From the NCBI RefSeq assembly GCF_000411255.1, contig NZ_KE150413.1:672794-736793 (forward strand): DNA of 64,000 bases. The letters are read 5' to 3'. Every line of letters starts with the position of its first letter. Position 1 is the stretch's first letter. Below, one piece after another: positions 1 to 64,000 of the stretch. The translations under genes and the position numbers were made by a program. This DNA comes from Paenibacillus sp. HGH0039. Its GTDB lineage: Bacteria; Bacillota; Bacilli; Paenibacillales; NBRC-103111. Below the pieces are notes generated by a model. It ran no database searches and was not told the DNA's origin. It saw only the letters and a program-made list of their open reading frames with translations.

Positions 1-270
1 CGGCAGATTCCCTTCGCTTACTGCCGGGAAGCGGTGAATGTGCATCTGGCGCATCCGCGGCAGGGCGCCTCTTATGCGGATTTTATCCGGAAGAGCCACG
101 ACACGTTTTTCCGTAAGCACCCTCATCCGGTTGTAGGGGCTTTCTATGATTTTATGATGGGCAGAATCAGCCGGATCCAGCTTGAGAACCTGGCCTCTAC
201 GGGCATGCTCGGCAGCGCGGGGAGAAATACCCCCGACGAATACGTCCGGATTCTCAATTTCAAGTCATGA
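1..270 (+). CDS. Glycosyltransferase, C-terminal end (5' truncated)
   Basis: Open from the first base of the window to the TGA at 268-270, so only the last 89 residues are present. The fragment (AVNVHLAHPRQ..., then a stretch rich in His, Phe and Arg) resembles the end of GT-A family 2 glycosyltransferases, where a catalytic-region His-x-His precedes a helical tail. This is a family-level impression from a short piece. Its stop overlaps the ATG of the next gene (ATGA), so the two are probably co-transcribed. It may belong to a different glycan locus from the rest of the window. Confidence 0.5.
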   Translation, partial: RQIPFAYCREAVNVHLAHPRQGASYADFIRKSHDTFFRKHPHPVVGAFYDFMMGRISRIQLENLASTGMLGSAGRNTPDEYVRILNFKS

Positions 271-1871
271 ACCAAACCGAAACGGGGGAAGGACGATTGT
301 CACAACAACGTTTGCAGACCAACGCCGACTCTTTTCTGAGAAAAGCGAACCGCGAGCTGGCCGGTTTATACGTCCCGATGATGAATTCGCTCTGGAAAGT
401 AATCACGACGGGCGAATTCCGTTACGTCAAGCAGTGCGAACAAGATGAGCAGGCTTATCAGGAGGCGCTAGCCTCTCCGGTCCTGCGCGAGCGGGCCGAA
501 TATTGGCTGAACCGTCCGGGCCTGCCCGCAGACCAAGAGCGCCAACTGCAAGTATTGCAGGCTGAAATGGCGGAACACCGGATGGAGGCGGACGAACGGC
601 AAGCCGCCGCTTCCTTGTGGAACGATCTGCATTACACGATCGGCACGTTCCGCGCGGAAGCGGGCGGCACTCTGTTGTCGGAGCAGGCGGTGCGGGTCTT
701 GATGCGCAGGCTCAAGGACGGCCGGCAGCGCAAGCAGATCTGGCAGGCGGGAATGCGGCTGGGCGAGCTCACCGCGCCCAAACTTCTGGAGCTGGTCAAG
801 CTCCGCAACCGCGCTGCCCGGCGGCTCGGCTACGACGATTACTTCGCGATGAAGCTGGAGACCGCCGGGATCGGGCTCGACAAGCTGACGGAGCTGATCC
901 GGCAAATCCGCGGCGGTCTGGATTTCGCCTACCGGGAGGTGAAATGCGGGATCGACCTGGAATTGGCCGACCGGTTTCACATCGCGCGGAGCGAGGTCCG
1001 CTCCTGGCATTATGCGCATCCGTTTTTCCAGATGCATGATGCGATGGAGGAGCCGCTTGCGGCGGGCGCGGATGAAATGGCGGACAAGGTATCCGGGTGG
1101 CTGCTGGAACGCGGATTCGATCTGAACGCCGTTATCCGCAAGGCGGATCTGGCGGAGCGTCCGGGCAAAGGCCAGGCGAACTGCTGCCTGAACTTGGACC
1201 GAAGCCGGGATATCCGCATGTCCTGCAACTTGTCCCCGGACACGAAGGGGCTTGCGGTGCTGCTCCACGAAACGGGACATGCCCTTTTCGAACAGGAGCT
1301 GGATCCTTCGCTTCCGTTTCTGCTGCGTCAGCCGGCCCATCCCTTCTTGAGCGAGGGCGCCGCCCTGCTGCTGGAAAGACTGGCGTGGGATGCGGAGTGG
1401 AGGGAGGGGCTGTTCGGGGGTCAGCCCGATTCCGATGTCCGGTCCGGTCAGGAACGGCTTCGGAAAGAAACGCTGGTCAGGCTGTATTGGACGCTGACTC
1501 TGGTGGAATTCGAGAAGCAATTATACGCAAATCCCGAACAGCCGTTAAACGGCTTATGGTGGGATCTCGTGGAAGACGTGCAGGGCATACCCCGGCCGGC
1601 CGAGTGGGATTATCCGTACTGGGCCGCCAAGGCGCATCTGTCCACGCTCCCGGTCTATTACTACAATTACCTGCTCGGCGAGGCGGCCGCCTCCCAGTTT
1701 CAGCACACGCTTCAGATTCGCTTCAAGGAATGGCACGGGAAAGAAGCGCTGCAGCATCTGCGGAAGGAAGTGTTCCGTCCGGGAGCCTCGGCAAGCTGGC
1801 GGGAGCTGCTAGCGGCGGGCACCTCGCAGGACCTGACCCCGCTTTTCCTGATCCGTCAGCTGCAAGGCTAA
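267..1871 (+). CDS. M2/M3-type zinc metallopeptidase
   Basis: A 534-residue, mostly helical protein with the zinc motif HETGH at residues 334-338 and a candidate third ligand, Glu363, in LSEGAALLLERL. The HExGH motif followed by Glu about 25 residues later is typical of M3 oligopeptidases and related M2 carboxydipeptidases. There is no signal peptide, so it should act in the cytosol on short peptides. The ATG at 267 overlaps the upstream stop. A TTG at 297 has a much better ribosome site (GGGGGAAGGA) and could be the real start. Given the small secreted peptides 2-5 kb downstream, trimming of those peptides is possible, but nothing in the sequence proves it. Confidence 0.75.
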   Translation: MNQTETGEGRLSQQRLQTNADSFLRKANRELAGLYVPMMNSLWKVITTGEFRYVKQCEQDEQAYQEALASPVLRERAEYWLNRPGLPADQERQLQVLQAEMAEHRMEADERQAAASLWNDLHYTIGTFRAEAGGTLLSEQAVRVLMRRLKDGRQRKQIWQAGMRLGELTAPKLLELVKLRNRAARRLGYDDYFAMKLETAGIGLDKLTELIRQIRGGLDFAYREVKCGIDLELADRFHIARSEVRSWHYAHPFFQMHDAMEEPLAAGADEMADKVSGWLLERGFDLNAVIRKADLAERPGKGQANCCLNLDRSRDIRMSCNLSPDTKGLAVLLHETGHALFEQELDPSLPFLLRQPAHPFLSEGAALLLERLAWDAEWREGLFGGQPDSDVRSGQERLRKETLVRLYWTLTLVEFEKQLYANPEQPLNGLWWDLVEDVQGIPRPAEWDYPYWAAKAHLSTLPVYYYNYLLGEAAASQFQHTLQIRFKEWHGKEALQHLRKEVFRPGASASWRELLAAGTSQDLTPLFLIRQLQG

Positions 1872-1898
1872 TTTTCGTATCTTAAGGAGGATGCCGGT

Positions 1899-2192
1899 AT
1901 GGCAACGATTCATATCCAGAAGAGGACGGTCGTCTCCCGTATGGAACGGGATTCGTCCGAACCGGTTAACAGCCAGGTCAAGACGTATACGCTCACGCCC
2001 GAGGAGCTGGACTATTACCGCAGGCTGCCCCTGTCCGCTGCGGACAAGGCGTTCAAGCCCGGACTTAAAGTGATGGCGATGGAACGGAGGGAGGGAGATG
2101 GGGACGGCAGCCGAGAATCTGATCCGGCAGTTGGATCGCTTGTCGGAGGAACTGAGGGGAACGCTAACGCCGGAGAAGCTGGAAGGGCTTGA
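1899..2192 (+). CDS. Small unknown protein
   Basis: 97 residues behind a perfect ribosome site (AAGGAGG, 8 bases before the ATG). Residues 1-60 look like a real small protein, with a basic start and then TYTLTPEELDYYRRLPLS. The last 33 residues are Gly/Glu/Ala/Ser-rich and coincide with the first 95 bases of the next gene in another frame. Either the two genes overlap by 95 bases or the true product is shorter or frameshift-fused to the next frame. I do not recognise a family. Confidence 0.5.
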   Translation: MATIHIQKRTVVSRMERDSSEPVNSQVKTYTLTPEELDYYRRLPLSAADKAFKPGLKVMAMERREGDGDGSRESDPAVGSLVGGTEGNANAGEAGRA

Positions 2193-2385
2193 CGAATGGT
2201 TTCGTCTGGAAGCCCCGGAGGCGTGCAGAAACGCCTCTCGTTTGCCGTTTCCGTATAACCAGCGGATACTCCGCCACTTCCGCCGCATGCGGGAGGAAGA
2301 ACGGCCTTTGCCGGCTATCGCCGGCTTTCTTCGTCACGGGCTGGATGCGATATACGATATTTTGCGCGACTATCAATCCGCTTAA
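2098..2385 (+). CDS. Small helical unknown protein
   Basis: 95 residues, charged and helical (ENLIRQLDRLSEELRGTLTPEKLEGLDEW), with no signal or membrane segment. The ATG has its own GGAGGGAG ribosome site inside the end of the previous gene. It reads as a small cytosolic helical-bundle protein with no family I can name. Downstream, 2386-2440 is AT-rich with no hairpin terminator, so read-through towards the regulator gene is possible. Confidence 0.5.
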   Translation: MGTAAENLIRQLDRLSEELRGTLTPEKLEGLDEWFRLEAPEACRNASRLPFPYNQRILRHFRRMREEERPLPAIAGFLRHGLDAIYDILRDYQSA

Positions 2386-2443
2386 AAGAAATATTTTTCA
2401 TATAATTCTATAATAGTCAAAAAAATCCTAATGTCCTGCAAGA

Positions 2444-2478
2444 GAACCTGATCTTTCTTTCTTGCGGTTTGATACCAT
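2444..2478 (+). promoter_or_regulatory. Cluster-type promoter ahead of AraC regulator 1
   Basis: GAACCTGAT, 20 bases, then TACCAT, ending 35 bases before the GTG start. It matches the motif shared by other units here (rAAsCnGAk-N20-TAnnnT), so the regulator may control itself. A simple AT-rich sigma-A-like promoter near 2395-2415 is an alternative. Confidence 0.45.
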
Positions 2479-2513
2479 GACGGCACCGAAACCATTACGT
2501 GTAGGGGGAATGG

Positions 2514-3191
2514 GTGCCAGTGGACGTGCTACTTATTATCAGCCATCAGCTTAAGGAAGACGAGTTCGAACGAGTACAGAGGTTGTTTTCCCACATGTCT
2601 ATCATTGCCGAATCTGATTTTAAAGCTGTTGCAAGATCGCTCCGCCGGCAGGAAAAAGCTCACAAGCTATTCGTTTTCCTGTCTTTCGACGAATCGCTCC
2701 CGGAGGAATGGAAAATCGAGGAGCTTCAACTGCAAAGCCCGATTATGGTGCTGCTTAAAGTGAACAAACGCGATCTTTTCGTGTTTTATTCTTTTCTCGA
2801 TTCGGTGGGGCTTTTATCCAAGCCGTCCGCCGATTTGCCGGGCAAGCCGGAAATTTCGCCCCTGCTGTATCAGTCTCTTGAATATATCGAACAAAATTTA
2901 TGCGAAAACGACCTGTCCTTGGAGAAAGTGGCATCGAGTATTTTCGTCAGCCGGTGTCATTACTCCAGGATGTTTAAAGAATATTTCGGCTTCGGCTTCA
3001 AGGAATACGTAATGAACAAACGCATTCAGAAAGCGAAGGCCATGCTGCAAAAAGGAGTGCCGGTTACGGATGTATGCTATGCCGTCGGCTACGGGGATTT
3101 AACGCATTTCGGCCGGGTCTTCAAAAGGCTGGTCGGGATAAACCCTTCGGTTTACCGGGGACAAAGGCGGGAAGCGCCGTCCTGCGGATAA
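2514..3191 (+). CDS. AraC-family transcriptional regulator 1
   Basis: 225 residues. The C-terminal 100 form the two helix-turn-helix AraC/XylS domain (LSLEKVASSIFVSRCHYSRM; then VTDVCYAVGYGDLTHFGRVF, a close fit to the second HTH). The N-terminal 110 residues look like a receiver-like alpha/beta fold (MPVDVLLIIS), with no clear phospho-Asp pocket. It is a paralogue of the regulator at 56308: the second HTH is nearly identical (VTDACYAVGYGDMTHFGRIF). The two bracket the main cluster. The GTG start follows GTAGGGGGAATGG. It probably activates the shared promoter motif, which is inferred from position only. Confidence 0.85.
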   Translation: MPVDVLLIISHQLKEDEFERVQRLFSHMSIIAESDFKAVARSLRRQEKAHKLFVFLSFDESLPEEWKIEELQLQSPIMVLLKVNKRDLFVFYSFLDSVGLLSKPSADLPGKPEISPLLYQSLEYIEQNLCENDLSLEKVASSIFVSRCHYSRMFKEYFGFGFKEYVMNKRIQKAKAMLQKGVPVTDVCYAVGYGDLTHFGRVFKRLVGINPSVYRGQRREAPSCG

Positions 3192-3211
3192 CGGGAAAGG
3201 GGGAGGGATTT

Positions 3212-4153
3212 ATGGAAACGGAGCCGATTCGCTCCCGTTATTTCAACCGGCTCACGATCGGGCCGGACGGGCGGTCCGTCCGCAAAACGAGCCGCCGCGA
3301 CAAGAAACTCCGCGACGAGATCAGCTGGTACCTGAATCTGCCGGAGGAATTACACACGTATATCCCCGGTGTTCTGGGCTACTCGCTGCAAGATCAAGTG
3401 TATCTGTGTTTGGAGTATATCCAGGCCCCGACTTTATCGGAGCTGTACATGAGCGGGCGGCTGGATCAGGAAGGCTGGGCGGGCGTCTTTGCCCGGCTGG
3501 ATCAGCTCTTCGGCCGGTTTGCCGCCTTCCCCGCCGAGCTGGATCCAGCCTGTTTGCACGAGATGTACATCGGCAAGACCCAAACGCGCATGGCGGCCTT
3601 TTTAAACGGCAACGAGCGGGCCAGACGGTTTTATAACCAGGGCTATTACCGGCTGAACGGAACGATGGTGCTCTGCCCCTTCCGGATTTTCGAGAGCCAT
3701 CTCGAAGATTTCCGTTCCCTGCTCGATAATCCGGCTATCGCTGTTCTGCACGGCGACCTCTGTTTCTCCAATGTGCTCTATGCGCCGGACAAACAGGCCG
3801 TCAAACTGGTAGATCCCCGGGGCAGCTTCGGCATTCCGGGGATCTACGGCGACCGGCGGTACGACCTGGCGAAAATCAGACACAGCTTGAATGGGTACGA
3901 GCATATTGTCCACGGGCGATATTCTCTGCAAACGGCGGGCAATGACATCCGGCTGGAAATCCCGTTTACGGATGGGCAGCTCCGGCTTCTCCACGACTGG
4001 GACCGGTATCTGGGCAGCCGTCTCCGGGATGTCGCCAAGATTGAGGCGCTGCTGTTCCTTTCGATGCTGCCTCTCCACAGGGAGAGTCCGGAGCGCCAGA
4101 TGGCTTTGTACGCCGTGGCAACCCGTCTGCTGTATGAAATTTTCGCCGATTAG
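3212..4153 (+). CDS. APH/choline-kinase-like phosphotransferase
   Basis: 313 residues starting at the ATG behind AAAGGGGGAGG. The kinase-like fold is shown by the Brenner motif HGDLCFSN (His180, Asp182) and a downstream DPRG that takes the place of the DxD Mg site, followed by DRRYDLAKIRHS. Such aminoglycoside-phosphotransferase-like enzymes often sit in capsule loci beside a small HAD phosphatase and a sugar nucleotidyltransferase, and both of those occur at 7641-8728. A role in phosphorylating a sugar or polyol precursor is more likely than antibiotic resistance, but resistance or self-protection cannot be excluded. It is probably co-transcribed with the AraC gene (20-base gap). Confidence 0.7.
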   Translation: METEPIRSRYFNRLTIGPDGRSVRKTSRRDKKLRDEISWYLNLPEELHTYIPGVLGYSLQDQVYLCLEYIQAPTLSELYMSGRLDQEGWAGVFARLDQLFGRFAAFPAELDPACLHEMYIGKTQTRMAAFLNGNERARRFYNQGYYRLNGTMVLCPFRIFESHLEDFRSLLDNPAIAVLHGDLCFSNVLYAPDKQAVKLVDPRGSFGIPGIYGDRRYDLAKIRHSLNGYEHIVHGRYSLQTAGNDIRLEIPFTDGQLRLLHDWDRYLGSRLRDVAKIEALLFLSMLPLHRESPERQMALYAVATRLLYEIFAD

Positions 4154-4164
4154 AACCCCCTTGT

Positions 4165-4199
4165 TAAGCCGAGGATTCGGGCGCTCATTCTTTTATACT
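4165..4199 (+). promoter_or_regulatory. Cluster-type promoter of peptide gene 1
   Basis: TAAGCCGAG, exactly 20 bases, then TATACT. The ATG at 4235 lies 35 bases downstream. This is one of the best matches to the motif repeated through the cluster. Confidence 0.7.
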
Positions 4200-4234
4200 G
4201 AAAAGGAGCCCACAGAAAAAGGAGAGTGACAAGA

Positions 4235-4513
4235 ATGAATCAGACGGCAGCAAAATTTGTGATGGCAACTGCGATTCTCGTTTCGCCTGCGGCAGGAACA
4301 GCCCTGAAGGCAAGCGCTCACACCGCTGCGGTTCAGGCCCAGCCGGCGGTTCAACCGGCCGGTCAGGGTGTGCAGGCTGTACAGGCGGCACCATCCGGCA
4401 CATTATCCCAAGCCGGAATTTCCGGCGTGAAGACGGATTCCCGGGAAATTTTGCGGGAGTTCGGCGGAGCCGGCAATTTCTCCCCGTCAGTTGTGACGAA
4501 AACTCCAGCGTGA
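4235..4513 (+). CDS. Secreted-type peptide 1 of a four-member family
   Basis: 92 residues. The ATG at 4235 follows AAAAAGGAGA and aligns with its three paralogues (an upstream in-frame GTG at 4226 does not). Residues 1-28 are signal-like: one Lys at position 7, a hydrophobic run FVMATAILVSPAAG, and a signal peptidase-type site ASA at 26-28. Residues 29-60 are Ala/Gln/Pro-rich and look disordered. The C-terminus, NFSPSVVTKTPA, aligns with that of peptide 2 as [F][ST]xxVxxKTxA. It could be a RiPP precursor with a conserved leader and variable core, or a secreted signal. It has its own promoter and terminator. Confidence 0.75.
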   Translation: MNQTAAKFVMATAILVSPAAGTALKASAHTAAVQAQPAVQPAGQGVQAVQAAPSGTLSQAGISGVKTDSREILREFGGAGNFSPSVVTKTPA

Positions 4514-4519
4514 CCGGTC

Positions 4520-4552
4520 AAAAGAGATAAGCGCCCGACGCTTATCTCTTTT
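4520..4552 (+). terminator. Rho-independent terminator after peptide 1
   Basis: Perfect 14-bp stem (AAAAGAGATAAGCG with its complement) around the 5-base loop cccga, ending in T's. The AGATAAGC stem recurs after peptides 2 and 4. Confidence 0.9.
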
Positions 4553-4624
4553 GCGTTTGCAGGCAGGGCTATGACCGGGAAGGTCCGTGGATTGCGAAAT
4601 TTCCGCAGGTTGAAGTCATCCGGT

Positions 4625-4659
4625 AAAGCCGAGAGGGCCGGGCGTTATTTTTCTATACT
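4625..4659 (+). promoter_or_regulatory. Cluster-type promoter of peptide gene 2
   Basis: AAAGCCGAG, exactly 20 bases, then TATACT. The ATG at 4698 lies 38 bases downstream, behind AAAGGAGGT. Confidence 0.7.
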
Positions 4660-4697
4660 GAAGAAGTAGTCACATCCGAGCAAAGGAGGTGAAGAGA

Positions 4698-4979
4698 ATG
4701 AAAGAGATCACGTCTAAATTTATCATCGCCACCGCTATTCTGGCGGCCCCTGCGGCGGCCACGGCTCTGAACGTAAGCGCGCACGCTGCGGCTGTCCAGA
4801 TCCAGCCTCCGGTGATTTCCGAAGGTGGCCCTGTCACTGTGGCGGCTTCTCCGCAATTCAACCCTGCCGCTGCGGAAACAACGGCTGAGATTCAGCCGTC
4901 CGCTTCCGCCGGTATCGTTGAATTAGCCGAGGCGGAACCTTCTTTTACGATCAATGTGTTTAAGAAGACATTGGCCTAA
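4698..4979 (+). CDS. Secreted-type peptide 2
   Basis: 93 residues, gap-free match to peptide 1 over residues 1-28 (MKEITSKFIIATAILAAPAA, then ATALNVSA). There is a signal peptidase-type VSA at 26-28, then an Ala/Pro/Gln-rich spacer and the C-terminus SFTINVFKKTLA. The middle differs strongly from the other copies while both ends stay related, which is how precursor families with a constant leader and a diversified core behave. A GTG nine bases upstream is in frame, but the AAAGGAGGT site is correctly spaced only for the ATG at 4698. Its own promoter and terminator make it a free-standing unit. Confidence 0.75.
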   Translation: MKEITSKFIIATAILAAPAAATALNVSAHAAAVQIQPPVISEGGPVTVAASPQFNPAAAETTAEIQPSASAGIVELAEAEPSFTINVFKKTLA

Positions 4980-4991
4980 GCGAGCCGGACA

Positions 4992-5026
4992 AAGAGAGAT
5001 AAGCGGGGAAGAGGCTTATCTCTCTT
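4992..5026 (+). terminator. Terminator after peptide 2
   Basis: 13-bp perfect stem AAGAGAGATAAGC / GCTTATCTCTCTT with a 9-base loop, followed by a pyrimidine-rich tract (ctctcttttg). Related in sequence to the hairpins after peptides 1 and 4. Confidence 0.85.
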
Positions 5027-5062
5027 CTCTCTTTTGCACCTATGGGGATATGGAGGGAGTAC

Positions 5063-5635
5063 ATGAATCAACGGATGTTTACCTGTCTGGATCTGAGGTC
5101 TTGTTTGAATAACTGCGGAACGACAGGCAGCCATAACTATCACGAGGGCTATTTAAGCTCGGCAAGGGCTTCCTTTCCGGAGGATGCCTTTCAGTTTGAC
5201 GCTCCTTTCGAATTTAAAGAAATACCGTTCGTTCTCTTTAAGCGGCAATCTTTCGATAATATCGTAACGGAAGGACAGTCCATCCAGTTCCCCCGGCAGC
5301 GGGTGACCAACATTCATCTTCTCGGTACCTCGAGCGATGCCAATATGGCGGACTATATGTATTTGATGCTGGACGGGCAGGAGGTCTCGAAGCAGAAGAT
5401 CCTGTTGTCCCATTTTATTTCGGAGGTTCCTTTCCCGCGTAACGAGTGTGTAATCGAAACGTCCTGCCTACATACGATGGATGGCCCTCTTACGCACAGA
5501 TCCGCCAGGCTCTGGTATGACGGGATTGAACTAGACCGTCCGGCCGAGATCAACCGGATTACGTTTGAAGACAACCCTTGCATGCACGTGTTCGGCCTGA
5601 CGCTCGAAAGCGAATCAACACCGGGGGGCAGGTAA
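5063..5635 (+). CDS. Putative carbohydrate-type beta-sandwich protein
   Basis: 190 residues from the ATG at 5063 (behind GGAGGGAG). No signal peptide. The order of motifs (DLRSCLNNCG near the start, an aromatic strand, IPFVLFKRQSFDNIV, a GQSI-FPRQRVTNIHLLG strand, then a Gly/Asp turn) recalls the small beta-sandwich modules attached to glycoside hydrolases, in which a VxxxxGQxIxLP strand precedes LHLLG. No catalytic residues are apparent. It sits between peptide genes 2 and 3 without a promoter of the shared type, so it is probably read through from peptide 2. It may recognise a glycan or a glycosylated peptide. The assignment is tentative. Confidence 0.5.
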   Translation: MNQRMFTCLDLRSCLNNCGTTGSHNYHEGYLSSARASFPEDAFQFDAPFEFKEIPFVLFKRQSFDNIVTEGQSIQFPRQRVTNIHLLGTSSDANMADYMYLMLDGQEVSKQKILLSHFISEVPFPRNECVIETSCLHTMDGPLTHRSARLWYDGIELDRPAEINRITFEDNPCMHVFGLTLESESTPGGR

Positions 5636-5659
5636 TATTTACCTAATAAAGGGAGGGAT

Positions 5660-5694
5660 ACAGCCGAGGACCCGGCCGGGATAGCTCTTATACT
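5660..5694 (+). promoter_or_regulatory. Cluster-type promoter of peptide gene 3
   Basis: ACAGCCGAG, exactly 20 bases, then TATACT. The ATG at 5737 lies 42 bases downstream. Confidence 0.7.
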
Positions 5695-5736
5695 AAAAGA
5701 GAGCCGGCACTCTTAGAAGAAAGGAGGATGGATGGA

Positions 5737-6009
5737 ATGAAGGAAACGACGACTAAGTTTCTCATTGCGACTGCTGTACTGGTGTCTCCCGTCATGGGCA
5801 CGGCCCTGGACGTCAGCGCCGGTCAGCCCGCGTTTGTCCAGGCGCACACGGCGTCTGCAGACGTTCAGCAGGACCGGGCGGTATCCGCGTCCGAAGATAC
5901 TTATTTAAGCTTGCGGACAGCGAAGAAAGCGTCCGATCTGCGTTTGCAGGAACCGGGAGAATATACGGTTTCAGGCGTATCGTCGCTGTGCGTAAAATGT
6001 GTGGCCTAA
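5737..6009 (+). CDS. Secreted-type peptide 3 (Cys-containing C-terminus)
   Basis: 90 residues. The start at 5737, the second of two close in-frame ATGs, is chosen because it aligns with the family and is spaced properly from AAAGGAGG. Residues 1-28 match without gaps (MKETTTKFLIATAVLVSPVM, ending DVSA). The C-terminus, EYTVSGVSSLCVKCVA, is Ser/Thr/Val-rich with two Cys three apart. It is the only copy with a CxxC at the end, and peptide 4 also ends in Cys. The pattern fits a variable core acted on by modifying enzymes, but no lanthionine or radical-SAM enzyme lies in the window. Confidence 0.72.
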   Translation: MKETTTKFLIATAVLVSPVMGTALDVSAGQPAFVQAHTASADVQQDRAVSASEDTYLSLRTAKKASDLRLQEPGEYTVSGVSSLCVKCVA

Positions 6010-6028
6010 ATACCTGGAAAACTCCGGT

Positions 6029-6062
6029 GAGACGAGCCCGTACGGGCAGTCTCCCGTTTTTC
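6029..6062 (+). terminator. Hairpin between peptide genes 3 and 4
   Basis: GAGAC plus GCCCG pairs with CGGGC plus GTCTC (one unpaired base on each side), followed by CCGTTTTT. It is a likely terminator or attenuator. No promoter is visible between it and peptide gene 4, so partial read-through is implied. Confidence 0.75.
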
Positions 6063-6104
6063 ATGTGAAGGATCGCCCATTCCAGGGAAAGGAAGGTGAA
6101 ACGG

Positions 6105-6392
6105 ATGAACCAAACGGCCGCGAAATTCGTCATTGCCACCGCCATTCTTGTCTCTCCGGCTGCGAGTGAGGCTCTTAACGCGAATGCGACTGTGCAGGCG
6201 CTGACTGCACAAGGCACGGCTGCGGACTCTTTGCAGGCGAAACCGGCGGGCTGTGCGTTTCTTCCCGGCAGTACCCTTGCAGGTGCTCAAACATCTCCGT
6301 CTGCGGCCGGGATAGTTGCACGGCACGGCGAAGAATACACGGCACCGGCCTTTACAAGCTCGGGTTTCACAGGTTTTGCCCTGAAATGCTAG
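6105..6392 (+). CDS. Secreted-type peptide 4 (ends in Cys)
   Basis: 95 residues from the ATG at 6105 behind GGGAAAGGAAGG. The N-terminal 18 residues are nearly identical to peptide 1 (MNQTAAKFVIATAILVSP), and the signal peptidase-type site ANA is at 26-28. The body has AGCAF and ends GFTGFALKC, so two Cys could form a disulfide or thioether. The C-terminal aromatic/Thr pattern (EEYTAPAFTSS) echoes peptide 3 (GEYTVSGVSS). It lacks its own copy of the shared promoter and probably depends on read-through from peptide 3. Confidence 0.72.
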   Translation: MNQTAAKFVIATAILVSPAASEALNANATVQALTAQGTAADSLQAKPAGCAFLPGSTLAGAQTSPSAAGIVARHGEEYTAPAFTSSGFTGFALKC

Positions 6393-6422
6393 GTGAGCGT
6401 GGCGGCAGACTCCGATGACCGG

Positions 6423-6453
6423 AAGAGATAAGCTGTAACCCGGCTTATCTCTT
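6423..6453 (+). terminator. Terminator after peptide 4
   Basis: 11-bp perfect stem AAGAGATAAGC / GCTTATCTCTT with a 9-base loop, followed by tctctc. Same stem core as after peptides 1 and 2. Confidence 0.8.
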
Positions 6454-6470
6454 TCTCTCATTTACGAGGC

Positions 6471-6505
6471 CGGTACGAGGCCAAGGAAAAACCCCGATTT
6501 ACAGC
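6471..6505 (+). promoter_or_regulatory. Weak candidate cluster-type promoter of BtrH-like 1
   Basis: CGGTACGAG, 20 bases, then TACAGC, 25 bases before the ATG at 6531. Only CGAG and TA are conserved. It was found by looking for the known spacing, so it may be chance. Confidence 0.25.
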
Positions 6506-6530
6506 TTAACGGAGGAGGACGGACCGACGG

Positions 6531-7565
6531 ATGACTTTTACGTTATACAAAGAAACCCGGTTGAATTGTTTCTACGTCAATATTGCGGCTCTGCTGAAGC
6601 GGCTTCCCGTTGAAGATGCCCATCTGATTTATTTGTTCAACCAGGCCGGTTTGTTTTATCGCGATACGGAGGATGAGGATGAGTTTCAAATCAGCCCCTA
6701 TTACCGGCTGCTGGACGATTTTGTGTACGGGCTGTTCGGAGCGCGGCTCCATAAGACGGGATCCTCGGCGGGAGACGATTACATGCGGACTTTGAAAGAG
6801 ACTCTTGCGAACGGGAAGAGTGCGATCATCGAATCCGATATTTTTTATTTGCCGTACAGCGGGTTTTATAGAAGGACCCATTTTCCGCACGCATTGGAGG
6901 TTACCGGATACCGGGAGGGCACGTTCGAAATCTGCGATCATTATTACGAATATCACGGCTTTCTCGAAGAGTCCGAACTGCAGGCCGTATTCGACGCTTC
7001 GCTGGACAGCGCGTTTTATAAACGGTTGTATGTGTGGTTTCTGAAAAAAACGGAAGGGCCCGCTCCCGAGGAGCTTACACCGGCATTCTGTAAAAGCGTA
7101 ATCCAAGACAACCTGGCGAATATGCAGGGAGCCGTCACCTACGATTGTCCGTCCGGCAGTTATCCCGGTCTCGCCGCTTTCGTGCCCATTTGCGGGAAAA
7201 TAAAAAGCCTGAAGACGATCGAAGAAGACTCCGTCAAGTTTAAGGCAGCCAGTTATTTATATGAAGGATTCAGGGAGATCGCCAACTCCCGGTACCACCA
7301 TCACCATTTTCTTAAAGCTATCGGGGAGCACGCGCTCGCCGAATCTTATCTGGAAGCCGATCAAAGCTGGATGGTGGCGGCTAATTTGCTCATGCGGGCG
7401 GCGACGGGCAATCAATTCCAAGCCTTCGAAGAGCGGATATTGGCCCGAATGGAGCGGGTGAAGCAGAAAGAAGCCGATAATACCGCCCTTCTGCAGCAGT
7501 GGCTCGACCGGCGGACGGCGGGGCCGTCCGATGACGTCCGCAAGGATGAATCAACAACCGCCTAA
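6531..7565 (+). CDS. BtrH-like acyltransferase 1
   Basis: 344 residues. The N-terminal half resembles the BtrH N-terminal domain, a papain-like fold that in butirosin biosynthesis moves an acyl group from a carrier protein to an amine. The expected Cys-His-Asp set can be placed as Cys13 (RLNCFYVN), His120 (FPHALEVTGY) and Asp136 (CDHY). The C-terminal half is helical. It follows the peptide genes directly and heads no ACP of its own, so the amine acceptor could be a peptide or a sugar. Two paralogues lie at 36514 and 46886. The family is fairly clear and the substrate is unknown. Confidence 0.65.
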   Translation: MTFTLYKETRLNCFYVNIAALLKRLPVEDAHLIYLFNQAGLFYRDTEDEDEFQISPYYRLLDDFVYGLFGARLHKTGSSAGDDYMRTLKETLANGKSAIIESDIFYLPYSGFYRRTHFPHALEVTGYREGTFEICDHYYEYHGFLEESELQAVFDASLDSAFYKRLYVWFLKKTEGPAPEELTPAFCKSVIQDNLANMQGAVTYDCPSGSYPGLAAFVPICGKIKSLKTIEEDSVKFKAASYLYEGFREIANSRYHHHHFLKAIGEHALAESYLEADQSWMVAANLLMRAATGNQFQAFEERILARMERVKQKEADNTALLQQWLDRRTAGPSDDVRKDESTTA

Positions 7566-7577
7566 TATCCCGCAACG

Positions 7578-7612
7578 GAATCTGATTCTTGTCCGGCCCG
7601 CTCTGGTACGAT
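7578..7612 (+). promoter_or_regulatory. Possible cluster-type promoter of the HAD operon
   Basis: GAATCTGAT, 20 bases, then TACGAT, 28 bases before the ATG at 7641. It is a moderate match, close to the copy ahead of the AraC gene. Confidence 0.35.
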
Positions 7613-7640
7613 TGCCGTAGGCAAAGAATGGAGGAATACT

Positions 7641-7988
7641 ATGCGGATCGTATTGGATTTGGACGGGACTATTTGCACTTTGAAAAAAGAAGGCGAGTCG
7701 TATGCCGATGTTACGCCTTTACCGGGCTCGGTCGAGGCTCTGCGCAGGCTGAAAGAAGAAGGGCACCGGATTATCATCCACACGGCCCGTCATATGAAAA
7801 CGTGCCAGGGCAATGTCGGGGAGGTTCTTGCCCGGGTCGGCGGCCTGACGCTGGACTGGCTGGAACGCTACGAAATCCCCTACGACGAAATTGTTTTCGG
7901 CAAGCCTTACGGCGACGTGTACGTGGACGATCTGGCCCTGGCCTACCGCAGTTGGGACGAGGTTCTGGAACGGCTGAACATCGGATGA
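7641..7988 (+). CDS. Small HAD phosphatase, capsule type
   Basis: 115 residues, a minimal HAD core. Motif I is LDLDGTI (nucleophile and acid Asp about residues 5 and 7), motif II Thr lies in HTARHM, and the metal Asp pair in YVDDLAL. The whole layout, including CQGNVGEV, LDWLERYEIPYDEIVFGKPY, matches the short HADs found beside sugar nucleotidyltransferases in capsule loci. It should hydrolyse a phosphosugar or similar metabolite. It is too short and has the wrong motifs to be GmhB. It overlaps the next gene by an ATGA. Confidence 0.75.
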   Translation: MRIVLDLDGTICTLKKEGESYADVTPLPGSVEALRRLKEEGHRIIIHTARHMKTCQGNVGEVLARVGGLTLDWLERYEIPYDEIVFGKPYGDVYVDDLALAYRSWDEVLERLNIG

Positions 7989-8728
7989 AGCCTCTTCAAA
8001 TCGTAATTCCGATGGCGGGCCGGGGGCAGCGCTTCCGGGATGCGGGCCTATCCGTTCCGAAGATGCTCATACCCGTTGCGGGAAAGCCGATGCTGCAATG
8101 GGCGCTGGAAAGTTTGACGCCGCATTTTCCCGGGAATAAAATCGTGTTCGTCTGTCTGGAAGATCATCTGGAGCAGGGAGAATTGGAGACGGTCATCAGA
8201 AGCTGCTGCGGGAATGCCGTTATCCGCTCTCTGCCCGAAGTTACGGGAGGACAGGCGGAGACGGTGTTAAGCGCGGAAGCGTGCCTCGATCCGGAGCTGC
8301 CCCTTCTCATTTACAATTGCGATACGTATACGGAATCCTCCATAGGCAGAACGATCCACACGAGAGGAAACGAGGCCGACGGGATTATCTCCGTGTTTGC
8401 TTCCACGAGCCCGGCTTACAGCTATGTGCGGACAGACGGTCGGGACCGGGTTGCGGAGGTCAGGGAGAAGCAGGCGATCTCAAACCGGGCGACGACGGGG
8501 TTGTACTATTTCCGGAAAGCCGGACTGTTTCTGGAGTCGGCGGAGGAAGCGGTGCGCCTTGGAACGGCGGAAGACGAAACCTACGTGGCACCGCTGTACA
8601 ACCGGCTGATCGCACGGGGATATACCGTCGTTGCGGACCAGGCGGACAGATGCTTTCCGCTGGGAACGCCGGAGGAGGCTGCCTATTTTACAAGAAACTA
8701 CAGAAAGCGGGAGAGTGATGGGGAATGA
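7985..8728 (+). CDS. Sugar-1-phosphate nucleotidyltransferase
   Basis: 247 residues, starting at the ATG that overlaps the HAD stop. The nucleotide-binding signature PMAGRGQRFRDAG...PKMLIPVAGKPM is at residues 8-33, and a NCDTY metal-binding Asp follows near 105. This is the NTP_transferase fold that makes NDP-sugars. The subgroup coupled to a small HAD and an APH-like kinase is common in surface-glycan loci. It could supply the activated donor for the MGT glycosyltransferase that overlaps its 3' end. The sugar and nucleotide cannot be read from sequence. Confidence 0.8.
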   Translation: MKPLQIVIPMAGRGQRFRDAGLSVPKMLIPVAGKPMLQWALESLTPHFPGNKIVFVCLEDHLEQGELETVIRSCCGNAVIRSLPEVTGGQAETVLSAEACLDPELPLLIYNCDTYTESSIGRTIHTRGNEADGIISVFASTSPAYSYVRTDGRDRVAEVREKQAISNRATTGLYYFRKAGLFLESAEEAVRLGTAEDETYVAPLYNRLIARGYTVVADQADRCFPLGTPEEAAYFTRNYRKRESDGE

Positions 8729-9933
8729 CGAAACGGATCTTTTTCGGTTTAAGCGGCGGCCTTGGCCCCGTGCTCCGGTGTTTGCCGGTAGCCGAGCATT
8801 TCCGGCGTTCCGGACACACTGCGGCTTTCAGCATTTACGGGGAGGGCAGCGCGGCTTTTATTGAAAGCAGAGGTTTCAAGCATCTGCCTGACGACGATCC
8901 GACCGTTCCGTCCGCCGAGAGGATGATAGCCGGTGGTCCGGTCTTCTATAACCTGGACCATTACTATGCGGGAGCGGGCCTGCTCGACCCGGATTTCGTT
9001 CAGGCCTGGATTCATCACCGGATCCGCATGCTGGAGAAATTCAACGCCGATCTGGTCATAACGGACATGAGTCCCCACACGGCAATCGCCGCCCGTTATC
9101 TGGGCATCCCGGTTGCCTCGATCACCCAGGCCTGCTTCCATCCGGACGGTCAGCCCATGCATTACTGGGGACGGCCTCCCCGTAATCTGCCAAGAGTGAC
9201 GCCAGTCGTCAACCGGGTACTGGACAGGCTGGGCCTGCCGGACATCCGGCGCATGGAACAGCTCAATGCGGGGACGCTCAACTTTATCCCGGGCATTCCG
9301 GAGATGGACCCTGTCTATACGAACGGCGTTCGTTATGTGGGCCCCATCGAATACCCGGCTGCAGGTCCCGCCGGCGCCCGTCTTCCGGATGAGCCGTTTG
9401 TCCTCGTCTATCCGGGCAGGCTGCAGGATACCGCCGGCGCTACGGGTTTGCAGCTGCTGAACCATGTTGCGGAGGCATTCGGAGGGAAAGAGGAAGCGGT
9501 CGTTATAGCCGCCAGCGACGGGCTGCCGGACCGTCCGAAGGCCGGGCTTCCCGGGAACATCACGGTCATCCCGTATTTCAATTCGCATATGCTGGAGAAC
9601 TGCCGTTTGTTTATCCACCATGGGGGACACGGAAGCTGCCTGTCCGCCATCATGAAGGGAATTCCGTCGCTTATCCTGCCGACGCATACGGAGCGGGAGT
9701 TCAATGCCCGCAAGGTGCAGGAAACGGGAGCGGGGGAGTATATCCTGCCGGGGACGTTTACGGCCGATCATTTGTATAAGCTTGCCATGTATGTAGCCGA
9801 AGACGGTTACAAAGAACGGGCCGGGGAACTTGCTTTGCTGATCCGGAGCCGTAATTACGGTGGAGCGAGGGAGATCTACAAGCGGTGCATGTCGCTTATG
9901 AACCGGAGGGCGCTGGCCCTGGAGGAGCTATGA
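8725..9933 (+). CDS. MGT-family (GT1) glycosyltransferase 1
   Basis: 402 residues with the two Rossmann domains of GT-B enzymes. The N-terminus is IFFGLSGGLGPVLRCLPVAEH (acceptor side). The C-terminal donor site is HHGGHGSCLSAIMKGIPSLILP near residues 292-313, equivalent to the HGG...P signature of macrolide-type GT1 enzymes. These act in the cytosol on small lipophilic acceptors rather than on polymers, which argues for a secondary metabolite. It starts four bases inside the nucleotidyltransferase gene (ATGA) and overlaps AcpS. A second MGT lies at 48976. Confidence 0.85.
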   Translation: MTKRIFFGLSGGLGPVLRCLPVAEHFRRSGHTAAFSIYGEGSAAFIESRGFKHLPDDDPTVPSAERMIAGGPVFYNLDHYYAGAGLLDPDFVQAWIHHRIRMLEKFNADLVITDMSPHTAIAARYLGIPVASITQACFHPDGQPMHYWGRPPRNLPRVTPVVNRVLDRLGLPDIRRMEQLNAGTLNFIPGIPEMDPVYTNGVRYVGPIEYPAAGPAGARLPDEPFVLVYPGRLQDTAGATGLQLLNHVAEAFGGKEEAVVIAASDGLPDRPKAGLPGNITVIPYFNSHMLENCRLFIHHGGHGSCLSAIMKGIPSLILPTHTEREFNARKVQETGAGEYILPGTFTADHLYKLAMYVAEDGYKERAGELALLIRSRNYGGAREIYKRCMSLMNRRALALEEL

Positions 9934-10307
9934 TCTACGGAATCGGCGTGGATTTGCAGAACATTGCCCAGCTTGAAGAGGCGGTGAAGCGGCAGGGGGA
10001 GAGCTTCCTTCAGAAGGTGTTCACGGACCGCGAGCGGGCTTACTGCGATCGGCATACCAGCCCCGCCCAGCATCTGGCGGCAAGGTGGGCCGTCAAAGAA
10101 GCGTTCCTGAAGGCGACCGGTTCCGGACTGGGCGGGAAGTACTTATTTAAAGACCTGGAAGTAGTTAACAAATCCTCCGGTCAACCTGAACTTATCCTGC
10201 ACGGGAAGGCCGAGGAGGACCGCAAACGTCTGGGATTTCACATCTACATAAGCATCTCCCATTCGGGGGAGTATGCGCTCGGTCAGGTGGTGCTCTGCAT
10301 GGCCTAA
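9930..10307 (+). CDS. acpS: Holo-ACP synthase (AcpS-type)
   Basis: 125 residues from the ATG at 9930 behind GGAGGAG. It has both AcpS signatures: GIGVDLQNIAQLE at the N-terminus (metal Asp) and RWAVKEAFLKATGSGL around residue 52 (metal Glu, CoA site). It moves phosphopantetheine from CoA to the conserved Ser of carrier proteins. The window encodes four discrete ACPs (37565, 44113, 50155, 62096), and this is presumably their dedicated activator, beside the housekeeping copy elsewhere in the genome. Confidence 0.92.
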   Translation: MIYGIGVDLQNIAQLEEAVKRQGESFLQKVFTDRERAYCDRHTSPAQHLAARWAVKEAFLKATGSGLGGKYLFKDLEVVNKSSGQPELILHGKAEEDRKRLGFHIYISISHSGEYALGQVVLCMA

Positions 10308-10388
10308 ACCATGTTCCGCAGTCTGTTGAAGTGTCTCCGCCGGAGGCAGCCAGCAGGCTTTTTTGCCGTGGAGCGCGCCCGTTATTTC

Positions 10389-10418
10389 TTGACGCTCGGA
10401 CAGTCGCAAAGGTAAGAT
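10389..10418 (+). promoter_or_regulatory. Sigma-A-like promoter of the VOC gene
   Basis: TTGACG, 18 bases, then TAAGAT, 60 bases before the GTG at 10478. Unlike its neighbours, this gene has an ordinary -35 box and not the cluster motif. The preceding 10308-10388 holds only a weak short hairpin (AGCC/GGCT) before a T run. Confidence 0.5.
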
Positions 10419-10477
10419 GTAAATAGCTTTATCCAATTATGGAAGTGTGTTCCTAAAATGATCAAGGAGCTGATCCC

Positions 10478-10855
10478 GTGACCCAGACTTTGACCGGAAT
10501 AGATCATGTTCAACTGCCTGTCTCTAACCTGAAGCAGTCCATTGAGTGGTATGGGAAAATGTTCGGCTGCACGCTGCTCGATAACTACGGGGAATGTGCG
10601 ATGCTGAAACTGGAGAACGGTCCGAATTTAATGCTGTGGCAGTCCAGCGACTATTCTTCCGCACATTTTGACAAAGACGGAGAGACCATGCCGGTCATCT
10701 TCTTCAAAAGCAACGAAATCGATCTCCTTGCCCGCAGGCTGGAAGAAGAGCAGGTTAGAATCGTCAGCTTCGATGACGGCGGCTTTGCCAAGTTTCTGAA
10801 ATTTTACGACATTAACCATAATTTTATCGGCGTTTTACAATTGAAGGAGGCTTAA
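10478..10855 (+). CDS. VOC/glyoxalase-fold protein
   Basis: 125 residues, a single vicinal-oxygen-chelate unit: IDHVQLPVSNLKQSIEWYGKMFG at the start (first metal His), a Leu/Trp core, and the DINHNFIGVLQL end. Such proteins include bleomycin-type resistance proteins and small-molecule isomerases. It has its own sigma-A-like promoter and terminator, which would suit constitutive self-protection or an unrelated metabolic gene. No more specific role is visible. Confidence 0.75.
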   Translation: MTQTLTGIDHVQLPVSNLKQSIEWYGKMFGCTLLDNYGECAMLKLENGPNLMLWQSSDYSSAHFDKDGETMPVIFFKSNEIDLLARRLEEEQVRIVSFDDGGFAKFLKFYDINHNFIGVLQLKEA

Positions 10856-10870
10856 AAAAACGCGACAGGC

Positions 10871-10902
10871 AAACCGGTACCCGGAAGGGGCCGGTTTTTT
10901 TG
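10871..10902 (+). terminator. Terminator after the VOC gene
   Basis: AAACCGG pairs with CCGGTTT, followed by TTTT. A strong rho-independent terminator. Confidence 0.85.
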
Positions 10903-10948
10903 CGTTCTCTGACGGCCGTACAGCTTAATCCCGCAGCATTACGCATGG

Positions 10949-10983
10949 AAACCCGAGAAGACGGGGCGACGGAAACCTACAAT
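10949..10983 (+). promoter_or_regulatory. Cluster-type promoter of the isomerase/ABC operon
   Basis: AAACCCGAG, exactly 20 bases, then TACAAT. The ATG at 11055 lies 71 bases downstream. Good match to the shared motif. Confidence 0.65.
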
Positions 10984-11054
10984 AAACCTATACGGCGAAC
11001 CTGGATGGCAAACTATACCGCGGAAACTCACAAAGACAATGAAGGTGCGTGAAG

Positions 11055-11918
11055 ATGACACAGATTTTCCATCGTTCGAAAGTTTCTTGCCAGCTCACTC
11101 CGTGGGGGGAGGCCTACCGGACCGGCCTGAAGGAACTGGCCGCGCTGGATGTAGCCTATGTAGAAATCGGCAGCCGGCTGCTTCTGCCTTTTGAACGGGA
11201 AATCAACCGATGGCGGGAGCTGCTGAACGAAACGGGCCACAGCGTGTCCGGTGTGTTCGAATTCGGGCATTTCGCGGGCTGGAACCGGCGCCGGGAAATC
11301 TATCTTCACCATGACCGGCTGGCGAGAATGCTGGAGTCGGCCGGAATCGGCCGGGTAATTCTGGGCCCCGGAATTCGGCTGAAACGGAGCTGGACCGAGG
11401 AAGACCGGCACCGCATGATGGCCATGGTGACCGAAATTCACAAGCGGTACAGCTTTTACGGAGTAGCCGCGGACATTCATCCGCACATTTCCCACTGCAT
11501 TTACACGCGGGAGGAAATCGATTACGTCATGGAGCGGGCACCCGACGATCTCGGGCTGGTCCCGGATGTGGGGCATCTTCATGAAGCCGGTATCGCGATG
11601 CGGGACCTGCTTGAGCGGTACGGCCCGAGAATAACGGCTCTGCATGTGAAGGACGCCCGTCCTGCAGAGGGCGATCCAAGGAGCGCCCGGCCGGGCAGCC
11701 GGAAAACCGTTTTTACGGAGCTGGGAAGCGGGATGCTTGATCTTTCTTCTCTCTTGCAGGACCTGGCCGGGCATGACTTCTCGGGTTTTCTGACCCTGGA
11801 AATGGACGAGGTCTCCTGTCCCCCGGGTGAAGCCGTACGTCTGTCTCTGGATGTTCTGAAGAATCAAAGTTCGAAATTCAGTCAAGAAAGGAAGAAAATA
11901 GACGGACATGTGGACTAA
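11055..11918 (+). CDS. Xylose isomerase-like TIM-barrel sugar isomerase/epimerase
   Basis: 287 residues from the ATG at 11055 behind GAAGGTG. The AP-endonuclease 2/IolE fold is indicated by metal-site motifs: AADIHPHISH in the middle, LVPDVGHLHEAG, then ALHVKDARP and a C-terminal FLTLEMDE. These enzymes isomerise or dehydrate sugars and inositols with a divalent metal. It leads the operon that carries four ABC subunits and overlaps the first of them, so it may make or modify the sugar of the exported product. Confidence 0.75.
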   Translation: MTQIFHRSKVSCQLTPWGEAYRTGLKELAALDVAYVEIGSRLLLPFEREINRWRELLNETGHSVSGVFEFGHFAGWNRRREIYLHHDRLARMLESAGIGRVILGPGIRLKRSWTEEDRHRMMAMVTEIHKRYSFYGVAADIHPHISHCIYTREEIDYVMERAPDDLGLVPDVGHLHEAGIAMRDLLERYGPRITALHVKDARPAEGDPRSARPGSRKTVFTELGSGMLDLSSLLQDLAGHDFSGFLTLEMDEVSCPPGEAVRLSLDVLKNQSSKFSQERKKIDGHVD

Positions 11919-13656
11919 GCTACCGATCCTCCCTTATTTTCGCCTGGTCGGCCCTTATCTGAAACAGCACAAGAGCCGCTTCGCTCTGTTGACGCTGCTG
12001 CTGGCCGCCAATATCGCCGTACAGCTTACCATTCCCTGGCTGTTAATGAAGTACTTCGATTCACTGAATTCTCCGGAGCCCGCGGAAAAGTTCATTTTTC
12101 TTTTCATTCTGCTGGGCGTGTGTTATCAGATTCTCTCGCTGGCTTCCGACTATGTCGGAGAACATGTCGGCTGGTCGGCCGCCAACAAGCTCCGCAGCCG
12201 GCTGATGCGGCATTGTCTGGGGCAGGACATCGCTTTCTTCCACCAGTACAGCCCGGGAGAACTGCTGGATCGTGTAGACGGAGCAGTCAACGGGCTGGCT
12301 GAGTTCTTTTATAAATTTGTGGTCCGGTTCACGAACAACCTGATGCTTTTAGGCGTCACCCTCATCGTTCTTTACAACATCCACTGGAGTATCGGAGCCG
12401 TCATGACTTTGTTTGTGGCCGGCGCGGCACTTGTGTATTATCTCCTTCGCGATTACGCGCTTCCGCATTGGGTCCGCGTCGGTGAAACGTCCTCCGCTTT
12501 CTTCGGTTTTATCGGCGAACAGCTGACGAATACGGAAGATACCCGTTCGAGCGGAGCTTCGGGGTACGTGATGCGGAAGTTTAAAGCGCTTCTGAATCAG
12601 TGGCTGCCTGTTCATATGGAGGCAGGCCGGGCGTTCTCCGTCATGTGGATGAGTTCCATGCTGCTGCTAGGTTTAAGCACCATCCTCACATTCGGCGTCA
12701 GTTCTTGGCTGTGGCATGCCGGTGCGGCAGGTCCCGGTACCGTCTACATGATCATGATGTACACGGTTATGCTGGTCGGGCCTATCGATACCATCCGGCT
12801 GGAGCTGGGTGCCCTGCAGCGGGCTTCCGCCAATATCGAACGAATCCGGCAGCTGTTCGAAATCCGGCCGTCGGTGGGCGACCCCGCGGAAGGAGGAGAC
12901 ACCCTGCAGAGCGGCGCGCTTTCCGTCGAATTCAGCAGCGTCTCATTCGGCTATACGCCCGGCGAGCCTGTGCTGCATGGGATCGGGTTCAAGCTGGAAG
13001 CGGGCGAATCGCTCGGCATAGTGGGCCGCACGGGGAGCGGCAAAACCTCGATCGCGAGGCTGCTTTTGCGCCTTTACGATCCCCAGTCGGGCACTGTTTC
13101 TCTGGGCGGGACCGACATCAGCCGCGTAAAGCTGTCCGGGCTGAGGGAGCGAGTGGGCATCGTCACGCAGGACGTGCAAATTTTTAAAGGCACGGTCCGG
13201 GACAATTTGACCTTCTTTAACCAAAGCATCCCGGATGGGAAAATCGTCAGCCTGCTTACCGAATTAAGCCTGGACAACTGGTTCCAGGCGCTTCCTCAAG
13301 GCTTGGATACGCAGCTCGAAGCCGGCGGAGGCGGACTGTCCGCAGGCGAGGCGCAGCTGCTGGCGTTCGCACGCGTTTTTCTCAAGGACCCCGGTCTGAT
13401 TATCCTGGATGAAGCTTCGTCCCGTCTCGACCCGGCGACGGAGGAGAAGCTAGACCGCGCCGTAAGGAAGCTGCTCCGGGGAAGAACGGCTATCCTTATC
13501 GCCCACAGGCTGAGTACGCTCCGGCATGTGGATCGGATTTTGGTGGTGGACAGCGGACGGATTGCGGAGAACGGCCTGCAGGGGGCGCTGTTGGAAGATC
13601 CGGATTCGCGCTATTCGCGGCTGCTGCGTCAAAGCCTGCGCAACCGGACGGTATGA
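11908..13656 (+). CDS. ABC exporter subunit 1 (TMD-NBD, competent site)
   Basis: 582 residues. Residues 1-310 hold six membrane segments (Type IV exporter fold). The NBD follows, with Walker A GRTGSGKT near 376, signature LSAGEAQ, Walker [14 protein letters not shown] with the catalytic Glu, and H-loop IAHRLSTL. No C39 peptidase domain precedes the membrane part, so it does not cut leaders itself. It pairs with the next gene (ATGA overlap) as a heterodimer and is a paralogue of subunit 3. Confidence 0.88.
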
Positions 13657-15398
13657 GCCCGCTTCGGCTGATGTGGAGATTGTCCGCCTGCCATCCCCGG
13701 CTTTTCTGGAAGGGGGCCGCGATCTGGCTGCCGTTCAATTTGTCGCCCCTAATCGCGGGGCTGCTGGTCAAGCTGGTTTTCGACAAACTGGCAGGCACCG
13801 GGGAAGAGGCCGGCGGGGCGTGGTTTGTCATCGCGCTGCTGGCCGTGAACGCGCTGGCTTCGGCGGGGTCCATTGTGTGGGGGACCCGGACGGAAACGGA
13901 GCTGAACTTCCGCGTCAAGAGCCTGATCCGGCAAAATTTGCTGGAGCATATTCTCAAGCGGCCGGGAGCCAGGTCCCTCCCTTACACAACGGGCGAAGCC
14001 GTCTCGACGTTCCGGGACGATGTGGAAGAGCTGGCCGATCTGCTGCGTTTGTACAACCTGCTGCCCGTCAAAGCCCTGTTTGCGGCGGCGGCGGGCGGAA
14101 TTTTATGGTCGGCTTCCCCCGGCATCACGCTGCTTGTTTTTTTACCGCTTGTGTTTATGTTAAGTCTCGGCCAACTGGCGGCGGCTTCTCTGCAAAAAAG
14201 ACGGGAAGCTTCCCGGAAAGCCGAAAGCGGGATATCGGGCTTTATCGGAGAGGTCTGCGGCGCGGCCCAGGCGATCCGGCTGCAGAATGCGGAAACGTCC
14301 GTAAGCCGCCGCTTCCGGTCTCTCGGAGAGATGCGCATGAGGGCCGTTCTGAAAGAAAGGCTGCTGGACCGGTCCGTCTCCGCTTTTTTGACGAACACCA
14401 CGCAGACCGGAACGGGTTTCATTCTGCTGGCGGCCGCTTTTCTTTCGGGAAAAGGGGAGCTGACCGTGGGGAACTTCGCCCTGTTTGTCGCCTATATCGG
14501 AGTGTTGACGGGGTTTGTCCAGTACGCCGGCTATCTCTTGAAAACCTACAGGCAGGCATGTGTGTCCGTAAACAGACTCCTCCATCTTCTGCAGGAAGCA
14601 TCGCCCGATACGCTGCTCGCGCGAAGGACGCTGGAGCTGAAGGAAGAAGTTCCGACGCCGTCTCCCGGGCTTCCCGCTTCTCCAAGCCGGCTGCAGCTGC
14701 TGGAGACCAGAGGGCTGACTTACCTTCACGGCGGCACGGGCAAGGGAATCCGGAATATAGACCTCCATATTCCCGGGGGATCGTTCGTGGTCGTTACGGG
14801 GCGGAACGGCTCGGGCAAAACGACGCTGCTGCGGACGCTGCTCGGCTTACTGCCTGCGGATGCGGGAGAAATACGCTGGAACCTGGAGAAAGTGGAAGAG
14901 CCGGACCGGTTTTTCACGCCGCCTCGAGCCGCTTACACCCCGCAGGTGCCGGGCCTTTTTAACGGTTCTCTGAAGGAAAACATTCTGCTCGGCTTGGCCG
15001 AAGAACGGCTCGGGGAGGTGGTCTATCAAGCTGTGCTGGAAAAGGACGTCAGTCAGCTGGAAAAAGGTCTCCGGACGATTGTCGGCGTGAAGGGGGTCAA
15101 GCTGTCCGGAGGGCAGATTCAGCGGACGGCGGCGGCCCGGATGTTTGCCCGGAAGAGCAGCCTCCTCGTCCTGGACGACTTGTCCAGCGCCTTGGACGCC
15201 CGGACGGAAAACGAGCTGTGGAAGCGGCTGGATCGGCTCCGGGATACGACCTTCCTGGTCGTGTCCCACCGCAGGGCCGCTTTCGAGAGAGCGGATCATA
15301 TCGTCGTCTTGAAAGACGGCGCTGTTGAGGAGCAGGGCACCCTGGATGAACTTCTGCGATCCTCCGGTGAAATGCGGCGCTTATGGGAGCAGCCGTAA
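13653..15398 (+). CDS. ABC exporter subunit 2 (degenerate ATP site)
   Basis: 581 residues with the same TMD-NBD layout. Walker A GRNGSGKT, signature LSGGQIQ, and Walker [13 protein letters not shown], in which the catalytic Glu is Asp, as usual for the weak site of heterodimeric exporters. H-loop VSHRRAAF. It starts at the ATG overlapping the stop of subunit 1, and both should be made in equal amounts. It is a paralogue of subunit 4. Confidence 0.88.
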
Positions 15399-15439
15399 GA
15401 CTTGCCGTGAAATCTGATCCTGCAAGGAGGAAAAGCCGA

Positions 15440-17212
15440 GTGGCCTTTTTATCGTTACCCAAGGTTCCGGTGCTCCGCTATTACAAGCTGCTTAGCACCT
15501 ATCTGGCTGCGCTGCGTGGGCCCGTTCTGGCCCTTTGCGCCCTGGTCGCCCTGAATATCGGCCTGCAGCTGGTCAATCCTCAAGTGCTGCGCGTGCTGAT
15601 CGATACGGGATTGTCCTCTCCCGCTTCGGGCATAGCCGGGCTGGCCGTATGGTTTGCCGGGCTGGCTTTGGTCCAACTGCTCGCCACGATCGCCGCAGAC
15701 TACGCGGGGGAATGGATCGGCTGGACGGCGGCGAACCGGCTCAGGGCGGACCTGCTGGAGCACTGTTTGAGGCAGGACGGTTCTTTTTTTCAGGCGCATC
15801 CGGCCGGCGAGCTGATCGAGCGCATAGACGGCGACGTGAGAGGATTGTCCGGGTTTTTCGCCATGCTGACGGTTTCGTTGTGCGGCAATATCGGTCTTAT
15901 CGCCGGGGTGCTGGCCGTCCTTTTTTACGAAAACAGTTGGATGGGGTCCGCTATGACGTTATTTGTCGCAGCCGCTTTGCTTACGTTCGGCCGGATCCGG
16001 GAATGGACGCTTCCGTTCTGGGTGCGGGTGGGGGAAGCGGGCGCGGATTTCTACGCTTATCTGGGGGACCAGTTGTCTCATACCGAAGATACACGCTCCA
16101 GCGGAGCCGAAGCCTACACCATGGATAAGTTCAGACGGATGCTGCGGCAGTGGTTCCCGAGGCATATGCGGGCCGGATTCGGTTTTTCCCTAATGTGGGC
16201 GGCTTCCACCGTCATTCTGGGTCTGGGAACCGTTCTGGTCCTGGCGCTGGGCACTTATTTATGGACCGGCCATTTGATCACCGTGGGGACTTTGTACATG
16301 ATGCTGTTTTATATGGGCCTTCTTGCGGGGCCGCTTGATCAGATCCGGGATCTGATCGGAAATTTACAGCGGGCCGAGGCCCATCTGGAAAGGATCGGCG
16401 GACTGCTGGCCGAGGTTCCGGTTATCCGGGACCCTGAGCCGGGGGAGGAAGCGCCGCTCAGGGAAGGTCCACTCTCGGTGGACTTCCGGGGAGTGACATT
16501 CGGCTACGGAGGCGAATCCGGCAGCGTTCTTTCGGACCTTACGTTCAGCCTGCAAGCGGGCCAGTCGCTCGGCATCGTCGGCAGGACGGGCAGCGGCAAA
16601 ACTTCCGTGATCCGCCTGCTTCTGCGGCTGTATGATCCCGCAGAGGGCGCTGTTCTGCTGGGGGGAACGGATATACGCCGGGTCCGGCTGGAGCAGCTTC
16701 GCGAGCGCGTCGGTCTCGTAACGCAGGAGGTGCGGATTTTGAGCGGAAGTGTCCGGGATAACGTCACTTTCTTCGCCCCGCACATCCCGGACGAACGGAT
16801 TGTGGAAGTATTGGATCAATTGGGGCTCGGGGGCTGGTATCGCGCGCTGCCCTCGGGACTGGATACGGAGATCTGGGCGCAGGGAGAAGGATTATCCGCA
16901 GGCGAGGCCCAACTGCTCGCTCTTGCCCGCATTTTTCTGCGGAATCCTTCGCTGGTCATTCTGGACGAAGCTTCTTCCAGGCTGGACCCTTCTACCGAGG
17001 AAAAAGTACAGCAGGCCACAAACCGGCTCCTGCAAGGCAGAACGGCCATCGTCATCGCGCATCGGCTGAACACGCTGCGCGGCGTGGACCGCATTCTCGT
17101 GATGGACGGAGGCCGGATCGCGGAACAGGGGAGCCGTCAAGCATTGACGGAACAGCCGGGTTCCCGTTATTCCCGGCTACTAAGACAAGCATCCGGAAAG
17201 GAGACTATATGA
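15440..17212 (+). CDS. ABC exporter subunit 3 (competent site)
   Basis: 590 residues from the GTG at 15440, which has AAGGAGG at the right distance. An in-frame ATG at 15383 would overlap subunit 2 and has no such site. Features are as in subunit 1: six membrane segments, GRTGSGKT, signature [20 protein letters not shown] with catalytic Glu, IAHRLNTL. The strong similarity between pairs 1/2 and 3/4 points to duplication of a two-gene exporter module. Confidence 0.86.
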   Translation: MAFLSLPKVPVLRYYKLLSTYLAALRGPVLALCALVALNIGLQLVNPQVLRVLIDTGLSSPASGIAGLAVWFAGLALVQLLATIAADYAGEWIGWTAANRLRADLLEHCLRQDGSFFQAHPAGELIERIDGDVRGLSGFFAMLTVSLCGNIGLIAGVLAVLFYENSWMGSAMTLFVAAALLTFGRIREWTLPFWVRVGEAGADFYAYLGDQLSHTEDTRSSGAEAYTMDKFRRMLRQWFPRHMRAGFGFSLMWAASTVILGLGTVLVLALGTYLWTGHLITVGTLYMMLFYMGLLAGPLDQIRDLIGNLQRAEAHLERIGGLLAEVPVIRDPEPGEEAPLREGPLSVDFRGVTFGYGGESGSVLSDLTFSLQAGQSLGIVGRTGSGKTSVIRLLLRLYDPAEGAVLLGGTDIRRVRLEQLRERVGLVTQEVRILSGSVRDNVTFFAPHIPDERIVEVLDQLGLGGWYRALPSGLDTEIWAQGEGLSAGEAQLLALARIFLRNPSLVILDEASSRLDPSTEEKVQQATNRLLQGRTAIVIAHRLNTLRGVDRILVMDGGRIAEQGSRQALTEQPGSRYSRLLRQASGKETI

Positions 17213-18981
17213 ACACGAGGCAGTTTTTATGGAGGATGGCCGCTTACCATCCCGGATTGTTTTGGAAGGGTATCTTTCAATGGCTTCCCTTTAACCTGGC
17301 TCCGGTTGCCGCCGGCCTTCTGATGAAAGTGTTTTTCGACCAGCTTACGGGTCATTCGGCATCGTCCGACGTCACCTGGTTCGTCGTGGCCCTGCTGGCT
17401 GTCAATGCGGCCGCAACGCTGGGATCGATCCGGTTTGCGTCCCGCACCGAAACCGCGCTTAATTTCCGCATCAAGGGACTTATCCGCCAAAATCTGCTGA
17501 ATCACATCCTCGGCCAGCCGGGAGCAAGAGCTATTCCGGGGTCGCCGGGCGAGGCCGTCAGCCAGTTCCGGGACGATGTGGATCAACTGGCCGATACGAT
17601 AAGGAACGTGAACCTTCTCGTTGTCAAAACGGTCTTTTTCTTTACGGCACTGGCCGTGTTACTCGCGGTAAACGTACCGGTAACGCTGGGCGTCATTCTT
17701 CCGCTGATTGCCGTATTTGCTCTCGTGCAGACGATCATCATCCGGATGAACGTCCGGCTCCGGCCGAAGGGCAACGGGCGGCGGGAATTGTCCGGCTTTA
17801 TGAGCGAGGTATTCCAATCGGTGCTGGCGGTCAAAGCAGCCGGAGCCGAGGACAGTGTAGTGGAAGAATTCTCGCGTCTTTCCGATGAACGGCGAAAGCA
17901 GGTTTCCCGCGATAGAGTCATGAGCCAGCTCATGTACGCGCTGCTGCCGAATCTGGTCCAGATCGGATCGGGCATCCTTCTGTTGGCCGGTGCACGCCTG
18001 CTTGGACCGGGGGAGTTTACCGTCGGAGATTACGCTTTGTTCGTTCATCTGCTGCTGCACATGAGCAAGTTTATTGAGTACAGCGGAACCAGCATCACTC
18101 AGATCAAGCAGGTAAAAGGATATCTAAGGCGCCTGAACTGGCTGCTGCAGGGTTCGTCCCTGGACAGGATGATCGACTTCAAGCCCCTGGATCTGGCGGA
18201 GACGCCCCCGGCCGCCCCGCCGCCTGCCGTTTCGGAATCTAGACAGTTCAAACAGCTTCAGACGAAATCCCTGACCTATTTTTACCCCGGCAGCTCCAAA
18301 GGAATCAAGCGGATCGATCTTCAGATCTCCCGCGGTTCTTTTGTCGTCATCGTAGGACGAGTCGGCTCGGGTAAAACGACGCTGCTCAGAACGATACTGG
18401 GTCTGCTGCCGGCGGGGGCCGGAGAGATCCGCTGGAATAACCGACGGATCGCGAACCCGGGAGAATTTTTTATCCCTCCGCGCACCGCTTATACGCCTCA
18501 AGTGCCTAAGCTGTACAACGGAACGCTGAGGGAAAATATTTTGCTCGGCCTGCCTGAAGAGGGCTTGGAGCAAGCCGTTTATGACGCCGTGCTGGAAGAA
18601 GATGTACGTCTGCTGGAAAACGGGCTCGATACGGCGGTCGGAGTCCGCGGCGTGAAATTGTCGAACGGTCAAATCCAGCGCTCCGCCGCCGCCCGGATGT
18701 TTGTCCGCGACAGCGAGGTTCTTGTCGTCGACGACATGTCGAGCGCCCTGGACGCCGAGACGGAAAGCAGGCTGTGGGAGCGTCTGAACGCCCGCGAGGA
18801 AGCGACCTGCCTGGTCGTTTCTCACCGGAGAGAGGCGCTGCGGCGGGCCGACCATATTATCGTTATGAAGGACGGGGAAATTGAAGCCCAGGGCACCTTC
18901 CGGGAGCTGACCCTCGCTTCGGAGGAATTCAGAGCGCTATTGGATGAAGCCGGCGGCACTTTACCGGTGAATCGTCCTTAA
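17209..18981 (+). CDS. ABC exporter subunit 4 (degenerate ATP site)
   Basis: 590 residues. Walker A GRVGSGKT, signature LSNGQIQ (first Gly changed), Walker B VLVVDDMSSALD with Asp in place of the catalytic Glu, H-loop VSHRREAL. It overlaps subunit 3 by an ATGA, giving a second heterodimer. Its stop is followed at once by the next cluster-type promoter, so there is no terminator between exporter and sugar operons. Confidence 0.86.
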   Translation: MNTRQFLWRMAAYHPGLFWKGIFQWLPFNLAPVAAGLLMKVFFDQLTGHSASSDVTWFVVALLAVNAAATLGSIRFASRTETALNFRIKGLIRQNLLNHILGQPGARAIPGSPGEAVSQFRDDVDQLADTIRNVNLLVVKTVFFFTALAVLLAVNVPVTLGVILPLIAVFALVQTIIIRMNVRLRPKGNGRRELSGFMSEVFQSVLAVKAAGAEDSVVEEFSRLSDERRKQVSRDRVMSQLMYALLPNLVQIGSGILLLAGARLLGPGEFTVGDYALFVHLLLHMSKFIEYSGTSITQIKQVKGYLRRLNWLLQGSSLDRMIDFKPLDLAETPPAAPPPAVSESRQFKQLQTKSLTYFYPGSSKGIKRIDLQISRGSFVVIVGRVGSGKTTLLRTILGLLPAGAGEIRWNNRRIANPGEFFIPPRTAYTPQVPKLYNGTLRENILLGLPEEGLEQAVYDAVLEEDVRLLENGLDTAVGVRGVKLSNGQIQRSAAARMFVRDSEVLVVDDMSSALDAETESRLWERLNAREEATCLVVSHRREALRRADHIIVMKDGEIEAQGTFRELTLASEEFRALLDEAGGTLPVNRP

Positions 18982-19016
18982 AAAGCCGAGTGCTCCGACT
19001 CCGTGCTTCTTACACT
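18982..19016 (+). promoter_or_regulatory. Cluster-type promoter of the sugar/carbamoyl operon
   Basis: AAAGCCGAG starting one base after the ABC stop, exactly 20 bases, then TACACT. The TTG start at 19090 lies 73 bases downstream. Confidence 0.65.
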
Positions 19017-19089
19017 GGACGTATAGAAGAACTGATTTGGCTTTGGCTGCAACAAGCGGCTTTTTCCGAACAGAAGAGAAGGTGATGGA

Positions 19090-20091
19090 TTGGAACCGAG
19101 CTGCAAAGAGAAGCTGCTGAACCGCCTGGGGCGCAAGCCGCCGGGAACCACGATCGTTCTCGGCGATATTCTGCTTGATGAATACACGGCTTGTACCCGG
19201 GATTATTCCGCCAACGAACACTGTGTCGTCCTGCGTAAAGGACCGAGCCTGTTTTTTCCGGGGAATGCCCTGAACGTCTCCTTGAATATCGCGGCATTGG
19301 ACGGGAACGCGGCCATTCTCGGCGCGCTCGGCACCGATACGGAGGCGGACAAGCTGCGCAGCCTGGCCGGGGACCGGATTGATTCTGGCGGCCTGATCGG
19401 GGAGACCGGCAGACAAACGACGCTGAAAACCCGGTTGTCGGACGGAAACGGGCGGCTGCTCCGCGTGGACAGGGAGGACAATACGCCGTTGTCCGCATCG
19501 GTTGCGGGGCTTTTGCTGAAGCATGCGGACAGCTTGCCCGCCGTCAACTGCGCCGTGCTGTCCGACCTGGGCAAAGGCGTGCTGCCGGATTCCCTGATCG
19601 CCGGTTATATTCGCCGGGCGGCGGACAAAGGCATCCCGGTTCTCGTCGATCCGGCCGGGGAGAACATACGGCGCTACGCGCACGCCTCCGTGCTGTTCCC
19701 GAACCTCGCCGAGTTCAACAAGCTGACCTCGTGCAGCTGTGCAAATCCGGCGGAGGCGGCGCGGTACGCCCGAGGAAAGCTGGCCGAATGGGAGATCGGC
19801 GCCCTCGTTCTAAAGGCGGCGGAGGCGGGCAGCTATCTGATTACCGCAGAAGAAATCCGCCATGTTCCTGCCTATTGCAAGGAGCCGGCTTGCGAGGTGG
19901 GTGCGGGAGACTCTTTCCTCGCGGCTTTTGCGGTCGGGATTGCTCACGGTCTGCCGCTGGAAGAGAGCTTTATGCTGAGCAATGCGTCGGCTGCCGTTTC
20001 GGTTTCCAAGGGGTATACCTCGACGGTGAGCACCCGGGAATTGACCGCATTTATCGGACAATTGAAACAAAGGGACGACAGGCGCCCGTGA
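19090..20091 (+). CDS. HldE/RfaE1-like sugar kinase (PfkB family)
   Basis: 333 residues from a TTG behind AGAAGGTGATGGA. The ribokinase fold resembles heptose-7-phosphate kinases (HldE N-terminal domain): VVLGDILLDEYT at the start, a substrate loop FFPGNALNVSLNIAALDG, and the anion-hole/base motif GAGDSFLAAF with Asp274. It would phosphorylate D-glycero-D-manno-heptose 7-phosphate or a related sugar at C1. A SIS isomerase and an RfaE2-like enzyme in the same operon complete most of a heptose activation route. Confidence 0.75.
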   Translation: MEPSCKEKLLNRLGRKPPGTTIVLGDILLDEYTACTRDYSANEHCVVLRKGPSLFFPGNALNVSLNIAALDGNAAILGALGTDTEADKLRSLAGDRIDSGGLIGETGRQTTLKTRLSDGNGRLLRVDREDNTPLSASVAGLLLKHADSLPAVNCAVLSDLGKGVLPDSLIAGYIRRAADKGIPVLVDPAGENIRRYAHASVLFPNLAEFNKLTSCSCANPAEAARYARGKLAEWEIGALVLKAAEAGSYLITAEEIRHVPAYCKEPACEVGAGDSFLAAFAVGIAHGLPLEESFMLSNASAAVSVSKGYTSTVSTRELTAFIGQLKQRDDRRP

Positions 20092-20103
20092 GGAGGTGGA
20101 GTT

Positions 20104-21585
20104 ATGGCGGACGAAGCTTTTCGGCAGCAGGTGAAAAATAGAAGGGACTACCTCCGGGCGTCCCGCAGCAAAATTCTCGTATGGACAGCCGCCGAACGGG
20201 AGGAAGACGTAATGAGGCTCCTTTCGGAGAAAACGCCCGATCTGGCGGCCATCCGTCTGCGTATGCCGGATCTCGCCTTGTTCCGGGCGGGAGGATTTAC
20301 GGTGCTGCCCGTCCGTGACCGTAACGGGCTGGAGGCTCTTGCACGGTATTTGCAAGGGGAGCGCGGCCGTGCAGAGATCGAATCCGATTCCGGCGCATGT
20401 CTTTCCGCAGCAGCGGACTCCGGCGGGATTGTGACGGCCTTCGTTTTTCATGCGCCCAAGACAGGAACCGTAACCGGAATGGGAGCCGGATCGGAGGCCG
20501 GGGCGGATTACGCCCACCTGATCGGGGACATTCCCAAGCAGTATGAGCCTGCGGAGCTGTACGTCTACAGGGACCGGTTCTGCTTCCCGTTCTACTTCCG
20601 GGAGGCCGAATCGGCCGAGAAGCTGGACGTCGGCACCGCGGTTCCCGGCAAGCCCAAACCGAAGGCCGTTATAGCCGACTGGTTTCTCGGATACGGGGAC
20701 GGCGTCATTCTGCTTCCCCTGCTGCGGAAATTTATAGACAAGCAAGCCCGCCTCGGGCATGAGGTGCATCTCATAGCCAAGGAGAAGCTGGCGTGGTTCT
20801 TCGGGACTTTCCTGCAGGGCTGCCGCATTTACCGGAGTCCGGAAAGCCCGGCCGTGTACGAGGCGGTGCTGCGGTCCTCCCTGTACCGCAAAGCCGTTCT
20901 TCTGCCGGTTTCCGTTTCTTCGCCTCCTACGCGGCACATAAGCGGACTGTTCGGCGCGGCGCTCGGCTTTAAGCGGCCCTACGCGCTTCCGGAACCGGTT
21001 CCCGTCTTCTACCCGCCTCTGCCTGCCGAACAGGCTGAAGAGCTGGCGGGGCTGCGGGCGGCGGGATGCAAGGTCGTGGGCATCCAGTTCCACACCGGGG
21101 ACGCGAAGCGCTCCTGGCCCGAAGCCAGAGCCGGGAGGTTTATCGCCCTGTGCCGGGAACGGGGACTCGCGCTGGTCAATTTGACGCCGCTTCCTTATCC
21201 GGCGGAAGGGTGCAGCGACTGGAGCCGGCTGCCGGTGGAGCGGTTGTTTGCCGCAATCGGCGAACTCGACGCGGTAGTCGGAATCGACAGCGTCTGCGGG
21301 CACATGGCGGGCTTTCTCGGCGTGGCTCATATCACGCTCTGGGGCAGAAGCTTTCCCCATCTGCAGTTTCCTTTCACGTCCGACGAGTCCCACGTCAGCT
21401 TCCGGACACTGAGAGCCAATTACAGCCTAGTCCCCCGGAGCGCAGATATCGCGGATATCCCGGCGGAGCTGGCATTTGCCAGGCTCACGGATATTTTGGA
21501 GGGAAGACTCCCGCTCGGAAAGGAACTTCATACAGTAGAGGACACGCTGGAAGGACAGGGGATAGAGTGGGTGAGCGGGCGATGA
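20104..21585 (+). CDS. GT9-type (heptosyltransferase-like) glycosyltransferase
   Basis: 493 residues behind AGGAGGTGGAGTT. The C-terminal 300 look like GT family 9: an N-domain with GYGDGVILLPLL and a donor domain with VGIQFHTGDAKRSWP near 325 and GIDSVCGHMAGFLGVAHITLWG near 395. GT9 enzymes usually transfer ADP-heptose. The first 190 residues are an extra region with no family I recognise. It is flanked by the heptose-type kinase and adenylyltransferase, which strengthens the sugar assignment. A role in glycan rather than metabolite assembly remains possible. Confidence 0.7.
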   Translation: MADEAFRQQVKNRRDYLRASRSKILVWTAAEREEDVMRLLSEKTPDLAAIRLRMPDLALFRAGGFTVLPVRDRNGLEALARYLQGERGRAEIESDSGACLSAAADSGGIVTAFVFHAPKTGTVTGMGAGSEAGADYAHLIGDIPKQYEPAELYVYRDRFCFPFYFREAESAEKLDVGTAVPGKPKPKAVIADWFLGYGDGVILLPLLRKFIDKQARLGHEVHLIAKEKLAWFFGTFLQGCRIYRSPESPAVYEAVLRSSLYRKAVLLPVSVSSPPTRHISGLFGAALGFKRPYALPEPVPVFYPPLPAEQAEELAGLRAAGCKVVGIQFHTGDAKRSWPEARAGRFIALCRERGLALVNLTPLPYPAEGCSDWSRLPVERLFAAIGELDAVVGIDSVCGHMAGFLGVAHITLWGRSFPHLQFPFTSDESHVSFRTLRANYSLVPRSADIADIPAELAFARLTDILEGRLPLGKELHTVEDTLEGQGIEWVSGR

Positions 21586-22022
21586 GCAGAATCGTGTATA
21601 TCTGGGACCGGACGAGGGACGGAGCGGATCTTGAAAATCTGCGTCTGGAACTGGCCCGGACGATCCGGGAGTACGGCTATTCCGTTTCCGCAGCTTCCGG
21701 TAACGAAGGGCTGGCCGATTTTCTGCTCCTGTCCGAGACGGAGATGACGGAAGGGAACGCGGAAAATAAATCCGTCCTGATCGTAACCGACGATGAGGAG
21801 ATTTTGTCCGATTCGGTTTGTTACCGGAGCGCGGAGGAGATCTGGAAGACGCCTTTCGATGTCGGAGGGGTCGTGCTGCTTGGCGAGATTCGCGGGTTTG
21901 CCTACCGGTTTACGGGCTTTTCCTATTCTCCCATGTGCCTCGTTCACGTTCCGTCCCGTTCCTTGTCGTATCACCGGCTCGTTTCGTATTGGATACATAA
22001 ATCCGGCAGAAAGGTCCGGTGA
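21582..22022 (+). CDS. Unknown 146-residue protein
   Basis: It starts at the ATG overlapping the GT9 stop. The layout is alpha/beta (MSRIVYIWDR, then LLLSETEM and SVLIVTDDEEI strands), which could be a small Rossmann-like or glycosyltransferase N-domain, with no catalytic motif visible. It is tightly nested between GT9 and the RfaE2-like gene (3-base gap), so it probably acts with them. I do not recognise a family. Confidence 0.6.
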   Translation: MSRIVYIWDRTRDGADLENLRLELARTIREYGYSVSAASGNEGLADFLLLSETEMTEGNAENKSVLIVTDDEEILSDSVCYRSAEEIWKTPFDVGGVVLLGEIRGFAYRFTGFSYSPMCLVHVPSRSLSYHRLVSYWIHKSGRKVR

Positions 22023-22025
22023 ACG

Positions 22026-22523
22026 ATGAGGAATAAGATGGCAGAACTGCCGGAATTGAAAGCGGAGCTTGCTCGGGCAAGGACCGGAAAAGCCGGAGAG
22101 AGGACTAAGACCGTCGTCATGGCCGGAGGCTGCTTTGATATTTTTCATATCGGGCATCTGGATTATTTGCAGGTCGCCCGCGGTATGGGCGATATTCTCG
22201 TCGTAGCCGTCAATTCGGATGCTTCCGTCCGCAGAATCAAAAGCCGTCCGCCGGTTTTCGAAGAGGGGCAGAGGGCGGGCATCATAGCCGCTCTTGAGGC
22301 CGTGGACCATGTGTTTATTTTCGGGGAGGACGACTGCTGCGAATCGCTGAGAGCCATCCGACCCGATTTTTTCGTCAAAGGCTGGGATTACAAGGACAAA
22401 ACGTTTCCCGAAATGGCGGCCGCCCGCGAAATGGGCTGTGAAATCAAGATTGCCGGAGAGGATAAGAAAGCTTCTTCCTCCCGGCTGCGCTCTATTTTGC
22501 GGGGCGAAAGGAGGTTTTTATGA
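22026..22523 (+). CDS. RfaE2/HldE-C-like nucleotidyltransferase
   Basis: 165 residues. The cytidylyltransferase signature GCFDIFHIGHLDYLQ (HIGH motif) lies near residues 36-50. The ISSSxL-type end motif appears as ASSSRLRSIL. This matches the stand-alone adenylyltransferase half of HldE, which makes ADP-heptose from heptose 1-phosphate, or a close glycerol-phosphate/choline relative. The order isomerase, kinase and nucleotidyltransferase in one operon favours the heptose reading. Its stop overlaps the next ATG. Confidence 0.75.
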   Translation: MRNKMAELPELKAELARARTGKAGERTKTVVMAGGCFDIFHIGHLDYLQVARGMGDILVVAVNSDASVRRIKSRPPVFEEGQRAGIIAALEAVDHVFIFGEDDCCESLRAIRPDFFVKGWDYKDKTFPEMAAAREMGCEIKIAGEDKKASSSRLRSILRGERRFL

Positions 22524-24241
22524 ACATACTGGGCTTGGGCGGCTCTATTCACGATTATTCGGCCTGTCTGGTCCGCGATGGGGAAGTCCGCTGCATGATG
22601 GAAGAAGAAAGGCTTGCGCGGGTCAAGCATTGTCTGGGTCTCGGGGGAAAAGTGTTCCGGTGCAGAGCCGCCGATTACTGTCTGCAGGCGGAGGGCTTGG
22701 ATGCCGGGTCGCTCGATCTCGTGGTGGGAAACGATCTGATCGACCCCGTCTACTATATGAAGTACGCGGATAGGATTCAATTGATCAATCATCATTTGGC
22801 CCATGCGGCAAGCGGGTTTTATCCGTCTCCGTATCTAAGCGCGGCTGTGCTGGTTGCGGACGGAAGAGGCAGCTTCACGTGTTTTCCGGCCGAGCGGGAG
22901 ACGGTCAGTTACTATTTTGGAAACGGCTCAGAGCTTACCGAGATCAAGAAAGTGTCGGGAACGGACACGCTGGATTTCGGTGCCGCCCACGATTCCGAAT
23001 CCGGTCTGACGGATGCGGACATGTCCAACTCGGTCGGGGGGTTCTATGAACGGGTCACGACGGAGATCGGCTTCGGGCTGCTGCAGGAAGGCAAAACGAT
23101 GGGGCTGTCGCCCTACGGAACCGCACGGCATACCGACGCTTTCGGAAGCTTCTACTCGATGGATGACGAGGGTAATTTCCGTCAGACTCTGGATCAGGTA
23201 AAAGAACTCCGGACGTATATCCGCCGGACGCTGGAAGCTGCGGAAGACCCGGAAAAGTTTCAGGCCAAGGCGGATTTGGCTTATGCGGTCCAGCATCATA
23301 TGGAGCGCATCCTTGTGAAGGCCTGCCGGTATCTGTACAACGTAACGGGCAGCCGAAATCTGTGCCTGGCCGGAGGGGTGTTTCTCAACAGTGTCGCCAA
23401 CTACGAAATATTGCGGCAGACGCCGTTCGAGCATATTTTCGTCCAGCCGGCGGCCGGGGACGCGGGTACCGCTATCGGGAGCGCGCTGTACGGCTTCCAC
23501 GTACTCGGCGGCAGGCCCCGCACGGCAGTGAACATTCCTTTCTCGCCCTATCAGGGCAAAAGCTACGGGCCGGACGAGTGCGCGAAGGCGGCCGGGGCAT
23601 TTGAGGACCGCATCGAACGAGTGGAAGCCGCCGACGTCTCCGGGAAAACCGCCGAGCTGCTTGCCGAAGGCCGTATTGTCGGCTGGTTTCAGGGCCGCTC
23701 GGAAATCGGTCCGAGAGCGCTCGGCAACCGGAGTATTCTGGCGGACCCCAGGCAGGCGGCCATGAAGGATACGATCAATGCCCGCATCAAGCACCGGGAG
23801 CATTTCCGCCCGTTCGCGCCTGCCGTTCTGGAGGAGAGACAGGCCGATTTTTTTGACCTCGGCTGTCCTTCCTATTATATGCTGCTGGTTCCTCCTTTCC
23901 TGCCGGGCAAAGGAGAGGAGACGGCGGCGGTGTGTCACGAGGACCGGACCGGCAGGGTCCAAACCGTTTCGCGCAGGCTGAATCCCCGCTTCCATGAGCT
24001 GCTCGTACATTTCGAGAGCCTGACCGGAACCCCCGTGCTGTTAAACACTTCGTTCAACGACAACGGAGAGCCGATAGTCGAGACGCCGTACGACGCCATC
24101 TCCTGTTTCCTGCGGATTGATCTGGATTACCTGGTCCTGAACGGGACGATTTATAAGAAGCGCAAGGAAGGAGGTGCCGGCCGTGAAAAAAGCGGTGAAA
24201 CGCCATCTGGACACGCTGGTTCGGAAGCATGCCCGTTTTGA
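22520..24241 (+). CDS. NodU/CmcH-family carbamoyltransferase 1
   Basis: 573 residues, the standard length. The Kae1-like N-domain starts NILGLGGSIHDYSACLV and has the iron/ATP-site motif HHLAHAASGFYPSPY near residues 91-105. The C-terminal domain has GRSEIGPRALGNRSILADPR and HREHFRPFAPAVLEE, the carbamoyl-adenylate site. It should move the carbamoyl group of carbamoyl phosphate to a hydroxyl of the product. It is closest to carbamoyltransferase 3. The 3' end overlaps the SIS gene by about 59 bases. Confidence 0.88.
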   Translation: MNILGLGGSIHDYSACLVRDGEVRCMMEEERLARVKHCLGLGGKVFRCRAADYCLQAEGLDAGSLDLVVGNDLIDPVYYMKYADRIQLINHHLAHAASGFYPSPYLSAAVLVADGRGSFTCFPAERETVSYYFGNGSELTEIKKVSGTDTLDFGAAHDSESGLTDADMSNSVGGFYERVTTEIGFGLLQEGKTMGLSPYGTARHTDAFGSFYSMDDEGNFRQTLDQVKELRTYIRRTLEAAEDPEKFQAKADLAYAVQHHMERILVKACRYLYNVTGSRNLCLAGGVFLNSVANYEILRQTPFEHIFVQPAAGDAGTAIGSALYGFHVLGGRPRTAVNIPFSPYQGKSYGPDECAKAAGAFEDRIERVEAADVSGKTAELLAEGRIVGWFQGRSEIGPRALGNRSILADPRQAAMKDTINARIKHREHFRPFAPAVLEERQADFFDLGCPSYYMLLVPPFLPGKGEETAAVCHEDRTGRVQTVSRRLNPRFHELLVHFESLTGTPVLLNTSFNDNGEPIVETPYDAISCFLRIDLDYLVLNGTIYKKRKEGGAGREKSGETPSGHAGSEACPF

Positions 24242-24869
24242 AGGCAGCCGGACCGCGCTCGAGCAAGCGTTTGCCGTGATGGAAGGCAGCTTCCGGAGCG
24301 GGGGCAAGCTTCTCGTATGCGGGAACGGAGGCAGCGCCTCGGATGCCGAGCATATTGTCGGCGAGCTGATGAAGGGCTTCCGCTTGAAGCGTCCGCCGGA
24401 AGCCGCGTCCCTCAGACGGCTGAAAGGGCGGCTGCCGGATACGGCAGGCCTTCCGGGTGAGCCGGCGCCATCCTGTCTGGACCGGCTTCAGCTCGGGCTG
24501 CCCGCCATCTCGCTTGTCAGCCAGACCGCTCTCGTCACGGCCGTTCTGAACGATCTGGCGGCGGATGCCGTTTTCGCCCAGCAGGTTCTGGGCTACGGGA
24601 ATCCGGGCGATGTGCTTCTGGGCATCAGCACTTCCGGACAGACGGCCAACGTGGCGCGGGCCATGGAAGTCGCCCGGACGCTGGGACTCGCGACCGTTGC
24701 GCTGACGGGAGCGGGCGAGGGCCGGATAAGGGCCTGGAGCGATGTGGTGCTCGCCTCCCCGTCTTCCGTAACGGATGAAATCCAGGAGGACCACGTGAAG
24801 ATGTACCATACCCTCTGCCTCATGCTGGAAGAGGAGTTTTTCGGACCGGAATCGGAAACGGAGGGATAG
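24183..24869 (+). CDS. GmhA-like SIS-domain isomerase
   Basis: 228 residues from the GTG at 24183, spaced 8 bases from AAGGAGG (an earlier GTG at 24174 lies inside that site). The SIS fold is shown by LLVCGNGGSASDAEHIVGEL near 44-63 and GDVLLGISTSGQTANV near 143. This is the phosphoheptose isomerase signature; GmhA converts sedoheptulose 7-phosphate to D-glycero-D-manno-heptose 7-phosphate. It carries a longer middle segment than the usual 190-residue GmhA. With the kinase and nucleotidyltransferase it makes up three of four heptose steps. A GmhB phosphatase is not obvious. Confidence 0.78.
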   Translation: MKKAVKRHLDTLVRKHARFEGSRTALEQAFAVMEGSFRSGGKLLVCGNGGSASDAEHIVGELMKGFRLKRPPEAASLRRLKGRLPDTAGLPGEPAPSCLDRLQLGLPAISLVSQTALVTAVLNDLAADAVFAQQVLGYGNPGDVLLGISTSGQTANVARAMEVARTLGLATVALTGAGEGRIRAWSDVVLASPSSVTDEIQEDHVKMYHTLCLMLEEEFFGPESETEG

Positions 24870-24870
24870 C

Positions 24871-26802
24871 ATGCAAGACGGCTATTATTTGTCCGCTTAT
24901 TTGCACATCGATCCTCTGGATCATTTGCTGGGAACGATTATCCGTCACGATCAGAACGCGGCTTTGTTTCAGAAGAGCGGCAGAACGGTGAAGCTGATCC
25001 GGCTGTGGGAGCTGGAGCGTGTGACGGGGATTAAGGAGCACTATGTCTCCTTCCATAGTGCGGAGCAGGCGAAGCGCGTTCTGAACGAGCTTTTGCGGCC
25101 GCTTGGCCTGTCGCTCCGGGACATGGTGGAAATATGGGGAACTCCGGGCTTGCAGACGACGGATGATTATCACAGCGTTCAGGAGTATCGGACTCTTTCT
25201 TATCACAGCATTTCCCATCTGTTTTCTGCGGTTATGGCGGATTCGGACCTGTTTTATAACAAACGCATTCTCGGTTTTGCCGTTGACGGCGGTCCCGACG
25301 GGGTCGTGGATACGAGGGAACGGACGGAGAAATATTTCTTCACCGGAGGCTATATAAACGAAGGCCGGCTTAACCTGTTTCCGGCGGAATCGCCGGGTAT
25401 GCTCTGGGGCTGGGCCAAGTTTTATTTCCGGATGCGGGAGGGCACGCTCATGGCGCTCGCTTCGGCAAGCACGAGCGAGATCTACGGGGAGAGGACGGCC
25501 GGCTTTCCCGTGCTCGACGGCCGGCATGACATGTGGGAATCGGACTGCATCCGTGACCTCGTCAACCGGGTCGAGCAGTTGACCGACGAGGATGCCGGCC
25601 GGTTGTTCAACGGATTCGATCCCCGTTTCTCCCGGCGGGAGAACAAGATCAGCATGATTATGAAAATCGTCCAGCGAGTCTCCATGGAGGTGATGGACGC
25701 CAATATCGACCGCAGTCTTCAGGCGTATTCCATCGATCCGTCGGAAACTTATCTGGCGCTGGCCGGCGGCTTCGCGCTGAACTGCCCGACGAACAGGCAT
25801 CTGATGAATAAATACGGGTTCGCCGGATTTATCGCGCCTCCATGCGTCGGAGATTCCGGGCTTTCGCTTGGGATGGGGCTCTATGCTTTCCACAAAAAGC
25901 TCGGGGGAGAACCGTTCGATTTTAAGCTGGCTCACGCTTATTTCGGGGAACCGGACTCTTCCCTCCCGGACATTCTTTCGAGTGAAGCCTATGCCCCGTT
26001 TATCGAGCGTGCCGAACCGATGACCGAACAGCAGGCGGCGCGGGATATTCAGCGGAGCCTGGTCCTGTGGTTCGACGGCGAGTCGGAAATCGGCCCCCGC
26101 GCGCTGGGACACCGTTCTCTTCTGGGAGACCCGCGGACGGAAGAATCGAAGCGCCTGGTGAACGAGGTCAAGCAGCGGGAGTGGTGGAGGCCGGTAGCGC
26201 CGATCATTCTGGAAGAGGAGACGGCCGCATGGTTCGAGACGGATTATCCGTCGCGGTTTATGCTGCATACGTTCAAGGCGAGGCCGGACAAGGCCCCTCT
26301 TCTTCCGGGGGTGCTGCATCTGGACGGAAGCGCCCGCGTGCAGAGCATCGGCCGTCTGGAGAATCCCCGCCTGTACGGAGTCATCGGTGAGTTTCGGAAG
26401 CAGACCGGCGTTCCCGTCATTTGCAATACGTCGCTGAACGACCGGGGCGAGCCGATCGTCAATACGATCCATGAGGCGCTCAATTTCGCCCTCCGCAAAG
26501 GCATATCGGTGGCTTATATCAACGGGATGCGCATCCGGCTGCGGAATCATGGCGGCTACGCCCATGAAGGCCCGTATCCCCGCCGGATCGGCATGAGTGC
26601 CCTGAGCGACCGGGAAAAGGAGGCGGCGTGGAAGGAGCTGAACCCGTGGGACGTTCCCCGCGACGTGCTCTACCATTACCGGGACCCCAACGAGCAGGAA
26701 CCGGCGGGTATTTACGACATCCGCAGCCGGGAAGATGCCGAGCGGCTGTGCAGGGAGGTCCGGCTCGTGCAGCGGCATAAGAAATTGTTCCGCACGATCT
26801 AA
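24871..26802 (+). CDS. NodU/CmcH-family carbamoyltransferase 2
   Basis: 643 residues, a longer and more divergent form starting MQDGYYLSAYLHIDPLDH. The HxxxH site is SYHSISHLFSAVMAD near residue 112. The C-domain has GESEIGPRALGHRSLLGDPR and KQREWWRPVAPIILEEE, and the tail is about 100 residues longer than in type 1. It is clearly paired with carbamoyltransferase 4 (same N-terminus). It starts one base after the SIS stop. The two subtypes probably act on different hydroxyls or intermediates. Confidence 0.85.
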   Translation: MQDGYYLSAYLHIDPLDHLLGTIIRHDQNAALFQKSGRTVKLIRLWELERVTGIKEHYVSFHSAEQAKRVLNELLRPLGLSLRDMVEIWGTPGLQTTDDYHSVQEYRTLSYHSISHLFSAVMADSDLFYNKRILGFAVDGGPDGVVDTRERTEKYFFTGGYINEGRLNLFPAESPGMLWGWAKFYFRMREGTLMALASASTSEIYGERTAGFPVLDGRHDMWESDCIRDLVNRVEQLTDEDAGRLFNGFDPRFSRRENKISMIMKIVQRVSMEVMDANIDRSLQAYSIDPSETYLALAGGFALNCPTNRHLMNKYGFAGFIAPPCVGDSGLSLGMGLYAFHKKLGGEPFDFKLAHAYFGEPDSSLPDILSSEAYAPFIERAEPMTEQQAARDIQRSLVLWFDGESEIGPRALGHRSLLGDPRTEESKRLVNEVKQREWWRPVAPIILEEETAAWFETDYPSRFMLHTFKARPDKAPLLPGVLHLDGSARVQSIGRLENPRLYGVIGEFRKQTGVPVICNTSLNDRGEPIVNTIHEALNFALRKGISVAYINGMRIRLRNHGGYAHEGPYPRRIGMSALSDREKEAAWKELNPWDVPRDVLYHYRDPNEQEPAGIYDIRSREDAERLCREVRLVQRHKKLFRTI

Positions 26803-26826
26803 ACTGGCGTAAAGGCGTGAATAACG

Positions 26827-28365
26827 ATGCTCATATTGGGATTGGGAGGTTCCATCCACGATTTTTCCGCTTGTCTGTTGCATAACGGAAAAATCGTATG
26901 CGCGATCGAGGAAGAGAGGCTGTCCCGCTCCAAGCAGGCTTTCGTCGATGCCTCGACCTTCCGCTGCAAAGCGGCCCGGTACTGTCTGGATTACGCGGGC
27001 GTGACCGAAAAAGAAGTCGATCTTATCATCGGCGCGGACAATATCGAAAGCCGGTATTACGCCCGGTATGTCCCGGGAATCCGGCTGATGAACCATCATC
27101 TCGCTCATGCGGCGAGTGCGTTCTATCCGTCGCCCTTTACCGAAGCGGCGGTACTCGTGGCCGATGGCCGGGGCAGTTACCTGGACCGGGAGAACAAGAT
27201 CGTGGAAACCGTTACTTACTATGCGGCCGGAGGTACGGAAATCCGGGAAATCCGAAAGGTGACGGGCCGGGAGAGCGGCGATTTCCGCAATGTATCCAAC
27301 TCCGCAGGCCTCTTCTACTTGGCCGTGACGGAGGAAATCGGGTTCGGGCCGATGTACGACGAGAAGACGCTGGCCGTCTCCGCTTATGGAACCGCCCGGC
27401 TGGTGGAGCCGTTCCACTCCCTCTATTCTCTGGACGACGAGGGCGGTTTCACCCAAACTCTCGGGCAGATGAACGAGCTCCGGAGTCTTATCCGCGCGGA
27501 GCTCGGCCGCTCGGAAAGCGGCGGCGAACTGTTCCGGGCGAAGGCGGATGCGGCTTATGCCGTGCAGGTTCATCTGGAGCGGATATTGATCCATGCCTGC
27601 CGGTATTTGCATAAGCGGACGGGCTCGGACAACCTGTGCCTGGCCGGCAGCGTATTTCTGAATCATGCGGCCGTAAACAGGCTGCTGCGGGAGACGCCCT
27701 TCAAGCGGCTGTATCTGCCGCCGGCTGCAGGCGATGCCGGAGCCGCCGCGGGAAGCGCGCTGTACGGCCATTATGTGCTGGGCGGGCACGGCAGAGAAGC
27801 GCTTCTCCCGGCCACTCCATACCTGGGGAAGCCGTATCCGGCGGAAGCCATGGAAGAAGCCGCTCGCAAGGCCGGGGATTTCCTGGAGGAAGTGAAGGCC
27901 GAGGATGTCAACGAGCAAGCGGCCCGGCTGCTTTCCGAAGGAAGTCTGGTCGCCGTTTTCCGGGGAGGCGCGGAGTTTGGGCCGAAGGCGCTGGGCAACC
28001 GGAGCATCCTTGCGGATGCCCGATTTCCCGGAAACATCTCGCGGCTGAACTCGGCCAAAAAGCGGGAAGCTTTCCGTCCCTTCGGTTACATTCTGCTGGA
28101 AGGGGATGCCGGTAAGGCGGTCCCGCCGCAGCTGCATCCCATCTCTCCCGGATTAAATGCGGAAATGGCCGCTCTTCTGGAAAACTACAAGCGCATAACC
28201 GGCTGCTCCCTGCTCCTTAACACCTCGTTCAATCTGGATGGGGAGCCGATGGTGGAGACTCCGGCGGAGGCCGTCCGCTGTTTCCTGCAAGCGGAGCTGG
28301 ATGTTCTCCTGATGGGAAACAAGCTGTATAGGCGGAAAAGAACGGAAGGGGAGGCAAAGGCGTGA
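26827..28365 (+). CDS. NodU/CmcH-family carbamoyltransferase 3
   Basis: 512 residues, with the type 1 N-terminus (LILGLGGSIHDFSACLL) and HHLAHAASAFYPSPF, but about 60 residues shorter. The C-domain site has changed: GGAEFGPKALGNRSILADAR replaces the GPRAL Arg with Lys, and KKREAFRPFGYILLE is altered. Activity may be reduced or its specificity changed. The ribosome site is weak (AAAGGCGTG). It overlaps the next gene by GTGA. Confidence 0.82.
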   Translation: MLILGLGGSIHDFSACLLHNGKIVCAIEEERLSRSKQAFVDASTFRCKAARYCLDYAGVTEKEVDLIIGADNIESRYYARYVPGIRLMNHHLAHAASAFYPSPFTEAAVLVADGRGSYLDRENKIVETVTYYAAGGTEIREIRKVTGRESGDFRNVSNSAGLFYLAVTEEIGFGPMYDEKTLAVSAYGTARLVEPFHSLYSLDDEGGFTQTLGQMNELRSLIRAELGRSESGGELFRAKADAAYAVQVHLERILIHACRYLHKRTGSDNLCLAGSVFLNHAAVNRLLRETPFKRLYLPPAAGDAGAAAGSALYGHYVLGGHGREALLPATPYLGKPYPAEAMEEAARKAGDFLEEVKAEDVNEQAARLLSEGSLVAVFRGGAEFGPKALGNRSILADARFPGNISRLNSAKKREAFRPFGYILLEGDAGKAVPPQLHPISPGLNAEMAALLENYKRITGCSLLLNTSFNLDGEPMVETPAEAVRCFLQAELDVLLMGNKLYRRKRTEGEAKA

Positions 28366-29465
28366 ATCATTTGGACGACAAGCTGCTGCAAGATTTCCGC
28401 TGTTTTTACGAAAGCATTCCCGATAAGAACGGCGTGTATTATTTGTTCTTCACGACGGGACTTCTTCACTGGGCGGCCAAATCGCTTCAATTCGTACCGG
28501 ACACGGTTCCGGTCGTCTTAATCGGGGCGGGACTTACCGAAGAAGAGCAAATCTGGGTCCGGCAGGAGCTCCGGCGCCCTTTCTTTTGTTTCGTGGAAAA
28601 AGTGGACGAGGGAATGGTGTGGCATTACCTGGCGGCCGTAAACAGCGAGGATTTCGGATGGCTGGATATCGACTGTTTCGTTTTGAACGACCGGCTGTTC
28701 GGCGAAATGGCCCGCGTACCGCACTCGGCTTCCATGAACTGCGTGTGGTCGTATGAGTACGGAAAAAGAACGGTCCCTCCGGCGCGTTTTGAGTTTCGGG
28801 TTCTCCGGACGTTCTTCCTGTTTGTTAACCGGAAGGTTATGCGGGAACTGGACGGGGGGAGTCTACCGTGGTCGCCCCGTCCGTTTCTGCTTGATGCGCC
28901 GCCTGCCTTTTCCTCGTTCAAAAGGTACGATACGTTCCACGTGCTGGACGATGCGCATAAACGTACACTGGCCCGAATCCTTCCGGAAAACGGCGACGGG
29001 ACGCCGGTATTTCCCGCGCAGATCATAAAGAAGGACGGGGTCGTGACCCGACATCTGGACACGCTGGTTCTGTATCAGCTCCTGGCACATTCCCGGGGAT
29101 ATCCCATTCATCGCGTAAGATGTCTGGATGAAGACGAGACCGCTTTGTCGGACGAAGTCGTGCATATCGGTTCGGTCTCTTATTACCGTTCTTTTGCGGA
29201 TCCCGGCTATGAGGTGGTGAGCGGGGAAGAACGGGCCCGATACAACGAAATCTATGAAAGAGTCCTGCTGCTGGACTATACGATAGTCAGCCAATTTGAA
29301 CGGCGTCTGCCCAGAGCTTACTCCGTTTACCGCAGAATGCTGGAACGGGATATCAAACGGCTAGGCATATCTTCCGAACATGTGAAGGAAGAAGCTATAA
29401 AAAAGCTGACCGGTCAGGGCATGAGCCGGGAAGCGGCCGAACGCATCTGCGGGGGCCCTGTATGA
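28362..29465 (+). CDS. Putative GT-A-like glycosyltransferase
   Basis: 367 residues, GTG start overlapping the carbamoyltransferase stop. An alpha/beta N-terminal half contains EDFGWLDIDCFVLND near residue 98-112, whose DxD sits at the end of a hydrophobic strand as in metal-dependent GT-A enzymes. A later DTLVLYQLLAHSRGYPIHRV could form the acceptor side. No membrane segment. The family is not certain, but the position among carbamoyl and sugar genes supports a glycosyl transfer role. Confidence 0.45.
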   Translation: MNHLDDKLLQDFRCFYESIPDKNGVYYLFFTTGLLHWAAKSLQFVPDTVPVVLIGAGLTEEEQIWVRQELRRPFFCFVEKVDEGMVWHYLAAVNSEDFGWLDIDCFVLNDRLFGEMARVPHSASMNCVWSYEYGKRTVPPARFEFRVLRTFFLFVNRKVMRELDGGSLPWSPRPFLLDAPPAFSSFKRYDTFHVLDDAHKRTLARILPENGDGTPVFPAQIIKKDGVVTRHLDTLVLYQLLAHSRGYPIHRVRCLDEDETALSDEVVHIGSVSYYRSFADPGYEVVSGEERARYNEIYERVLLLDYTIVSQFERRLPRAYSVYRRMLERDIKRLGISSEHVKEEAIKKLTGQGMSREAAERICGGPV

Positions 29466-30397
29466 GCAAAGCCGTACGCAGAGTCCTTGTTACCGGAGCG
29501 GGCGGGTATATCGGGTGCAGCCTGGTGCCCGAGCTGGTCAAGCGGGGGTATGAAGTCCGGGCTTTGGACAAGTATACCCGGGGCCAGGACAGGCACTTTA
29601 GTCATTCCGGCGTAACCCGGATTTATGCGGATACGAGAACATGGAGCGGCGAAGGGCTTGAAGGCGTAGACGCCGTGGTCGATCTGGCAGCCATTTCCCA
29701 TGACCGCAGGGGGGAAATCACTCCGCACGAGACGCTGGACATCAATCAGTTTGCGCGTTACCGGACTGCGAAGAGATCCAGGGAAGCGGGGGCCGGGCGG
29801 TATCTGTTTATGTCCACCTGCGGCGTGTACGGATTCCGGGACGATCCGCGCGGTGCGGACGAGAAGGCGGTTCCGAACCCGCTGACGACTTACGCCAAAG
29901 CGGCCTGCCGGTCGGAGCGGGATATTCTTCTTCTCGGCAGGGAAGGGTTCGACGTTACGGTGGCGCGTCCGGCCATCCTTTACGGATACTCTCCGAGAAT
30001 GAGATTCGATCTCGCCGTTAACGCGATGGTCCGGGCGGCGTGGCAGACCGGTGCGATCACTCTCCAGGGCGGTGGCGGGCAGTGGAGGCCGTTCGTCCAT
30101 CTGAAGGATGCCGTCGAGGCCGTCTGCTGTCTGCTGGAAGCTCCTGCGGAGAAGGTGACCGCCGAGATATTCAACATCGGCTCCGGCGGGCAGAACATCC
30201 GGATCCGGGATCTGGCGGAGCTTGTTGCGGCCGTACTGCCGATTCCCGTCGAGATCAGACGGGAGGGACCCGCCGATCCGAGGTCCTACCGGATCAATGC
30301 GGATAAGATCGGCGGGGTGCTGGGCTGGAAAGCCTCGTATTCGCTGAAAGAAGGGATTGAGGAGCTGTACGGAAAACTCGTCCGGGGTTTCGTCTGA
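29462..30397 (+). CDS. Extended SDR, NDP-sugar epimerase/dehydratase type
   Basis: 311 residues. The NAD site GAGGYIG is at residues 11-17, and the catalytic Ser/Thr region is FMSTCGVYG near 118. At the active-site Tyr the usual YxxxK is YAKAA, so the Lys four residues on is Ala and a Lys sits at +2 instead. The C-terminal substrate domain (FVHLKDAVEAV, FNIGSGGQNI) is normal. It could be an epimerase with shifted chemistry or a decarboxylating or reductase variant. It ends the operon at two strong hairpins. Confidence 0.75.
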   Translation: MSKAVRRVLVTGAGGYIGCSLVPELVKRGYEVRALDKYTRGQDRHFSHSGVTRIYADTRTWSGEGLEGVDAVVDLAAISHDRRGEITPHETLDINQFARYRTAKRSREAGAGRYLFMSTCGVYGFRDDPRGADEKAVPNPLTTYAKAACRSERDILLLGREGFDVTVARPAILYGYSPRMRFDLAVNAMVRAAWQTGAITLQGGGGQWRPFVHLKDAVEAVCCLLEAPAEKVTAEIFNIGSGGQNIRIRDLAELVAAVLPIPVEIRREGPADPRSYRINADKIGGVLGWKASYSLKEGIEELYGKLVRGFV

Positions 30398-30430
30398 AAC
30401 GCCCGTTCTCCTTCGTTAAAGGGCTTCTCC

Positions 30431-30474
30431 TCGGGACTTCTCCCGGCAGGGCAGCCCTGAGGGAGAAGTCCCGA
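30431..30474 (+). repeat. Perfect 14-bp inverted repeat
   Basis: TCGGGACTTCTCCC and its exact complement, separated by 16 bases. GGCTTC/GAAGCC flanks can extend the pairing. There is no T run after it. It lies between two convergent genes and could stall transcription from either side. Confidence 0.8.
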
Positions 30475-30484
30475 AGCCAGAACA

Positions 30485-30532
30485 AAGAAGCTTCCAGGCC
30501 CGCATCGCGCAGCGGGACGGGAAGCTTCTTTT
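30485..30532 (+). terminator. Bidirectional terminator between convergent genes
   Basis: AAGAAGCTTCC pairs with GGAAGCTTCTT (11 bp), with A's before and T's after, so it can end the + strand SDR operon and the minus-strand PhyH gene. Confidence 0.85.
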
Positions 30533-30597
30533 AGGTTCGAATCCGTGTTAAAGGCATCCGTTGAAAAGGATCACAGATTGACTTCGGGGACGGCTCC

Positions 30598-31404
30598 TTA
30601 GCTGTCTTTTGTATACACGAGCGGGTTAAAAGGGGTGTCCGCCGTCTCGCCCGTCTTCTGCCCCCCGAAGTATTGGTTGAGATGTCCGGTAGGATCGGTC
30701 CCGAAAGGGTTGACGATCACGGCTCCGTCCTCGTAATACATCATCGTCATGGCTTCACGGGTATCGCGCGTATCGTTGGGCGGGGCATTGTGAAGCGTCC
30801 AGCCCGCGTGAAAGGTCACGTCTCCGAGTCCGATTCCGCCGTAAGTCATCTCTTCCAGCCCGAGTCTGTACGCCGCTTTCAGGTTCTGCTTGGCGGTTTT
30901 TCCGCGATTATCGAGCGTATGGGACCGCGAAATAAAGTGAAGCGAACCCGTGGAAGCGGTAACCTCCCGGAGAGGAATCCAGGCTGTAATGGATCGGTCC
31001 GTGTCGAGAAGCATGTAGTTGTTATCTTGATGCATGGGCGTTGCGGCCGCACCGGGCTGTTTGAAGAAGGCGGAGTCCCGGTAAATCCGGACGCCTTCCA
31101 CGCCCATCAGGTCGGCGGCGATCTTGGCTAGCCGGCGGGAAGCGGTGAAGCGCCCGACATCGGGGTGGCGGAGACGCAAATTGACCGTGCCGGAATCGTC
31201 CGGACCGGAGGAAGGGATCGTATTGGTCATGTAATCGCGGATGGCTTCCAGAATGCAGGGCCGGTAGGCCGTAATTTCCGCAGGGGTGAGAACCTCTTTC
31301 AAACAGATATGCCCATTGGCTCTGAAATAACGGATCTGCTCCTGCGTCAGCGTGTAACCGGACGATAAATCCGGCAGGACTTTGTTTGCGGATTCGGATT
31401 CCAA
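30598..31404 (-). CDS. PhyH-type 2-oxoglutarate oxygenase 1
   Basis: 268 residues, the only clear minus-strand gene. The TTG start at 31404 is set by AAGGAGGT. The iron site is intact: HQD at His125/Asp127, distal His in FHAGWTLHNAP, and a following Arg (TREAMTMMYY) for the 2-oxoglutarate carboxylate. It belongs to the same subgroup as the four tandem oxygenases at 40690-44024 (YFRANGHICLKE, then MW/AWIPL). It should hydroxylate or oxidise an unactivated carbon. Divergent transcription from carbamoyltransferase 4 gives a shared regulatory region at 31405-31599. Confidence 0.85.
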   Translation of the reverse strand: MESESANKVLPDLSSGYTLTQEQIRYFRANGHICLKEVLTPAEITAYRPCILEAIRDYMTNTIPSSGPDDSGTVNLRLRHPDVGRFTASRRLAKIAADLMGVEGVRIYRDSAFFKQPGAAATPMHQDNNYMLLDTDRSITAWIPLREVTASTGSLHFISRSHTLDNRGKTAKQNLKAAYRLGLEEMTYGGIGLGDVTFHAGWTLHNAPPNDTRDTREAMTMMYYEDGAVIVNPFGTDPTGHLNQYFGGQKTGETADTPFNPLVYTKDS

Positions 31405-31439
31405 CTGAATACCTCCTTGTGCGCGTTTACTTTTTTTCT

Positions 31440-31474
31440 ATTATAAAATCCGGTCCGTTCCGGGCCTCAGGTTT
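31440..31474 (-). promoter_or_regulatory. Cluster-type promoter of PhyH 1 (minus strand)
   Basis: Read on the minus strand: AAACCTGAG, exactly 20 bases, then TATAAT, 35 bases before the TTG start. The same motif in the opposite orientation supports a real regulon element. Confidence 0.6.
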
Positions 31475-31534
31475 TCTTGTCCGGTTGACGCCGTAAAAAC
31501 GAAACGGGAAAGAATGTCCGATTAACGAGCAAGA

Positions 31535-31569
31535 AGATCAGATTGTCCGTTCCACGGCGTTGTTAGAAT
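31535..31569 (+). promoter_or_regulatory. Possible cluster-type promoter of carbamoyltransferase 4
   Basis: AGATCAGAT, exactly 20 bases, then TAGAAT, 30 bases before the ATG at 31600. Moderate match to the shared motif. Confidence 0.45.
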
Positions 31570-31599
31570 GGAAATAAGTTCATGTGGCGAGGTGAAAGC

Positions 31600-33558
31600 A
31601 TGCAGGACGGTTACTATCTTTCCACCTATTTTCATATCGGCCCCCTGGATTATTTGACGGGGACTTGTATCCGGCACGACCCCAATATGGCCCTGTTCCG
31701 CAAGGAGGGCGGCGATATCCGGCTTATTCGCTATTGGGAGCTGGAGAGATTCACGGGGCGCAAGCAGCACAGGCAGTCTTTCTACAGTCTTGAGCATGCC
31801 GCAGGAGTCGTCGACGAATTGCTCGGCCCGCTCGGCCTGTCCTTGGAAGACATGACGGAAGTGTGGGGCACGCCCGGGCTGGCTACGTGTTCGGATTACC
31901 ACTCCCTGGACGATTACCCGGACTTGTCCTATCACAGCATCTCCCATCTGTTCTCGGCCGTAATGGCGGACAGCAGGCTGTTCTATGAAGGAAATGTGCT
32001 CGGGCTGGCCGTCGACGGCATCCCGGATGACGTGGTGGACAGGGAGACAGGGAACAAACCGTTTTTTGCCGGATGCCTGGTGCGCAGCGGGAAGCTGGAG
32101 CTGTTTCCGGTGCAGTCCCCCGGTCCGCTGTGGGATTGGTCCAGCACGTATTACAACCTGAGAGAAGGCACGCTGATGGCGCTTGCCTATGCTTCCGAAA
32201 GCGCCGTAAATCCTGTTCCTCTGGAGCTTCCACCGGCCTACGACCGGAATTTCAACATCTGGGAGCATGATTATTTACGGCCTCTCATCGAAGCTGCGGA
32301 CAAGCTTTGCGAGAGGGATGCGCGGGAAAACCCTGCTTATACGGGCTTCGATCCCCGCTTCACGGAGAGAGAGAACAAGATTTCCGCCGTGATGAAGCAG
32401 GTGCAGGCGGCATCCATCGCCCTGATGGAGCGGAATGTGGAAGCCATTCTCGACTCATACGGCGTCAAGCCGGAAGAGACCTATCTCGCTCTGGCCGGCG
32501 GTTATGCGCTGAATTGCCCGACGAACAGCCACCTCATGCGCAAGTACGGGTTTAAAGGCATGATTGCACCGCCCTGCGTAAACGATTCGGGTCTGTCGCT
32601 CGGCATGGGCCTGTATGCGTTTTACCGCAAAATGTCCCCGGCGCGCATCCGGTTCCGGCTCGGTCACGCCTACCATGGCGCATCAGGGTCCGCGCTGGAG
32701 GAAGTCCTCCAGTCCGGCGCCTTCGCCGGCTGCATCGGGAGCGTAACCCCGCTGGAAGAAAGCCGGGCGGCCGAAGATCTGTGCCATGCGCCTGTCGTCT
32801 GGTTCGACGGACCGGCGGAAATGGGGCCCAGAGCGCTTGGCGCCCGTTCTCTTCTCGGGGACCCGAGGACATCGGCGGCGAAGGATGCGCTGAATACCGT
32901 CAAGCAGAGAGAATGGTGGCGCCCGGTCGCGCCCGTTATTCTTGCCGGCGAGGTAGGGGAGTGGTTCGAGGAAGGCTGCCCGTCGCCCTATATGCTCCAT
33001 ACTTTCCGCGTAAAGGCGGAGAAGCGGGAGCTAATCCCGGCCGTTATTCATCTGGACGGCACGGCAAGGGTTCAGACGGTGGAAGATGCTCCCCCTACCC
33101 GGAATCTGTACAGGCTGCTCCGGGCTTTTAAGGAAGCGACCGGCGTTCCGGTTCTGTGCAATACTTCCCTGAACGGCAAAGGAGAACCGATCATCCAGGA
33201 TATCGGGGAAGCGCTGCATTTCGCTCTGGTGAAGGGCATCGAAGTGGCGTATATCAACGGCAGGCGCGTTCAGTTGGTCAACCATGGCAGCTACCGGGCC
33301 CGGGCGGGGAACGCCGCTTTTCCGCGACAAATCGAATTCAGCCCGATGAGTCCCGAAGAGAGAGATGCTGCGATGCTGCGGCACAATCCTCACCGAATTC
33401 CCCTGGAGATCCTGAAGTTTTATATGGAACGGATCGAAAGAGGCGGCATCAAGCGCTACGATCTGACCGATCCGAAGCAGGCCCGCCGGCTGATCCGGGA
33501 GGTCCAGCTGCACCGGTCGAGGCCGGGAGAACGGGAATTTTGCGATCCTGAAGCCTAG
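31600..33558 (+). CDS. NodU/CmcH-family carbamoyltransferase 4
   Basis: 652 residues from the ATG at 31600. That ATG has GAGGTGAAA in front and aligns with carbamoyltransferase 2 (both MQDGYYLS); an ATG 18 bases earlier is less well placed. Site motifs: SYHSISHLFSAVMAD, GPAEMGPRALGARSLLGDPR, KQREWWRPVAPVILAGE. It is a close paralogue of the gene at 24871, so the cluster holds two pairs of carbamoyltransferases. It leads an operon with two oxygenases, the amino acid:ACP ligase, a BtrH protein and an ACP. Confidence 0.86.
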   Translation: MQDGYYLSTYFHIGPLDYLTGTCIRHDPNMALFRKEGGDIRLIRYWELERFTGRKQHRQSFYSLEHAAGVVDELLGPLGLSLEDMTEVWGTPGLATCSDYHSLDDYPDLSYHSISHLFSAVMADSRLFYEGNVLGLAVDGIPDDVVDRETGNKPFFAGCLVRSGKLELFPVQSPGPLWDWSSTYYNLREGTLMALAYASESAVNPVPLELPPAYDRNFNIWEHDYLRPLIEAADKLCERDARENPAYTGFDPRFTERENKISAVMKQVQAASIALMERNVEAILDSYGVKPEETYLALAGGYALNCPTNSHLMRKYGFKGMIAPPCVNDSGLSLGMGLYAFYRKMSPARIRFRLGHAYHGASGSALEEVLQSGAFAGCIGSVTPLEESRAAEDLCHAPVVWFDGPAEMGPRALGARSLLGDPRTSAAKDALNTVKQREWWRPVAPVILAGEVGEWFEEGCPSPYMLHTFRVKAEKRELIPAVIHLDGTARVQTVEDAPPTRNLYRLLRAFKEATGVPVLCNTSLNGKGEPIIQDIGEALHFALVKGIEVAYINGRRVQLVNHGSYRARAGNAAFPRQIEFSPMSPEERDAAMLRHNPHRIPLEILKFYMERIERGGIKRYDLTDPKQARRLIREVQLHRSRPGEREFCDPEA

Positions 33559-33587
33559 TCATTTTATTCATCCGAAGGAGGCTGTTT

Positions 33588-34379
33588 ATGACGGCATATT
33601 CATTAAGCGTGCAGGAGAAACAATTTTTTGCCGAGGAAGGCTATCTGGTGCTGAAAGGCGTGTATTCGCCGGAAGAAGTGAACGCTTTGAAGGAGGAATA
33701 CCATAAGGCCTGGCTGGATTCGATTCTCGACAAGAAAATCGTACAGGACCCGGAGAAGCCGTTAATGAGCTTGTTTCCGCGCATGAAGGATCTGCATAAA
33801 GATCATGCCCTTGTACACGAGTTTGTTTTTAAAGAGGAGGCTTTAGCCGCCCTGGAAGAGTTGACCGGGGAGGAAGCTCTTCTGGTATCGACCAACTTTT
33901 ATTTCAAGCCTCCGGGTTCGACGGGCATGCCGTTTCATCAGGACAACTATGGAATCGGCGTCCTTCCGGGCACCTGTTATGCGATATGGGCGGGCCTCGA
34001 TCCGGCGGATGTGTCCAACGGCGGCATGCGGATTGTGCGGAGGACCCATACGTCGGATCTTCAGGTTCCGGAGAAAGTGTACACAACGGCCGAGGATACC
34101 TTCGGCGGCTATGTTCAGACTTTGGCGGTTCCGGAGGAACATGAGCTTATCGAGCTGCGGACAGAGCCGGGCGATATCGTGATTTATCACGGGAATTTGA
34201 TCCACGATTCGGCGGACAATGGGAGCGAGGTTCTTTTCCGCCATTCGATTATCAGTCATTTCGCCGGGACGAGCGCCGAGAAGACGACGCTTAATTTCAA
34301 TTATCTGATGAACAAAGAAGGCCAGCGGGTGCGCAAGCGGATGAACGCGGGCGCCAACTTGGGCAGAAAGGGGGAGTGA
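33588..34379 (+). CDS. PhyH-type 2-oxoglutarate oxygenase 2
   Basis: 263 residues behind AAGGAGG. Complete facial triad: HQD at His117/Asp119, distal His in YHGNLIHDSADN, then the Arg in LFRHSIISHF. It is of the subgroup with DNYGIGVLPGTCYAIWAGLDP and NGGMRIVRRTH, shared with the genes at 34383 and 50486 but not with the 30598/40690-44024 group. A hydroxylase of a sugar, acyl or amino-acyl part is the general expectation. It lies one gene downstream of a carbamoyltransferase, which may act on the hydroxyl it makes. Confidence 0.87.
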   Translation: MTAYSLSVQEKQFFAEEGYLVLKGVYSPEEVNALKEEYHKAWLDSILDKKIVQDPEKPLMSLFPRMKDLHKDHALVHEFVFKEEALAALEELTGEEALLVSTNFYFKPPGSTGMPFHQDNYGIGVLPGTCYAIWAGLDPADVSNGGMRIVRRTHTSDLQVPEKVYTTAEDTFGGYVQTLAVPEEHELIELRTEPGDIVIYHGNLIHDSADNGSEVLFRHSIISHFAGTSAEKTTLNFNYLMNKEGQRVRKRMNAGANLGRKGE

Positions 34380-34382
34380 CCG

Positions 34383-35216
34383 ATGAATGAGAAGCTAACG
34401 GACGACAAGCTTACCACGTTCGCCGGCGAGGGCTATCTCGTCCTGAGCGACGTGTATACACCGGAGGAAGTCAACGAGTTAATCCGTCAGTTTGATCTGC
34501 ATTGGGTGCAGCTCACCGCTTCCGGGCAGATCATCCAGAACGGGAACCGTCCGCTCGAAAGTCTGTACCCCCGCCTCCGGGATTACCACCGGAAGAATGA
34601 AATCATTAAGCGGTTATCCCTCAAACCGCAGCTGTTCGCTTATCTGGAGCAGCTCATCGGCGAAGAGGCGCTCATTATTTCGACCAGCTATTATTTTAAG
34701 TCTCCTTCGACGAGAGGTCTTCCCATGCACCAGGATAATTACGCTTTCGGCGTGTCGCCGGGAACGACTTATGCCGCATGGATATCGCTGGACGGTTCGG
34801 ACGAGGGAAACGGGGGCATGACTTTCGTGCCCGGTACCCACTCGTTGGACCTGCAGGTGCCCGAAGGCGACACTTCCGACGTCCGCCGGTATTTTTCCGA
34901 TGAAGGCCAGTGGCTGAAGGATTACGAAACGGCTGAGATGGTGAAGGTTGCCACGAATCCGGGAGATGTTATTTTTTTCAACGGGAATATTGTCCACGGC
35001 TCTTCGGACAACTTGTCCAGACACCGCTTCCGCAGGTCGCTGCTCATTCATTTTACCGGGGTGAGCGTGGAGAAGCTTGCGCTTAATTTTAACAATCTGA
35101 TGGATAAAACGGGCGCCAGAGTGCGCAGAAGGCTCAATACGGATACGAAAATTACCGAAGGCCAGGAATCGGTGTTTTCCATTCAGGAAGCGGATTATTT
35201 TGCCGGGTGGAGGTAG
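34383..35216 (+). CDS. PhyH-type 2-oxoglutarate oxygenase 3
   Basis: 277 residues, 3 bases after its paralogue and clearly a tandem duplicate (matching EGYLVLSDVYTPEEVNEL and NYAFGVSPGTTYAAWISLD). The iron site is intact: HQD at His116/Asp118, distal His in FNGNIVHGSSDN, and RFRRSLLIHF for 2-oxoglutarate. It carries a longer C-terminal tail (TKITEGQESVFSIQE). Two near-identical enzymes side by side suggest successive oxidation of neighbouring positions. Confidence 0.87.
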   Translation: MNEKLTDDKLTTFAGEGYLVLSDVYTPEEVNELIRQFDLHWVQLTASGQIIQNGNRPLESLYPRLRDYHRKNEIIKRLSLKPQLFAYLEQLIGEEALIISTSYYFKSPSTRGLPMHQDNYAFGVSPGTTYAAWISLDGSDEGNGGMTFVPGTHSLDLQVPEGDTSDVRRYFSDEGQWLKDYETAEMVKVATNPGDVIFFNGNIVHGSSDNLSRHRFRRSLLIHFTGVSVEKLALNFNNLMDKTGARVRRRLNTDTKITEGQESVFSIQEADYFAGWR

Positions 35217-35245
35217 AAAGAGGCGTGGAGAAAGCAGGTGACAGG

Positions 35246-36511
35246 ATGCTGATTCGAGTACCGCTCGATAAGGTGGGGCAGGCCGGAGATCTGATTCAGC
35301 TCATGGAAAAAATTTATTATCTGTCCGATCGCATTACGAACGTCAGCCGGGATGAGGCGGCTTTGACGATCGAGTACGGGGGTTCGGACGAAGAAGAGGT
35401 CGTCCGCCGTCTGGATGTCTTATGCGCATCTCTGTCCGGACGCCGGAAGCTTCCCTACCGGAAGGTGAAGGATAACCGCAGGTATGGGGAGGCCGGACGC
35501 GCTCGAGCGCGAACAGGAGCGTCACCGTCACGGGAGCGGGATAGCGAAAACAGTGAAAGCAGTGAAAGCAGTGAAAGCAGTGAAAGTGCCAAGGAGGCTC
35601 ATGTGTTGCTGGAGCAGGCGCTTGTGAAGCTTCTGCGGAGCCGGGCGCATGCGTACGGGGCGGCTCTCCGCAGATACCCGGCGATGATGCCGGAATCCGT
35701 CCTTCAGAAGAGCGGATATATCCGGAATTTCCCGCAGAATGTTTATGCCGTAGGGGAATTCCGGCATCAATTTGACACGATGCAGGAGATCCGTGCCCGG
35801 CTCGAGGACAACGCGCCGCTGCACGAGCTGCTGCAGCCGAGCGGCATGTATCTGCAGCCCTGCGTCTGCTACCACGTGTACGAGGAACGGAGCGGGACAA
35901 GAAGCGGCGGCCCTGCGGGGAACGGGAGCGGCCCCGGGGCGGCGGGGGCGGTTTCGTCCGGCCCGAAGCTCGCGCTTTACTCCGCTTACGGACCTTGCTT
36001 CAGGCATGAGCACACCAGCCGGATAGACGATTCCCGGCTGCGCGAGTTCGGGATGTTCGAGATCGTGTACATCGGCGGAGCGCAGGAGGTAAGGGATATG
36101 CGGCTAAAGCTGCTGGAGGACACGTGGCTCCTCTTCGGGCAATTGGGGCTGGAGGGATACGTGGAGACGGCGTCGGACCCCTTCTTCCTGCCGGAGGACA
36201 CGGACCGCCGGCTGTTCCAGCTCGCTGCGGAGTCCAAATTCGAGCTGCGGTTCGCACCCGGCGGAGGGAGCGCAAGCGATTATGCGGTCACGTCTTTCAA
36301 TGTATGCGGAGACGTGTTGTGCAAAGCGTTCGGCATAACCGGAGAAGCAGAGGAATACGGAGACTCCGGTGAAGCGGGCGAGGCGGGCAAGGGCGCGCCC
36401 CTTCATTCGGGCTGCACCGCCTTCGGAGTGGACCGATGGGTGCAGGCCTTGGCCGAAACGCACGGATACGAGGCCGGAAGCTGGCCGCAGCTCATCAGGG
36501 AGCATCTGTAA
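35246..36511 (+). CDS. Amino acid:[carrier protein] ligase (class II synthetase-like)
   Basis: 421 residues from the ATG at 35246 (AGGTGACAGG in front); an earlier GTG at 35207 overlaps the oxygenase. Class II aminoacyl-tRNA synthetase motifs of the atypical SerRS-like ligases are visible: motif 2 region YGPCFRHEH with RLREFGMFEIVYIGG, a Cys/His-rich site (PCVCYHVYE), and motif 3 end SGCTAFGVDRWVQALAETHG. The tRNA-binding arm is missing. Such ligases load Gly or Ala onto the phosphopantetheine of a carrier protein. The matching ACP (37565) and a BtrH acyltransferase follow directly. A Ser/Glu tandem-repeat insert sits near residue 102-115. Confidence 0.82.
   Translation: MLIRVPLDKVGQAGDLIQLMEKIYYLSDRITNVSRDEAALTIEYGGSDEEEVVRRLDVLCASLSGRRKLPYRKVKDNRRYGEAGRARARTGASPSRERDSENSESSESSESSESAKEAHVLLEQALVKLLRSRAHAYGAALRRYPAMMPESVLQKSGYIRNFPQNVYAVGEFRHQFDTMQEIRARLEDNAPLHELLQPSGMYLQPCVCYHVYEERSGTRSGGPAGNGSGPGAAGAVSSGPKLALYSAYGPCFRHEHTSRIDDSRLREFGMFEIVYIGGAQEVRDMRLKLLEDTWLLFGQLGLEGYVETASDPFFLPEDTDRRLFQLAAESKFELRFAPGGGSASDYAVTSFNVCGDVLCKAFGITGEAEEYGDSGEAGEAGKGAPLHSGCTAFGVDRWVQALAETHGYEAGSWPQLIREHL
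35552..35587 (+). repeat. Four 9-base tandem repeats inside the ligase gene
   Basis: AGTGAAAGC repeated in frame (last unit AGTGAAAGT), encoding repeated Ser-Glu-Ser. It makes a flexible acidic linker between the N-terminal region and the synthetase core. The copy number could slip. Confidence 0.85.
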
Positions 36512-36513
36512 GG

Positions 36514-37539
36514 ATGGATACGAGACACCTGCTTCCTGTCGCGGAATCGCCGGGTTTCGAGACCGAATGCTACCACAACATCCGGTTGAGTCTTCTGCTT
36601 GCGCATGCCCGGACGCTGCCCTGGTACCACAGCCACTTTATGAACCTGACCCTCAAATCGACGGGGGCCGATCTGTTTCCCGTCGTCCGCTTTGAAGAGC
36701 ATCTCGACGTCTATTCGGAAGTTCTCGAGGAAACGCCCCTTGTCCGCTGTGAGGACTGGGTGGAGACGGCGCGGAAGACGCTGGGCGAAGGCCGCTATAT
36801 GATCGTGTATTTTAACTGGAGAAACATCCCCTGCTCCCGTTATTACAACAAGCAGGATATGTTTCATGAAGCGCTTGTGTACGGCTTCGACGATGAGCGC
36901 AAGGTTTTTCACTTTCTCGCTTTCGACGTGAACGGCAAAGGATACGGAAGCTCGGAGGTCCCCTACGGCCTGTTCGGCCGGGAGATGACCAGACTGGCCG
37001 ATGAAGATTTGCATGCCCAGCGCTGGTTTGCTTTCTACGGGTTTCCCGCGTCGGTTATCCGGCTCAAAGATGCGCTCGCGTCCCGTCCCGATACCCGTAA
37101 CATGTACTTTGCCCTGGAGAGAGGCAGGGTGCGGGGGAACGGTTCGCAGGATGAGACGTTTGCGATGGGCCATTACGTCAACGAGGTTCTGTCCCTGTAT
37201 TTCCGGCAGCTTGCGGAGGGAAGACCTCTTCAGGCTAAGGAATTCATTTACTGGAACATTATCGTTCACAAAATGATTCTCCACAAAAGCCTGATGCTGC
37301 AAAGGATTGTTTATCTTCAGACCGGGACGGATTCCAGTCAGCTGGACCTGTTGAAGAATGTGTATATCAAGGCCAAAACGGAGATGGACCGGGCCAAGTG
37401 GACGAGCATCAAATATCAGCGGACGAAAGCATCCGTATACCTGCATCAGCTTGCGGACAATTTCCAGACCCTGTATGAGCTTGAGAAACGGGCTTCCGCC
37501 ATGCTGATGGAGTTTCTTACCTTGTCTCACTTGAAATGA
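36514..37539 (+). CDS. BtrH-like acyltransferase 2
   Basis: 341 residues, ATG 3 bases after the ligase stop. The papain-like set can be placed as Cys19 (FETECYHNI), His118 (MFHEALVYGF) and Asp138 (LAFDVNG). The C-terminal 140 residues are helical. Ligase, BtrH-like and ACP in consecutive order is the logic of butirosin-type side-chain transfer: the ligase charges the ACP with an amino acid, and the BtrH protein moves it onto an amine of the growing product. The acceptor is unknown. Confidence 0.68.
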   Translation: MDTRHLLPVAESPGFETECYHNIRLSLLLAHARTLPWYHSHFMNLTLKSTGADLFPVVRFEEHLDVYSEVLEETPLVRCEDWVETARKTLGEGRYMIVYFNWRNIPCSRYYNKQDMFHEALVYGFDDERKVFHFLAFDVNGKGYGSSEVPYGLFGREMTRLADEDLHAQRWFAFYGFPASVIRLKDALASRPDTRNMYFALERGRVRGNGSQDETFAMGHYVNEVLSLYFRQLAEGRPLQAKEFIYWNIIVHKMILHKSLMLQRIVYLQTGTDSSQLDLLKNVYIKAKTEMDRAKWTSIKYQRTKASVYLHQLADNFQTLYELEKRASAMLMEFLTLSHLK

Positions 37540-37564
37540 AAATCTGAATCGTCGAGGTGTAAGC

Positions 37565-37816
37565 ATGAACCAAACAGCCATGGAAGCTGTGATTATTGAA
37601 CATGTGAAACAGATTTTGCCCCAGCAGATCGAGATTGAACCGACCACCAAGCTTCTCGAAACGGGAATCGACTCCATGAGTTTTATCCGGCTTGTGGTGT
37701 TGCTGGAGGAAGCTTTCAACATCGTGATCGAAGACGAGGAAATTCTACTTGAGAATTTTACCAGTGTGGAAACGATCCGGAACCTCATTCAGAAATGCCT
37801 GGACAGTAAACAGTGA
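37565..37816 (+). CDS. Acyl/aminoacyl carrier protein 1
   Basis: 83 residues behind GAGGTGTAAGC. A four-helix ACP with the phosphopantetheine Ser in LLETGIDSMSFIRLVVLLEEAF (Ser37). The DSM context is typical of stand-alone ACPs. As last gene of the ligase operon it is the probable partner of the amino acid:carrier protein ligase, so an aminoacyl rather than fatty-acyl carrier. It would be activated by the AcpS at 9930. Confidence 0.9.
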   Translation: MNQTAMEAVIIEHVKQILPQQIEIEPTTKLLETGIDSMSFIRLVVLLEEAFNIVIEDEEILLENFTSVETIRNLIQKCLDSKQ

Positions 37817-37861
37817 ACCGGACGGAACGCACGCCAACAGAAGACGAAGAGGTCATGGTCA

Positions 37862-37896
37862 AAAGCAGAGTAACCGGCCGGGGGATATGAGATAGT
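37862..37896 (+). promoter_or_regulatory. Possible cluster-type promoter of the 177-residue unknown
   Basis: AAAGCAGAG, exactly 20 bases, then GATAGT, 50 bases before the ATG at 37947. The left half is good and the -10 is poor. Confidence 0.4.
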
Positions 37897-37946
37897 AAAA
37901 GTACCCCGGGGAAACAAAAAAAACAGCCACTCAAGGAGGCAAACCC

Positions 37947-38480
37947 ATGAAAACCGCATCGTCCAAAAAGAATGCCAAGCAAGTGACCATGACGCTGGAG
38001 AACTCCAACAGCAAAACTTATCTGGAGCTGCTGGACGGACGTTCCGAAGAGCTTCAATTCACTCAGGTAGCACCGACCGAGTTCACCGTCAACGATTCCG
38101 AGTTCAGCCTGAAATCCGGCATCAATGTGGAACTGGGCATCAAAAATGTCGATCTTGTCGCAACTTCGAGCGTGATCTGGCCGGGACAAACCATCCGCGT
38201 CCGCGGTGGTCTGCACGGACAAGGCGCGGCCATGAAAGCTAAAGCCACAATCCCGTTCAACAAAAAAATGGCGGACGGCGTTCAAGGCGAGTCCTGGCTG
38301 TACTGGGTGATCGAAACTCCGGAAGGCGAATTCCACAACAAACAGGCGATTCACATGAAAGGGACCCTGAAAGGCCTGCCTCCGAAAAACGCCACGTTCT
38401 ATTCGGACAGCGTCACTCCGCTGTTTGACAGCGAAGACAATCAAGTGGGAACCGTATACGGATGCCTGCAATCTAACTAA
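37947..38480 (+). CDS. Unknown beta-rich 177-residue protein
   Basis: The Lys-rich start (MKTASSKKNAKQVTM) is followed by an all-beta-looking body with many alternating hydrophobics and Gly (SVIWPGQTIRVRGGLHGQGA). No signal peptide, membrane segment or catalytic motif. It stands alone, with its own promoter, a strong AAGGAGG and its own terminator, and uses a narrow set of codons, which hints at high expression. It might be a structural, binding or substrate protein. I do not recognise a family. Confidence 0.65.
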   Translation: MKTASSKKNAKQVTMTLENSNSKTYLELLDGRSEELQFTQVAPTEFTVNDSEFSLKSGINVELGIKNVDLVATSSVIWPGQTIRVRGGLHGQGAAMKAKATIPFNKKMADGVQGESWLYWVIETPEGEFHNKQAIHMKGTLKGLPPKNATFYSDSVTPLFDSEDNQVGTVYGCLQSN

Positions 38481-38494
38481 TCGAACGGTCACAG

Positions 38495-38524
38495 GAGGGG
38501 TCATTAACACGGGCCCCTCTTTCT
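38495..38524 (+). terminator. Terminator after the 177-residue unknown
   Basis: GAGGGG pairs with CCCCTC over a 13-base loop and is followed by TTTCTT. Moderate strength. Confidence 0.65.
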
Positions 38525-38558
38525 TACTTGAAAATTGCCGTACGAGAAGGAGAATGCG

Positions 38559-39737
38559 ATGTACGACGTGATTATCGTGGGCGCGAGATGTGCCGGAGCT
38601 TCGCTGGCTTCCTTTTTGGGGCGGCGCGGACACTCGGTTCTGCTGGTCGATCAATTTCCGTACCCGAACGCGACAACGTCAACCCACATCCTGGGCGAGA
38701 GCGACGTGTATGGGAGGCTCGGCATTCTCGGGAAAATGGAGTCCGCCGGAGCGCCTTTCTTGACGCGGATGCGAGTGGATTTGGAAGGGACTGTTTTCGA
38801 GTCGGATATAACGGTGACGAAAAGAGCCCTGGGACTCCGCAGAGAACTGCTGGACCCTCTGCTTCTGCAAAGCGCAGCCCGTCATCGGAACGTTGAAGTG
38901 CGGCTTAACACCAGAGTGACGAAGATTTTACTGGAGAACGGACGAGCCGTAGGCATCGAATGCCGGAAGAAGGACGGGCAGCTTCAGCGTTTCGCCGGGA
39001 AAGTCGTAATCGGTGCGGACGGCCGGTATTCGGCGGTGGCCAAAGGGGTGCGGGCCCCTCTGGAGACCGAGACGGAGCGGCCGCTTCACGGGGTTGCTTA
39101 CGCGTATTTGTCCGGTGTGCATCGGCTGCCCGTTCCGGCGGTCGAATGGTACTGGAAGGGTTCGTCCGTCGTCCTGTGCAATCCGATCGACGGGCTGATG
39201 CACTGCGCAGCCATCATGTATTCCCCCGAGGAACAGGAGCGGATGGCCCGCCTCGGACGGGGGGGATTCATGGAAAGGCTGCTGGAAATCCGCACGCTGG
39301 CGCCGAGACTGGCGGAGAGCGGATTGGAAGGAAGCGTCCGGGGAATTCCTCCGGCTAAAAGCTTTATCCGTAAAGCTTACGGCTGCGGATGGGCGCTGGC
39401 GGGAGATGCCGGAGCTTTTCTGCACCCGGTGGCCGGCGTCGGAATCGACAACGCCGTATGTACGGCCGAAGTCCTGGCGGACGAGCTGCATGCTTTTTTC
39501 ACAGGCGCGAAGGAATGGGAAGAAGCGATGCGGAGCTATGAAGAGCAGCGCAACAACCGGATTTATCCGCAGTACCGGCATTCGCTGGCTACGCTGGAAA
39601 CGGCCGGCGACCCCTTAACGGAAACGTCGGCCGGCGCCCTGAAGATGCTGGCGACTTTCCCGAGTCTGGTCAAGAAAATCGGCCTGCAGGCGGAAGCCGT
39701 CATTTCACTTTTATCTGGAGGTCAAAATCATGATTGA
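38559..39737 (+). CDS. FAD-dependent oxidoreductase (geranylgeranyl reductase/halogenase type)
   Basis: 392 residues from the ATG at 38559 behind AGAAGGAG; a TTG at 38535 is in frame but lacks a site. FAD-binding VIIVGARCAGASLASFLGRR at the N-terminus and GDAGAFLHPVAGVGIDNA near residue 287 define the group that includes geranylgeranyl reductases and flavin hydroxylases or halogenases. The WxWxIP halogenase motif is not seen. It could reduce double bonds of a polyene, or hydroxylate. It overlaps the SRPBCC gene by 8 bases. Confidence 0.78.
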   Translation: MYDVIIVGARCAGASLASFLGRRGHSVLLVDQFPYPNATTSTHILGESDVYGRLGILGKMESAGAPFLTRMRVDLEGTVFESDITVTKRALGLRRELLDPLLLQSAARHRNVEVRLNTRVTKILLENGRAVGIECRKKDGQLQRFAGKVVIGADGRYSAVAKGVRAPLETETERPLHGVAYAYLSGVHRLPVPAVEWYWKGSSVVLCNPIDGLMHCAAIMYSPEEQERMARLGRGGFMERLLEIRTLAPRLAESGLEGSVRGIPPAKSFIRKAYGCGWALAGDAGAFLHPVAGVGIDNAVCTAEVLADELHAFFTGAKEWEEAMRSYEEQRNNRIYPQYRHSLATLETAGDPLTETSAGALKMLATFPSLVKKIGLQAEAVISLLSGGQNHD

Positions 39738-40668
39738 ATGTCCAACGGACCGTACACGCAATGTCACTTATCTCGAAGCCGCCCCGGAGCAAGTATGGTG
39801 GTCGATCGCCACGACGGAAGGGACGAATACGTATCTCACGTACTCTTCTTCTACAACAGGCGATCCCTCCCTGCCGAAGGCGGGAGATGTCTACACGCTC
39901 AATTACGGCGACATCGAGAATCAGTCTGTCGTTGTGGAAAGCGTACCTAACTGCCGTTTCGTCCTCTCGGACGCTTATCAATCCCTGGCACCCGACGGCA
40001 AAGCGGAAATCTTCTATGTAAACACGGCTTTTACCCTGGAGGCATCGGACGGGTTTGTCAAATTGAGTCTGCAGGTGCAGGGATTCGCCGAAGACACGTA
40101 CGGGCAGTGGCTGCGCGAGTGTCTGGAAATGGGCTGGCGGCGCTCTCTGATGAATTTGAAGTCGGTGCTCGAATTGGGCTTGGATCTGCGAACGGAATTA
40201 TTCAGTTATCCCCGGCTCGGTGTAACCAACTGCACGGTGAACCCGGAACAGAGCCGGGAGACGGGAGTTTCCGTGCGGGGCGGAAATTATTTGCTGGAAG
40301 TATTCCCGAACAGTCCCGCACAGAAAGCGGGGCTCCGGGCACACGATATCATTCTCGGCATCGGGGGACGGACAACGGCGACCTACGGTGATTTCGTCCG
40401 TGTCATTTCGTCTTATTCCGGTAAAAAGGGGCCCGTATCGGTAACGTTCAGCCGCAGCGGCAAGCAGCACGAAACGACAGTCCGGCTGTCTGTCGAAGAG
40501 CAGTTCACCGGCTTGAATAAGGAGAGCCTCTCCCTGGAGGAAATTAAACACAGGCGCGAGCTTATCGCGAAAAGCCGCTCGGCATCCGGAGCGGTCTGGA
40601 CCGGAACGGAGAGCGGCATGAAGGCTGCGGCGGAGAACGGAGAAGACGGTGCAGCGGGAACTCAATGA
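39730..40668 (+). CDS. SRPBCC (START-like) and PDZ fusion protein
   Basis: 312 residues. Residues 1-150 look like an SRPBCC/activator-of-Hsp90-type helix-grip domain (RNVTYLEAAPEQVWWSIATTE; WLRECLEMGWRRSL), which binds hydrophobic ligands. Residues 185-265 are a PDZ domain (FPNSPAQKAGLRAHDIILGIGG). No signal sequence, so PDZ would act in the cytosol, where it is unusual. A ligand-binding chaperone tethered to another enzyme's C-terminus is a reasonable guess. It overlaps the flavoprotein, which may be its partner. Confidence 0.65.
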   Translation: MIECPTDRTRNVTYLEAAPEQVWWSIATTEGTNTYLTYSSSTTGDPSLPKAGDVYTLNYGDIENQSVVVESVPNCRFVLSDAYQSLAPDGKAEIFYVNTAFTLEASDGFVKLSLQVQGFAEDTYGQWLRECLEMGWRRSLMNLKSVLELGLDLRTELFSYPRLGVTNCTVNPEQSRETGVSVRGGNYLLEVFPNSPAQKAGLRAHDIILGIGGRTTATYGDFVRVISSYSGKKGPVSVTFSRSGKQHETTVRLSVEEQFTGLNKESLSLEEIKHRRELIAKSRSASGAVWTGTESGMKAAAENGEDGAAGTQ

Positions 40669-40689
40669 AACGAAAGGAGCGTGAGGGGA

Positions 40690-41541
40690 ATGATCGGGGA
40701 AGAACGGAGTGCGACAGCCGGGCTGGACAGGGAGTACAGCCTTACCGGCGAGCAGATTAGCCGCTACCGCAGGGACGGGCATGCTTACCTGGAAAAAGTC
40801 TGTTCGGCCGAGGAAGTACAAGCTTACCGTCAGGCGGTTACGGAAATTTACCCTGCGTTCACGGCCGATTCCTATCCGCCGGACGAACGGGAGTTTTACG
40901 GAGTGGAACGGGCCTTTCCGACCGTGATGAACATGTGGGAGAGAAGTTCCAAGGTGAGAACTTTCACCTTCGCCCGCCGTTTTGCCCAAATCGCCGCCGA
41001 CTTGATGGGCGTGGACAGGCTGCGCCTGTACCACGATTCGGCAATTTTTCTGGAGCCGGGAGGCGGAGCGATTCCCTGGCACCAGGATAGTCCCTACATG
41101 CTGCAGATGGACCCGGACATGACGATGACCATGTGGATGCCGCTCGTCGATCTGCCGGCGGAGCTCGGATCGATGCGCTTTATGTCCGGCTCGCACGAGC
41201 TGCCTGCGGACAAGCATACGAATCTGCTTCTGCAGGCTTACCGGAAGGGACTGGCCGAGGTCCATTACGGGGCGATGCCCGCCGGAGACGCGACCTTCCA
41301 TTCGGGCTTGACCCTGCACTATGCGGCGGCCAACCGGACCTCCATCGTAAGGGAGGTCGCCACGATCATTTACGTTGCGGATAACCTGCGAATCGTCGAG
41401 CCGGATACCGAGGCGAGGGCGTATCACCTGAGACGGATTTTTCCCGGAATGAAGCCCGGAGACACAGCCGTCAGCCCTTGGACGCCGCTCGTGTTCGACC
41501 GGTTTGCAGAGTCCGGCAGCCGGACGGAAAGGAAGGGATAA
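40690..41541 (+). CDS. PhyH-type 2-oxoglutarate oxygenase 4
   Basis: 283 residues from the ATG at 40690 (AAAGGAG nine bases away; the GTG at 40681 is too close). HQD at His131/Asp133, distal His in FHSGLTLHYAAAN, Arg in VREVATIIYV: a complete site. First of four tandem paralogues sharing LTxEQIxxYRxxGH and YMLQMDPD-TMTMWMPL. It is the only fully standard HxD member among the first three of this block. Confidence 0.86.
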   Translation: MIGEERSATAGLDREYSLTGEQISRYRRDGHAYLEKVCSAEEVQAYRQAVTEIYPAFTADSYPPDEREFYGVERAFPTVMNMWERSSKVRTFTFARRFAQIAADLMGVDRLRLYHDSAIFLEPGGGAIPWHQDSPYMLQMDPDMTMTMWMPLVDLPAELGSMRFMSGSHELPADKHTNLLLQAYRKGLAEVHYGAMPAGDATFHSGLTLHYAAANRTSIVREVATIIYVADNLRIVEPDTEARAYHLRRIFPGMKPGDTAVSPWTPLVFDRFAESGSRTERKG

Positions 41542-41542
41542 G

Positions 41543-42367
41543 ATGGAGAACACGCATGGTTTTGATGCGCTGGAGCAGGAATGGAGCGTGTCGCGGGAGG
41601 ACATCGACGGGTTCCGCAGGGACGGGCATCTGCTCCTGAGACAGTTGGCCTCGGAGGAAGATATCGGCCGGATCCGGGAAGCGTGCCGGCGCGAGATCGC
41701 CCGGCTGGACGACGGGCTCAGGCTGCAGGTGATGAACGTCTGGGAGAAGGATGCCGCCGTGAAGGCGTTTGTATTCGCCCGGAAATTTTCCCGGATTGCG
41801 GCGGATCTTCTCGGTGTGGACGGAGTCAGGCTGTATTTCGACCAGGTCTTCTTCAAGAAGCCCGGGGCGGGCGCAATGCCTCTGCACCAGGCCAATCAGT
41901 TCATGCTTGAGCTGGACCCCGATTCCGTCCTTTCGATGTGGATGCCGCTCACGGATATTCCGGGAGAGAGGGGGCCGCTCTCTTACGTTGCCGGTTCGCA
42001 TCATCACGAGAAGCTCCGGGGCGCCAAAAATCCTCTCCTCGCGGCCATGAGACTGGGCCTCTCGGAGAAGCCGTGCGGCCCGATGCGGGCGGGGGATGCT
42101 TCCTTCCATACCGGCTGGACGCTTCACGGCGCTTACGGCAACGATACGCAGATCACGAGAGAGATGCTCATTATTACCTGGTTTGCCGAAGACGCCCGGA
42201 TTACGGATCCCGCGGACAGCGCCGGCAGGAATCCGCAGCTTCAGAGTCTTTTCCAGGGTCTGGAGCCGGGCGGCAAGGCGCAGGGACGGCGGCTTCCGCT
42301 GCTGTTTTACCGGCCCTACCGGGATGTGGTCAAGCTGGTTCATCAAACGGAGGAGGATGCGGAATGA
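41543..42367 (+). CDS. PhyH-type enzyme 5 with HxA iron site (halogenase-like)
   Basis: 274 residues, ATG at 41543 behind GGAAGGGA. The first His is followed by Gln-Ala (MPLHQANQF, His115, Ala117), so the iron-binding Asp is missing. The distal His (FHTGWTLHGAY) and the 2-oxoglutarate Arg (TREMLIITWF) remain. In non-haem iron halogenases such as SyrB2 the same Asp-to-Ala or Gly change makes room for chloride. This enzyme may halogenate or azidate, or it may be an inactive partner of its neighbours. The rest of the sequence matches its hydroxylase paralogues closely. Confidence 0.82.
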   Translation: MENTHGFDALEQEWSVSREDIDGFRRDGHLLLRQLASEEDIGRIREACRREIARLDDGLRLQVMNVWEKDAAVKAFVFARKFSRIAADLLGVDGVRLYFDQVFFKKPGAGAMPLHQANQFMLELDPDSVLSMWMPLTDIPGERGPLSYVAGSHHHEKLRGAKNPLLAAMRLGLSEKPCGPMRAGDASFHTGWTLHGAYGNDTQITREMLIITWFAEDARITDPADSAGRNPQLQSLFQGLEPGGKAQGRRLPLLFYRPYRDVVKLVHQTEEDAE

Positions 42368-43161
42368 ACGGGGCCGTTCACGATGACTTACCGCCTCTGG
42401 GCGACAGCTACGCACTGCCGGAGGGCCTGATCGCACAGTTCCGGGCGAACGGGCACGTCTGCATCAGGCAGGCGGCCTTCATCCATGAAATCAGCGCCTA
42501 CCGTCCGCATATCATCTCGGCGGTGGAGGGCTACACGGGAGATCGGAGCGTCCGGCCGCATAAGCAGCTGTATATGAACCTCTGGGAGGAGGATACGCGT
42601 GTCCGGCAGTTCGTATTTGCGCGCCGGTTCGCCAAGCTGGCGGCGGATCTCATGGGCGTCACGGGAGTCCGGCTGTACCTGGACCAGGCGAACTTCATCG
42701 AGCCGGGGGCGAGCGTAACGCCTTGGCATCAGACCGAGGCTTATATGCTGGAGCTGGATCCCGCGCAGATTATCACCATGTGGATGCCACTGGTGGATCT
42801 GCCGGAGCCCGGCGGGCCGGTGACCTACCTGTCCGGATCGCATCTTCTTCCGGGAGGCGCATCCAAGAATCCCCTGCTGGAAGCGAAAAGAGCGGGACTC
42901 CCGGAAGAGAACTACGGTCCGCTGAGGACCGGCGACGCCGCGTTTCATGCGGGGCGTCTGCTGCACAGCGCTCCGGGGAACGGCGGGGCCTTCACTCGCG
43001 AGGTGATGACGGTGACGTATTTTGCCGACGGGGCGAGAATTCTGGATCCCGAGGACAAGTCCGGCAGAGCCCCGCACCTCAGGCGCCTCTTTGCCGGAAC
43101 CGTGGCGGGACAGCCGGCCGCAGGGCCGCTGACGCCGCTGCTTTACCGCAGGCTTTTTTAA
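42364..43161 (+). CDS. PhyH-type enzyme 6 with HxT site
   Basis: 265 residues, ATG overlapping the previous stop. The facial triad reads HQT (TPWHQTEAYM, His122, Thr124), so the carboxylate ligand is lost. The distal His (LLHSAPGNGG) and Arg (TREVMTVTYF) are kept. Thr is not the usual halogenase substitution, so the protein could be a poor iron binder, a structural partner, or an enzyme of altered chemistry. Otherwise it is very like oxygenases 4, 5 and 7. Confidence 0.82.
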   Translation: MNGAVHDDLPPLGDSYALPEGLIAQFRANGHVCIRQAAFIHEISAYRPHIISAVEGYTGDRSVRPHKQLYMNLWEEDTRVRQFVFARRFAKLAADLMGVTGVRLYLDQANFIEPGASVTPWHQTEAYMLELDPAQIITMWMPLVDLPEPGGPVTYLSGSHLLPGGASKNPLLEAKRAGLPEENYGPLRTGDAAFHAGRLLHSAPGNGGAFTREVMTVTYFADGARILDPEDKSGRAPHLRRLFAGTVAGQPAAGPLTPLLYRRLF

Positions 43162-43175
43162 GAGGAGGAAAACAG

Positions 43176-44024
43176 GTGGAGGATTCTCTTTTCACGGCAA
43201 ATTTGCACGAGGAGATTGTGCTGTCTCCCGGACAGATAGAAGAATACCGCAGCAAGGGTCATGTTTATGCCGGACGGGTCGCCGCGGAAGAAGACGTGGC
43301 GGCTCTGCGCCCCCTGGTGAGGGAACTGGTCCGGACCTGTGTGCAGGAAGACCGGCCGCTGGAGGAGCGCGATGATTTTGGCAGAGCTTTTCTCCAGCTG
43401 ATTAATTTATGGCAGAGAGACGAAGCTGTGAAGAAATTCGTCTTTGCCCGCAAATTCGCCCGGATGGCCGCCGATCTGCTGGAAGCGGACGGGGTGCGGC
43501 TGTACCTGGATCAGATTTTTTACAAGGAACCGGGAGGCGGCCCTACACCTTGGCATCAGGATGGCGCGTATATGCTCCGCTTTAAACCCGACAAGCTCAT
43601 TACCCTCTGGCTGCCTCTGACCGATATTCCGGACGAGATGGGCTCGCTGCGGTTCATTTCCGGTGCGCATGAGATCGAGCGGATGAAAAGTTCCGGCAAT
43701 ATTCTGCTGGATGCGGTCCGCAGAGGGCTGCCGGAGACCGGCTACAAGGGAATGAAGGCGGGGCACGCGACGTTTCATTCCGGATGGACGCCTCACAGCG
43801 CGCTGGCGAATCCGACGGACTCCATGCGTGAAGTCCTGACGATCACGTATATAGCGGAGGATGCGATTATAGCCGACCCGGAGGATAAGGAGGCGCGACG
43901 GAAGCATCTGGAGACGTATTTTCCGGGGCGGAAACCGGGAGAACGTGCGGACAGTCCGCTTAATCCGGTTCTGTACAGCAGGGACGGAGCTGCCCGGTCT
44001 GCGTCTGAATCCGCGGCTCAATAA
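43176..44024 (+). CDS. PhyH-type 2-oxoglutarate oxygenase 7
   Basis: 282 residues from a GTG at 43176 behind GAGGAGG. Standard site: HQD at His127/Asp129 (TPWHQDGAYM), distal His in FHSGWTPHSAL, Arg in MREVLTITYI. It closes the tandem set of four begun at 40690; this set probably arose by repeated local duplication. A short Ser/Ala-rich tail follows. It may oxidise a carbon next to the one handled by oxygenase 4. Confidence 0.86.
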   Translation: MEDSLFTANLHEEIVLSPGQIEEYRSKGHVYAGRVAAEEDVAALRPLVRELVRTCVQEDRPLEERDDFGRAFLQLINLWQRDEAVKKFVFARKFARMAADLLEADGVRLYLDQIFYKEPGGGPTPWHQDGAYMLRFKPDKLITLWLPLTDIPDEMGSLRFISGAHEIERMKSSGNILLDAVRRGLPETGYKGMKAGHATFHSGWTPHSALANPTDSMREVLTITYIAEDAIIADPEDKEARRKHLETYFPGRKPGERADSPLNPVLYSRDGAARSASESAAQ

Positions 44025-44044
44025 AGCAAGAATTGTTTGCAATC

Positions 44045-44079
44045 GAAGCAGAGAGAAGCGGCGGCGGGACCTTTACAAT
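44045..44079 (+). promoter_or_regulatory. Cluster-type promoter of the ACP 2/dehydratase operon
   Basis: GAAGCAGAG, exactly 20 bases, then TACAAT, 33 bases before the GTG at 44113. Confidence 0.6.
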
Positions 44080-44112
44080 GAAAGCAACGGAAAGTTTGGA
44101 GGGGGAAGCAAC

Positions 44113-44352
44113 GTGTGTGCGAAAGATCAAATACGTCTGTTTTTAAGCGATCAAGGCTGCGGTATGCTGCCGGTCGAAGAGATTAGCGAAGAAAAGCGGC
44201 TTTTCGATATGGGATTCGATTCGCTGCGGTTTATGGAGCTTGTCGTGCTTATCGAGGAGCATTTCGGAGTCCAGTGGCCGGACGAAGCGCTGGAAATCAG
44301 CGGCAGTACGCAGGTCAGGGATATCGTTCAGGCGCTTGAAGGCTGTTTATGA
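44113..44352 (+). CDS. Acyl carrier protein 2
   Basis: 79 residues from a GTG at 44113 behind GGAGGGGG. ACP helix II signature DMGFDSLRFMELVVLIEEHFG with the phosphopantetheine Ser. The acidic face and D-S-L context suit interaction with KS, KR and DH enzymes. It overlaps the first dehydratase gene by ATGA, so it is likely the carrier for chain elongation or dehydration steps. Confidence 0.9.
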   Translation: MCAKDQIRLFLSDQGCGMLPVEEISEEKRLFDMGFDSLRFMELVVLIEEHFGVQWPDEALEISGSTQVRDIVQALEGCL

Positions 44353-44789
44353 GCCGCCGCCCGGACTACGGTCATTTGCTGACGATGCTGCCCCATCAGT
44401 TTCCCCTCCGGGTGCTGGACGAGGTAAAGGATTATTCGCCCGGAAAATTTCTTGTGGCCGGATGCAGCCCGCTGCCGCTGAAGATCTACTTCGGCAATAC
44501 GGATACCATTCCGCCTACCCTGCTGATTGAGGGGCTGGCCCAAGCGTGCGTCATCCTGACCCAATTGGAGACGGCGCCCCTGGAGGAAGATGAAGTTCCC
44601 CTGCTGGGAGCGATCAAGGCCAAGCTGCTGATGCCCATATCCTGGCAGGAACCCATTATTTACAAGGTAGAACCCGTCCGCATTTTAAGCAAAAAAGCGA
44701 TCTTTACCGGCACTTTGTACCGGTCGGACGGAACAACGGCGGTATCGGCCGAACTAAGCGTAGCTGTTGCCGCGACATCAAATTCATAA
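44349..44789 (+). CDS. FabZ-like hotdog protein lacking the catalytic His
   Basis: 146 residues. The fold is FabZ-like (LPHQFPLRVLDEV at the start; PPTLLIEGLAQACVIL with the usual Glu), but the GHFPG strand reads KIYFGNTDTIPP, so the catalytic His is gone. The next gene has the His. In aryl-polyene and other highly reducing type II systems the dehydratase is a heterodimer of one complete and one defective FabZ-like subunit. This pair fits that pattern. Confidence 0.78.
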   Translation: MSRRPDYGHLLTMLPHQFPLRVLDEVKDYSPGKFLVAGCSPLPLKIYFGNTDTIPPTLLIEGLAQACVILTQLETAPLEEDEVPLLGAIKAKLLMPISWQEPIIYKVEPVRILSKKAIFTGTLYRSDGTTAVSAELSVAVAATSNS

Positions 44790-44806
44790 TAGGCGGGGAC
44801 CATCGT

Positions 44807-45226
44807 ATGCCGGCAGAGGCTTATTTGCATGACGCAAAACCTTGGACCATGGTGGACCGGATTATCGGAGAAAGCGATAGGGCCATCTCAACATTGAAGA
44901 ATATTTCCGGCAGTGATTTTTATTTGATTGGTCATTTCCCTTCATACAGTGTGTATCCCGGTATGCTGATGGTGGAATGCATCCTGCAATCGGCCGAGCT
45001 TCTGCTGCGGCGGCAATTGCCCGGGAAACCGGGCGACTGCCGGTTCGGTGAAATCGCTTCGCGTTTCCTCAGTCCGGTCGTTCCGGGGGACTCCGTAAGA
45101 TTTGACGTCGGCTTTACGGCCGGAGGAAGCGAACTGGCGGCCGTCGGCAAAGTCGGCGGCCGCACCGTGATTCACTGCAAAATGAAACTGCTGCGGGAGG
45201 AGGGGGAGAAGGATGAACGGAGATGA
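44807..45226 (+). CDS. FabZ-like 3-hydroxyacyl-ACP dehydratase (catalytic subunit)
   Basis: 139 residues. The catalytic His is present in IGHFPSYSVYPGMLMVECILQSAE, with the Glu in the following helix, in the usual FabZ order. Together with the preceding His-less subunit it should dehydrate 3-hydroxyacyl-ACP to a trans-2-enoyl-ACP. No enoyl reductase gene is visible, so double bonds would remain and the chain would be a polyene (inference). It overlaps the hydrolase gene by 14 bases. Confidence 0.8.
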   Translation: MPAEAYLHDAKPWTMVDRIIGESDRAISTLKNISGSDFYLIGHFPSYSVYPGMLMVECILQSAELLLRRQLPGKPGDCRFGEIASRFLSPVVPGDSVRFDVGFTAGGSELAAVGKVGGRTVIHCKMKLLREEGEKDERR

Positions 45227-46016
45227 AAGACTGGTGGAGCTCTACGACCAGGGGGAACTGGCGGGAGTCCTGCACCTGCCGCCCGAGCACCTCAGACCTT
45301 GTCCGGTGATCATCTACTGTCCGGGCAAAAACGGCGAAAGGTACGAGGTGCACCGGCTCGCCGTGAAATTCGCCCGCAGATTGGCACAGCAGGGAATCGC
45401 TTTCCTGCGTTTCGATTATTACGGAATCGGCCTGAGCGACGGGCATTATTTCGACATGACGACCTCCGGTAAAATATCGAATGTGCTGAAGGCCTATGAG
45501 TTTGTCTGCGGTCATCCGGATCTGCGGGAACGGGAGGCCGTCTTCCTGGGATTCAGCGATGGAGCCAGAATCGCCTTAATGGCGGCACGGGCCAGCGGGA
45601 TAGAGAGGCTGGTTCTGTGGAGTCCGCTGTTTTTCGAATTCGGCGGGAATTATCCGAGCGGAAAGCATCCTCGTTTTATCCGGCATCCGGAAGCGGGCAA
45701 GCTGGTTATGCCGTGGGCCGGCCTATGGGTCGGGATGGATTTTTACCGGGATTTGCAGAGCATGGACACCGAAGTCGCCCTGGAATCTTATAAGGGCTCT
45801 TCCGTCCTCGTCTACGGAAACAACGATCCTCTCATCCTGGAGGAAATGGAGCTGTCGGAGTCCCGCCAGTCGGCGATTTACAGGCATTCCGCACAGAATC
45901 GGGTAGTCCGGGTTCCGGAAGCGGGCCATCTGTTTACATCCAGACCGCTGGAGGAAACGCTGATGGATCATACGACTTCCTGGCTCCTCACGGAGCGTCT
46001 GGTTAGGGGAGGATAA
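45213..46016 (+). CDS. Alpha/beta hydrolase with intact triad
   Basis: 267 residues. Nucleophile elbow GFSDG (Ser near residue 115), acid Asp in YGNNDPLI, His in VPEAGHLF. The N-terminal half (VIIYCPGKNGERYEVHRLAVKFARRL) fits the serine aminopeptidase-like or exosortase-associated hydrolases. It could release the chain from an ACP as a thioesterase or hydrolyse an ester. It is co-transcribed with its catalytically altered neighbour, which suggests a working pair. Confidence 0.78.
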   Translation: MNGDERLVELYDQGELAGVLHLPPEHLRPCPVIIYCPGKNGERYEVHRLAVKFARRLAQQGIAFLRFDYYGIGLSDGHYFDMTTSGKISNVLKAYEFVCGHPDLREREAVFLGFSDGARIALMAARASGIERLVLWSPLFFEFGGNYPSGKHPRFIRHPEAGKLVMPWAGLWVGMDFYRDLQSMDTEVALESYKGSSVLVYGNNDPLILEEMELSESRQSAIYRHSAQNRVVRVPEAGHLFTSRPLEETLMDHTTSWLLTERLVRGG

Positions 46017-46019
46017 GTC

Positions 46020-46886
46020 ATGTGGAAGCAAAGAAGATTCGGCCGTGATCGCGGTATCTACGGACTCGTGGAAGAACCTGACGGACCCGGGAACGATCTC
46101 GTTGTGACGTTCGCGGGATTGGGCCAGGCGATGAGCGAAAAAAACTACCTGTTCTCCAACCTGCGCAAATATTTGGCCCGGAGCGGAGTAAGGGTCGTTC
46201 AATTTGACTACCGCGGCCACGGGGACAGCTTCGGAGAACTGGGGGACACGACGGTGTCCGGCATGAAGCGGGATGCGCTCGAAGTGCTTGCCGAAGTTTT
46301 GGAAGAGTACCCGGCGGAGAGGATTTTCCTGATCGGCAATGCCCTCGGCGGGATCATAGCCCTCCAGACGGCAGCCGCACTGCAGAAGAAGGAGGAAGCT
46401 GCTCCCGTCTGTATCCCTGTACTGCTGGCGCCTCCCTTCCGGAAATTCCCGGAGAAGGAAGCTTTGTTCGGGCGGGAGGCGCTTCAAGCTCTCCGCCGTG
46501 AAGGAAAGCTCGACGCCCAGCTTCTTGTGCCGGGCTTCGATTATTACACGCTGAGCGACTTTAACCGGGAGCCGTACGACTTTTTTATGGCTTGGGGCGC
46601 CCATATGCTTTATTTGCACGGTCAGTGTATTTCAGCCGGTATGCTGGACGAGCTTCTTGAGCTGGATACGGCCCGTCTTGTCAGAGAATACGGCGGGCCT
46701 CTGCACATCATGTGCAGCAGGGAAGATGAAGAGGCCCGGACGATAGCGGAGGCAATGGACCACGTCATTCTGCACAGGATGCAGGGATACCGGTATTTTT
46801 ACCAGCATCCTGCGGCAATGGACCAATGGATAACCGAGGCGGTCTCCATTGTACGGAGCGATAACGGGGAGAGGGAGAAATTTTAA
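46020..46886 (+). CDS. Alpha/beta hydrolase with Ser nucleophile replaced by Ala
   Basis: 288 residues of the same fold as the gene before. The elbow GxSxG reads GNALGG, so the nucleophile is Ala. The base at the codon is clear (gcc). Without it ordinary hydrolysis is not possible. It may serve as a scaffold or non-catalytic partner of the active hydrolase, or catalyse a non-hydrolytic step such as a rearrangement. Its stop overlaps the next ATG by one base. Confidence 0.7.
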   Translation: MWKQRRFGRDRGIYGLVEEPDGPGNDLVVTFAGLGQAMSEKNYLFSNLRKYLARSGVRVVQFDYRGHGDSFGELGDTTVSGMKRDALEVLAEVLEEYPAERIFLIGNALGGIIALQTAAALQKKEEAAPVCIPVLLAPPFRKFPEKEALFGREALQALRREGKLDAQLLVPGFDYYTLSDFNREPYDFFMAWGAHMLYLHGQCISAGMLDELLELDTARLVREYGGPLHIMCSREDEEARTIAEAMDHVILHRMQGYRYFYQHPAAMDQWITEAVSIVRSDNGEREKF

Positions 46887-47854
46887 TGGAAGAAACCCGG
46901 AAAACAATAGCGCAAACCATCCTGTCCCAAAAAAACGACTGGCGGTTCCCGGACGGCGAAGGATTATCCCAGCGCACGCTTGACTGCAGACAGCTCTGCA
47001 TGATGGAGGTGCTTAAATGGAAAGGAGAGCGGCAGCTTACGCCCGTTTTCCTGAACGCCTTCGACTGCGAGTCGAACGGACTCATGCTGAGGCGCAGGGA
47101 GCCCGAGCCGGGGAGAGGCTGGAGGCTGACAAAATATTCCCCTTTGAATACGGAGGGACTGTATCCTCTGATTGATTCCGTCTTCGATCACGAAGGCTAC
47201 TGTCTGTTGTTTTACAATGCGAAGGAAGCCGTGTTCTCCTCGTATTACGGGAAGCACGATATCGTTCATTGGTCGCTGCTGGTCGATTATGACGAGGCGG
47301 GGGTGACACTGGTCGATGACGAAGGGGCCCCGGCTTTTTTTAACGGGTATATCGGCAAAGTCCCCTGGGAAACGCTGATGAGCGCTCAGGCGAACTCGGA
47401 GAAGGGCGGTGTCGCCATCCTTGGACGCCGGCCGGGGTATGCGAAGACTTGGGAGGAAGAATTCCTCTCGCTGGTCCGCGCCTCGGTACACAATATGGTC
47501 GATCAGCAGGGACTTAAGAATCTGGAGAACTTCGTAAAGGCGATTGCGGAAAGCCCGCCGGAAGCCTTGATCCCCATGCTGGAAACGCTGGAGTTCGACG
47601 TCCACTATTTCCGCCGGTTGAGGGAGCTGTGGAAAACGGCCGTGGAGAACGGCGCCATACCGGAGCGGTACAAAGCCCCCGGCTGGGTGGAGGAGCTTGT
47701 TTACGTGTGCAAATCATGGTCTTTGGTTATGGGGGTTCTGGCTAAGTGGAAAAGGCAGCCGGATAAAGACTATTCGGCTAAGCTTACCGATTATCTCGGG
47801 CAAGCCCTTGAAAGCGAAAAAGGGTTTTACCGGGAGCTACGACATCTGGTATGA
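46886..47854 (+). CDS. BtrH-like acyltransferase 3
   Basis: 322 residues, the least typical of the three. Candidate catalytic residues are Cys34 or Cys38 (LDCRQLCMMEV), His128 (IVHWSLLVDYD) and Asp144 (LVDDEG). The C-terminal half is helical. It follows two ACP-related dehydratases and two hydrolases, so its acyl donor may be the polyene-type chain on ACP 2. It belongs to the same operon as an M29 peptidase and an MGT. Confidence 0.6.
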   Translation: MEETRKTIAQTILSQKNDWRFPDGEGLSQRTLDCRQLCMMEVLKWKGERQLTPVFLNAFDCESNGLMLRRREPEPGRGWRLTKYSPLNTEGLYPLIDSVFDHEGYCLLFYNAKEAVFSSYYGKHDIVHWSLLVDYDEAGVTLVDDEGAPAFFNGYIGKVPWETLMSAQANSEKGGVAILGRRPGYAKTWEEEFLSLVRASVHNMVDQQGLKNLENFVKAIAESPPEALIPMLETLEFDVHYFRRLRELWKTAVENGAIPERYKAPGWVEELVYVCKSWSLVMGVLAKWKRQPDKDYSAKLTDYLGQALESEKGFYRELRHLV

Positions 47855-47862
47855 GGTGAATC

Positions 47863-48960
47863 ATGAAAGAAGAGTTCAAGCGGATTGCGGACACGATCGT
47901 CAGCCATTCTCTGAGGCTTCGTCCGGGAGAAAAAGTGGTAGTCAAAGTCCGTGGAGATGCGGCGGATTTGACCGAAAGCCTGATCGCGCGCATCTACGAG
48001 GCCGGAGCGGTCCCTTTTCTGCAGACAACGGACGTCGAGGAGCTTAAATGGCTGCTGGCGGGAGCCTCCGAGGAACAGATCCGCCAGTGGGCGGAGCATG
48101 ACCTGGGCCTTGTCGAAGCCATGGACGCGTACATCGGGATTCACTCGGAAGCCAATACCTTCGAAATGGAAGATGCGGACCAGACGCGCTACGGCTATTA
48201 CGTGAAGCATTATCTTCAGCCTCTGACAATGACAATGGCTTCCAAGCCCAAATGGGTGCTGCTCCGCTATCCCACCCCGGGAATGGCCCAGCAGGCGGGC
48301 ATCGGAACCTCGAAGCTCCGGCAAATCTACGCCTCGTCCTGCCTGATGGATTACGGGGGGCTCCAAGAAAAGGCGGAGCCGCTCCGGAAGCTGCTTGGGC
48401 GGACAAGCCGTATCCGTATCGTCTCGCCCGGGACGGATTTGTCTTTCTCCGTGAAAGGCGTTCCCTCTTTCCTGTGCGACGGCCGCTACAATCTTCCCGA
48501 CGGAGAGCTGTTTACGGCGCCGGTGGCCGGCTCGGCGGAAGGCCGGATCACGTTCAATGTGCCGACAAGCTGCATGGGCAAAACGTTCGATTCCGTCGCG
48601 CTCACGTTCCGGCAGGGCAAAGTGACCGAGTGGTCGGCGGACGATACCGAAGCGCTGAGCGGCATTTTAAAGACGGACGAGGGAGCTTCCCGTCCGGGCG
48701 AATTCGGCATCGGGCTGAATCCCCATATCCGACAACCCATGCGCAGCCTGCTGTTCGACGAAAAGATGGCGGGAAGCATTCATCTTGCCTTGGGACAAGC
48801 CTACGAGATGGCCGATAACGGGAACACCTCGGGTATACATTGGGATCTCGTTTTATGCCAGCTCGAAGCCTATGGAGGCGGCGAACTTTATTTTGACGAC
48901 ATTCTGATCCGTAAAAACGGTTATTTCGTTATGCCGGAATTGGAACCGTTAAATCCTTGA
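47863..48960 (+). CDS. M29-family aminopeptidase
   Basis: 365 residues. It has the M29 (AmpS/AmpT) layout: an N-terminal alpha/beta part, then metal-site motifs LPDGELFTAPVAGSAEG near 208-224, EFGIGLNPHIR near 284, FDEKMAGSIHLALGQAY near 300 and HWDLVL near 326. It should remove N-terminal residues from a peptide in the cytosol. In a cluster with an aminoacyl-ACP arm and secreted peptides it could trim a protecting amino acid, as seen in pro-drug removal, but this is inference. Confidence 0.85.
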   Translation: MKEEFKRIADTIVSHSLRLRPGEKVVVKVRGDAADLTESLIARIYEAGAVPFLQTTDVEELKWLLAGASEEQIRQWAEHDLGLVEAMDAYIGIHSEANTFEMEDADQTRYGYYVKHYLQPLTMTMASKPKWVLLRYPTPGMAQQAGIGTSKLRQIYASSCLMDYGGLQEKAEPLRKLLGRTSRIRIVSPGTDLSFSVKGVPSFLCDGRYNLPDGELFTAPVAGSAEGRITFNVPTSCMGKTFDSVALTFRQGKVTEWSADDTEALSGILKTDEGASRPGEFGIGLNPHIRQPMRSLLFDEKMAGSIHLALGQAYEMADNGNTSGIHWDLVLCQLEAYGGGELYFDDILIRKNGYFVMPELEPLNP

Positions 48961-48975
48961 ACGGGAGGGAAGCGG

Positions 48976-50142
48976 ATGGCTCACCTGTTTATCGCGGTCC
49001 AGAGGGTTCTGGGACATGTAATTCCGGCCTTGGCTATCGGACAGCAGCTTAAGAAGAAGGGGCATAAAGTCACGCTGGTTACCCACCCTGCCAATAAGGA
49101 GCTGGCTGTTCGTGCGGGACTGGCCTTCCTGCCGGCGGAATGGGGAAAATTTCCGGAGAAGTTTATTTATGAACAGGCCCAGGAAATGGATGCGCTGCTT
49201 GCCGGCCGGGAAGTCGACTGGATGATTTGCGATTCTTCCCAAGCGGCCCCGGCTTATGCGGCGGAGAAAAGAGGAATCCCCTGGATCAGCCTCCAAACGA
49301 CGGTTCCTTATCCCGAAGAAGCGCTTCCCGGCAGCCGGACCGTCTTCAACCGGCTGAGGCAGAGCTACGCTCGGGAGCTGAACGGGGTCAGGATGAGACT
49401 GGGACTGCCGCCGCTTACCGATGACAGGAGAACGCGGGGAGATCTGGCGGGGCTGTCTCCCCGGCTTCATCTGGTCAACGTCCATGCCGCGCTGTACCCG
49501 GAGGAAGGCGGCATTCCGGAACAGTCCGTGTTTACCGGGAGCTGCACGCTTGAGTCCGGAGACCGTGACCGCGTAACCGAGGCGTCCCGGTTAGAGGCGG
49601 AACCGTGCCCGGGCCGTCCCGTTGTTCTCGTCTGCGCTTCCTCGACGGAACGGCATGATTCCAGGGAGGTCATGAACCGCTATATCGGCGCGGCCGTGAG
49701 TCTGTCGGAGGAGAATTCATTTCATCTGATCGTTGCGGAACATAAGCCGTACGAAGGGAAGCGGCCTCTGCCTCCCCATGTCAGCTGGATAACGGCTTAT
49801 CCCAATCACGATCTCCTGCTGCCCCGTGCGGACGCTGTCATTACGCATGGAGGCTGCGGCACCGTACAGTCCGTCATGAGGTACGGCGTCCCCATGGTTG
49901 TGATTCCTCTCGCATCCGACCAGCATCTTCTGGCCCGGACATGTGAGCGCCTCGGAATCGCCCTGACCGTCGGCCCGGAGGAAGCGGGACGCGGGCGGAT
50001 CGGACAGGCGCTTCACAGCCTGCTGGCGGAGGGAAACCCGTATACACCACGGGCCAAGGAACTGGCTGCGATTATGGGGCGGGACAACCCGAACGAAACG
50101 GCCGTCCGCGCCATCGAACAAGTTCTGCAAAATAATTCGTAA
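48976..50142 (+). CDS. MGT-family (GT1) glycosyltransferase 2
   Basis: 388 residues, GT-B fold. N-terminus HLFIAVQRVLGHVIPALAIGQQL, donor signature THGGCGTVQSVMRYGVPMVVIPLASDQ near 292-318, with the GT1 His-Gly-Gly and Asp-Gln. It differs clearly from MGT 1 and so may add another sugar. As usual for this family it likely uses a small lipophilic acceptor. It is followed by ACP 3 in the same operon. Confidence 0.86.
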   Translation: MAHLFIAVQRVLGHVIPALAIGQQLKKKGHKVTLVTHPANKELAVRAGLAFLPAEWGKFPEKFIYEQAQEMDALLAGREVDWMICDSSQAAPAYAAEKRGIPWISLQTTVPYPEEALPGSRTVFNRLRQSYARELNGVRMRLGLPPLTDDRRTRGDLAGLSPRLHLVNVHAALYPEEGGIPEQSVFTGSCTLESGDRDRVTEASRLEAEPCPGRPVVLVCASSTERHDSREVMNRYIGAAVSLSEENSFHLIVAEHKPYEGKRPLPPHVSWITAYPNHDLLLPRADAVITHGGCGTVQSVMRYGVPMVVIPLASDQHLLARTCERLGIALTVGPEEAGRGRIGQALHSLLAEGNPYTPRAKELAAIMGRDNPNETAVRAIEQVLQNNS

Positions 50143-50154
50143 AGGATGAAGCGC

Positions 50155-50388
50155 ATGTTGACCGGAGAAGCGGCACTGGAAGTCATTCAGAAAATCGGCG
50201 AGCTCGATAACGTGGAGATGGATACCAATTTTCTGGAAAAAGGAATAGATTCCGTTAAGGTTGTTGAAATTCTGATTGAGTTCGAAATGATGTTCAATAT
50301 CGACGTTCTGGACGATCAGCTGAATCTGGACGAACTGTCGACTCCCAAACACATTCAGGATTACGTAAACGGAATTATCGCCAAGTAG
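50155..50388 (+). CDS. Acyl carrier protein 3
   Basis: 77 residues. AAAGGA lies about 7 bases from the ATG at 50155; an in-frame ATG at 50146 sits inside that site. Phosphopantetheine Ser in FLEKGIDSVKVVEILIEFEMMF. It is the last gene of the operon begun at 44113, with the next cluster-type promoter starting 15 bases on. Its loader could be the acyl-AMP ligase at 51294. Confidence 0.88.
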   Translation: MLTGEAALEVIQKIGELDNVEMDTNFLEKGIDSVKVVEILIEFEMMFNIDVLDDQLNLDELSTPKHIQDYVNGIIAK

Positions 50389-50403
50389 CGCAGAGCCGCC
50401 AGG

Positions 50404-50438
50404 AAAGCCGAGTAACTCCCCCTTCGACCCTCTATGCT
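50404..50438 (+). promoter_or_regulatory. Cluster-type promoter of the 50.5-62 kb operon
   Basis: AAAGCCGAG, exactly 20 bases, then TATGCT, 47 bases before the TTG at 50486. Confidence 0.65.
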
Positions 50439-50485
50439 TAAAGAGAGAAGGGGAACGTTCCCCGCTAAACGGGAGGAGGGGTACA

Positions 50486-51277
50486 TTGAGCAAGGGAATC
50501 ATGACGGGCGAAATGATGGAGCACTACAGGGAAAAGGGATTCGCGGTCATTCCCGGGGTGTTTTCGCCGGACGAGGCGGAAGAGGTCAAGCGGGCCTTGA
50601 AAGAAGTATGGACGCGGGGCATCCGCAGCCGCACGATCCTGCAAAGCCTGGTATTTCCGCTGGAAAGCTTATTCCCGCCCTTGAGGAATGTGCATCAGAG
50701 CCATGAGGCTCTCAGACGGTTCTCGCTCGATTCCAGAGCCTTCGGGACGGCTGCGCGGCTGCTTGGCGAAAATGCGCTGCTTGTCGGAACGACGGGGTTT
50801 TATAAATGTCCGGGGGCCAAGCAGTTGCCCCTGCACCAGGACAATTACGATATCGGGGCCGAGCCTGCTCCGGGCTGCGCGTTCTGGGTGTCCCTCGACG
50901 GGGCGTCCCCGGAAAACGGCGGGCTTCGGATGGTTCCGGGCAGTCACCGCCTGGGTCTGCTGAAACCCCGGGCTCCGGGCAGCCGTTCCACCTACGGGCA
51001 GTCGGTTCCGGTTCCCGATCGTCACACGGAGGTCGATCTGACCACCAAGCCCGGAGACGTGGTGGTGTTTAACGGCTACACCGTCCACGGCTCCCATGCG
51101 AACCGGACCCGGTACGGGTTCAGGAATTCTCTCGTGATGCATTTCGTCGGCGAAAGCGTCAGAAGTCTTTTTGTGCAGAACAGGGAACTTCTCAATTCGG
51201 CCGGCGATAACATATTCAGACCCGTCAACAAATCTCACAGCGTAAAAAGGTTGTTTCTGAACACGGATTCCGACTAA
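50486..51277 (+). CDS. PhyH-type 2-oxoglutarate oxygenase 8
   Basis: 263 residues from a TTG behind GGGAGGAGGGG. Intact HQD at His117/Asp119 (LPLHQDNYDIG), distal His in FNGYTVHGSHAN, Arg in FRNSLVMHF. It is of the NYxIG subgroup, with the genes at 33588 and 34383, although 15 kb away. It leads the operon that carries acyl-chain activation and elongation, so the acyl part may be its substrate. Confidence 0.87.
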   Translation: MSKGIMTGEMMEHYREKGFAVIPGVFSPDEAEEVKRALKEVWTRGIRSRTILQSLVFPLESLFPPLRNVHQSHEALRRFSLDSRAFGTAARLLGENALLVGTTGFYKCPGAKQLPLHQDNYDIGAEPAPGCAFWVSLDGASPENGGLRMVPGSHRLGLLKPRAPGSRSTYGQSVPVPDRHTEVDLTTKPGDVVVFNGYTVHGSHANRTRYGFRNSLVMHFVGESVRSLFVQNRELLNSAGDNIFRPVNKSHSVKRLFLNTDSD

Positions 51278-51293
51278 ACGGGGAGGAGAGGGG

Positions 51294-52727
51294 ATGGATG
51301 CAAAGTTATTTTTCCGTCAGCTACTTGACCATTCTGGCCTATGCGCAGTGGATGGAACTCATGAAGTCTCCTACAGCCGAATAACGGAGCTTGCGCAGAG
51401 TCATGCGAGGATGCTGGAAATAGCCGGACTCGCGGCCGATCCAAACCGCGGACAGCGGACCGTCGCCATCGACGTTTCCGTCGGCTGGAGAGCGATCCCG
51501 CTGTTTCTGGCGGCTCTGAGGCAGAAAGTCACCCTCGTTCCGGTCGATCCCGCCAAAAATCCCGGTTTGACCGAAAATGTGCTGAGCTGGATCAAGCCGG
51601 AGCTGTATATCACACCGGCGCTTCTAAACGAAGACGGCGAGCTTCTCTCCGTGCTTAAGCCGGTAACGGCTTCGCCCAGAGAAGAGCTGCGGGATGTCGC
51701 GGTCGTCCTGTACACGTCGGGGACGACCGGCCGGCCCAAAGGCGTCATGCTGACCTACGGCAACATTTGGTCGAACGTCGGCAGCATCCTGGGCTACTTC
51801 AAGCCGGCTCCGGAGGACAGGCTTTATCTGTTCCGGCCGCTTACTTACGCTTCGGCCTTTACAGGCGAGCTGCTGCCGTCCTTATTCCGGGGAGCAGCCG
51901 TCTACTTCCGGCCCCCGGATACGAATCCGCTGAGCACGATGAAGAGCATCCAGCGGGACGGCATTACCATTCTCGGCACAACGCCCACCGTCGCCGCCAC
52001 CTTCGCCCGTTTCCGGAAACGGTTCGATTTCGGCAGCCTCCGCTGCCTCATGCTGAGTGGGGAGTGTCTGACCGTCAGACAGGCGGAGCTCATTGCCGAA
52101 GCGTTTCCGGGCGCGGCTGTCTGGAACGCTTACGGACTTACCGAGGCTTCGCCCCGGATCAGTTGTCTGACCGAGGAGGGCGCCTTCCTGAACCGGAAGG
52201 GCTGCGTCGGCAGACCTTTGGAGGGCGTCGAGGTGAAGGTGCGGGCGGAGGACACGGAGGGAAGGGCTGCCGAGGAAGGCGAGGAAGGCGTCCTGTACGT
52301 GCGGGGACCGAACGTCATGAAAGGCTACTACGGCGATCCGGCCGCGACCTCGCTGAAAATCAAGGGCGGCTGGCTGAGGACGGGCGACCGGGCCGTAATC
52401 CGGGAAGGCGACATCTATATTCTCGGAAGAGCCGATTCCCTGATCATCCGGGGAGGAGTCAATATGGACCCGAGCGAGATCGAAAGCGAGCTGATGAAGC
52501 TCCGGGGAATCAAGGAAGCGCTCGTTTTTGCGGATTATTCCGAAGACCGGACGAGAGTTCATGCCTGGATCACTTGTGAACAAGGGGTCCTGATGACACA
52601 AATCCGTTCGACGATCATTCACGAGATCAAAGATTCCCGCTTGTGGCCGGATGTGATCGAAATGAAAGAGGAGCTTCCGAAGACGGCCAGCGGAAAGCTG
52701 ATTCGTCCAATCCAATCTTTGAGGTGA
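51294..52727 (+). CDS. Acyl-AMP ligase
   Basis: 477 residues of the ANL superfamily. The P-loop YTSGTTGRPKGVML is near residue 140, the A5-type NAYGLTEASPR near 280, the hinge GDRAVIREGDIYILGRAD near 364, and the catalytic Lys in KTASGKLIRPIQ at the C-terminus. It activates a carboxylic acid as adenylate and passes it to CoA or, in this context, to an ACP (three are close by). The acid may be the starter for the KS set downstream. Its start lies just after the oxygenase stop. Confidence 0.86.
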   Translation: MDAKLFFRQLLDHSGLCAVDGTHEVSYSRITELAQSHARMLEIAGLAADPNRGQRTVAIDVSVGWRAIPLFLAALRQKVTLVPVDPAKNPGLTENVLSWIKPELYITPALLNEDGELLSVLKPVTASPREELRDVAVVLYTSGTTGRPKGVMLTYGNIWSNVGSILGYFKPAPEDRLYLFRPLTYASAFTGELLPSLFRGAAVYFRPPDTNPLSTMKSIQRDGITILGTTPTVAATFARFRKRFDFGSLRCLMLSGECLTVRQAELIAEAFPGAAVWNAYGLTEASPRISCLTEEGAFLNRKGCVGRPLEGVEVKVRAEDTEGRAAEEGEEGVLYVRGPNVMKGYYGDPAATSLKIKGGWLRTGDRAVIREGDIYILGRADSLIIRGGVNMDPSEIESELMKLRGIKEALVFADYSEDRTRVHAWITCEQGVLMTQIRSTIIHEIKDSRLWPDVIEMKEELPKTASGKLIRPIQSLR

Positions 52728-52731
52728 GTTC

Positions 52732-54057
52732 ATGCACAAAAGCTATCCGGTCATCCATCCGTTTACATGGATGCCTCCCAGCGGCACACTAACGACGGAC
52801 ACCTGGCTTGAGCAGGTAACCTGTCTGGAGCGGGGAGACGGTTCCTGGGTGTACGACACGCAGGGCAAAGCCTATCTGTATACGACTACGGCGGTTCCCA
52901 CGGTAGGGCTTTCCAACTGGCGGGTCATCCAGGCGATGAAGGAACAGATGGAACGACTAAGCTTTGCGTCGACCTGCGCCCAGACGCACGGCCTGGTCGA
53001 GCCGCTGGCGGACAAACTGCTCCGCCTCTGCGGCAGCCGGTATGCCAAGGTGTTCTTTACCAACGACGGATCGGGGGCCGTGGAAACGGCAATGCGTCTC
53101 ATCCGGCAGCATTTCATCTCCCGCGGGGAGGCGAAGCGGGACAAGTTTATTTCATTCGACGGAAACTTTCACGGAACAACCTACGGCTCCGGTTCGGTTA
53201 CCCATCTGGGCATCCGGGAAATGTTCGGAAGAGGCCTCGATGACTGCTTGTGCGCTCCCGCGCCTAATTTGTACAGGCCTCCAGGGGCTCTCTCTTCTCC
53301 CGAAAGTGCGGCCGACTTCTGTCTGAAGGAGCTGGAGCGCCTGATTGGGGAAGCGGGCCCCGAGACGATCGCCGCCGTTCTTGTGGAACCGATTCAGGCG
53401 GTGAACGGAGTGGTTCTTATGCCGGAGACGTTTTTTTCACAAATCAGGACTTTGACGCGGCAATACGGCATTGCGGTGATTTCGGATGAAGTTACGACGG
53501 GACTGGGCAGAACGGGACACTGGTCCTTGAGCGAGAAATACGGGCTGGAGCCGGATGTTCTTGCCGTATCCAAAGGATTGACCGGCGGTTATTTCCCGAT
53601 GGGGGCCGTGCTGATGTCGAGCGAGCTGGACGACAGTTTGTTCGGAAGCGGCGGCATCCTGCTCCACGGCTCGACGCAGTGCGGACATCCGGTCGGCTGC
53701 GCGGCGGCTCTGGAGGTGCTGGAAATCATCGAACAGGACGGACTGCCGGATCATGCGGCCGTGCGCGGACAGGGACTTCTGGATGATTTTGCGGACGCGC
53801 TGGCCGGTCATCCGAACGTGGGTGATATCCGGGGGATGGGCCTTATGCTTGCGCTTGAATTCGTGAAGGACAAGGCGACCAAAGAGCCGGTCGATTTCGA
53901 ATGGGGGCGCCGGTTGTCCGGGCATCTTCATGACGAAGGCATACTGGGCAATTATTTCAACGGCATTCTTCTTATGTATCCGCCCCTGAATGTCAGCGGG
54001 GAAGAATGCGACTTTCTCGTTCACGGGGTGACGAGAGCATTACGGCGAATGGGGTGA
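52732..54057 (+). CDS. Class III PLP-dependent aminotransferase
   Basis: 441 residues. The PLP Lys281 lies in VSKGLTGGYFPMGAVL, with the earlier VISDEVTTGLGRTG giving the PLP-ring Asp. The layout is that of omega- or gamma-aminotransferases, which put an amine at the end of a chain using an amino acid donor. In this setting it may create the terminal amine that a BtrH acyltransferase later acylates, or it may process a sugar aldehyde. The ribosome site is GAGGTGAG. Confidence 0.88.
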   Translation: MHKSYPVIHPFTWMPPSGTLTTDTWLEQVTCLERGDGSWVYDTQGKAYLYTTTAVPTVGLSNWRVIQAMKEQMERLSFASTCAQTHGLVEPLADKLLRLCGSRYAKVFFTNDGSGAVETAMRLIRQHFISRGEAKRDKFISFDGNFHGTTYGSGSVTHLGIREMFGRGLDDCLCAPAPNLYRPPGALSSPESAADFCLKELERLIGEAGPETIAAVLVEPIQAVNGVVLMPETFFSQIRTLTRQYGIAVISDEVTTGLGRTGHWSLSEKYGLEPDVLAVSKGLTGGYFPMGAVLMSSELDDSLFGSGGILLHGSTQCGHPVGCAAALEVLEIIEQDGLPDHAAVRGQGLLDDFADALAGHPNVGDIRGMGLMLALEFVKDKATKEPVDFEWGRRLSGHLHDEGILGNYFNGILLMYPPLNVSGEECDFLVHGVTRALRRMG

Positions 54058-54815
54058 AGACAGTGGCGGCAAGAGAGCACTGGCACGACTTTTTCGGGAA
54101 GGACTATCTCCTTTTCTCGGAAGTGATTCTGAATGAAGAGCGTACCCGTTTCGAAATCGGGCAGCTTTTGTCCTTGCTGAATCTGCCGGAAGGCGCGTCC
54201 ATTCTCGACCTGGGCTGCGGACAAGGCCGGATCAGCGTCCCTCTCGCTCTGAGGGGCTACCAAGTGACGGGTATCGACGCGTCGGATACGCTGCTGGACG
54301 AGGCGCGGCGGCGGGCTCTGGCATCCAGAGCCGAGGCGGTGTTCAAGTCTCTGGATATGAGAGAGCTTGATTTCGCGGACGAATTCGATGCGGTTCTTAA
54401 TCTCGGCACGGCATTCGGCTATCTGGAAAACGAAGAAGAGAATCAAGACATTTTGCATCGTGTCTACCGCGCCCTAAAACCGGGGGGACAGTTGATTCAG
54501 GAAACGGAAAACCGGGACTTCAAGCTTCTTTACAGCGCGAAAAAAACGTGGGACATGATGAACGGCTGTCCCGTATGGTCGCAGCGGGAGTTCGACAGCG
54601 TAACCGGCAGATGGAACGAAGAGATGACGTGGTTTGACAATGGGGAGCTCAAGTCATCCCGGTTGAACCTGCGTCTATATACGGCCGCCGAGCTGCTGCA
54701 CCTGCACGGTAATGCGGGACTGGACGTCAAGGGAATATACGGAGGCTTCGACCTGTCTCCGCTTACGACCTCAAGTCCGCGGATGCTGCTTCATCTGGAG
54801 AAAAAAACGGATTAA
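54054..54815 (+). CDS. SAM-dependent methyltransferase 1
   Basis: 253 residues from the GTG at 54054, which overlaps the previous stop (GTGA). GTG at 54063 is an alternative. Class I SAM site ILDLGCGQGRISVPLALRG near 47-65, acidic loop ending GIDASD, then FDAVLNLGTAFGYL. It resembles methyltransferases acting on small O or N acceptors. The exact site methylated cannot be judged. It lies in the operon with the ligase and aminotransferase. Confidence 0.82.
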   Translation: MKTVAAREHWHDFFGKDYLLFSEVILNEERTRFEIGQLLSLLNLPEGASILDLGCGQGRISVPLALRGYQVTGIDASDTLLDEARRRALASRAEAVFKSLDMRELDFADEFDAVLNLGTAFGYLENEEENQDILHRVYRALKPGGQLIQETENRDFKLLYSAKKTWDMMNGCPVWSQREFDSVTGRWNEEMTWFDNGELKSSRLNLRLYTAAELLHLHGNAGLDVKGIYGGFDLSPLTTSSPRMLLHLEKKTD

Positions 54816-54832
54816 TCCGGGGAGGGTTCTAG

Positions 54833-55195
54833 ATGGAAACCGAAAATAAACACAAGCTCATTAAATGGGAAGAAATGAACTGGGAGCCGGGCATTTATGA
54901 AAACACCGAGATGAGCTACCTGTACGAAGACGAACAGGGCCGATTGTGCTTTCTGGTTAAACTTCATCCCGGAAGCTTCATTCCCATGCACGACCACCCG
55001 AGAAGAGAATTCGCCTACCTGATCAAAGGCGATCTTATTTTAAACGAGAACGAAGTGATGAAAGAAGGCGATTTCCTTACGGCGGGCCTGGCGGAATCCC
55101 ATGACGTCCGCACCGAGAACGGCGCGCTGCTATACGTCTTCATCGACTATCATGTGATCCGGCAGCGGATCGTTGAGATCGAGACCACATCGTAA
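54833..55195 (+). CDS. Cupin-domain protein
   Basis: 120 residues. A single cupin barrel: motif 1 PGSFIPMHDHPRREFAYLIKGDL (two His and a Glu for metal), motif 2 FLTAGLAESHDVRTENGALLYVFI. Such small cupins bind a metal and act as isomerases, dioxygenases or ligand sensors. Both metal motifs are complete, so it is probably active. It has no close paralogue in the window and sits between two methyltransferases. Confidence 0.82.
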   Translation: METENKHKLIKWEEMNWEPGIYENTEMSYLYEDEQGRLCFLVKLHPGSFIPMHDHPRREFAYLIKGDLILNENEVMKEGDFLTAGLAESHDVRTENGALLYVFIDYHVIRQRIVEIETTS

Positions 55196-55212
55196 GGCTG
55201 GGAGGAACAGGG

Positions 55213-56304
55213 GTGAGTGGTGTTACGACCGTTAAGACGGCTTTGTTTAACGAAACCTATCATGCGGCCTATGAATATGTATCGGATTTTACGGCCTTTA
55301 CCCTTTTGAACGCGATGAAGGCGGGGGGCATCGACCTGAACGGCCCGGTGCGGGAGAGCAGGCTGCTTTCTCAGATCGCCTGTTCGGAAGTGAACAGGCC
55401 GCTGTTGAACTGGGCTCTTCATTTTTTGGAGCAGCAGGAGTTCGTCCGGAAGACGACCGGGCCCGGAGGCACAGCGGTCCTGACACTCACCGCCAAAGGC
55501 AGAGACTGGACGAATCCGGGAAATCCGTTCCCGGCCGTGCACGTGGCCCCCTCCCTGAAGCTAATCGAATACGCGGGGACATTCTGGCTGCGGGCCATCC
55601 GAGGAGAGGTTCAGCCTCAGCACAGGCTGTTTAACCGCGAAGGCATCGCCCTGTGGGAAGTGTATTTCCACAATGCGCATGACTTGTACGCGGTACACAA
55701 CCAGTGGGCGGCGGAGGAGCTGGCGGATCTGATTCCCGCGGAATCCTGCACAATCCTGGAGCTCGGTACAGGTTTCGGTTCGGCAACACGCGCTCTGCTG
55801 ACGGAAATCCGCCTCCGGTCGAAGTTCGTCGAGGAGTACACCGTCTCGGACGCCAGCAGACTGCTCGCCGCGAAAGCCGGCCGGATGCTCGAAGGAGAGC
55901 TCCCTCCGCACAAGCTCCGCCAGTTGACACTGGATATCAACGAGGTGAAGAGCGGCGGGGAGACGTACGACTTTATTTATGCCGTCAATGTCATGCACTG
56001 CGCGGAAGATCTGGCTCTTTCACTGGACGCGCTGCGCCGGCTGCTGAAACCGGGAGGAAGGATCGTGTTGTCCGAGTGTGTGAGGGAGCATTACCGGTCC
56101 AGGCTTCATCAGGAGTTTATTTTCTCGCTGCTGCCCGATTTTAAGCCGGTCGGCGGAGCGGACGGGGACACGTCCTGTTTCGGGTTTCTCCGCCCGGAGG
56201 ACTGGTGGGAGGTCATGCAAGCCGCGGGCTTCCGGGACATCTGCGTCAAGATGAACGAAGGGCCGGTCCGCGGCGCGATTATAACCGGAAGCCGGGAGGG
56301 CTAG
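55213..56304 (+). CDS. SAM-dependent methyltransferase 2
   Basis: 363 residues behind GGGAGGAACAGGG. The N-terminal 100 residues form a winged helix-like dimerisation domain (LLSQIACSEVNRPLLNWALHFLEQQEF), and the class I SAM site ILELGTGFGSATRALL is near 183-198. A motif IV-like YDFIYAVNVMHCAEDL follows. The layout is that of small-molecule O-methyltransferases. It ends four bases before the AraC gene, so it is in the same transcription unit. Confidence 0.82.
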   Translation: MSGVTTVKTALFNETYHAAYEYVSDFTAFTLLNAMKAGGIDLNGPVRESRLLSQIACSEVNRPLLNWALHFLEQQEFVRKTTGPGGTAVLTLTAKGRDWTNPGNPFPAVHVAPSLKLIEYAGTFWLRAIRGEVQPQHRLFNREGIALWEVYFHNAHDLYAVHNQWAAEELADLIPAESCTILELGTGFGSATRALLTEIRLRSKFVEEYTVSDASRLLAAKAGRMLEGELPPHKLRQLTLDINEVKSGGETYDFIYAVNVMHCAEDLALSLDALRRLLKPGGRIVLSECVREHYRSRLHQEFIFSLLPDFKPVGGADGDTSCFGFLRPEDWWEVMQAAGFRDICVKMNEGPVRGAIITGSREG

Positions 56305-56307
56305 CCT

Positions 56308-57012
56308 ATGATCGTGTTCTGGGACAGGGAAGCCGGCAGGGATGCGGGGGATAGCGACCCGGCGGACAGCCATCCGCTTGATTCCCGCGATACGCCCGCT
56401 GCGGCTTATGTGGCCGACGGATTGATTCTGCACGTCGGAACGGCGGAAGATGCCCGCAGGCAGGCCACAGCCGGAAGCTGCGAGGCGCTTGTCGTTCTCA
56501 CGGAGAACGAGCGGGTGGAGACCGGCGAATTGCCTGCGGACGCTTCCGTTCCGGTGTATGTTTTTACGAAGGCGGACAAGCAGTCGCGGTTTGTGATCCA
56601 GCTTCTGTTTCACTATCTGGCGTCGATCCAGAGCCATGTCTTCTCGAGAAAGACTTTCGCGGGTACCGGACCCGACACGGAGATGGATTGGGAGCGCGTG
56701 CTGAAGCACATCCAGGACAACCTGGGCACGGGAGAGCTCTCTCTGGAGAGCGTGGCCAAAGAATGCTACGTATGCAAATGGCAGTTTTCGAAAGTGTTTA
56801 AAAAACAATTCGGCATCACCTTCCGCGACTATCTGATCGAACAGCGGATCGGGGAGGCCAAGAAACTGCTCGTAAAAGGACACTCCGTTACGGATGCCTG
56901 TTACGCCGTGGGATACGGAGATATGACCCATTTCGGAAGAATCTTCCGCAAGAAGGTCGGTGTGAGTCCTTCCGATTACCGCAAGCATTATTACAGCCAG
57001 TTTATTTTATGA
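56308..57012 (+). CDS. AraC-family transcriptional regulator 2
   Basis: 234 residues. The N-terminal half is a short response-regulator-like fold (MIVFWDRE...) with Ala/Asp-rich stretches; no clear phospho-Asp. The C-terminal AraC domain has LSLESVAKECYVCKWQFSKV and VTDACYAVGYGDMTHFGRIF. It is a paralogue of the regulator at 2514, with the second HTH almost identical, so both may read the same site. It appears to be expressed as part of the operon it may regulate. Confidence 0.85.
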   Translation: MIVFWDREAGRDAGDSDPADSHPLDSRDTPAAAYVADGLILHVGTAEDARRQATAGSCEALVVLTENERVETGELPADASVPVYVFTKADKQSRFVIQLLFHYLASIQSHVFSRKTFAGTGPDTEMDWERVLKHIQDNLGTGELSLESVAKECYVCKWQFSKVFKKQFGITFRDYLIEQRIGEAKKLLVKGHSVTDACYAVGYGDMTHFGRIFRKKVGVSPSDYRKHYYSQFIL

Positions 57013-57057
57013 AAGTCTAAGGGAGATCCCAAACAAGTCAAAGCGAGGGGTAACCGT

Positions 57058-57909
57058 ATGAGAAAAAGATGGCAGTTCTTGCTTGCCGTTCTGATTGTGG
57101 CAGGGCTATTAACGGAATTTTATTATTACTGGAACCGGCCGTATAAGCTTCCGCCGGTATCTGACGGTATGCGGCTTGCGGAGTATAATCTTGCGTTTGA
57201 GAAAGAAAAAGCCGCAGCCGGCGGCCAGGCGCAGGGAAGCGCAGAAGAATTGCAGAAAAAGGTCGCCGCCGAACCGGATAACCTGGCCTACGGCAATGCG
57301 CTCCGGATAGCGATGGGCAAAGAGGGCCGGATCGACGCCTTCGTATCGTTTATGAAATCGTTGGAGCAGCCCCCGGCAAGAGCCAAGCTGCAGATGGCAC
57401 TGGCTTACGTGGACCAGATGCAGAACGAATCTTTGGGAACCGCCTCTCTCGGACAAATATCTGTTCACTCCATTGAATTGATGAATGAGGTGCTGGAGAA
57501 GGACCCTTACGACTGGCTGGCTCATTATGCCCGCGGAATCAATAATCTGTACTGGCCGGTGGGCTTGCAGCGGATCGATAAGTCCATTCAGGATCTGTCT
57601 TTCTGTCTGGCCGTCACGAAAAAGTTCGAACAGGACCATCCTTTCTACATGTGGACTCTGGCGTACACGGCACTGGGGGATGCATTGGTTAAAAAAGGCG
57701 AGGTCGGCGACGGCATGAAGATTTGGAAAGAGGGGCATCAAGCCCATCCGGATGATCCGGACCTGAAGGAGCGGGCGCAAGCCTCCAAGGAGCAGGCGGT
57801 CGAGATTGTCGTGCGTGAGCGGGGCATGGATCAGTTTCAGCGGCCGGAACCGGGAATCAGCGACCTCAGCCCCATTTGGAATCCCGTGAAAGAAGGGCAG
57901 GACAAATGA
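57058..57909 (+). CDS. Membrane-anchored TPR-like protein
   Basis: 283 residues. One N-terminal membrane segment (WQFLLAVLIVAGLLTEFYYYW) is followed by a helical repeat region that looks like degenerate TPRs (AEELQKKVAAEPDNLAYGNAL; NEVLEKDPYDWLAHYARGI; MKIWKEGHQAHPDD). The soluble part should face outside. It could organise a complex at the membrane, and the lipoprotein with FG-GAP repeats at 62400 might be its partner. Its stop overlaps the KS start by ATGA. Confidence 0.7.
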   Translation: MRKRWQFLLAVLIVAGLLTEFYYYWNRPYKLPPVSDGMRLAEYNLAFEKEKAAAGGQAQGSAEELQKKVAAEPDNLAYGNALRIAMGKEGRIDAFVSFMKSLEQPPARAKLQMALAYVDQMQNESLGTASLGQISVHSIELMNEVLEKDPYDWLAHYARGINNLYWPVGLQRIDKSIQDLSFCLAVTKKFEQDHPFYMWTLAYTALGDALVKKGEVGDGMKIWKEGHQAHPDDPDLKERAQASKEQAVEIVVRERGMDQFQRPEPGISDLSPIWNPVKEGQDK

Positions 57910-59153
57910 ACCAAGCAGGCTATGCACCCGAAGAACGATCCCGTCAAGCGGGTCAAACGGCAGTTGTAACGGGCTTGGGAGTCGTAACTTCGATCGGAAC
58001 GGATGAGGCATCCTTCTGGAGAAATCTGCTGCGGGGAGAGACGGGCGTCAAACCGATCACGGTGTTTGACGTGGAGAAGCATACGAACCGGATGGGCTGC
58101 CAGATCGACGACATCCCCCTCTCCGAATACGCTCCGGACGCTCTCCAAAAATCGGGAAGAGCGACCCGGATACTGATGCCCGCCATCGAGCAGGCTTTGC
58201 GGAATGCGGGGCTCGATAAGCCTGCGCTTTCCCGCTGCCGGGTCGGGCTCTGCGTAGGCACCACGATGGGAGATATCGACCCGCTCGAAGGCGCCATTCA
58301 AGGGAAGCGCAGCGAGGCATTCGGAGGGCCGCATGTCATAACGGAGCAGATCGGGCGGCTGCTCGGATTGAGGGGGCCCGTATGGACGTTCACCAACGCT
58401 TGCGCAGCGGGTAATTTCGCCATCGCCAGAGCCATGGACGAGATTGCGTCCGGCAGAGCGGACGTGATGATCGCCTGCGGAGCGGATTCGCTGTCCTGGG
58501 TCGCTTTTACGGGATTCAGCAGCCTGCGCGCCATGGCGCCCGACCGCTGCCGGCCCTTCGACGTCCGCCGGAAAGGACTCCTCCTCGGGGAAGGGGCGGG
58601 CGTGCTCGTCATCGAATCGCAAGCTCATGCGCAGGCGCGCCGGATACGTCCGCGGGCCGGGCTGCTCGGGTACGGGATGAGCTGCGACGCTCATCACATT
58701 ACCCAGCCCGATCCGCAGGGGGAAGGCGCCGTGCGGGCCATGCGCGCCGCTTTGAAGATGGCGGCGATTCCGGCGTCTGCCGTCGATTATGTGAGCCTGC
58801 ACGGAACGGGCACCCAGGCGAACGACAAGATGGAAGCGGCCGCACTGTCGGCCGTCTTCAAGGAGACGCGTCTTCCGGCTGCCAGCTCGATTAAAGGCCA
58901 CATCGGCCATACGTTGGGCGCGGCGAGCGCGATTGAAGCGGTGATGAGTGTGAAATGCCTGGAAGAAGGGGTGGCTCCGCCGACGCTTAATCTGGAGCAG
59001 CCCGATCCGGCTTGCCCGGTCCCTGTTCTCATGAAGGAACCCGCGCCCGGCAGGTATCGCACCGTTTTGTCGAATTCCTACGCGTTCGGAGGAGTAAACT
59101 CCTCGATTGTTCTGTCCGCCGTTCATGGGCAGCGGCCGGAAAACTTGGAATAA
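57906..59153 (+). CDS. Ketosynthase 1 (FabF-type)
   Basis: 415 residues from the ATG at 57906 (stop of the TPR gene overlaps). The Cys-His-His triad is complete: TNACAAGNF near residue 164, HGTGT near 298, and GHIGHTLGAASA near 334. It resembles KS-alpha subunits of highly reducing type II polyketide and aryl-polyene systems. It would condense a starter or a growing chain with malonyl-ACP. Followed by a KS-like subunit and a second KS. Confidence 0.87.
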   Translation: MNQAGYAPEERSRQAGQTAVVTGLGVVTSIGTDEASFWRNLLRGETGVKPITVFDVEKHTNRMGCQIDDIPLSEYAPDALQKSGRATRILMPAIEQALRNAGLDKPALSRCRVGLCVGTTMGDIDPLEGAIQGKRSEAFGGPHVITEQIGRLLGLRGPVWTFTNACAAGNFAIARAMDEIASGRADVMIACGADSLSWVAFTGFSSLRAMAPDRCRPFDVRRKGLLLGEGAGVLVIESQAHAQARRIRPRAGLLGYGMSCDAHHITQPDPQGEGAVRAMRAALKMAAIPASAVDYVSLHGTGTQANDKMEAAALSAVFKETRLPAASSIKGHIGHTLGAASAIEAVMSVKCLEEGVAPPTLNLEQPDPACPVPVLMKEPAPGRYRTVLSNSYAFGGVNSSIVLSAVHGQRPENLE

Positions 59154-59166
59154 GGGGGGAATAGCG

Positions 59167-60018
59167 GTGCCGCAGTTTATTTATTTAAGCGGATGCGGGT
59201 ATTACATGGCCCCCAGCTTTGCGGCGATTGTCGAACGTCCGGACAGCCGGCCTTCGGCTGAAGATTCAGCGGAGGATTCGGCTGAGGATTCGGACGACGA
59301 GACTTTGTCTTCCCGGATCGAGGATGAACCGGAGGAGGCTGCGCGGGGCCTTAAAGGGCTGAAGAGGCATTCCAGAGCCGTCCGGCTGGCCTGTCTGGCC
59401 ATCAAGGAGGCGCTGCAAATGGCCTCGATTCCGGGGCACGTCCCGGGTGGGAAGAGAAACGACATCGGCGTGGTTGTGGGAACCAACGACGCGAATCTGG
59501 AAGCCATCGACCGGCTACAGCAGGAGGCGGAAACGTACGGGGTGAACAACACGAACCCGGGTCTGTTTCCGGAAACCGTACTGAATGTAATAGCCGGCCA
59601 GGCATCCATTTACTTCGGGCTCGGCGGCCCCAATGTCACGATATCGGGCGGGGACTTCTCCTCGGTGAAGTCGCTGCAGTACGCGGCGGACATGCTGGAG
59701 TCGGGCCGTGCTTCCCATGTGGCGGTCTGTATCGTAAGACTGCTGCCGCCCGCCGTCTTCGAGGGAAGCATCCGGTACCGGGCAGCCAGGGAGTCCGTCG
59801 TAGCTTTGGTGCTGTCCCGGATGCCTTCCGGGGGGGACGGCCTCAAGCTGCGCGTAGCAAGCGGAACGGACCTGCCGGATGCGGCCGCAACCCGCGTGAC
59901 CGACGAGCAGCTTCCGGCGGTTCTGGCTGTCAGGCTCAGAAGCGGGGAGCTTCCGTCCGGAACGTCCGTGATTTATGCGGATGCCGGCCCGGAGGGGCTG
60001 CTTGCCGTCGAGTTTTAA
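59167..60018 (+). CDS. Truncated KS-fold subunit without Cys (chain-length-factor-like)
   Basis: 283 residues from a GTG behind AAGGGGGGAA. The N-terminal thiolase half is recognisable (IGVVVGTNDANLEAID; ASIYFGLGGPNVTISGGDFSSVKSLQYAAD), but the active-site Cys position is Gly and the His-containing C-terminal half is missing. In aryl-polyene clusters a short KS-like protein (ApeC/PF13723 type) partners the true KS. A Ser-Ala-Glu-Asp repeat (59259-59300) lengthens a loop near residue 35. It probably pairs with KS 1 or KS 2. Confidence 0.72.
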   Translation: MPQFIYLSGCGYYMAPSFAAIVERPDSRPSAEDSAEDSAEDSDDETLSSRIEDEPEEAARGLKGLKRHSRAVRLACLAIKEALQMASIPGHVPGGKRNDIGVVVGTNDANLEAIDRLQQEAETYGVNNTNPGLFPETVLNVIAGQASIYFGLGGPNVTISGGDFSSVKSLQYAADMLESGRASHVAVCIVRLLPPAVFEGSIRYRAARESVVALVLSRMPSGGDGLKLRVASGTDLPDAAATRVTDEQLPAVLAVRLRSGELPSGTSVIYADAGPEGLLAVEF

Positions 60019-60054
60019 ATCCGTGCAAATCCGCATCGTTAAGAGGAGATAACC

Positions 60055-61323
60055 GTGAAGAATACTAGCGTTCTGGTTACGGGAACGAACATGTTGTGTT
60101 CCCTGGGCATGACCAATCAAGAGGTATGGGAAGCCGCACTGTCCGGTTCGGTACCGGAGCCGTCCCGCCGCTCCTATCCTTTTCCGGACGGCAACCGCCT
60201 GGAATATCCGGTCTTTTCTCTGCCGGATTTCGACCTGTCCGATTGGCTGGATGAGAAGAGTGTGCGGTGGCTTGCGGAAAATCATCTGCTGGACGACCGG
60301 GACTTCTGCATGCTGCTTCTGTCCATCCGGCAGGCGCTTGACGATGCCTCTTTCCGGATAACCGGAGACAGCAGAATCGGGCTCGTTATCGGTCACGAGA
60401 ATCTGGGCGCCGTGAAGCTGACGGATAAATTCATCCGTTATCAGGATACCGCCCCACAGACGGACCTAGCGGAAAAATCGCCGCTTTTCAACGAGTTCCG
60501 GCGTGAATTTTTTAATATCCAGACCTTTCCCTACTTGTTTTACCTGGCACAGCTGCTGGGGGTGAACGGCCCGGGCTATGTCGTAAACAATGCGTGCGCC
60601 TCGGGTTTGTATGCGCTGGAGCTGGGGAGGATGCTTATTGCGAGCGGCAGCGCCGATCTCGTTATCGTCGCCTGTTCGGACTACGCCCACGCATCGGAGT
60701 ATTTGTGGCTGCAGGAGAAGGGGTTTGTTTCCGGACAGATGAAAATCAGACCGTTTGACCTGCATAGGGACGGCTCCATTCTTGGGGACGGTGCGGGCAC
60801 GATCATTCTTGAATCGGCCGAGCATGCAGCGGGGAGGCCGGCAGAGCCGCTGGCGGTTTACCGCGGAGGGGCCTTCCTCCAGGAACACTGGCATATGACG
60901 CTTCCGGACGTTTCGAGGCACTCCTACGCGTCGGTCATCACGGAGGCCGCCGGACACGGCACGGCTCCGGAAATCGACGTTATCGTACCGCACGGGTCAG
61001 GCAGTACCCTGTGGGACCGGTACGAAGCGAACGAAATCCATCGCGCTTTTGGCCGTCTTAACCGGCCTGTTCCGGCTGTAACCTCCTTCAAGGGGTATTT
61101 CGGGCATTTGCTGGGAGCGAGCGCCATGATCGAAACGGTACTGCTTCTGCACTGCATGAAGAAAGAGATTCTGCTTCGTACGCTGAATTACGAACAAGCC
61201 GATCCAAGGGTGCAGCTTCCCGTTCAGACGCTAACCGCGCACCGCAAAACGGCTTCCGCCTTAAAATCGGTACCCGCTTACGGCGGATTCCACGCGGCCG
61301 TGCTGTTCAACAAGCCGGATTAG
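60055..61323 (+). CDS. Ketosynthase 2 (FabF-type, divergent)
   Basis: 422 residues behind AAGAGGAGA. Cys in NNACASGLYALELG near residue 181, His in VPHGSGSTLWD near 307 (HGSGS in place of HGTGT), and His in GYFGHLLGASAM near 345: the triad is intact. It is clearly different from KS 1 and has a longer N-terminal region. It could serve a priming condensation or a distinct elongation step. Confidence 0.85.
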   Translation: MKNTSVLVTGTNMLCSLGMTNQEVWEAALSGSVPEPSRRSYPFPDGNRLEYPVFSLPDFDLSDWLDEKSVRWLAENHLLDDRDFCMLLLSIRQALDDASFRITGDSRIGLVIGHENLGAVKLTDKFIRYQDTAPQTDLAEKSPLFNEFRREFFNIQTFPYLFYLAQLLGVNGPGYVVNNACASGLYALELGRMLIASGSADLVIVACSDYAHASEYLWLQEKGFVSGQMKIRPFDLHRDGSILGDGAGTIILESAEHAAGRPAEPLAVYRGGAFLQEHWHMTLPDVSRHSYASVITEAAGHGTAPEIDVIVPHGSGSTLWDRYEANEIHRAFGRLNRPVPAVTSFKGYFGHLLGASAMIETVLLLHCMKKEILLRTLNYEQADPRVQLPVQTLTAHRKTASALKSVPAYGGFHAAVLFNKPD

Positions 61324-61331
61324 GAGGAACT

Positions 61332-62081
61332 ATGGCCACGACGACTTACAGTTTTACAGGAAAAACGATTTTGGTGACCGGGGGGTCCCGGGGGATCGGC
61401 AGGGCCGTCGTCAAACAGTTGGCTTCGGCAGGCGCTCGAGTAGTCTTCACCTACTCGAAGGACCGGCAGGCGGCAGAAACGCTTCTGGATGAAACGGGGA
61501 ATGACTTATCGCGTGTCTCTTGCGTGCAGGCGGACTTTACAGACAAGCTTGCCGTCGCAAGAATGGTCGCAAACCTGCTGGAAGAGGGTCCCGTGCATGG
61601 AGTCGTCAACAACGCCGGCATTTTGCAGGATACGCCGATGTACCGGATGACCGACGAGCAGTGGGACACCGTCCTTCAGGTGAACCTTACCTCCCTGCAT
61701 ATCATTTTGAAAAACCTCATCCGTCCCCTTGCCGCTTCAAGGGGGAGCGTGGTGAACCTCTCCTCCGTGACCGGAATTGCCGGAGCGGCCGGACAAACCA
61801 ATTATGCCGCCTCCAAGGCGGGCGTCATCGGACTGACCAAGGCGCTTGCCAAGGAAGCGGGGCCTCTGGGCATACGGGTAAACGCCGTTGCTCCCGGGTT
61901 TATCGGCACCGACATGCTGGAATCCATTCCCGCCCGCCGCAAGCGGGACCTGGAAAAGGACATCCCGCTGAGAAGACTGGGAACGCCTGAAGAGGCGGCC
62001 TCCGCCGTCCTTTTCCTTCTCTCGGATGCGGCTTCTTATATGAACGGCGCCGTGCTGGTTGTGGACGGAGGATTACTTTGA
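61332..62081 (+). CDS. FabG-type 3-ketoacyl-ACP reductase
   Basis: 249 residues behind GGAGG. NADPH site TGGSRGIGRAVV near 17-28, NNAG near 95, catalytic Ser in NLSSVTGIAG, and YAASKAG (Tyr-x-x-x-Lys). The end (LLSDAASYMNGAVLVVDGGL) is standard for FabG. It reduces the 3-keto group formed by the KS pair before dehydration by the FabZ-like heterodimer. In a row with KS and ACP it completes a highly reducing type II set, apart from the acyltransferase. Confidence 0.9.
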   Translation: MATTTYSFTGKTILVTGGSRGIGRAVVKQLASAGARVVFTYSKDRQAAETLLDETGNDLSRVSCVQADFTDKLAVARMVANLLEEGPVHGVVNNAGILQDTPMYRMTDEQWDTVLQVNLTSLHIILKNLIRPLAASRGSVVNLSSVTGIAGAAGQTNYAASKAGVIGLTKALAKEAGPLGIRVNAVAPGFIGTDMLESIPARRKRDLEKDIPLRRLGTPEEAASAVLFLLSDAASYMNGAVLVVDGGLL

Positions 62082-62095
62082 AAAGGAGAACTGTC

Positions 62096-62359
62096 ATGAA
62101 CGTTAAAGCTGTGAAATCCCGCATTATCGAAGTAACGGTGAGTCTTCTGGATTCTACGGAGCCGATGGAAGAACTGGACGCCGACGCTTTCCTGCGGAAA
62201 CCCCTGCCCGAAATCGGAATTGATTCTCTGGCTGTCCTGGAACTCGTGGTTACCCTGGAAAGAGAATTCGGCGTGAGAATGACGGAGGACGATCTCGGCG
62301 GCATCGCTACACTGGAGGATATTCTGACCTTTATTACAGGCAGGGCGGGACAAAGCTAA
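62096..62359 (+). CDS. Acyl carrier protein 4
   Basis: 87 residues, ATG at 62096 spaced 7 bases from AAAAGGAGA. Phosphopantetheine Ser in LPEIGIDSLAVLELVVTLEREFGV. The slightly longer N-terminal extension (EPMEELDADAFLRKP) is like that of type II polyketide ACPs. It is the probable partner of KS 1, KS 2 and FabG. Confidence 0.88.
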   Translation: MNVKAVKSRIIEVTVSLLDSTEPMEELDADAFLRKPLPEIGIDSLAVLELVVTLEREFGVRMTEDDLGGIATLEDILTFITGRAGQS

Positions 62360-62399
62360 GCCGGATCTCATTATGAACGGATGGGGAGATGGAGAGTAC

Positions 62400-64000
62400 A
62401 TGCAGGTTAAACCTTTGAGCAAAATGCTGCTTGCCGTGTCGGCGCTGCTTCTAACGGCCACCGGCTGCGGCGCCGGGCAGAACCGGACGGATTTCGGCTT
62501 TTCGTTGAAGGAGACCACACAGGCTTCCGGTGTCAAATTCACCCACAGCAAACCGACATTCGACTCCAAAGTGGCGAACATTATGCCTTGGATGGCTTCG
62601 ACCGGAGCGGGCGTGTTTACGGCGGACTATGATGGGGACGGTTTTATGGACCTTTACTTCGTAAACTCCGCCAAAGGCTCCAAGAACGCTCTGTTCCACA
62701 ACAATGGAGACGGCACCTTTACCGAAACGGCCGAATCCGCCGGGCTTGCGGATGTAAACAAGGACGGAATCTCGGAAGCGGCCGTGTGGTTCGATTACGA
62801 CAACAGTGGGTATCCCAGCCTGTTCGTCGGTTCTTGGGGCAAAAGCCGCCTGTTTCACAATAACGGGAACGGGACTTTTACGGAAGTCACGGATCAGGCG
62901 GGGGTTGGATACAAGGGCTATGTCAACAAGGCGATCGTCCTCGATTACAACAAAGACGGCAATCTGGATCTGTACCTGTCTTGTTATTTTCATGAAAAGA
63001 ACGACCTGTGGAATTTGACGACGACAAAGATTATGCATAACGATTTCGAGAGGGCGCGCAACGGCGGCCGTAACGTGCTGTACCGCAATAACGGGGACGG
63101 TACATTCACGGACGTCACCGCGGAGCTCGGGGTGGGCGATACAGGCTGGACCCTCGCTTCCGGGACATGGGACGTGAACAACGACGGCTGGCCGGATATC
63201 TACAATGCCAACGATTTCGGTCCCGATACCCTGTATTTGAACGAAGAGGGCAAGAAGTTTACGGCTGTGGTTCAACCGAGGGGAATCGGAGATGATACCT
63301 TCAAAGGAATGAACGTCGATTTCGCGGATATTTTCCATGACGGCAAGCCGGCCATGTACGTCAGCAACGTCAGCAAATCCCAGTATATTCTGGAAGGCAA
63401 TCAGCTGTGGCACGAGAAGGACGGCCAGTTTATCGACCGCGGGAAAGAAATGGGCGTCAATTTGGCCGGCTTCTCCTGGGGCGCCCGTTTTATGGATCTG
63501 GACAACAGCGGCAAGTCGAGTCTGGTCGTACAGACGGGGTTTGTTTCCGCCAGCAAGAAGAAAGATTACTGGTTCGATCTCGGGACACTCGCAACGACAC
63601 CGGGCAATATCGTCGAGGATACGAAGAATTGGCCGGCTTTCGCGGACAAGAGTCTTTCCGGCTATGAGAACAAGTTTCTTTTTTACCCGCAGGGAAATAA
63701 ATTTACGGATATAGCGGGGCAGGTCGGGCTTGACTTCGTGGAAGACGGACGCGGCATCTCGGCGGTAGACATCCGCAACCAAGGCAAGCTCGACCTTGTG
63801 TTCGCCAATCAGGGCGGGCCGGCCAGAGTTTACGAGAATACCGTCACCAATCAGAACAATTGGATCAAGCTGGATTTGATCGGCACGGCGCCGAGCAGCC
63901 GGGACGCGATAGGGGCGAGGGTGACTTTTGAAGTGAACGGAGTCGAAACGGTCATGGAAAAAGACGGAGCCAACAGCTTCGGCGGCCAGAGCGATCCGCG
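62400..64000 (+). CDS. Lipoprotein with FG-GAP/VCBS and UnbV repeats (3' truncated)
   Basis: Begins with an ATG at 62400 behind GGAGATGGAGAG and is open to the window edge, giving 533 residues. A lipoprotein signal (MLLAVSALLLTATGC, lipid Cys23) is followed by Ca-binding-type beta-propeller repeats, each with DxDxDGxxDL (ADYDGDGFMDLYFVN, LDYNKDGNLDLYL, WDVNNDGWPDIY) and NNGDGTFTEVT turns. The visible end (GARVTFEVNGVETVMEKDG, then FGGQSD) begins the ASPIC/UnbV domain. It should sit on the outer face of the membrane. Its relation to the biosynthetic genes is unclear. Confidence 0.82.
   Translation, partial: MQVKPLSKMLLAVSALLLTATGCGAGQNRTDFGFSLKETTQASGVKFTHSKPTFDSKVANIMPWMASTGAGVFTADYDGDGFMDLYFVNSAKGSKNALFHNNGDGTFTETAESAGLADVNKDGISEAAVWFDYDNSGYPSLFVGSWGKSRLFHNNGNGTFTEVTDQAGVGYKGYVNKAIVLDYNKDGNLDLYLSCYFHEKNDLWNLTTTKIMHNDFERARNGGRNVLYRNNGDGTFTDVTAELGVGDTGWTLASGTWDVNNDGWPDIYNANDFGPDTLYLNEEGKKFTAVVQPRGIGDDTFKGMNVDFADIFHDGKPAMYVSNVSKSQYILEGNQLWHEKDGQFIDRGKEMGVNLAGFSWGARFMDLDNSGKSSLVVQTGFVSASKKKDYWFDLGTLATTPGNIVEDTKNWPAFADKSLSGYENKFLFYPQGNKFTDIAGQVGLDFVEDGRGISAVDIRNQGKLDLVFANQGGPARVYENTVTNQNNWIKLDLIGTAPSSRDAIGARVTFEVNGVETVMEKDGANSFGGQSDP

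Follow-up and report, generated by a model that had tools for sequence, protein, structure and literature searches.

Nearly every operon of a large polyketide-type cluster in Paenibacillus is headed by one common two-part promoter. We believe that, through this shared promoter, the whole cluster is most likely switched on jointly by its own AraC-family regulators. The cluster is a large, uncharacterised orphan of type II polyketide-like kind, its relatives are spread over several families within the order, and most of our observations come from one stretch of 64,000 nucleotides (the window). Literature searches for a matching published motif or cluster returned nothing relevant, and an Rfam scan of the window found no known RNA family. 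The type of regulator is already well known; the cluster-wide regulon and its wide conservation appear to be undescribed within the literature searched.

Enrichment and spacing of the motif

The strict motif, rAAsCnGAk-N20-TAnnnT, had nine matches in the window, compared with 0.14 ± 0.37 expected and a maximum of 2 in 300 dinucleotide shuffles. The preliminary description had named nine strong sites, and all of them exist. Seven of the nine strict matches lie at promoters (2444, 4625, 10949, 18982, 44045, 50404 and, on the minus strand, 31474), and the sites ahead of the genes at 4235 and 5737 are one base off the strict string (TAAGCCGAG and ACAGCCGAG). The remaining two strict matches, at 7353 and 9900, were rejected; they are intragenic, do not recur in all congeners and are probably due to chance.

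With the left element fixed, a spacer of 20 gave 10 matches in the window, and every other spacer from 8 to 35 gave 0–2. When 12 clusters were pooled, N20 occurred 22 times and N21 20 times, with at most one match for each other spacer from 5 to 44. The spacer of "exactly 20" bases claimed earlier is therefore right for the sites of the window, but the relatives use 20 or 21. The distance from the end of the -10 to the start codon is 28–73 bases.

Pattern searches were extended to the 6.36 Mb genome, of which the window makes up 1%. AAGCCGAG-N20-TAYAMT with at most one mismatch had 12 matches, seven of them, including all three perfect ones, in the window. CnnnnAAASCnGAG-N20-TAnnnT had six matches, five in the cluster, and the class 2 pattern described below had four in the 6.36 Mb, all inside the cluster. 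Within the genome, the strict forms of the motif are almost confined to the cluster. Six matches outside the cluster were inspected, and most lay inside or adjoining open reading frames, with no grouping. The expected enrichment of the window over the genome was found, no equal density was seen elsewhere, and the motif occurrences continue past both ends of the window.

Phylogenetic footprints of 4–5 congeners showed that both elements were kept and that the spacer sequence had diverged. In other genera and families, where the clusters are rearranged and protein identity is 40–60%, orthologous genes have the motif upstream as well. Confinement to the cluster, fixed geometry, conservation across genera and the lack of a usable -35 support the cluster-wide regulon that had been suggested.

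Site architecture and two classes of promoter

From the alignments, the refined site reads as a bipartite element, CAA-N6-CnGA(G/T), that ends 20–21 bases upstream of a sigma-A -10. About 47 aligned sites revealed the second box, a CAA located some 10 bases ahead of CCGAG, with C at -6 in 72%; in an offset scan, CAA exactly at -6 stood out over all other offsets. The -10 consensus across the aligned sites is TAtaaT, which is of the sigma-A type. The proximal box overlaps the first three positions of a 17-spaced -35. Class 1 sites (AAAGCCGAG) have no -35 and mostly no extended -10, have a weak distal CAA box (72/60/53% per base), and lie upstream of structural operons. Class 2 sites combine CWGAT with an extended -10 and an invariant gap between the boxes, and they precede araC genes, the HAD-sugar operon and one carbamoyltransferase gene.

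The site ahead of araC1 (2514..3191, +), CAA-N6-CTGAT-N17-TGA-TACCAT (2439..2478, +), was kept in four congeners, and a site of the same type precedes the araC1 orthologues of genomes G272, G337 and G376. It had been counted as one of nine like sites; it is real, but it belongs to class 2. Three class 1 sites ending in TATACT stand ahead of small proteins: AAGCCGAG-N20-TATACT (4166..4199, +) ahead of the secreted-like protein at 4235, AAAGCCGAG-N20-TATACT (4620..4659, +) ahead of 4698, and CAGCCGAG-N20-TATACT (5661..5694, +) ahead of 5737. The site AAACCCGAG-N20-TACAAT (10944..10983, +) heads the operon at 11055, which encodes a TIM-barrel isomerase and then four ABC half-exporters; an orthologous site was found in G071, G083, G085, G106, G115 and G165. 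These six genomes and G376 also carry an orthologue of the site AAGCAGAG-N20-TACAAT (44046..44079, +), which precedes the operon of the ACP gene at 44113 and the dehydratase and hydrolase genes. The heptose/carbamoyltransferase operon at 19090 follows AAAGCCGAG-N20-TACACT (18977..19016, +), and its promoter has a spacer of 21 in G002 and G003. On the minus strand, AAACCTGAG-N20-TATAAT (31440..31479) precedes the PhyH dioxygenase gene (31404-30598), and the operon at 50486, which includes araC2, follows AAAGCCGAG-N20-TATGCT (50399..50438, +).

Three of the four weaker copies proposed earlier proved to be conserved. Two belong to class 2 and are conserved in five species: CAA-N6-CTGAT-N17-TGG-TACGAT (7573..7612, +), ahead of the operon at 7641 for an HAD phosphatase, a sugar nucleotidyltransferase, a glycosyltransferase and an ACP synthase, and CAA-N6-CAGAT-N17-TGT-TAGAAT (31530..31569, +), ahead of the carbamoyltransferase gene at 31600. 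The third, AAGCAGAG-N20-GATAGT (37863..37896, +), is class 1-like and precedes the gene at 37947 for a 177-aa DynF-like barrel protein; related sites were found in G223, G274 and G334. A search of viral contigs with this protein gave no match. The fourth copy, ahead of 6531, was rejected, as the congener comparison gave no conserved copy. The VOC gene (10478..10855, +) does have the ordinary promoter, TTGACG/TAAGAT, that had been pointed out as an internal contrast; its TTGACG agrees with the -35 consensus at 5/6 positions, in this species and one congener.

None of 45 class 1 sites had at least 4/6 matches to the -35 hexamer TTGACA, against a background of about 10%. This bears on two further readings of the site. 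A MerR-type activation through an over-long spacer of 19–20 bases would account for the length, but there is no TTGACA-like -35, no conserved dyad and no conserved spacer sequence, and we regard it as hardly credible. Repression, in which an AraC-family or other repressor would block the -35 region from this operator, is consistent with the overlap of the site with the -35 position. Class 1 promoters, however, have no -35 to block and mostly no extended -10, so they should be weak without an activator, and repression is very improbable.

AraC-family proteins as candidate activators

The left element is probably the binding site of the AraC/XylS-family activators of the cluster, AraC1, AraC2 and AraC3, which would act by class II activation. 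Four marks of class II AraC/XylS promoters were found, namely two-box asymmetry, a fixed overlap with the -35, a poor or absent -35 beside a sigma-A-type -10, and a co-encoded AraC protein with two helix-turn-helix motifs (HTHs). The geometry, the absence of the -35 and the near-invariant second recognition helix of the AraC paralogues point to activation of the XylS/SoxS-like kind. The preliminary description had taken the left element for either an activator site or an unusual sigma element, and the former is favoured because the -10 is sigma-A-like, the scanned cluster proteins include no sigma factor, and the two-box layout is that of AraC/XylS sites. Under a dedicated alternative sigma factor, TAnnnT would serve as the -10 and the left element would be recognised as an unusual -35; the strict spacing of 20–21 and the single highly conserved block could be cited in favour. 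However, the -10 consensus and the extended -10 TGn of class 2 sites are those of sigma-A, the left element lies beyond the usual -35 spacing, and the CAA box one turn further upstream would be left unexplained. We consider such a factor quite improbable.

AraC1, the leading candidate activator, has a receiver-like N-terminal domain and an AraC two-HTH DNA-binding domain (Pfam HTH_18/HTH_AraC and a model of the protein). A second regulator is encoded by araC2 (56308..57012, +); in G071, G083, G085, G106, G111 and G165, a class 1 site stands ahead of the araC2 gene itself. A third copy, AraC3, lies about 2.7 kb beyond the end of the window. Every cluster encodes at least one AraC homologue, and most encode two. 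In the second recognition-helix region, G192, Y193, D195, T197, H198, F199 and F203 do not vary among 17 paralogues and orthologues. Class 2 sites precede the AraC1-clade gene in 8/8 clusters with that clade and are absent from the other 11, a correlation that amounts to about two independent lineages.

AraC2 as the sole regulator was rejected, since G002 and G003 lack it and keep the motif. Class 1 sites persist without AraC2 in these two genomes and without the AraC1 clade in G111, so no single AraC protein tracks the motif and the paralogues would have to share one site. In G274, G334, G223 and G122, a related cluster and AraC homologues are present, yet class 1 sites are few or missing. 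The imperfect tracking could also speak for another DNA-binding protein, encoded elsewhere or among the conserved unknowns of the cluster (e.g., 57058 and 46886), as the activator, with the AraC proteins acting otherwise. Yet no DNA-binding protein other than those of the AraC family was recognisable in the scanned cluster. AraC proteins are present in every cluster, araC genes are headed by class 2 sites, and two HTHs spaced by one turn match the layout of the site. Another activator is therefore unlikely.

We infer the binding protein, the direction of regulation and the two expression grades from the sequence. Under AraC-dependent activation, one AraC monomer would contact CAA with one HTH and read CnGA(G/T), one helical turn downstream, with the other, and the bound site would position it against RNA polymerase. 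As GA(G/T) would sit on the first bases of the would-be -35 hexamer, 17 bases from the -10, the activator would replace the missing sigma-A -35 contact. Class 1 promoters would be near-silent without the activator, and the structural operons would fire together; class 2 promoters may have higher basal activity and autoregulation. Tentatively, and at somewhat less than an even chance, we speculate that the activator box fully replaces the -35 cluster-wide in two grades, served by 2–3 co-encoded AraC paralogues with receiver-like N-termini, and that this wiring has been kept across families despite operon reshuffling. The structural operons would then depend on strict activator-only promoters, and the araC genes and the early sugar steps would have promoters with an extended -10.

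These findings give a large orphan cluster a defined regulon, in which the operators are named and there are candidates for the activators. Expression of an araC gene, or a reporter on a class 1 promoter, offers a handle for turning the cluster on; the motif is a sequence tag for locating related clusters and their true borders, and the orthologous promoters form a natural set for studying the replacement of the -35 by an activator.

Comparison with known regulatory systems

The SARP/LuxR-type activators of Streptomyces antibiotic clusters likewise form one cluster-encoded family with repeated operators before most operons, and they differ from the Paenibacillus cluster in protein family, site architecture and host. 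MsmR1 of Paenibacillus polymyxa, an AraC/XylS-family protein that regulates polymyxin synthesis, is described as a global regulator with binding sites mostly in coding regions (PMC9722767). As an AraC-family regulator of a Paenibacillus antibiotic pathway, it parallels the role proposed for the AraC proteins of this cluster, but the present motif is not part of its description (PMC9722767).

The closest layouts are known from AraC-family sites, such as TGCA-N6-GGNTA for XylS, TAGC-N7-ACCTGA for AraC and GCAC-N7-CAA for Rob (PMC4514859). In the case of Rob, the box extends over the -35 and contact by sigma region 4 is occluded (PMC13335620). As in class II AraC/XylS promoters (XylS Pm, AraC araI2, RhaS and SoxS/MarA/Rob), the site studied here is asymmetric, with two boxes and a gap of 6–7 bases, its proximal box abuts the -35 position at a fixed distance from a sigma-A -10, there is no good -35, and there is a putative cognate two-HTH AraC protein. 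Unlike XylS and AraC, which have two half-sites, it has one conserved half-site. Among the aligned sites, no conservation was found 10–34 bases upstream of the core, where half-sites paired at about 21 bases would lie, and tandem copies 22 bases apart were confined to the regions upstream of the 37947 orthologues in G223 and G334. SoxS/MarA/Rob, in contrast to the XylS/AraC subtype, do not require paired half-sites. The cluster further differs from class II AraC/XylS promoters in having box sequences of its own, a spacing of 20 or 21, and two grades of promoter, with and without the extended -10, at more than a dozen promoters in one cluster.

Biosynthetic cluster and its repeated promoter motif

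The window (contig C2, 672794-736793, of a 6.36 Mb genome) contains most of one large biosynthetic cluster. Its genes encode acyl carrier proteins, ketosynthases, dehydratases and one ketoreductase; several carbamoyltransferases, many PhyH dioxygenases, methyltransferases, an aminotransferase and an AMP-ligase; four ABC half-exporters; and two AraC-type regulators. The sugar genes encode SIS, PfkB, cytidylyltransferase, HAD and epimerase proteins. Gene starts are estimates. A small acyl carrier protein gene (37565-37842), absent from the longer ORF list, lies just 5' of the 37863 promoter, and a dehydratase-like protein (44349-44789) is nearest, under the curated cut-off, to AmcE, the cyclising decarboxylase in the cispentacin pathway.

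The preliminary description claimed that rAAsCnGAk-N20-TAnnnT ahead of nine genes marks a cluster-wide regulon. The results of a regular-expression search showed nine matches in the window, against a mean of 0.14 and a maximum of 2 in 300 dinucleotide shuffles, and a spacer scan from 8 to 35 gave 10 matches at N20 and 0-2 at every other length, so the repeated motif is real. Most of the promoters listed earlier match the strict string, whereas those of 4235 and 5737 are one base off; two of the nine strict matches (7353 and 9900) are intragenic and probably due to chance. Of 10 genome-wide matches to AARCCGAG-N20-TANNNT, four lie in the window; when one mismatch is allowed, AAGCCGAG-N20-TAYAMT is matched 12 times in the genome, seven of these in the window. 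With looser patterns, the totals of the reversed-pattern control were similar to the real totals across the whole genome. The signal is one of concentration and not of overall abundance: in the enrichment check, the window, approximately 1% of the genome, contained over half of the good matches. Tighter patterns were nearly exclusive to the cluster genome-wide (5/6 for one, 4/4 for another), an exclusivity that is descriptive because the same sites had been used to build these patterns, the independent test being the cross-species data.

Two classes of site

The consensus of 47 aligned sites, one of which (5666, genome G000) was entered out of register and makes the counts slightly less sharp, is CWWnnAAAGCmGAG-N20/21-TAtaaT. 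Position -6 is C in 72% of the sites, and CAA at the -6 offset stands out against every other offset. Two classes share the frame CAA-N6-CnGA(G/T)-N20-TAnnnT. Among class 1 sites, with a CCGAG-type left element, TGn is rare (11%) and 0/45 reach at least 4 of 6 matches to a -35, against a background of approximately 10%. The VOC gene (10478), which had been offered as a contrast with an ordinary promoter, does have a 5/6 match to a -35. Class 2 sites (CAA-N6-CWGAT-N17-TGn-TAnnnT) keep the same frame and were found in congeners ahead of araC1 (2514), 7641, 31600 and araC3 (the last matched in 3/5 of the congener set), and in another family ahead of araC1 orthologues (G272, G337, G376). The regulon continues beyond both ends of the window, where a class 1 site with a spacer of 21 precedes a family 2 glycosyltransferase at one end (locus L119, 19077-20000; C2:672077 onward) and a class 2 site precedes the third AraC gene at the other (locus L026; C2:739250 onward).

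Four paralogous proteins of 90-95 aa (4235-4510, 4698-4976, 5737-6006 and 6105-6389), found in congeners only, share a conserved N-terminal start resembling a signal peptide (KFxIATAILVSPA) and differ at their C-termini. Three of the genes each have a separate class 1 promoter, and downstream of most of the four there is a strong hairpin (AGAGATAAGC...GCTTATCTCT). The proteins are possibly secreted peptides or precursors.

Conservation across species

Four congeners carry the cluster in syntenic form; Paenibacillus chitinolyticus NBRC 15660 and Paenibacillus sp. UNC499MF are among the congeners of this genome. In the aligned upstream regions, AAGCCGAG and the -10 are invariant or nearly so, with spacer and flanks diverged in G002/G003, and one-base indels give a spacer of 21 ahead of 19090 (G002/G003), 50486 (G001) and araC1 (G002/G003). 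In 12 pooled clusters from related, non-independent genomes, the distance from AAGCnGAG to TAYnnT was 20 in 22 matches and 21 in 20, every other distance having at most 1. The fixed 20-base spacer first described thus holds as a sharp peak in the window but becomes 20 or 21 across relatives.

The family-wide search for AAAGCCGAG-N19-21-TAYAMT gave 3-5 matches per congener, and 2-4 in each of the four genomes of another group (g18) that carry an araC1 homologue; the remaining genomes of the family had 0-2, with controls at approximately zero. The homologous g18 cluster has 40-60% identity and another gene order, and it contains 7-8 promoters of this type, some of which lie on the minus strand. 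Related clusters, tagged by the 177-aa protein of gene 37947, occur in 22/395 genomes of the order (10 genera, several families). The motif stands ahead of the orthologues of 11055 (G115, G165, G106), 44113 (G115, G165, G106, G376), araC2 (G111, G165, G106) and 52732 (G272, G337). Together, the searches and comparisons establish the sequence, geometry, confinement and conservation of the sites. The clusters of G122, G223, G274 and G334 have AraC proteins and few or no class 1 sites; in the last three, AAGCAGAG is kept at the 37947 orthologue, approximately 20 bases before a -10 that resembles GATAAT. Upstream of this orthologue in G223 and G334 (loci L149 and L148), AAGCCGAG and then AAGCAGAG stand in tandem, 22 bases apart, and resemble paired AraC-type half-sites.

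The 37947 product (37947-38480), with no Pfam or NCBIfam match, was the most conserved of those compared (82-89% versus 40-65% for the others). Its predicted fold (pLDDT 88) matches DynF (TM 0.70), a beta-barrel protein that binds lipid in dynemicin enediyne biosynthesis (PMC8725005), and this modelled likeness suggests a polyene-type type II polyketide product. The 5' leader (37891-37920, ATAnTAAAAGTACCCCGGGGA), conserved across genera and with no match in Rfam, could be an RNA element.

Candidate regulators and proposed mechanism

AraC-family proteins were the sole recognisable DNA-binding proteins among the scanned cluster proteins. In the stretch examined, every cluster has at least one AraC homologue and most have two; AraC3 (C2:739455), with a class 2 site ahead, lies just past the window. 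In a tree of 38 homologues, the AraC1 clade, the AraC2 clade and others are separate. Class 2 sites co-occur with AraC1-clade proteins (8/8 clusters that have one versus 0/11 of the others, representing about two independent lineages), and the class 1 site is tied to no single AraC clade. The second recognition helix (196-207 in the model) is nearly invariant whereas the first is variable, in keeping with strong conservation of the proximal box and weaker conservation of the distal one, the helices presumably being assigned to boxes as in established AraC-family structures. In the AraC1 model, the N-terminal domain is alpha/beta and receiver-like, and the DNA-binding domain matches AraC, MarA and the class II RamA complex.

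We infer the identity of the binder, the sign of regulation, the grading of the classes and the signal sensed. One or more AraC proteins would bind at CAA-N6-CnGA(G/T), make a contact with sigma-A region 4 that replaces a -35, and bring polymerase to the -10. Transcription from class 1 promoters would depend wholly on AraC, and at class 2 promoters the extended -10 would be expected to allow some basal activity, with autoregulation of the regulator.

The cluster-wide regulon is supported and sharpened by these data. Studies have shown that AraC-family sites have the same layout as here (PMC4514859) and that a Rob box occludes the contact of sigma with the -35 (PMC13335620). The regulon appears to be new, its mechanistic kind is already known, and its conservation is unusually broad.
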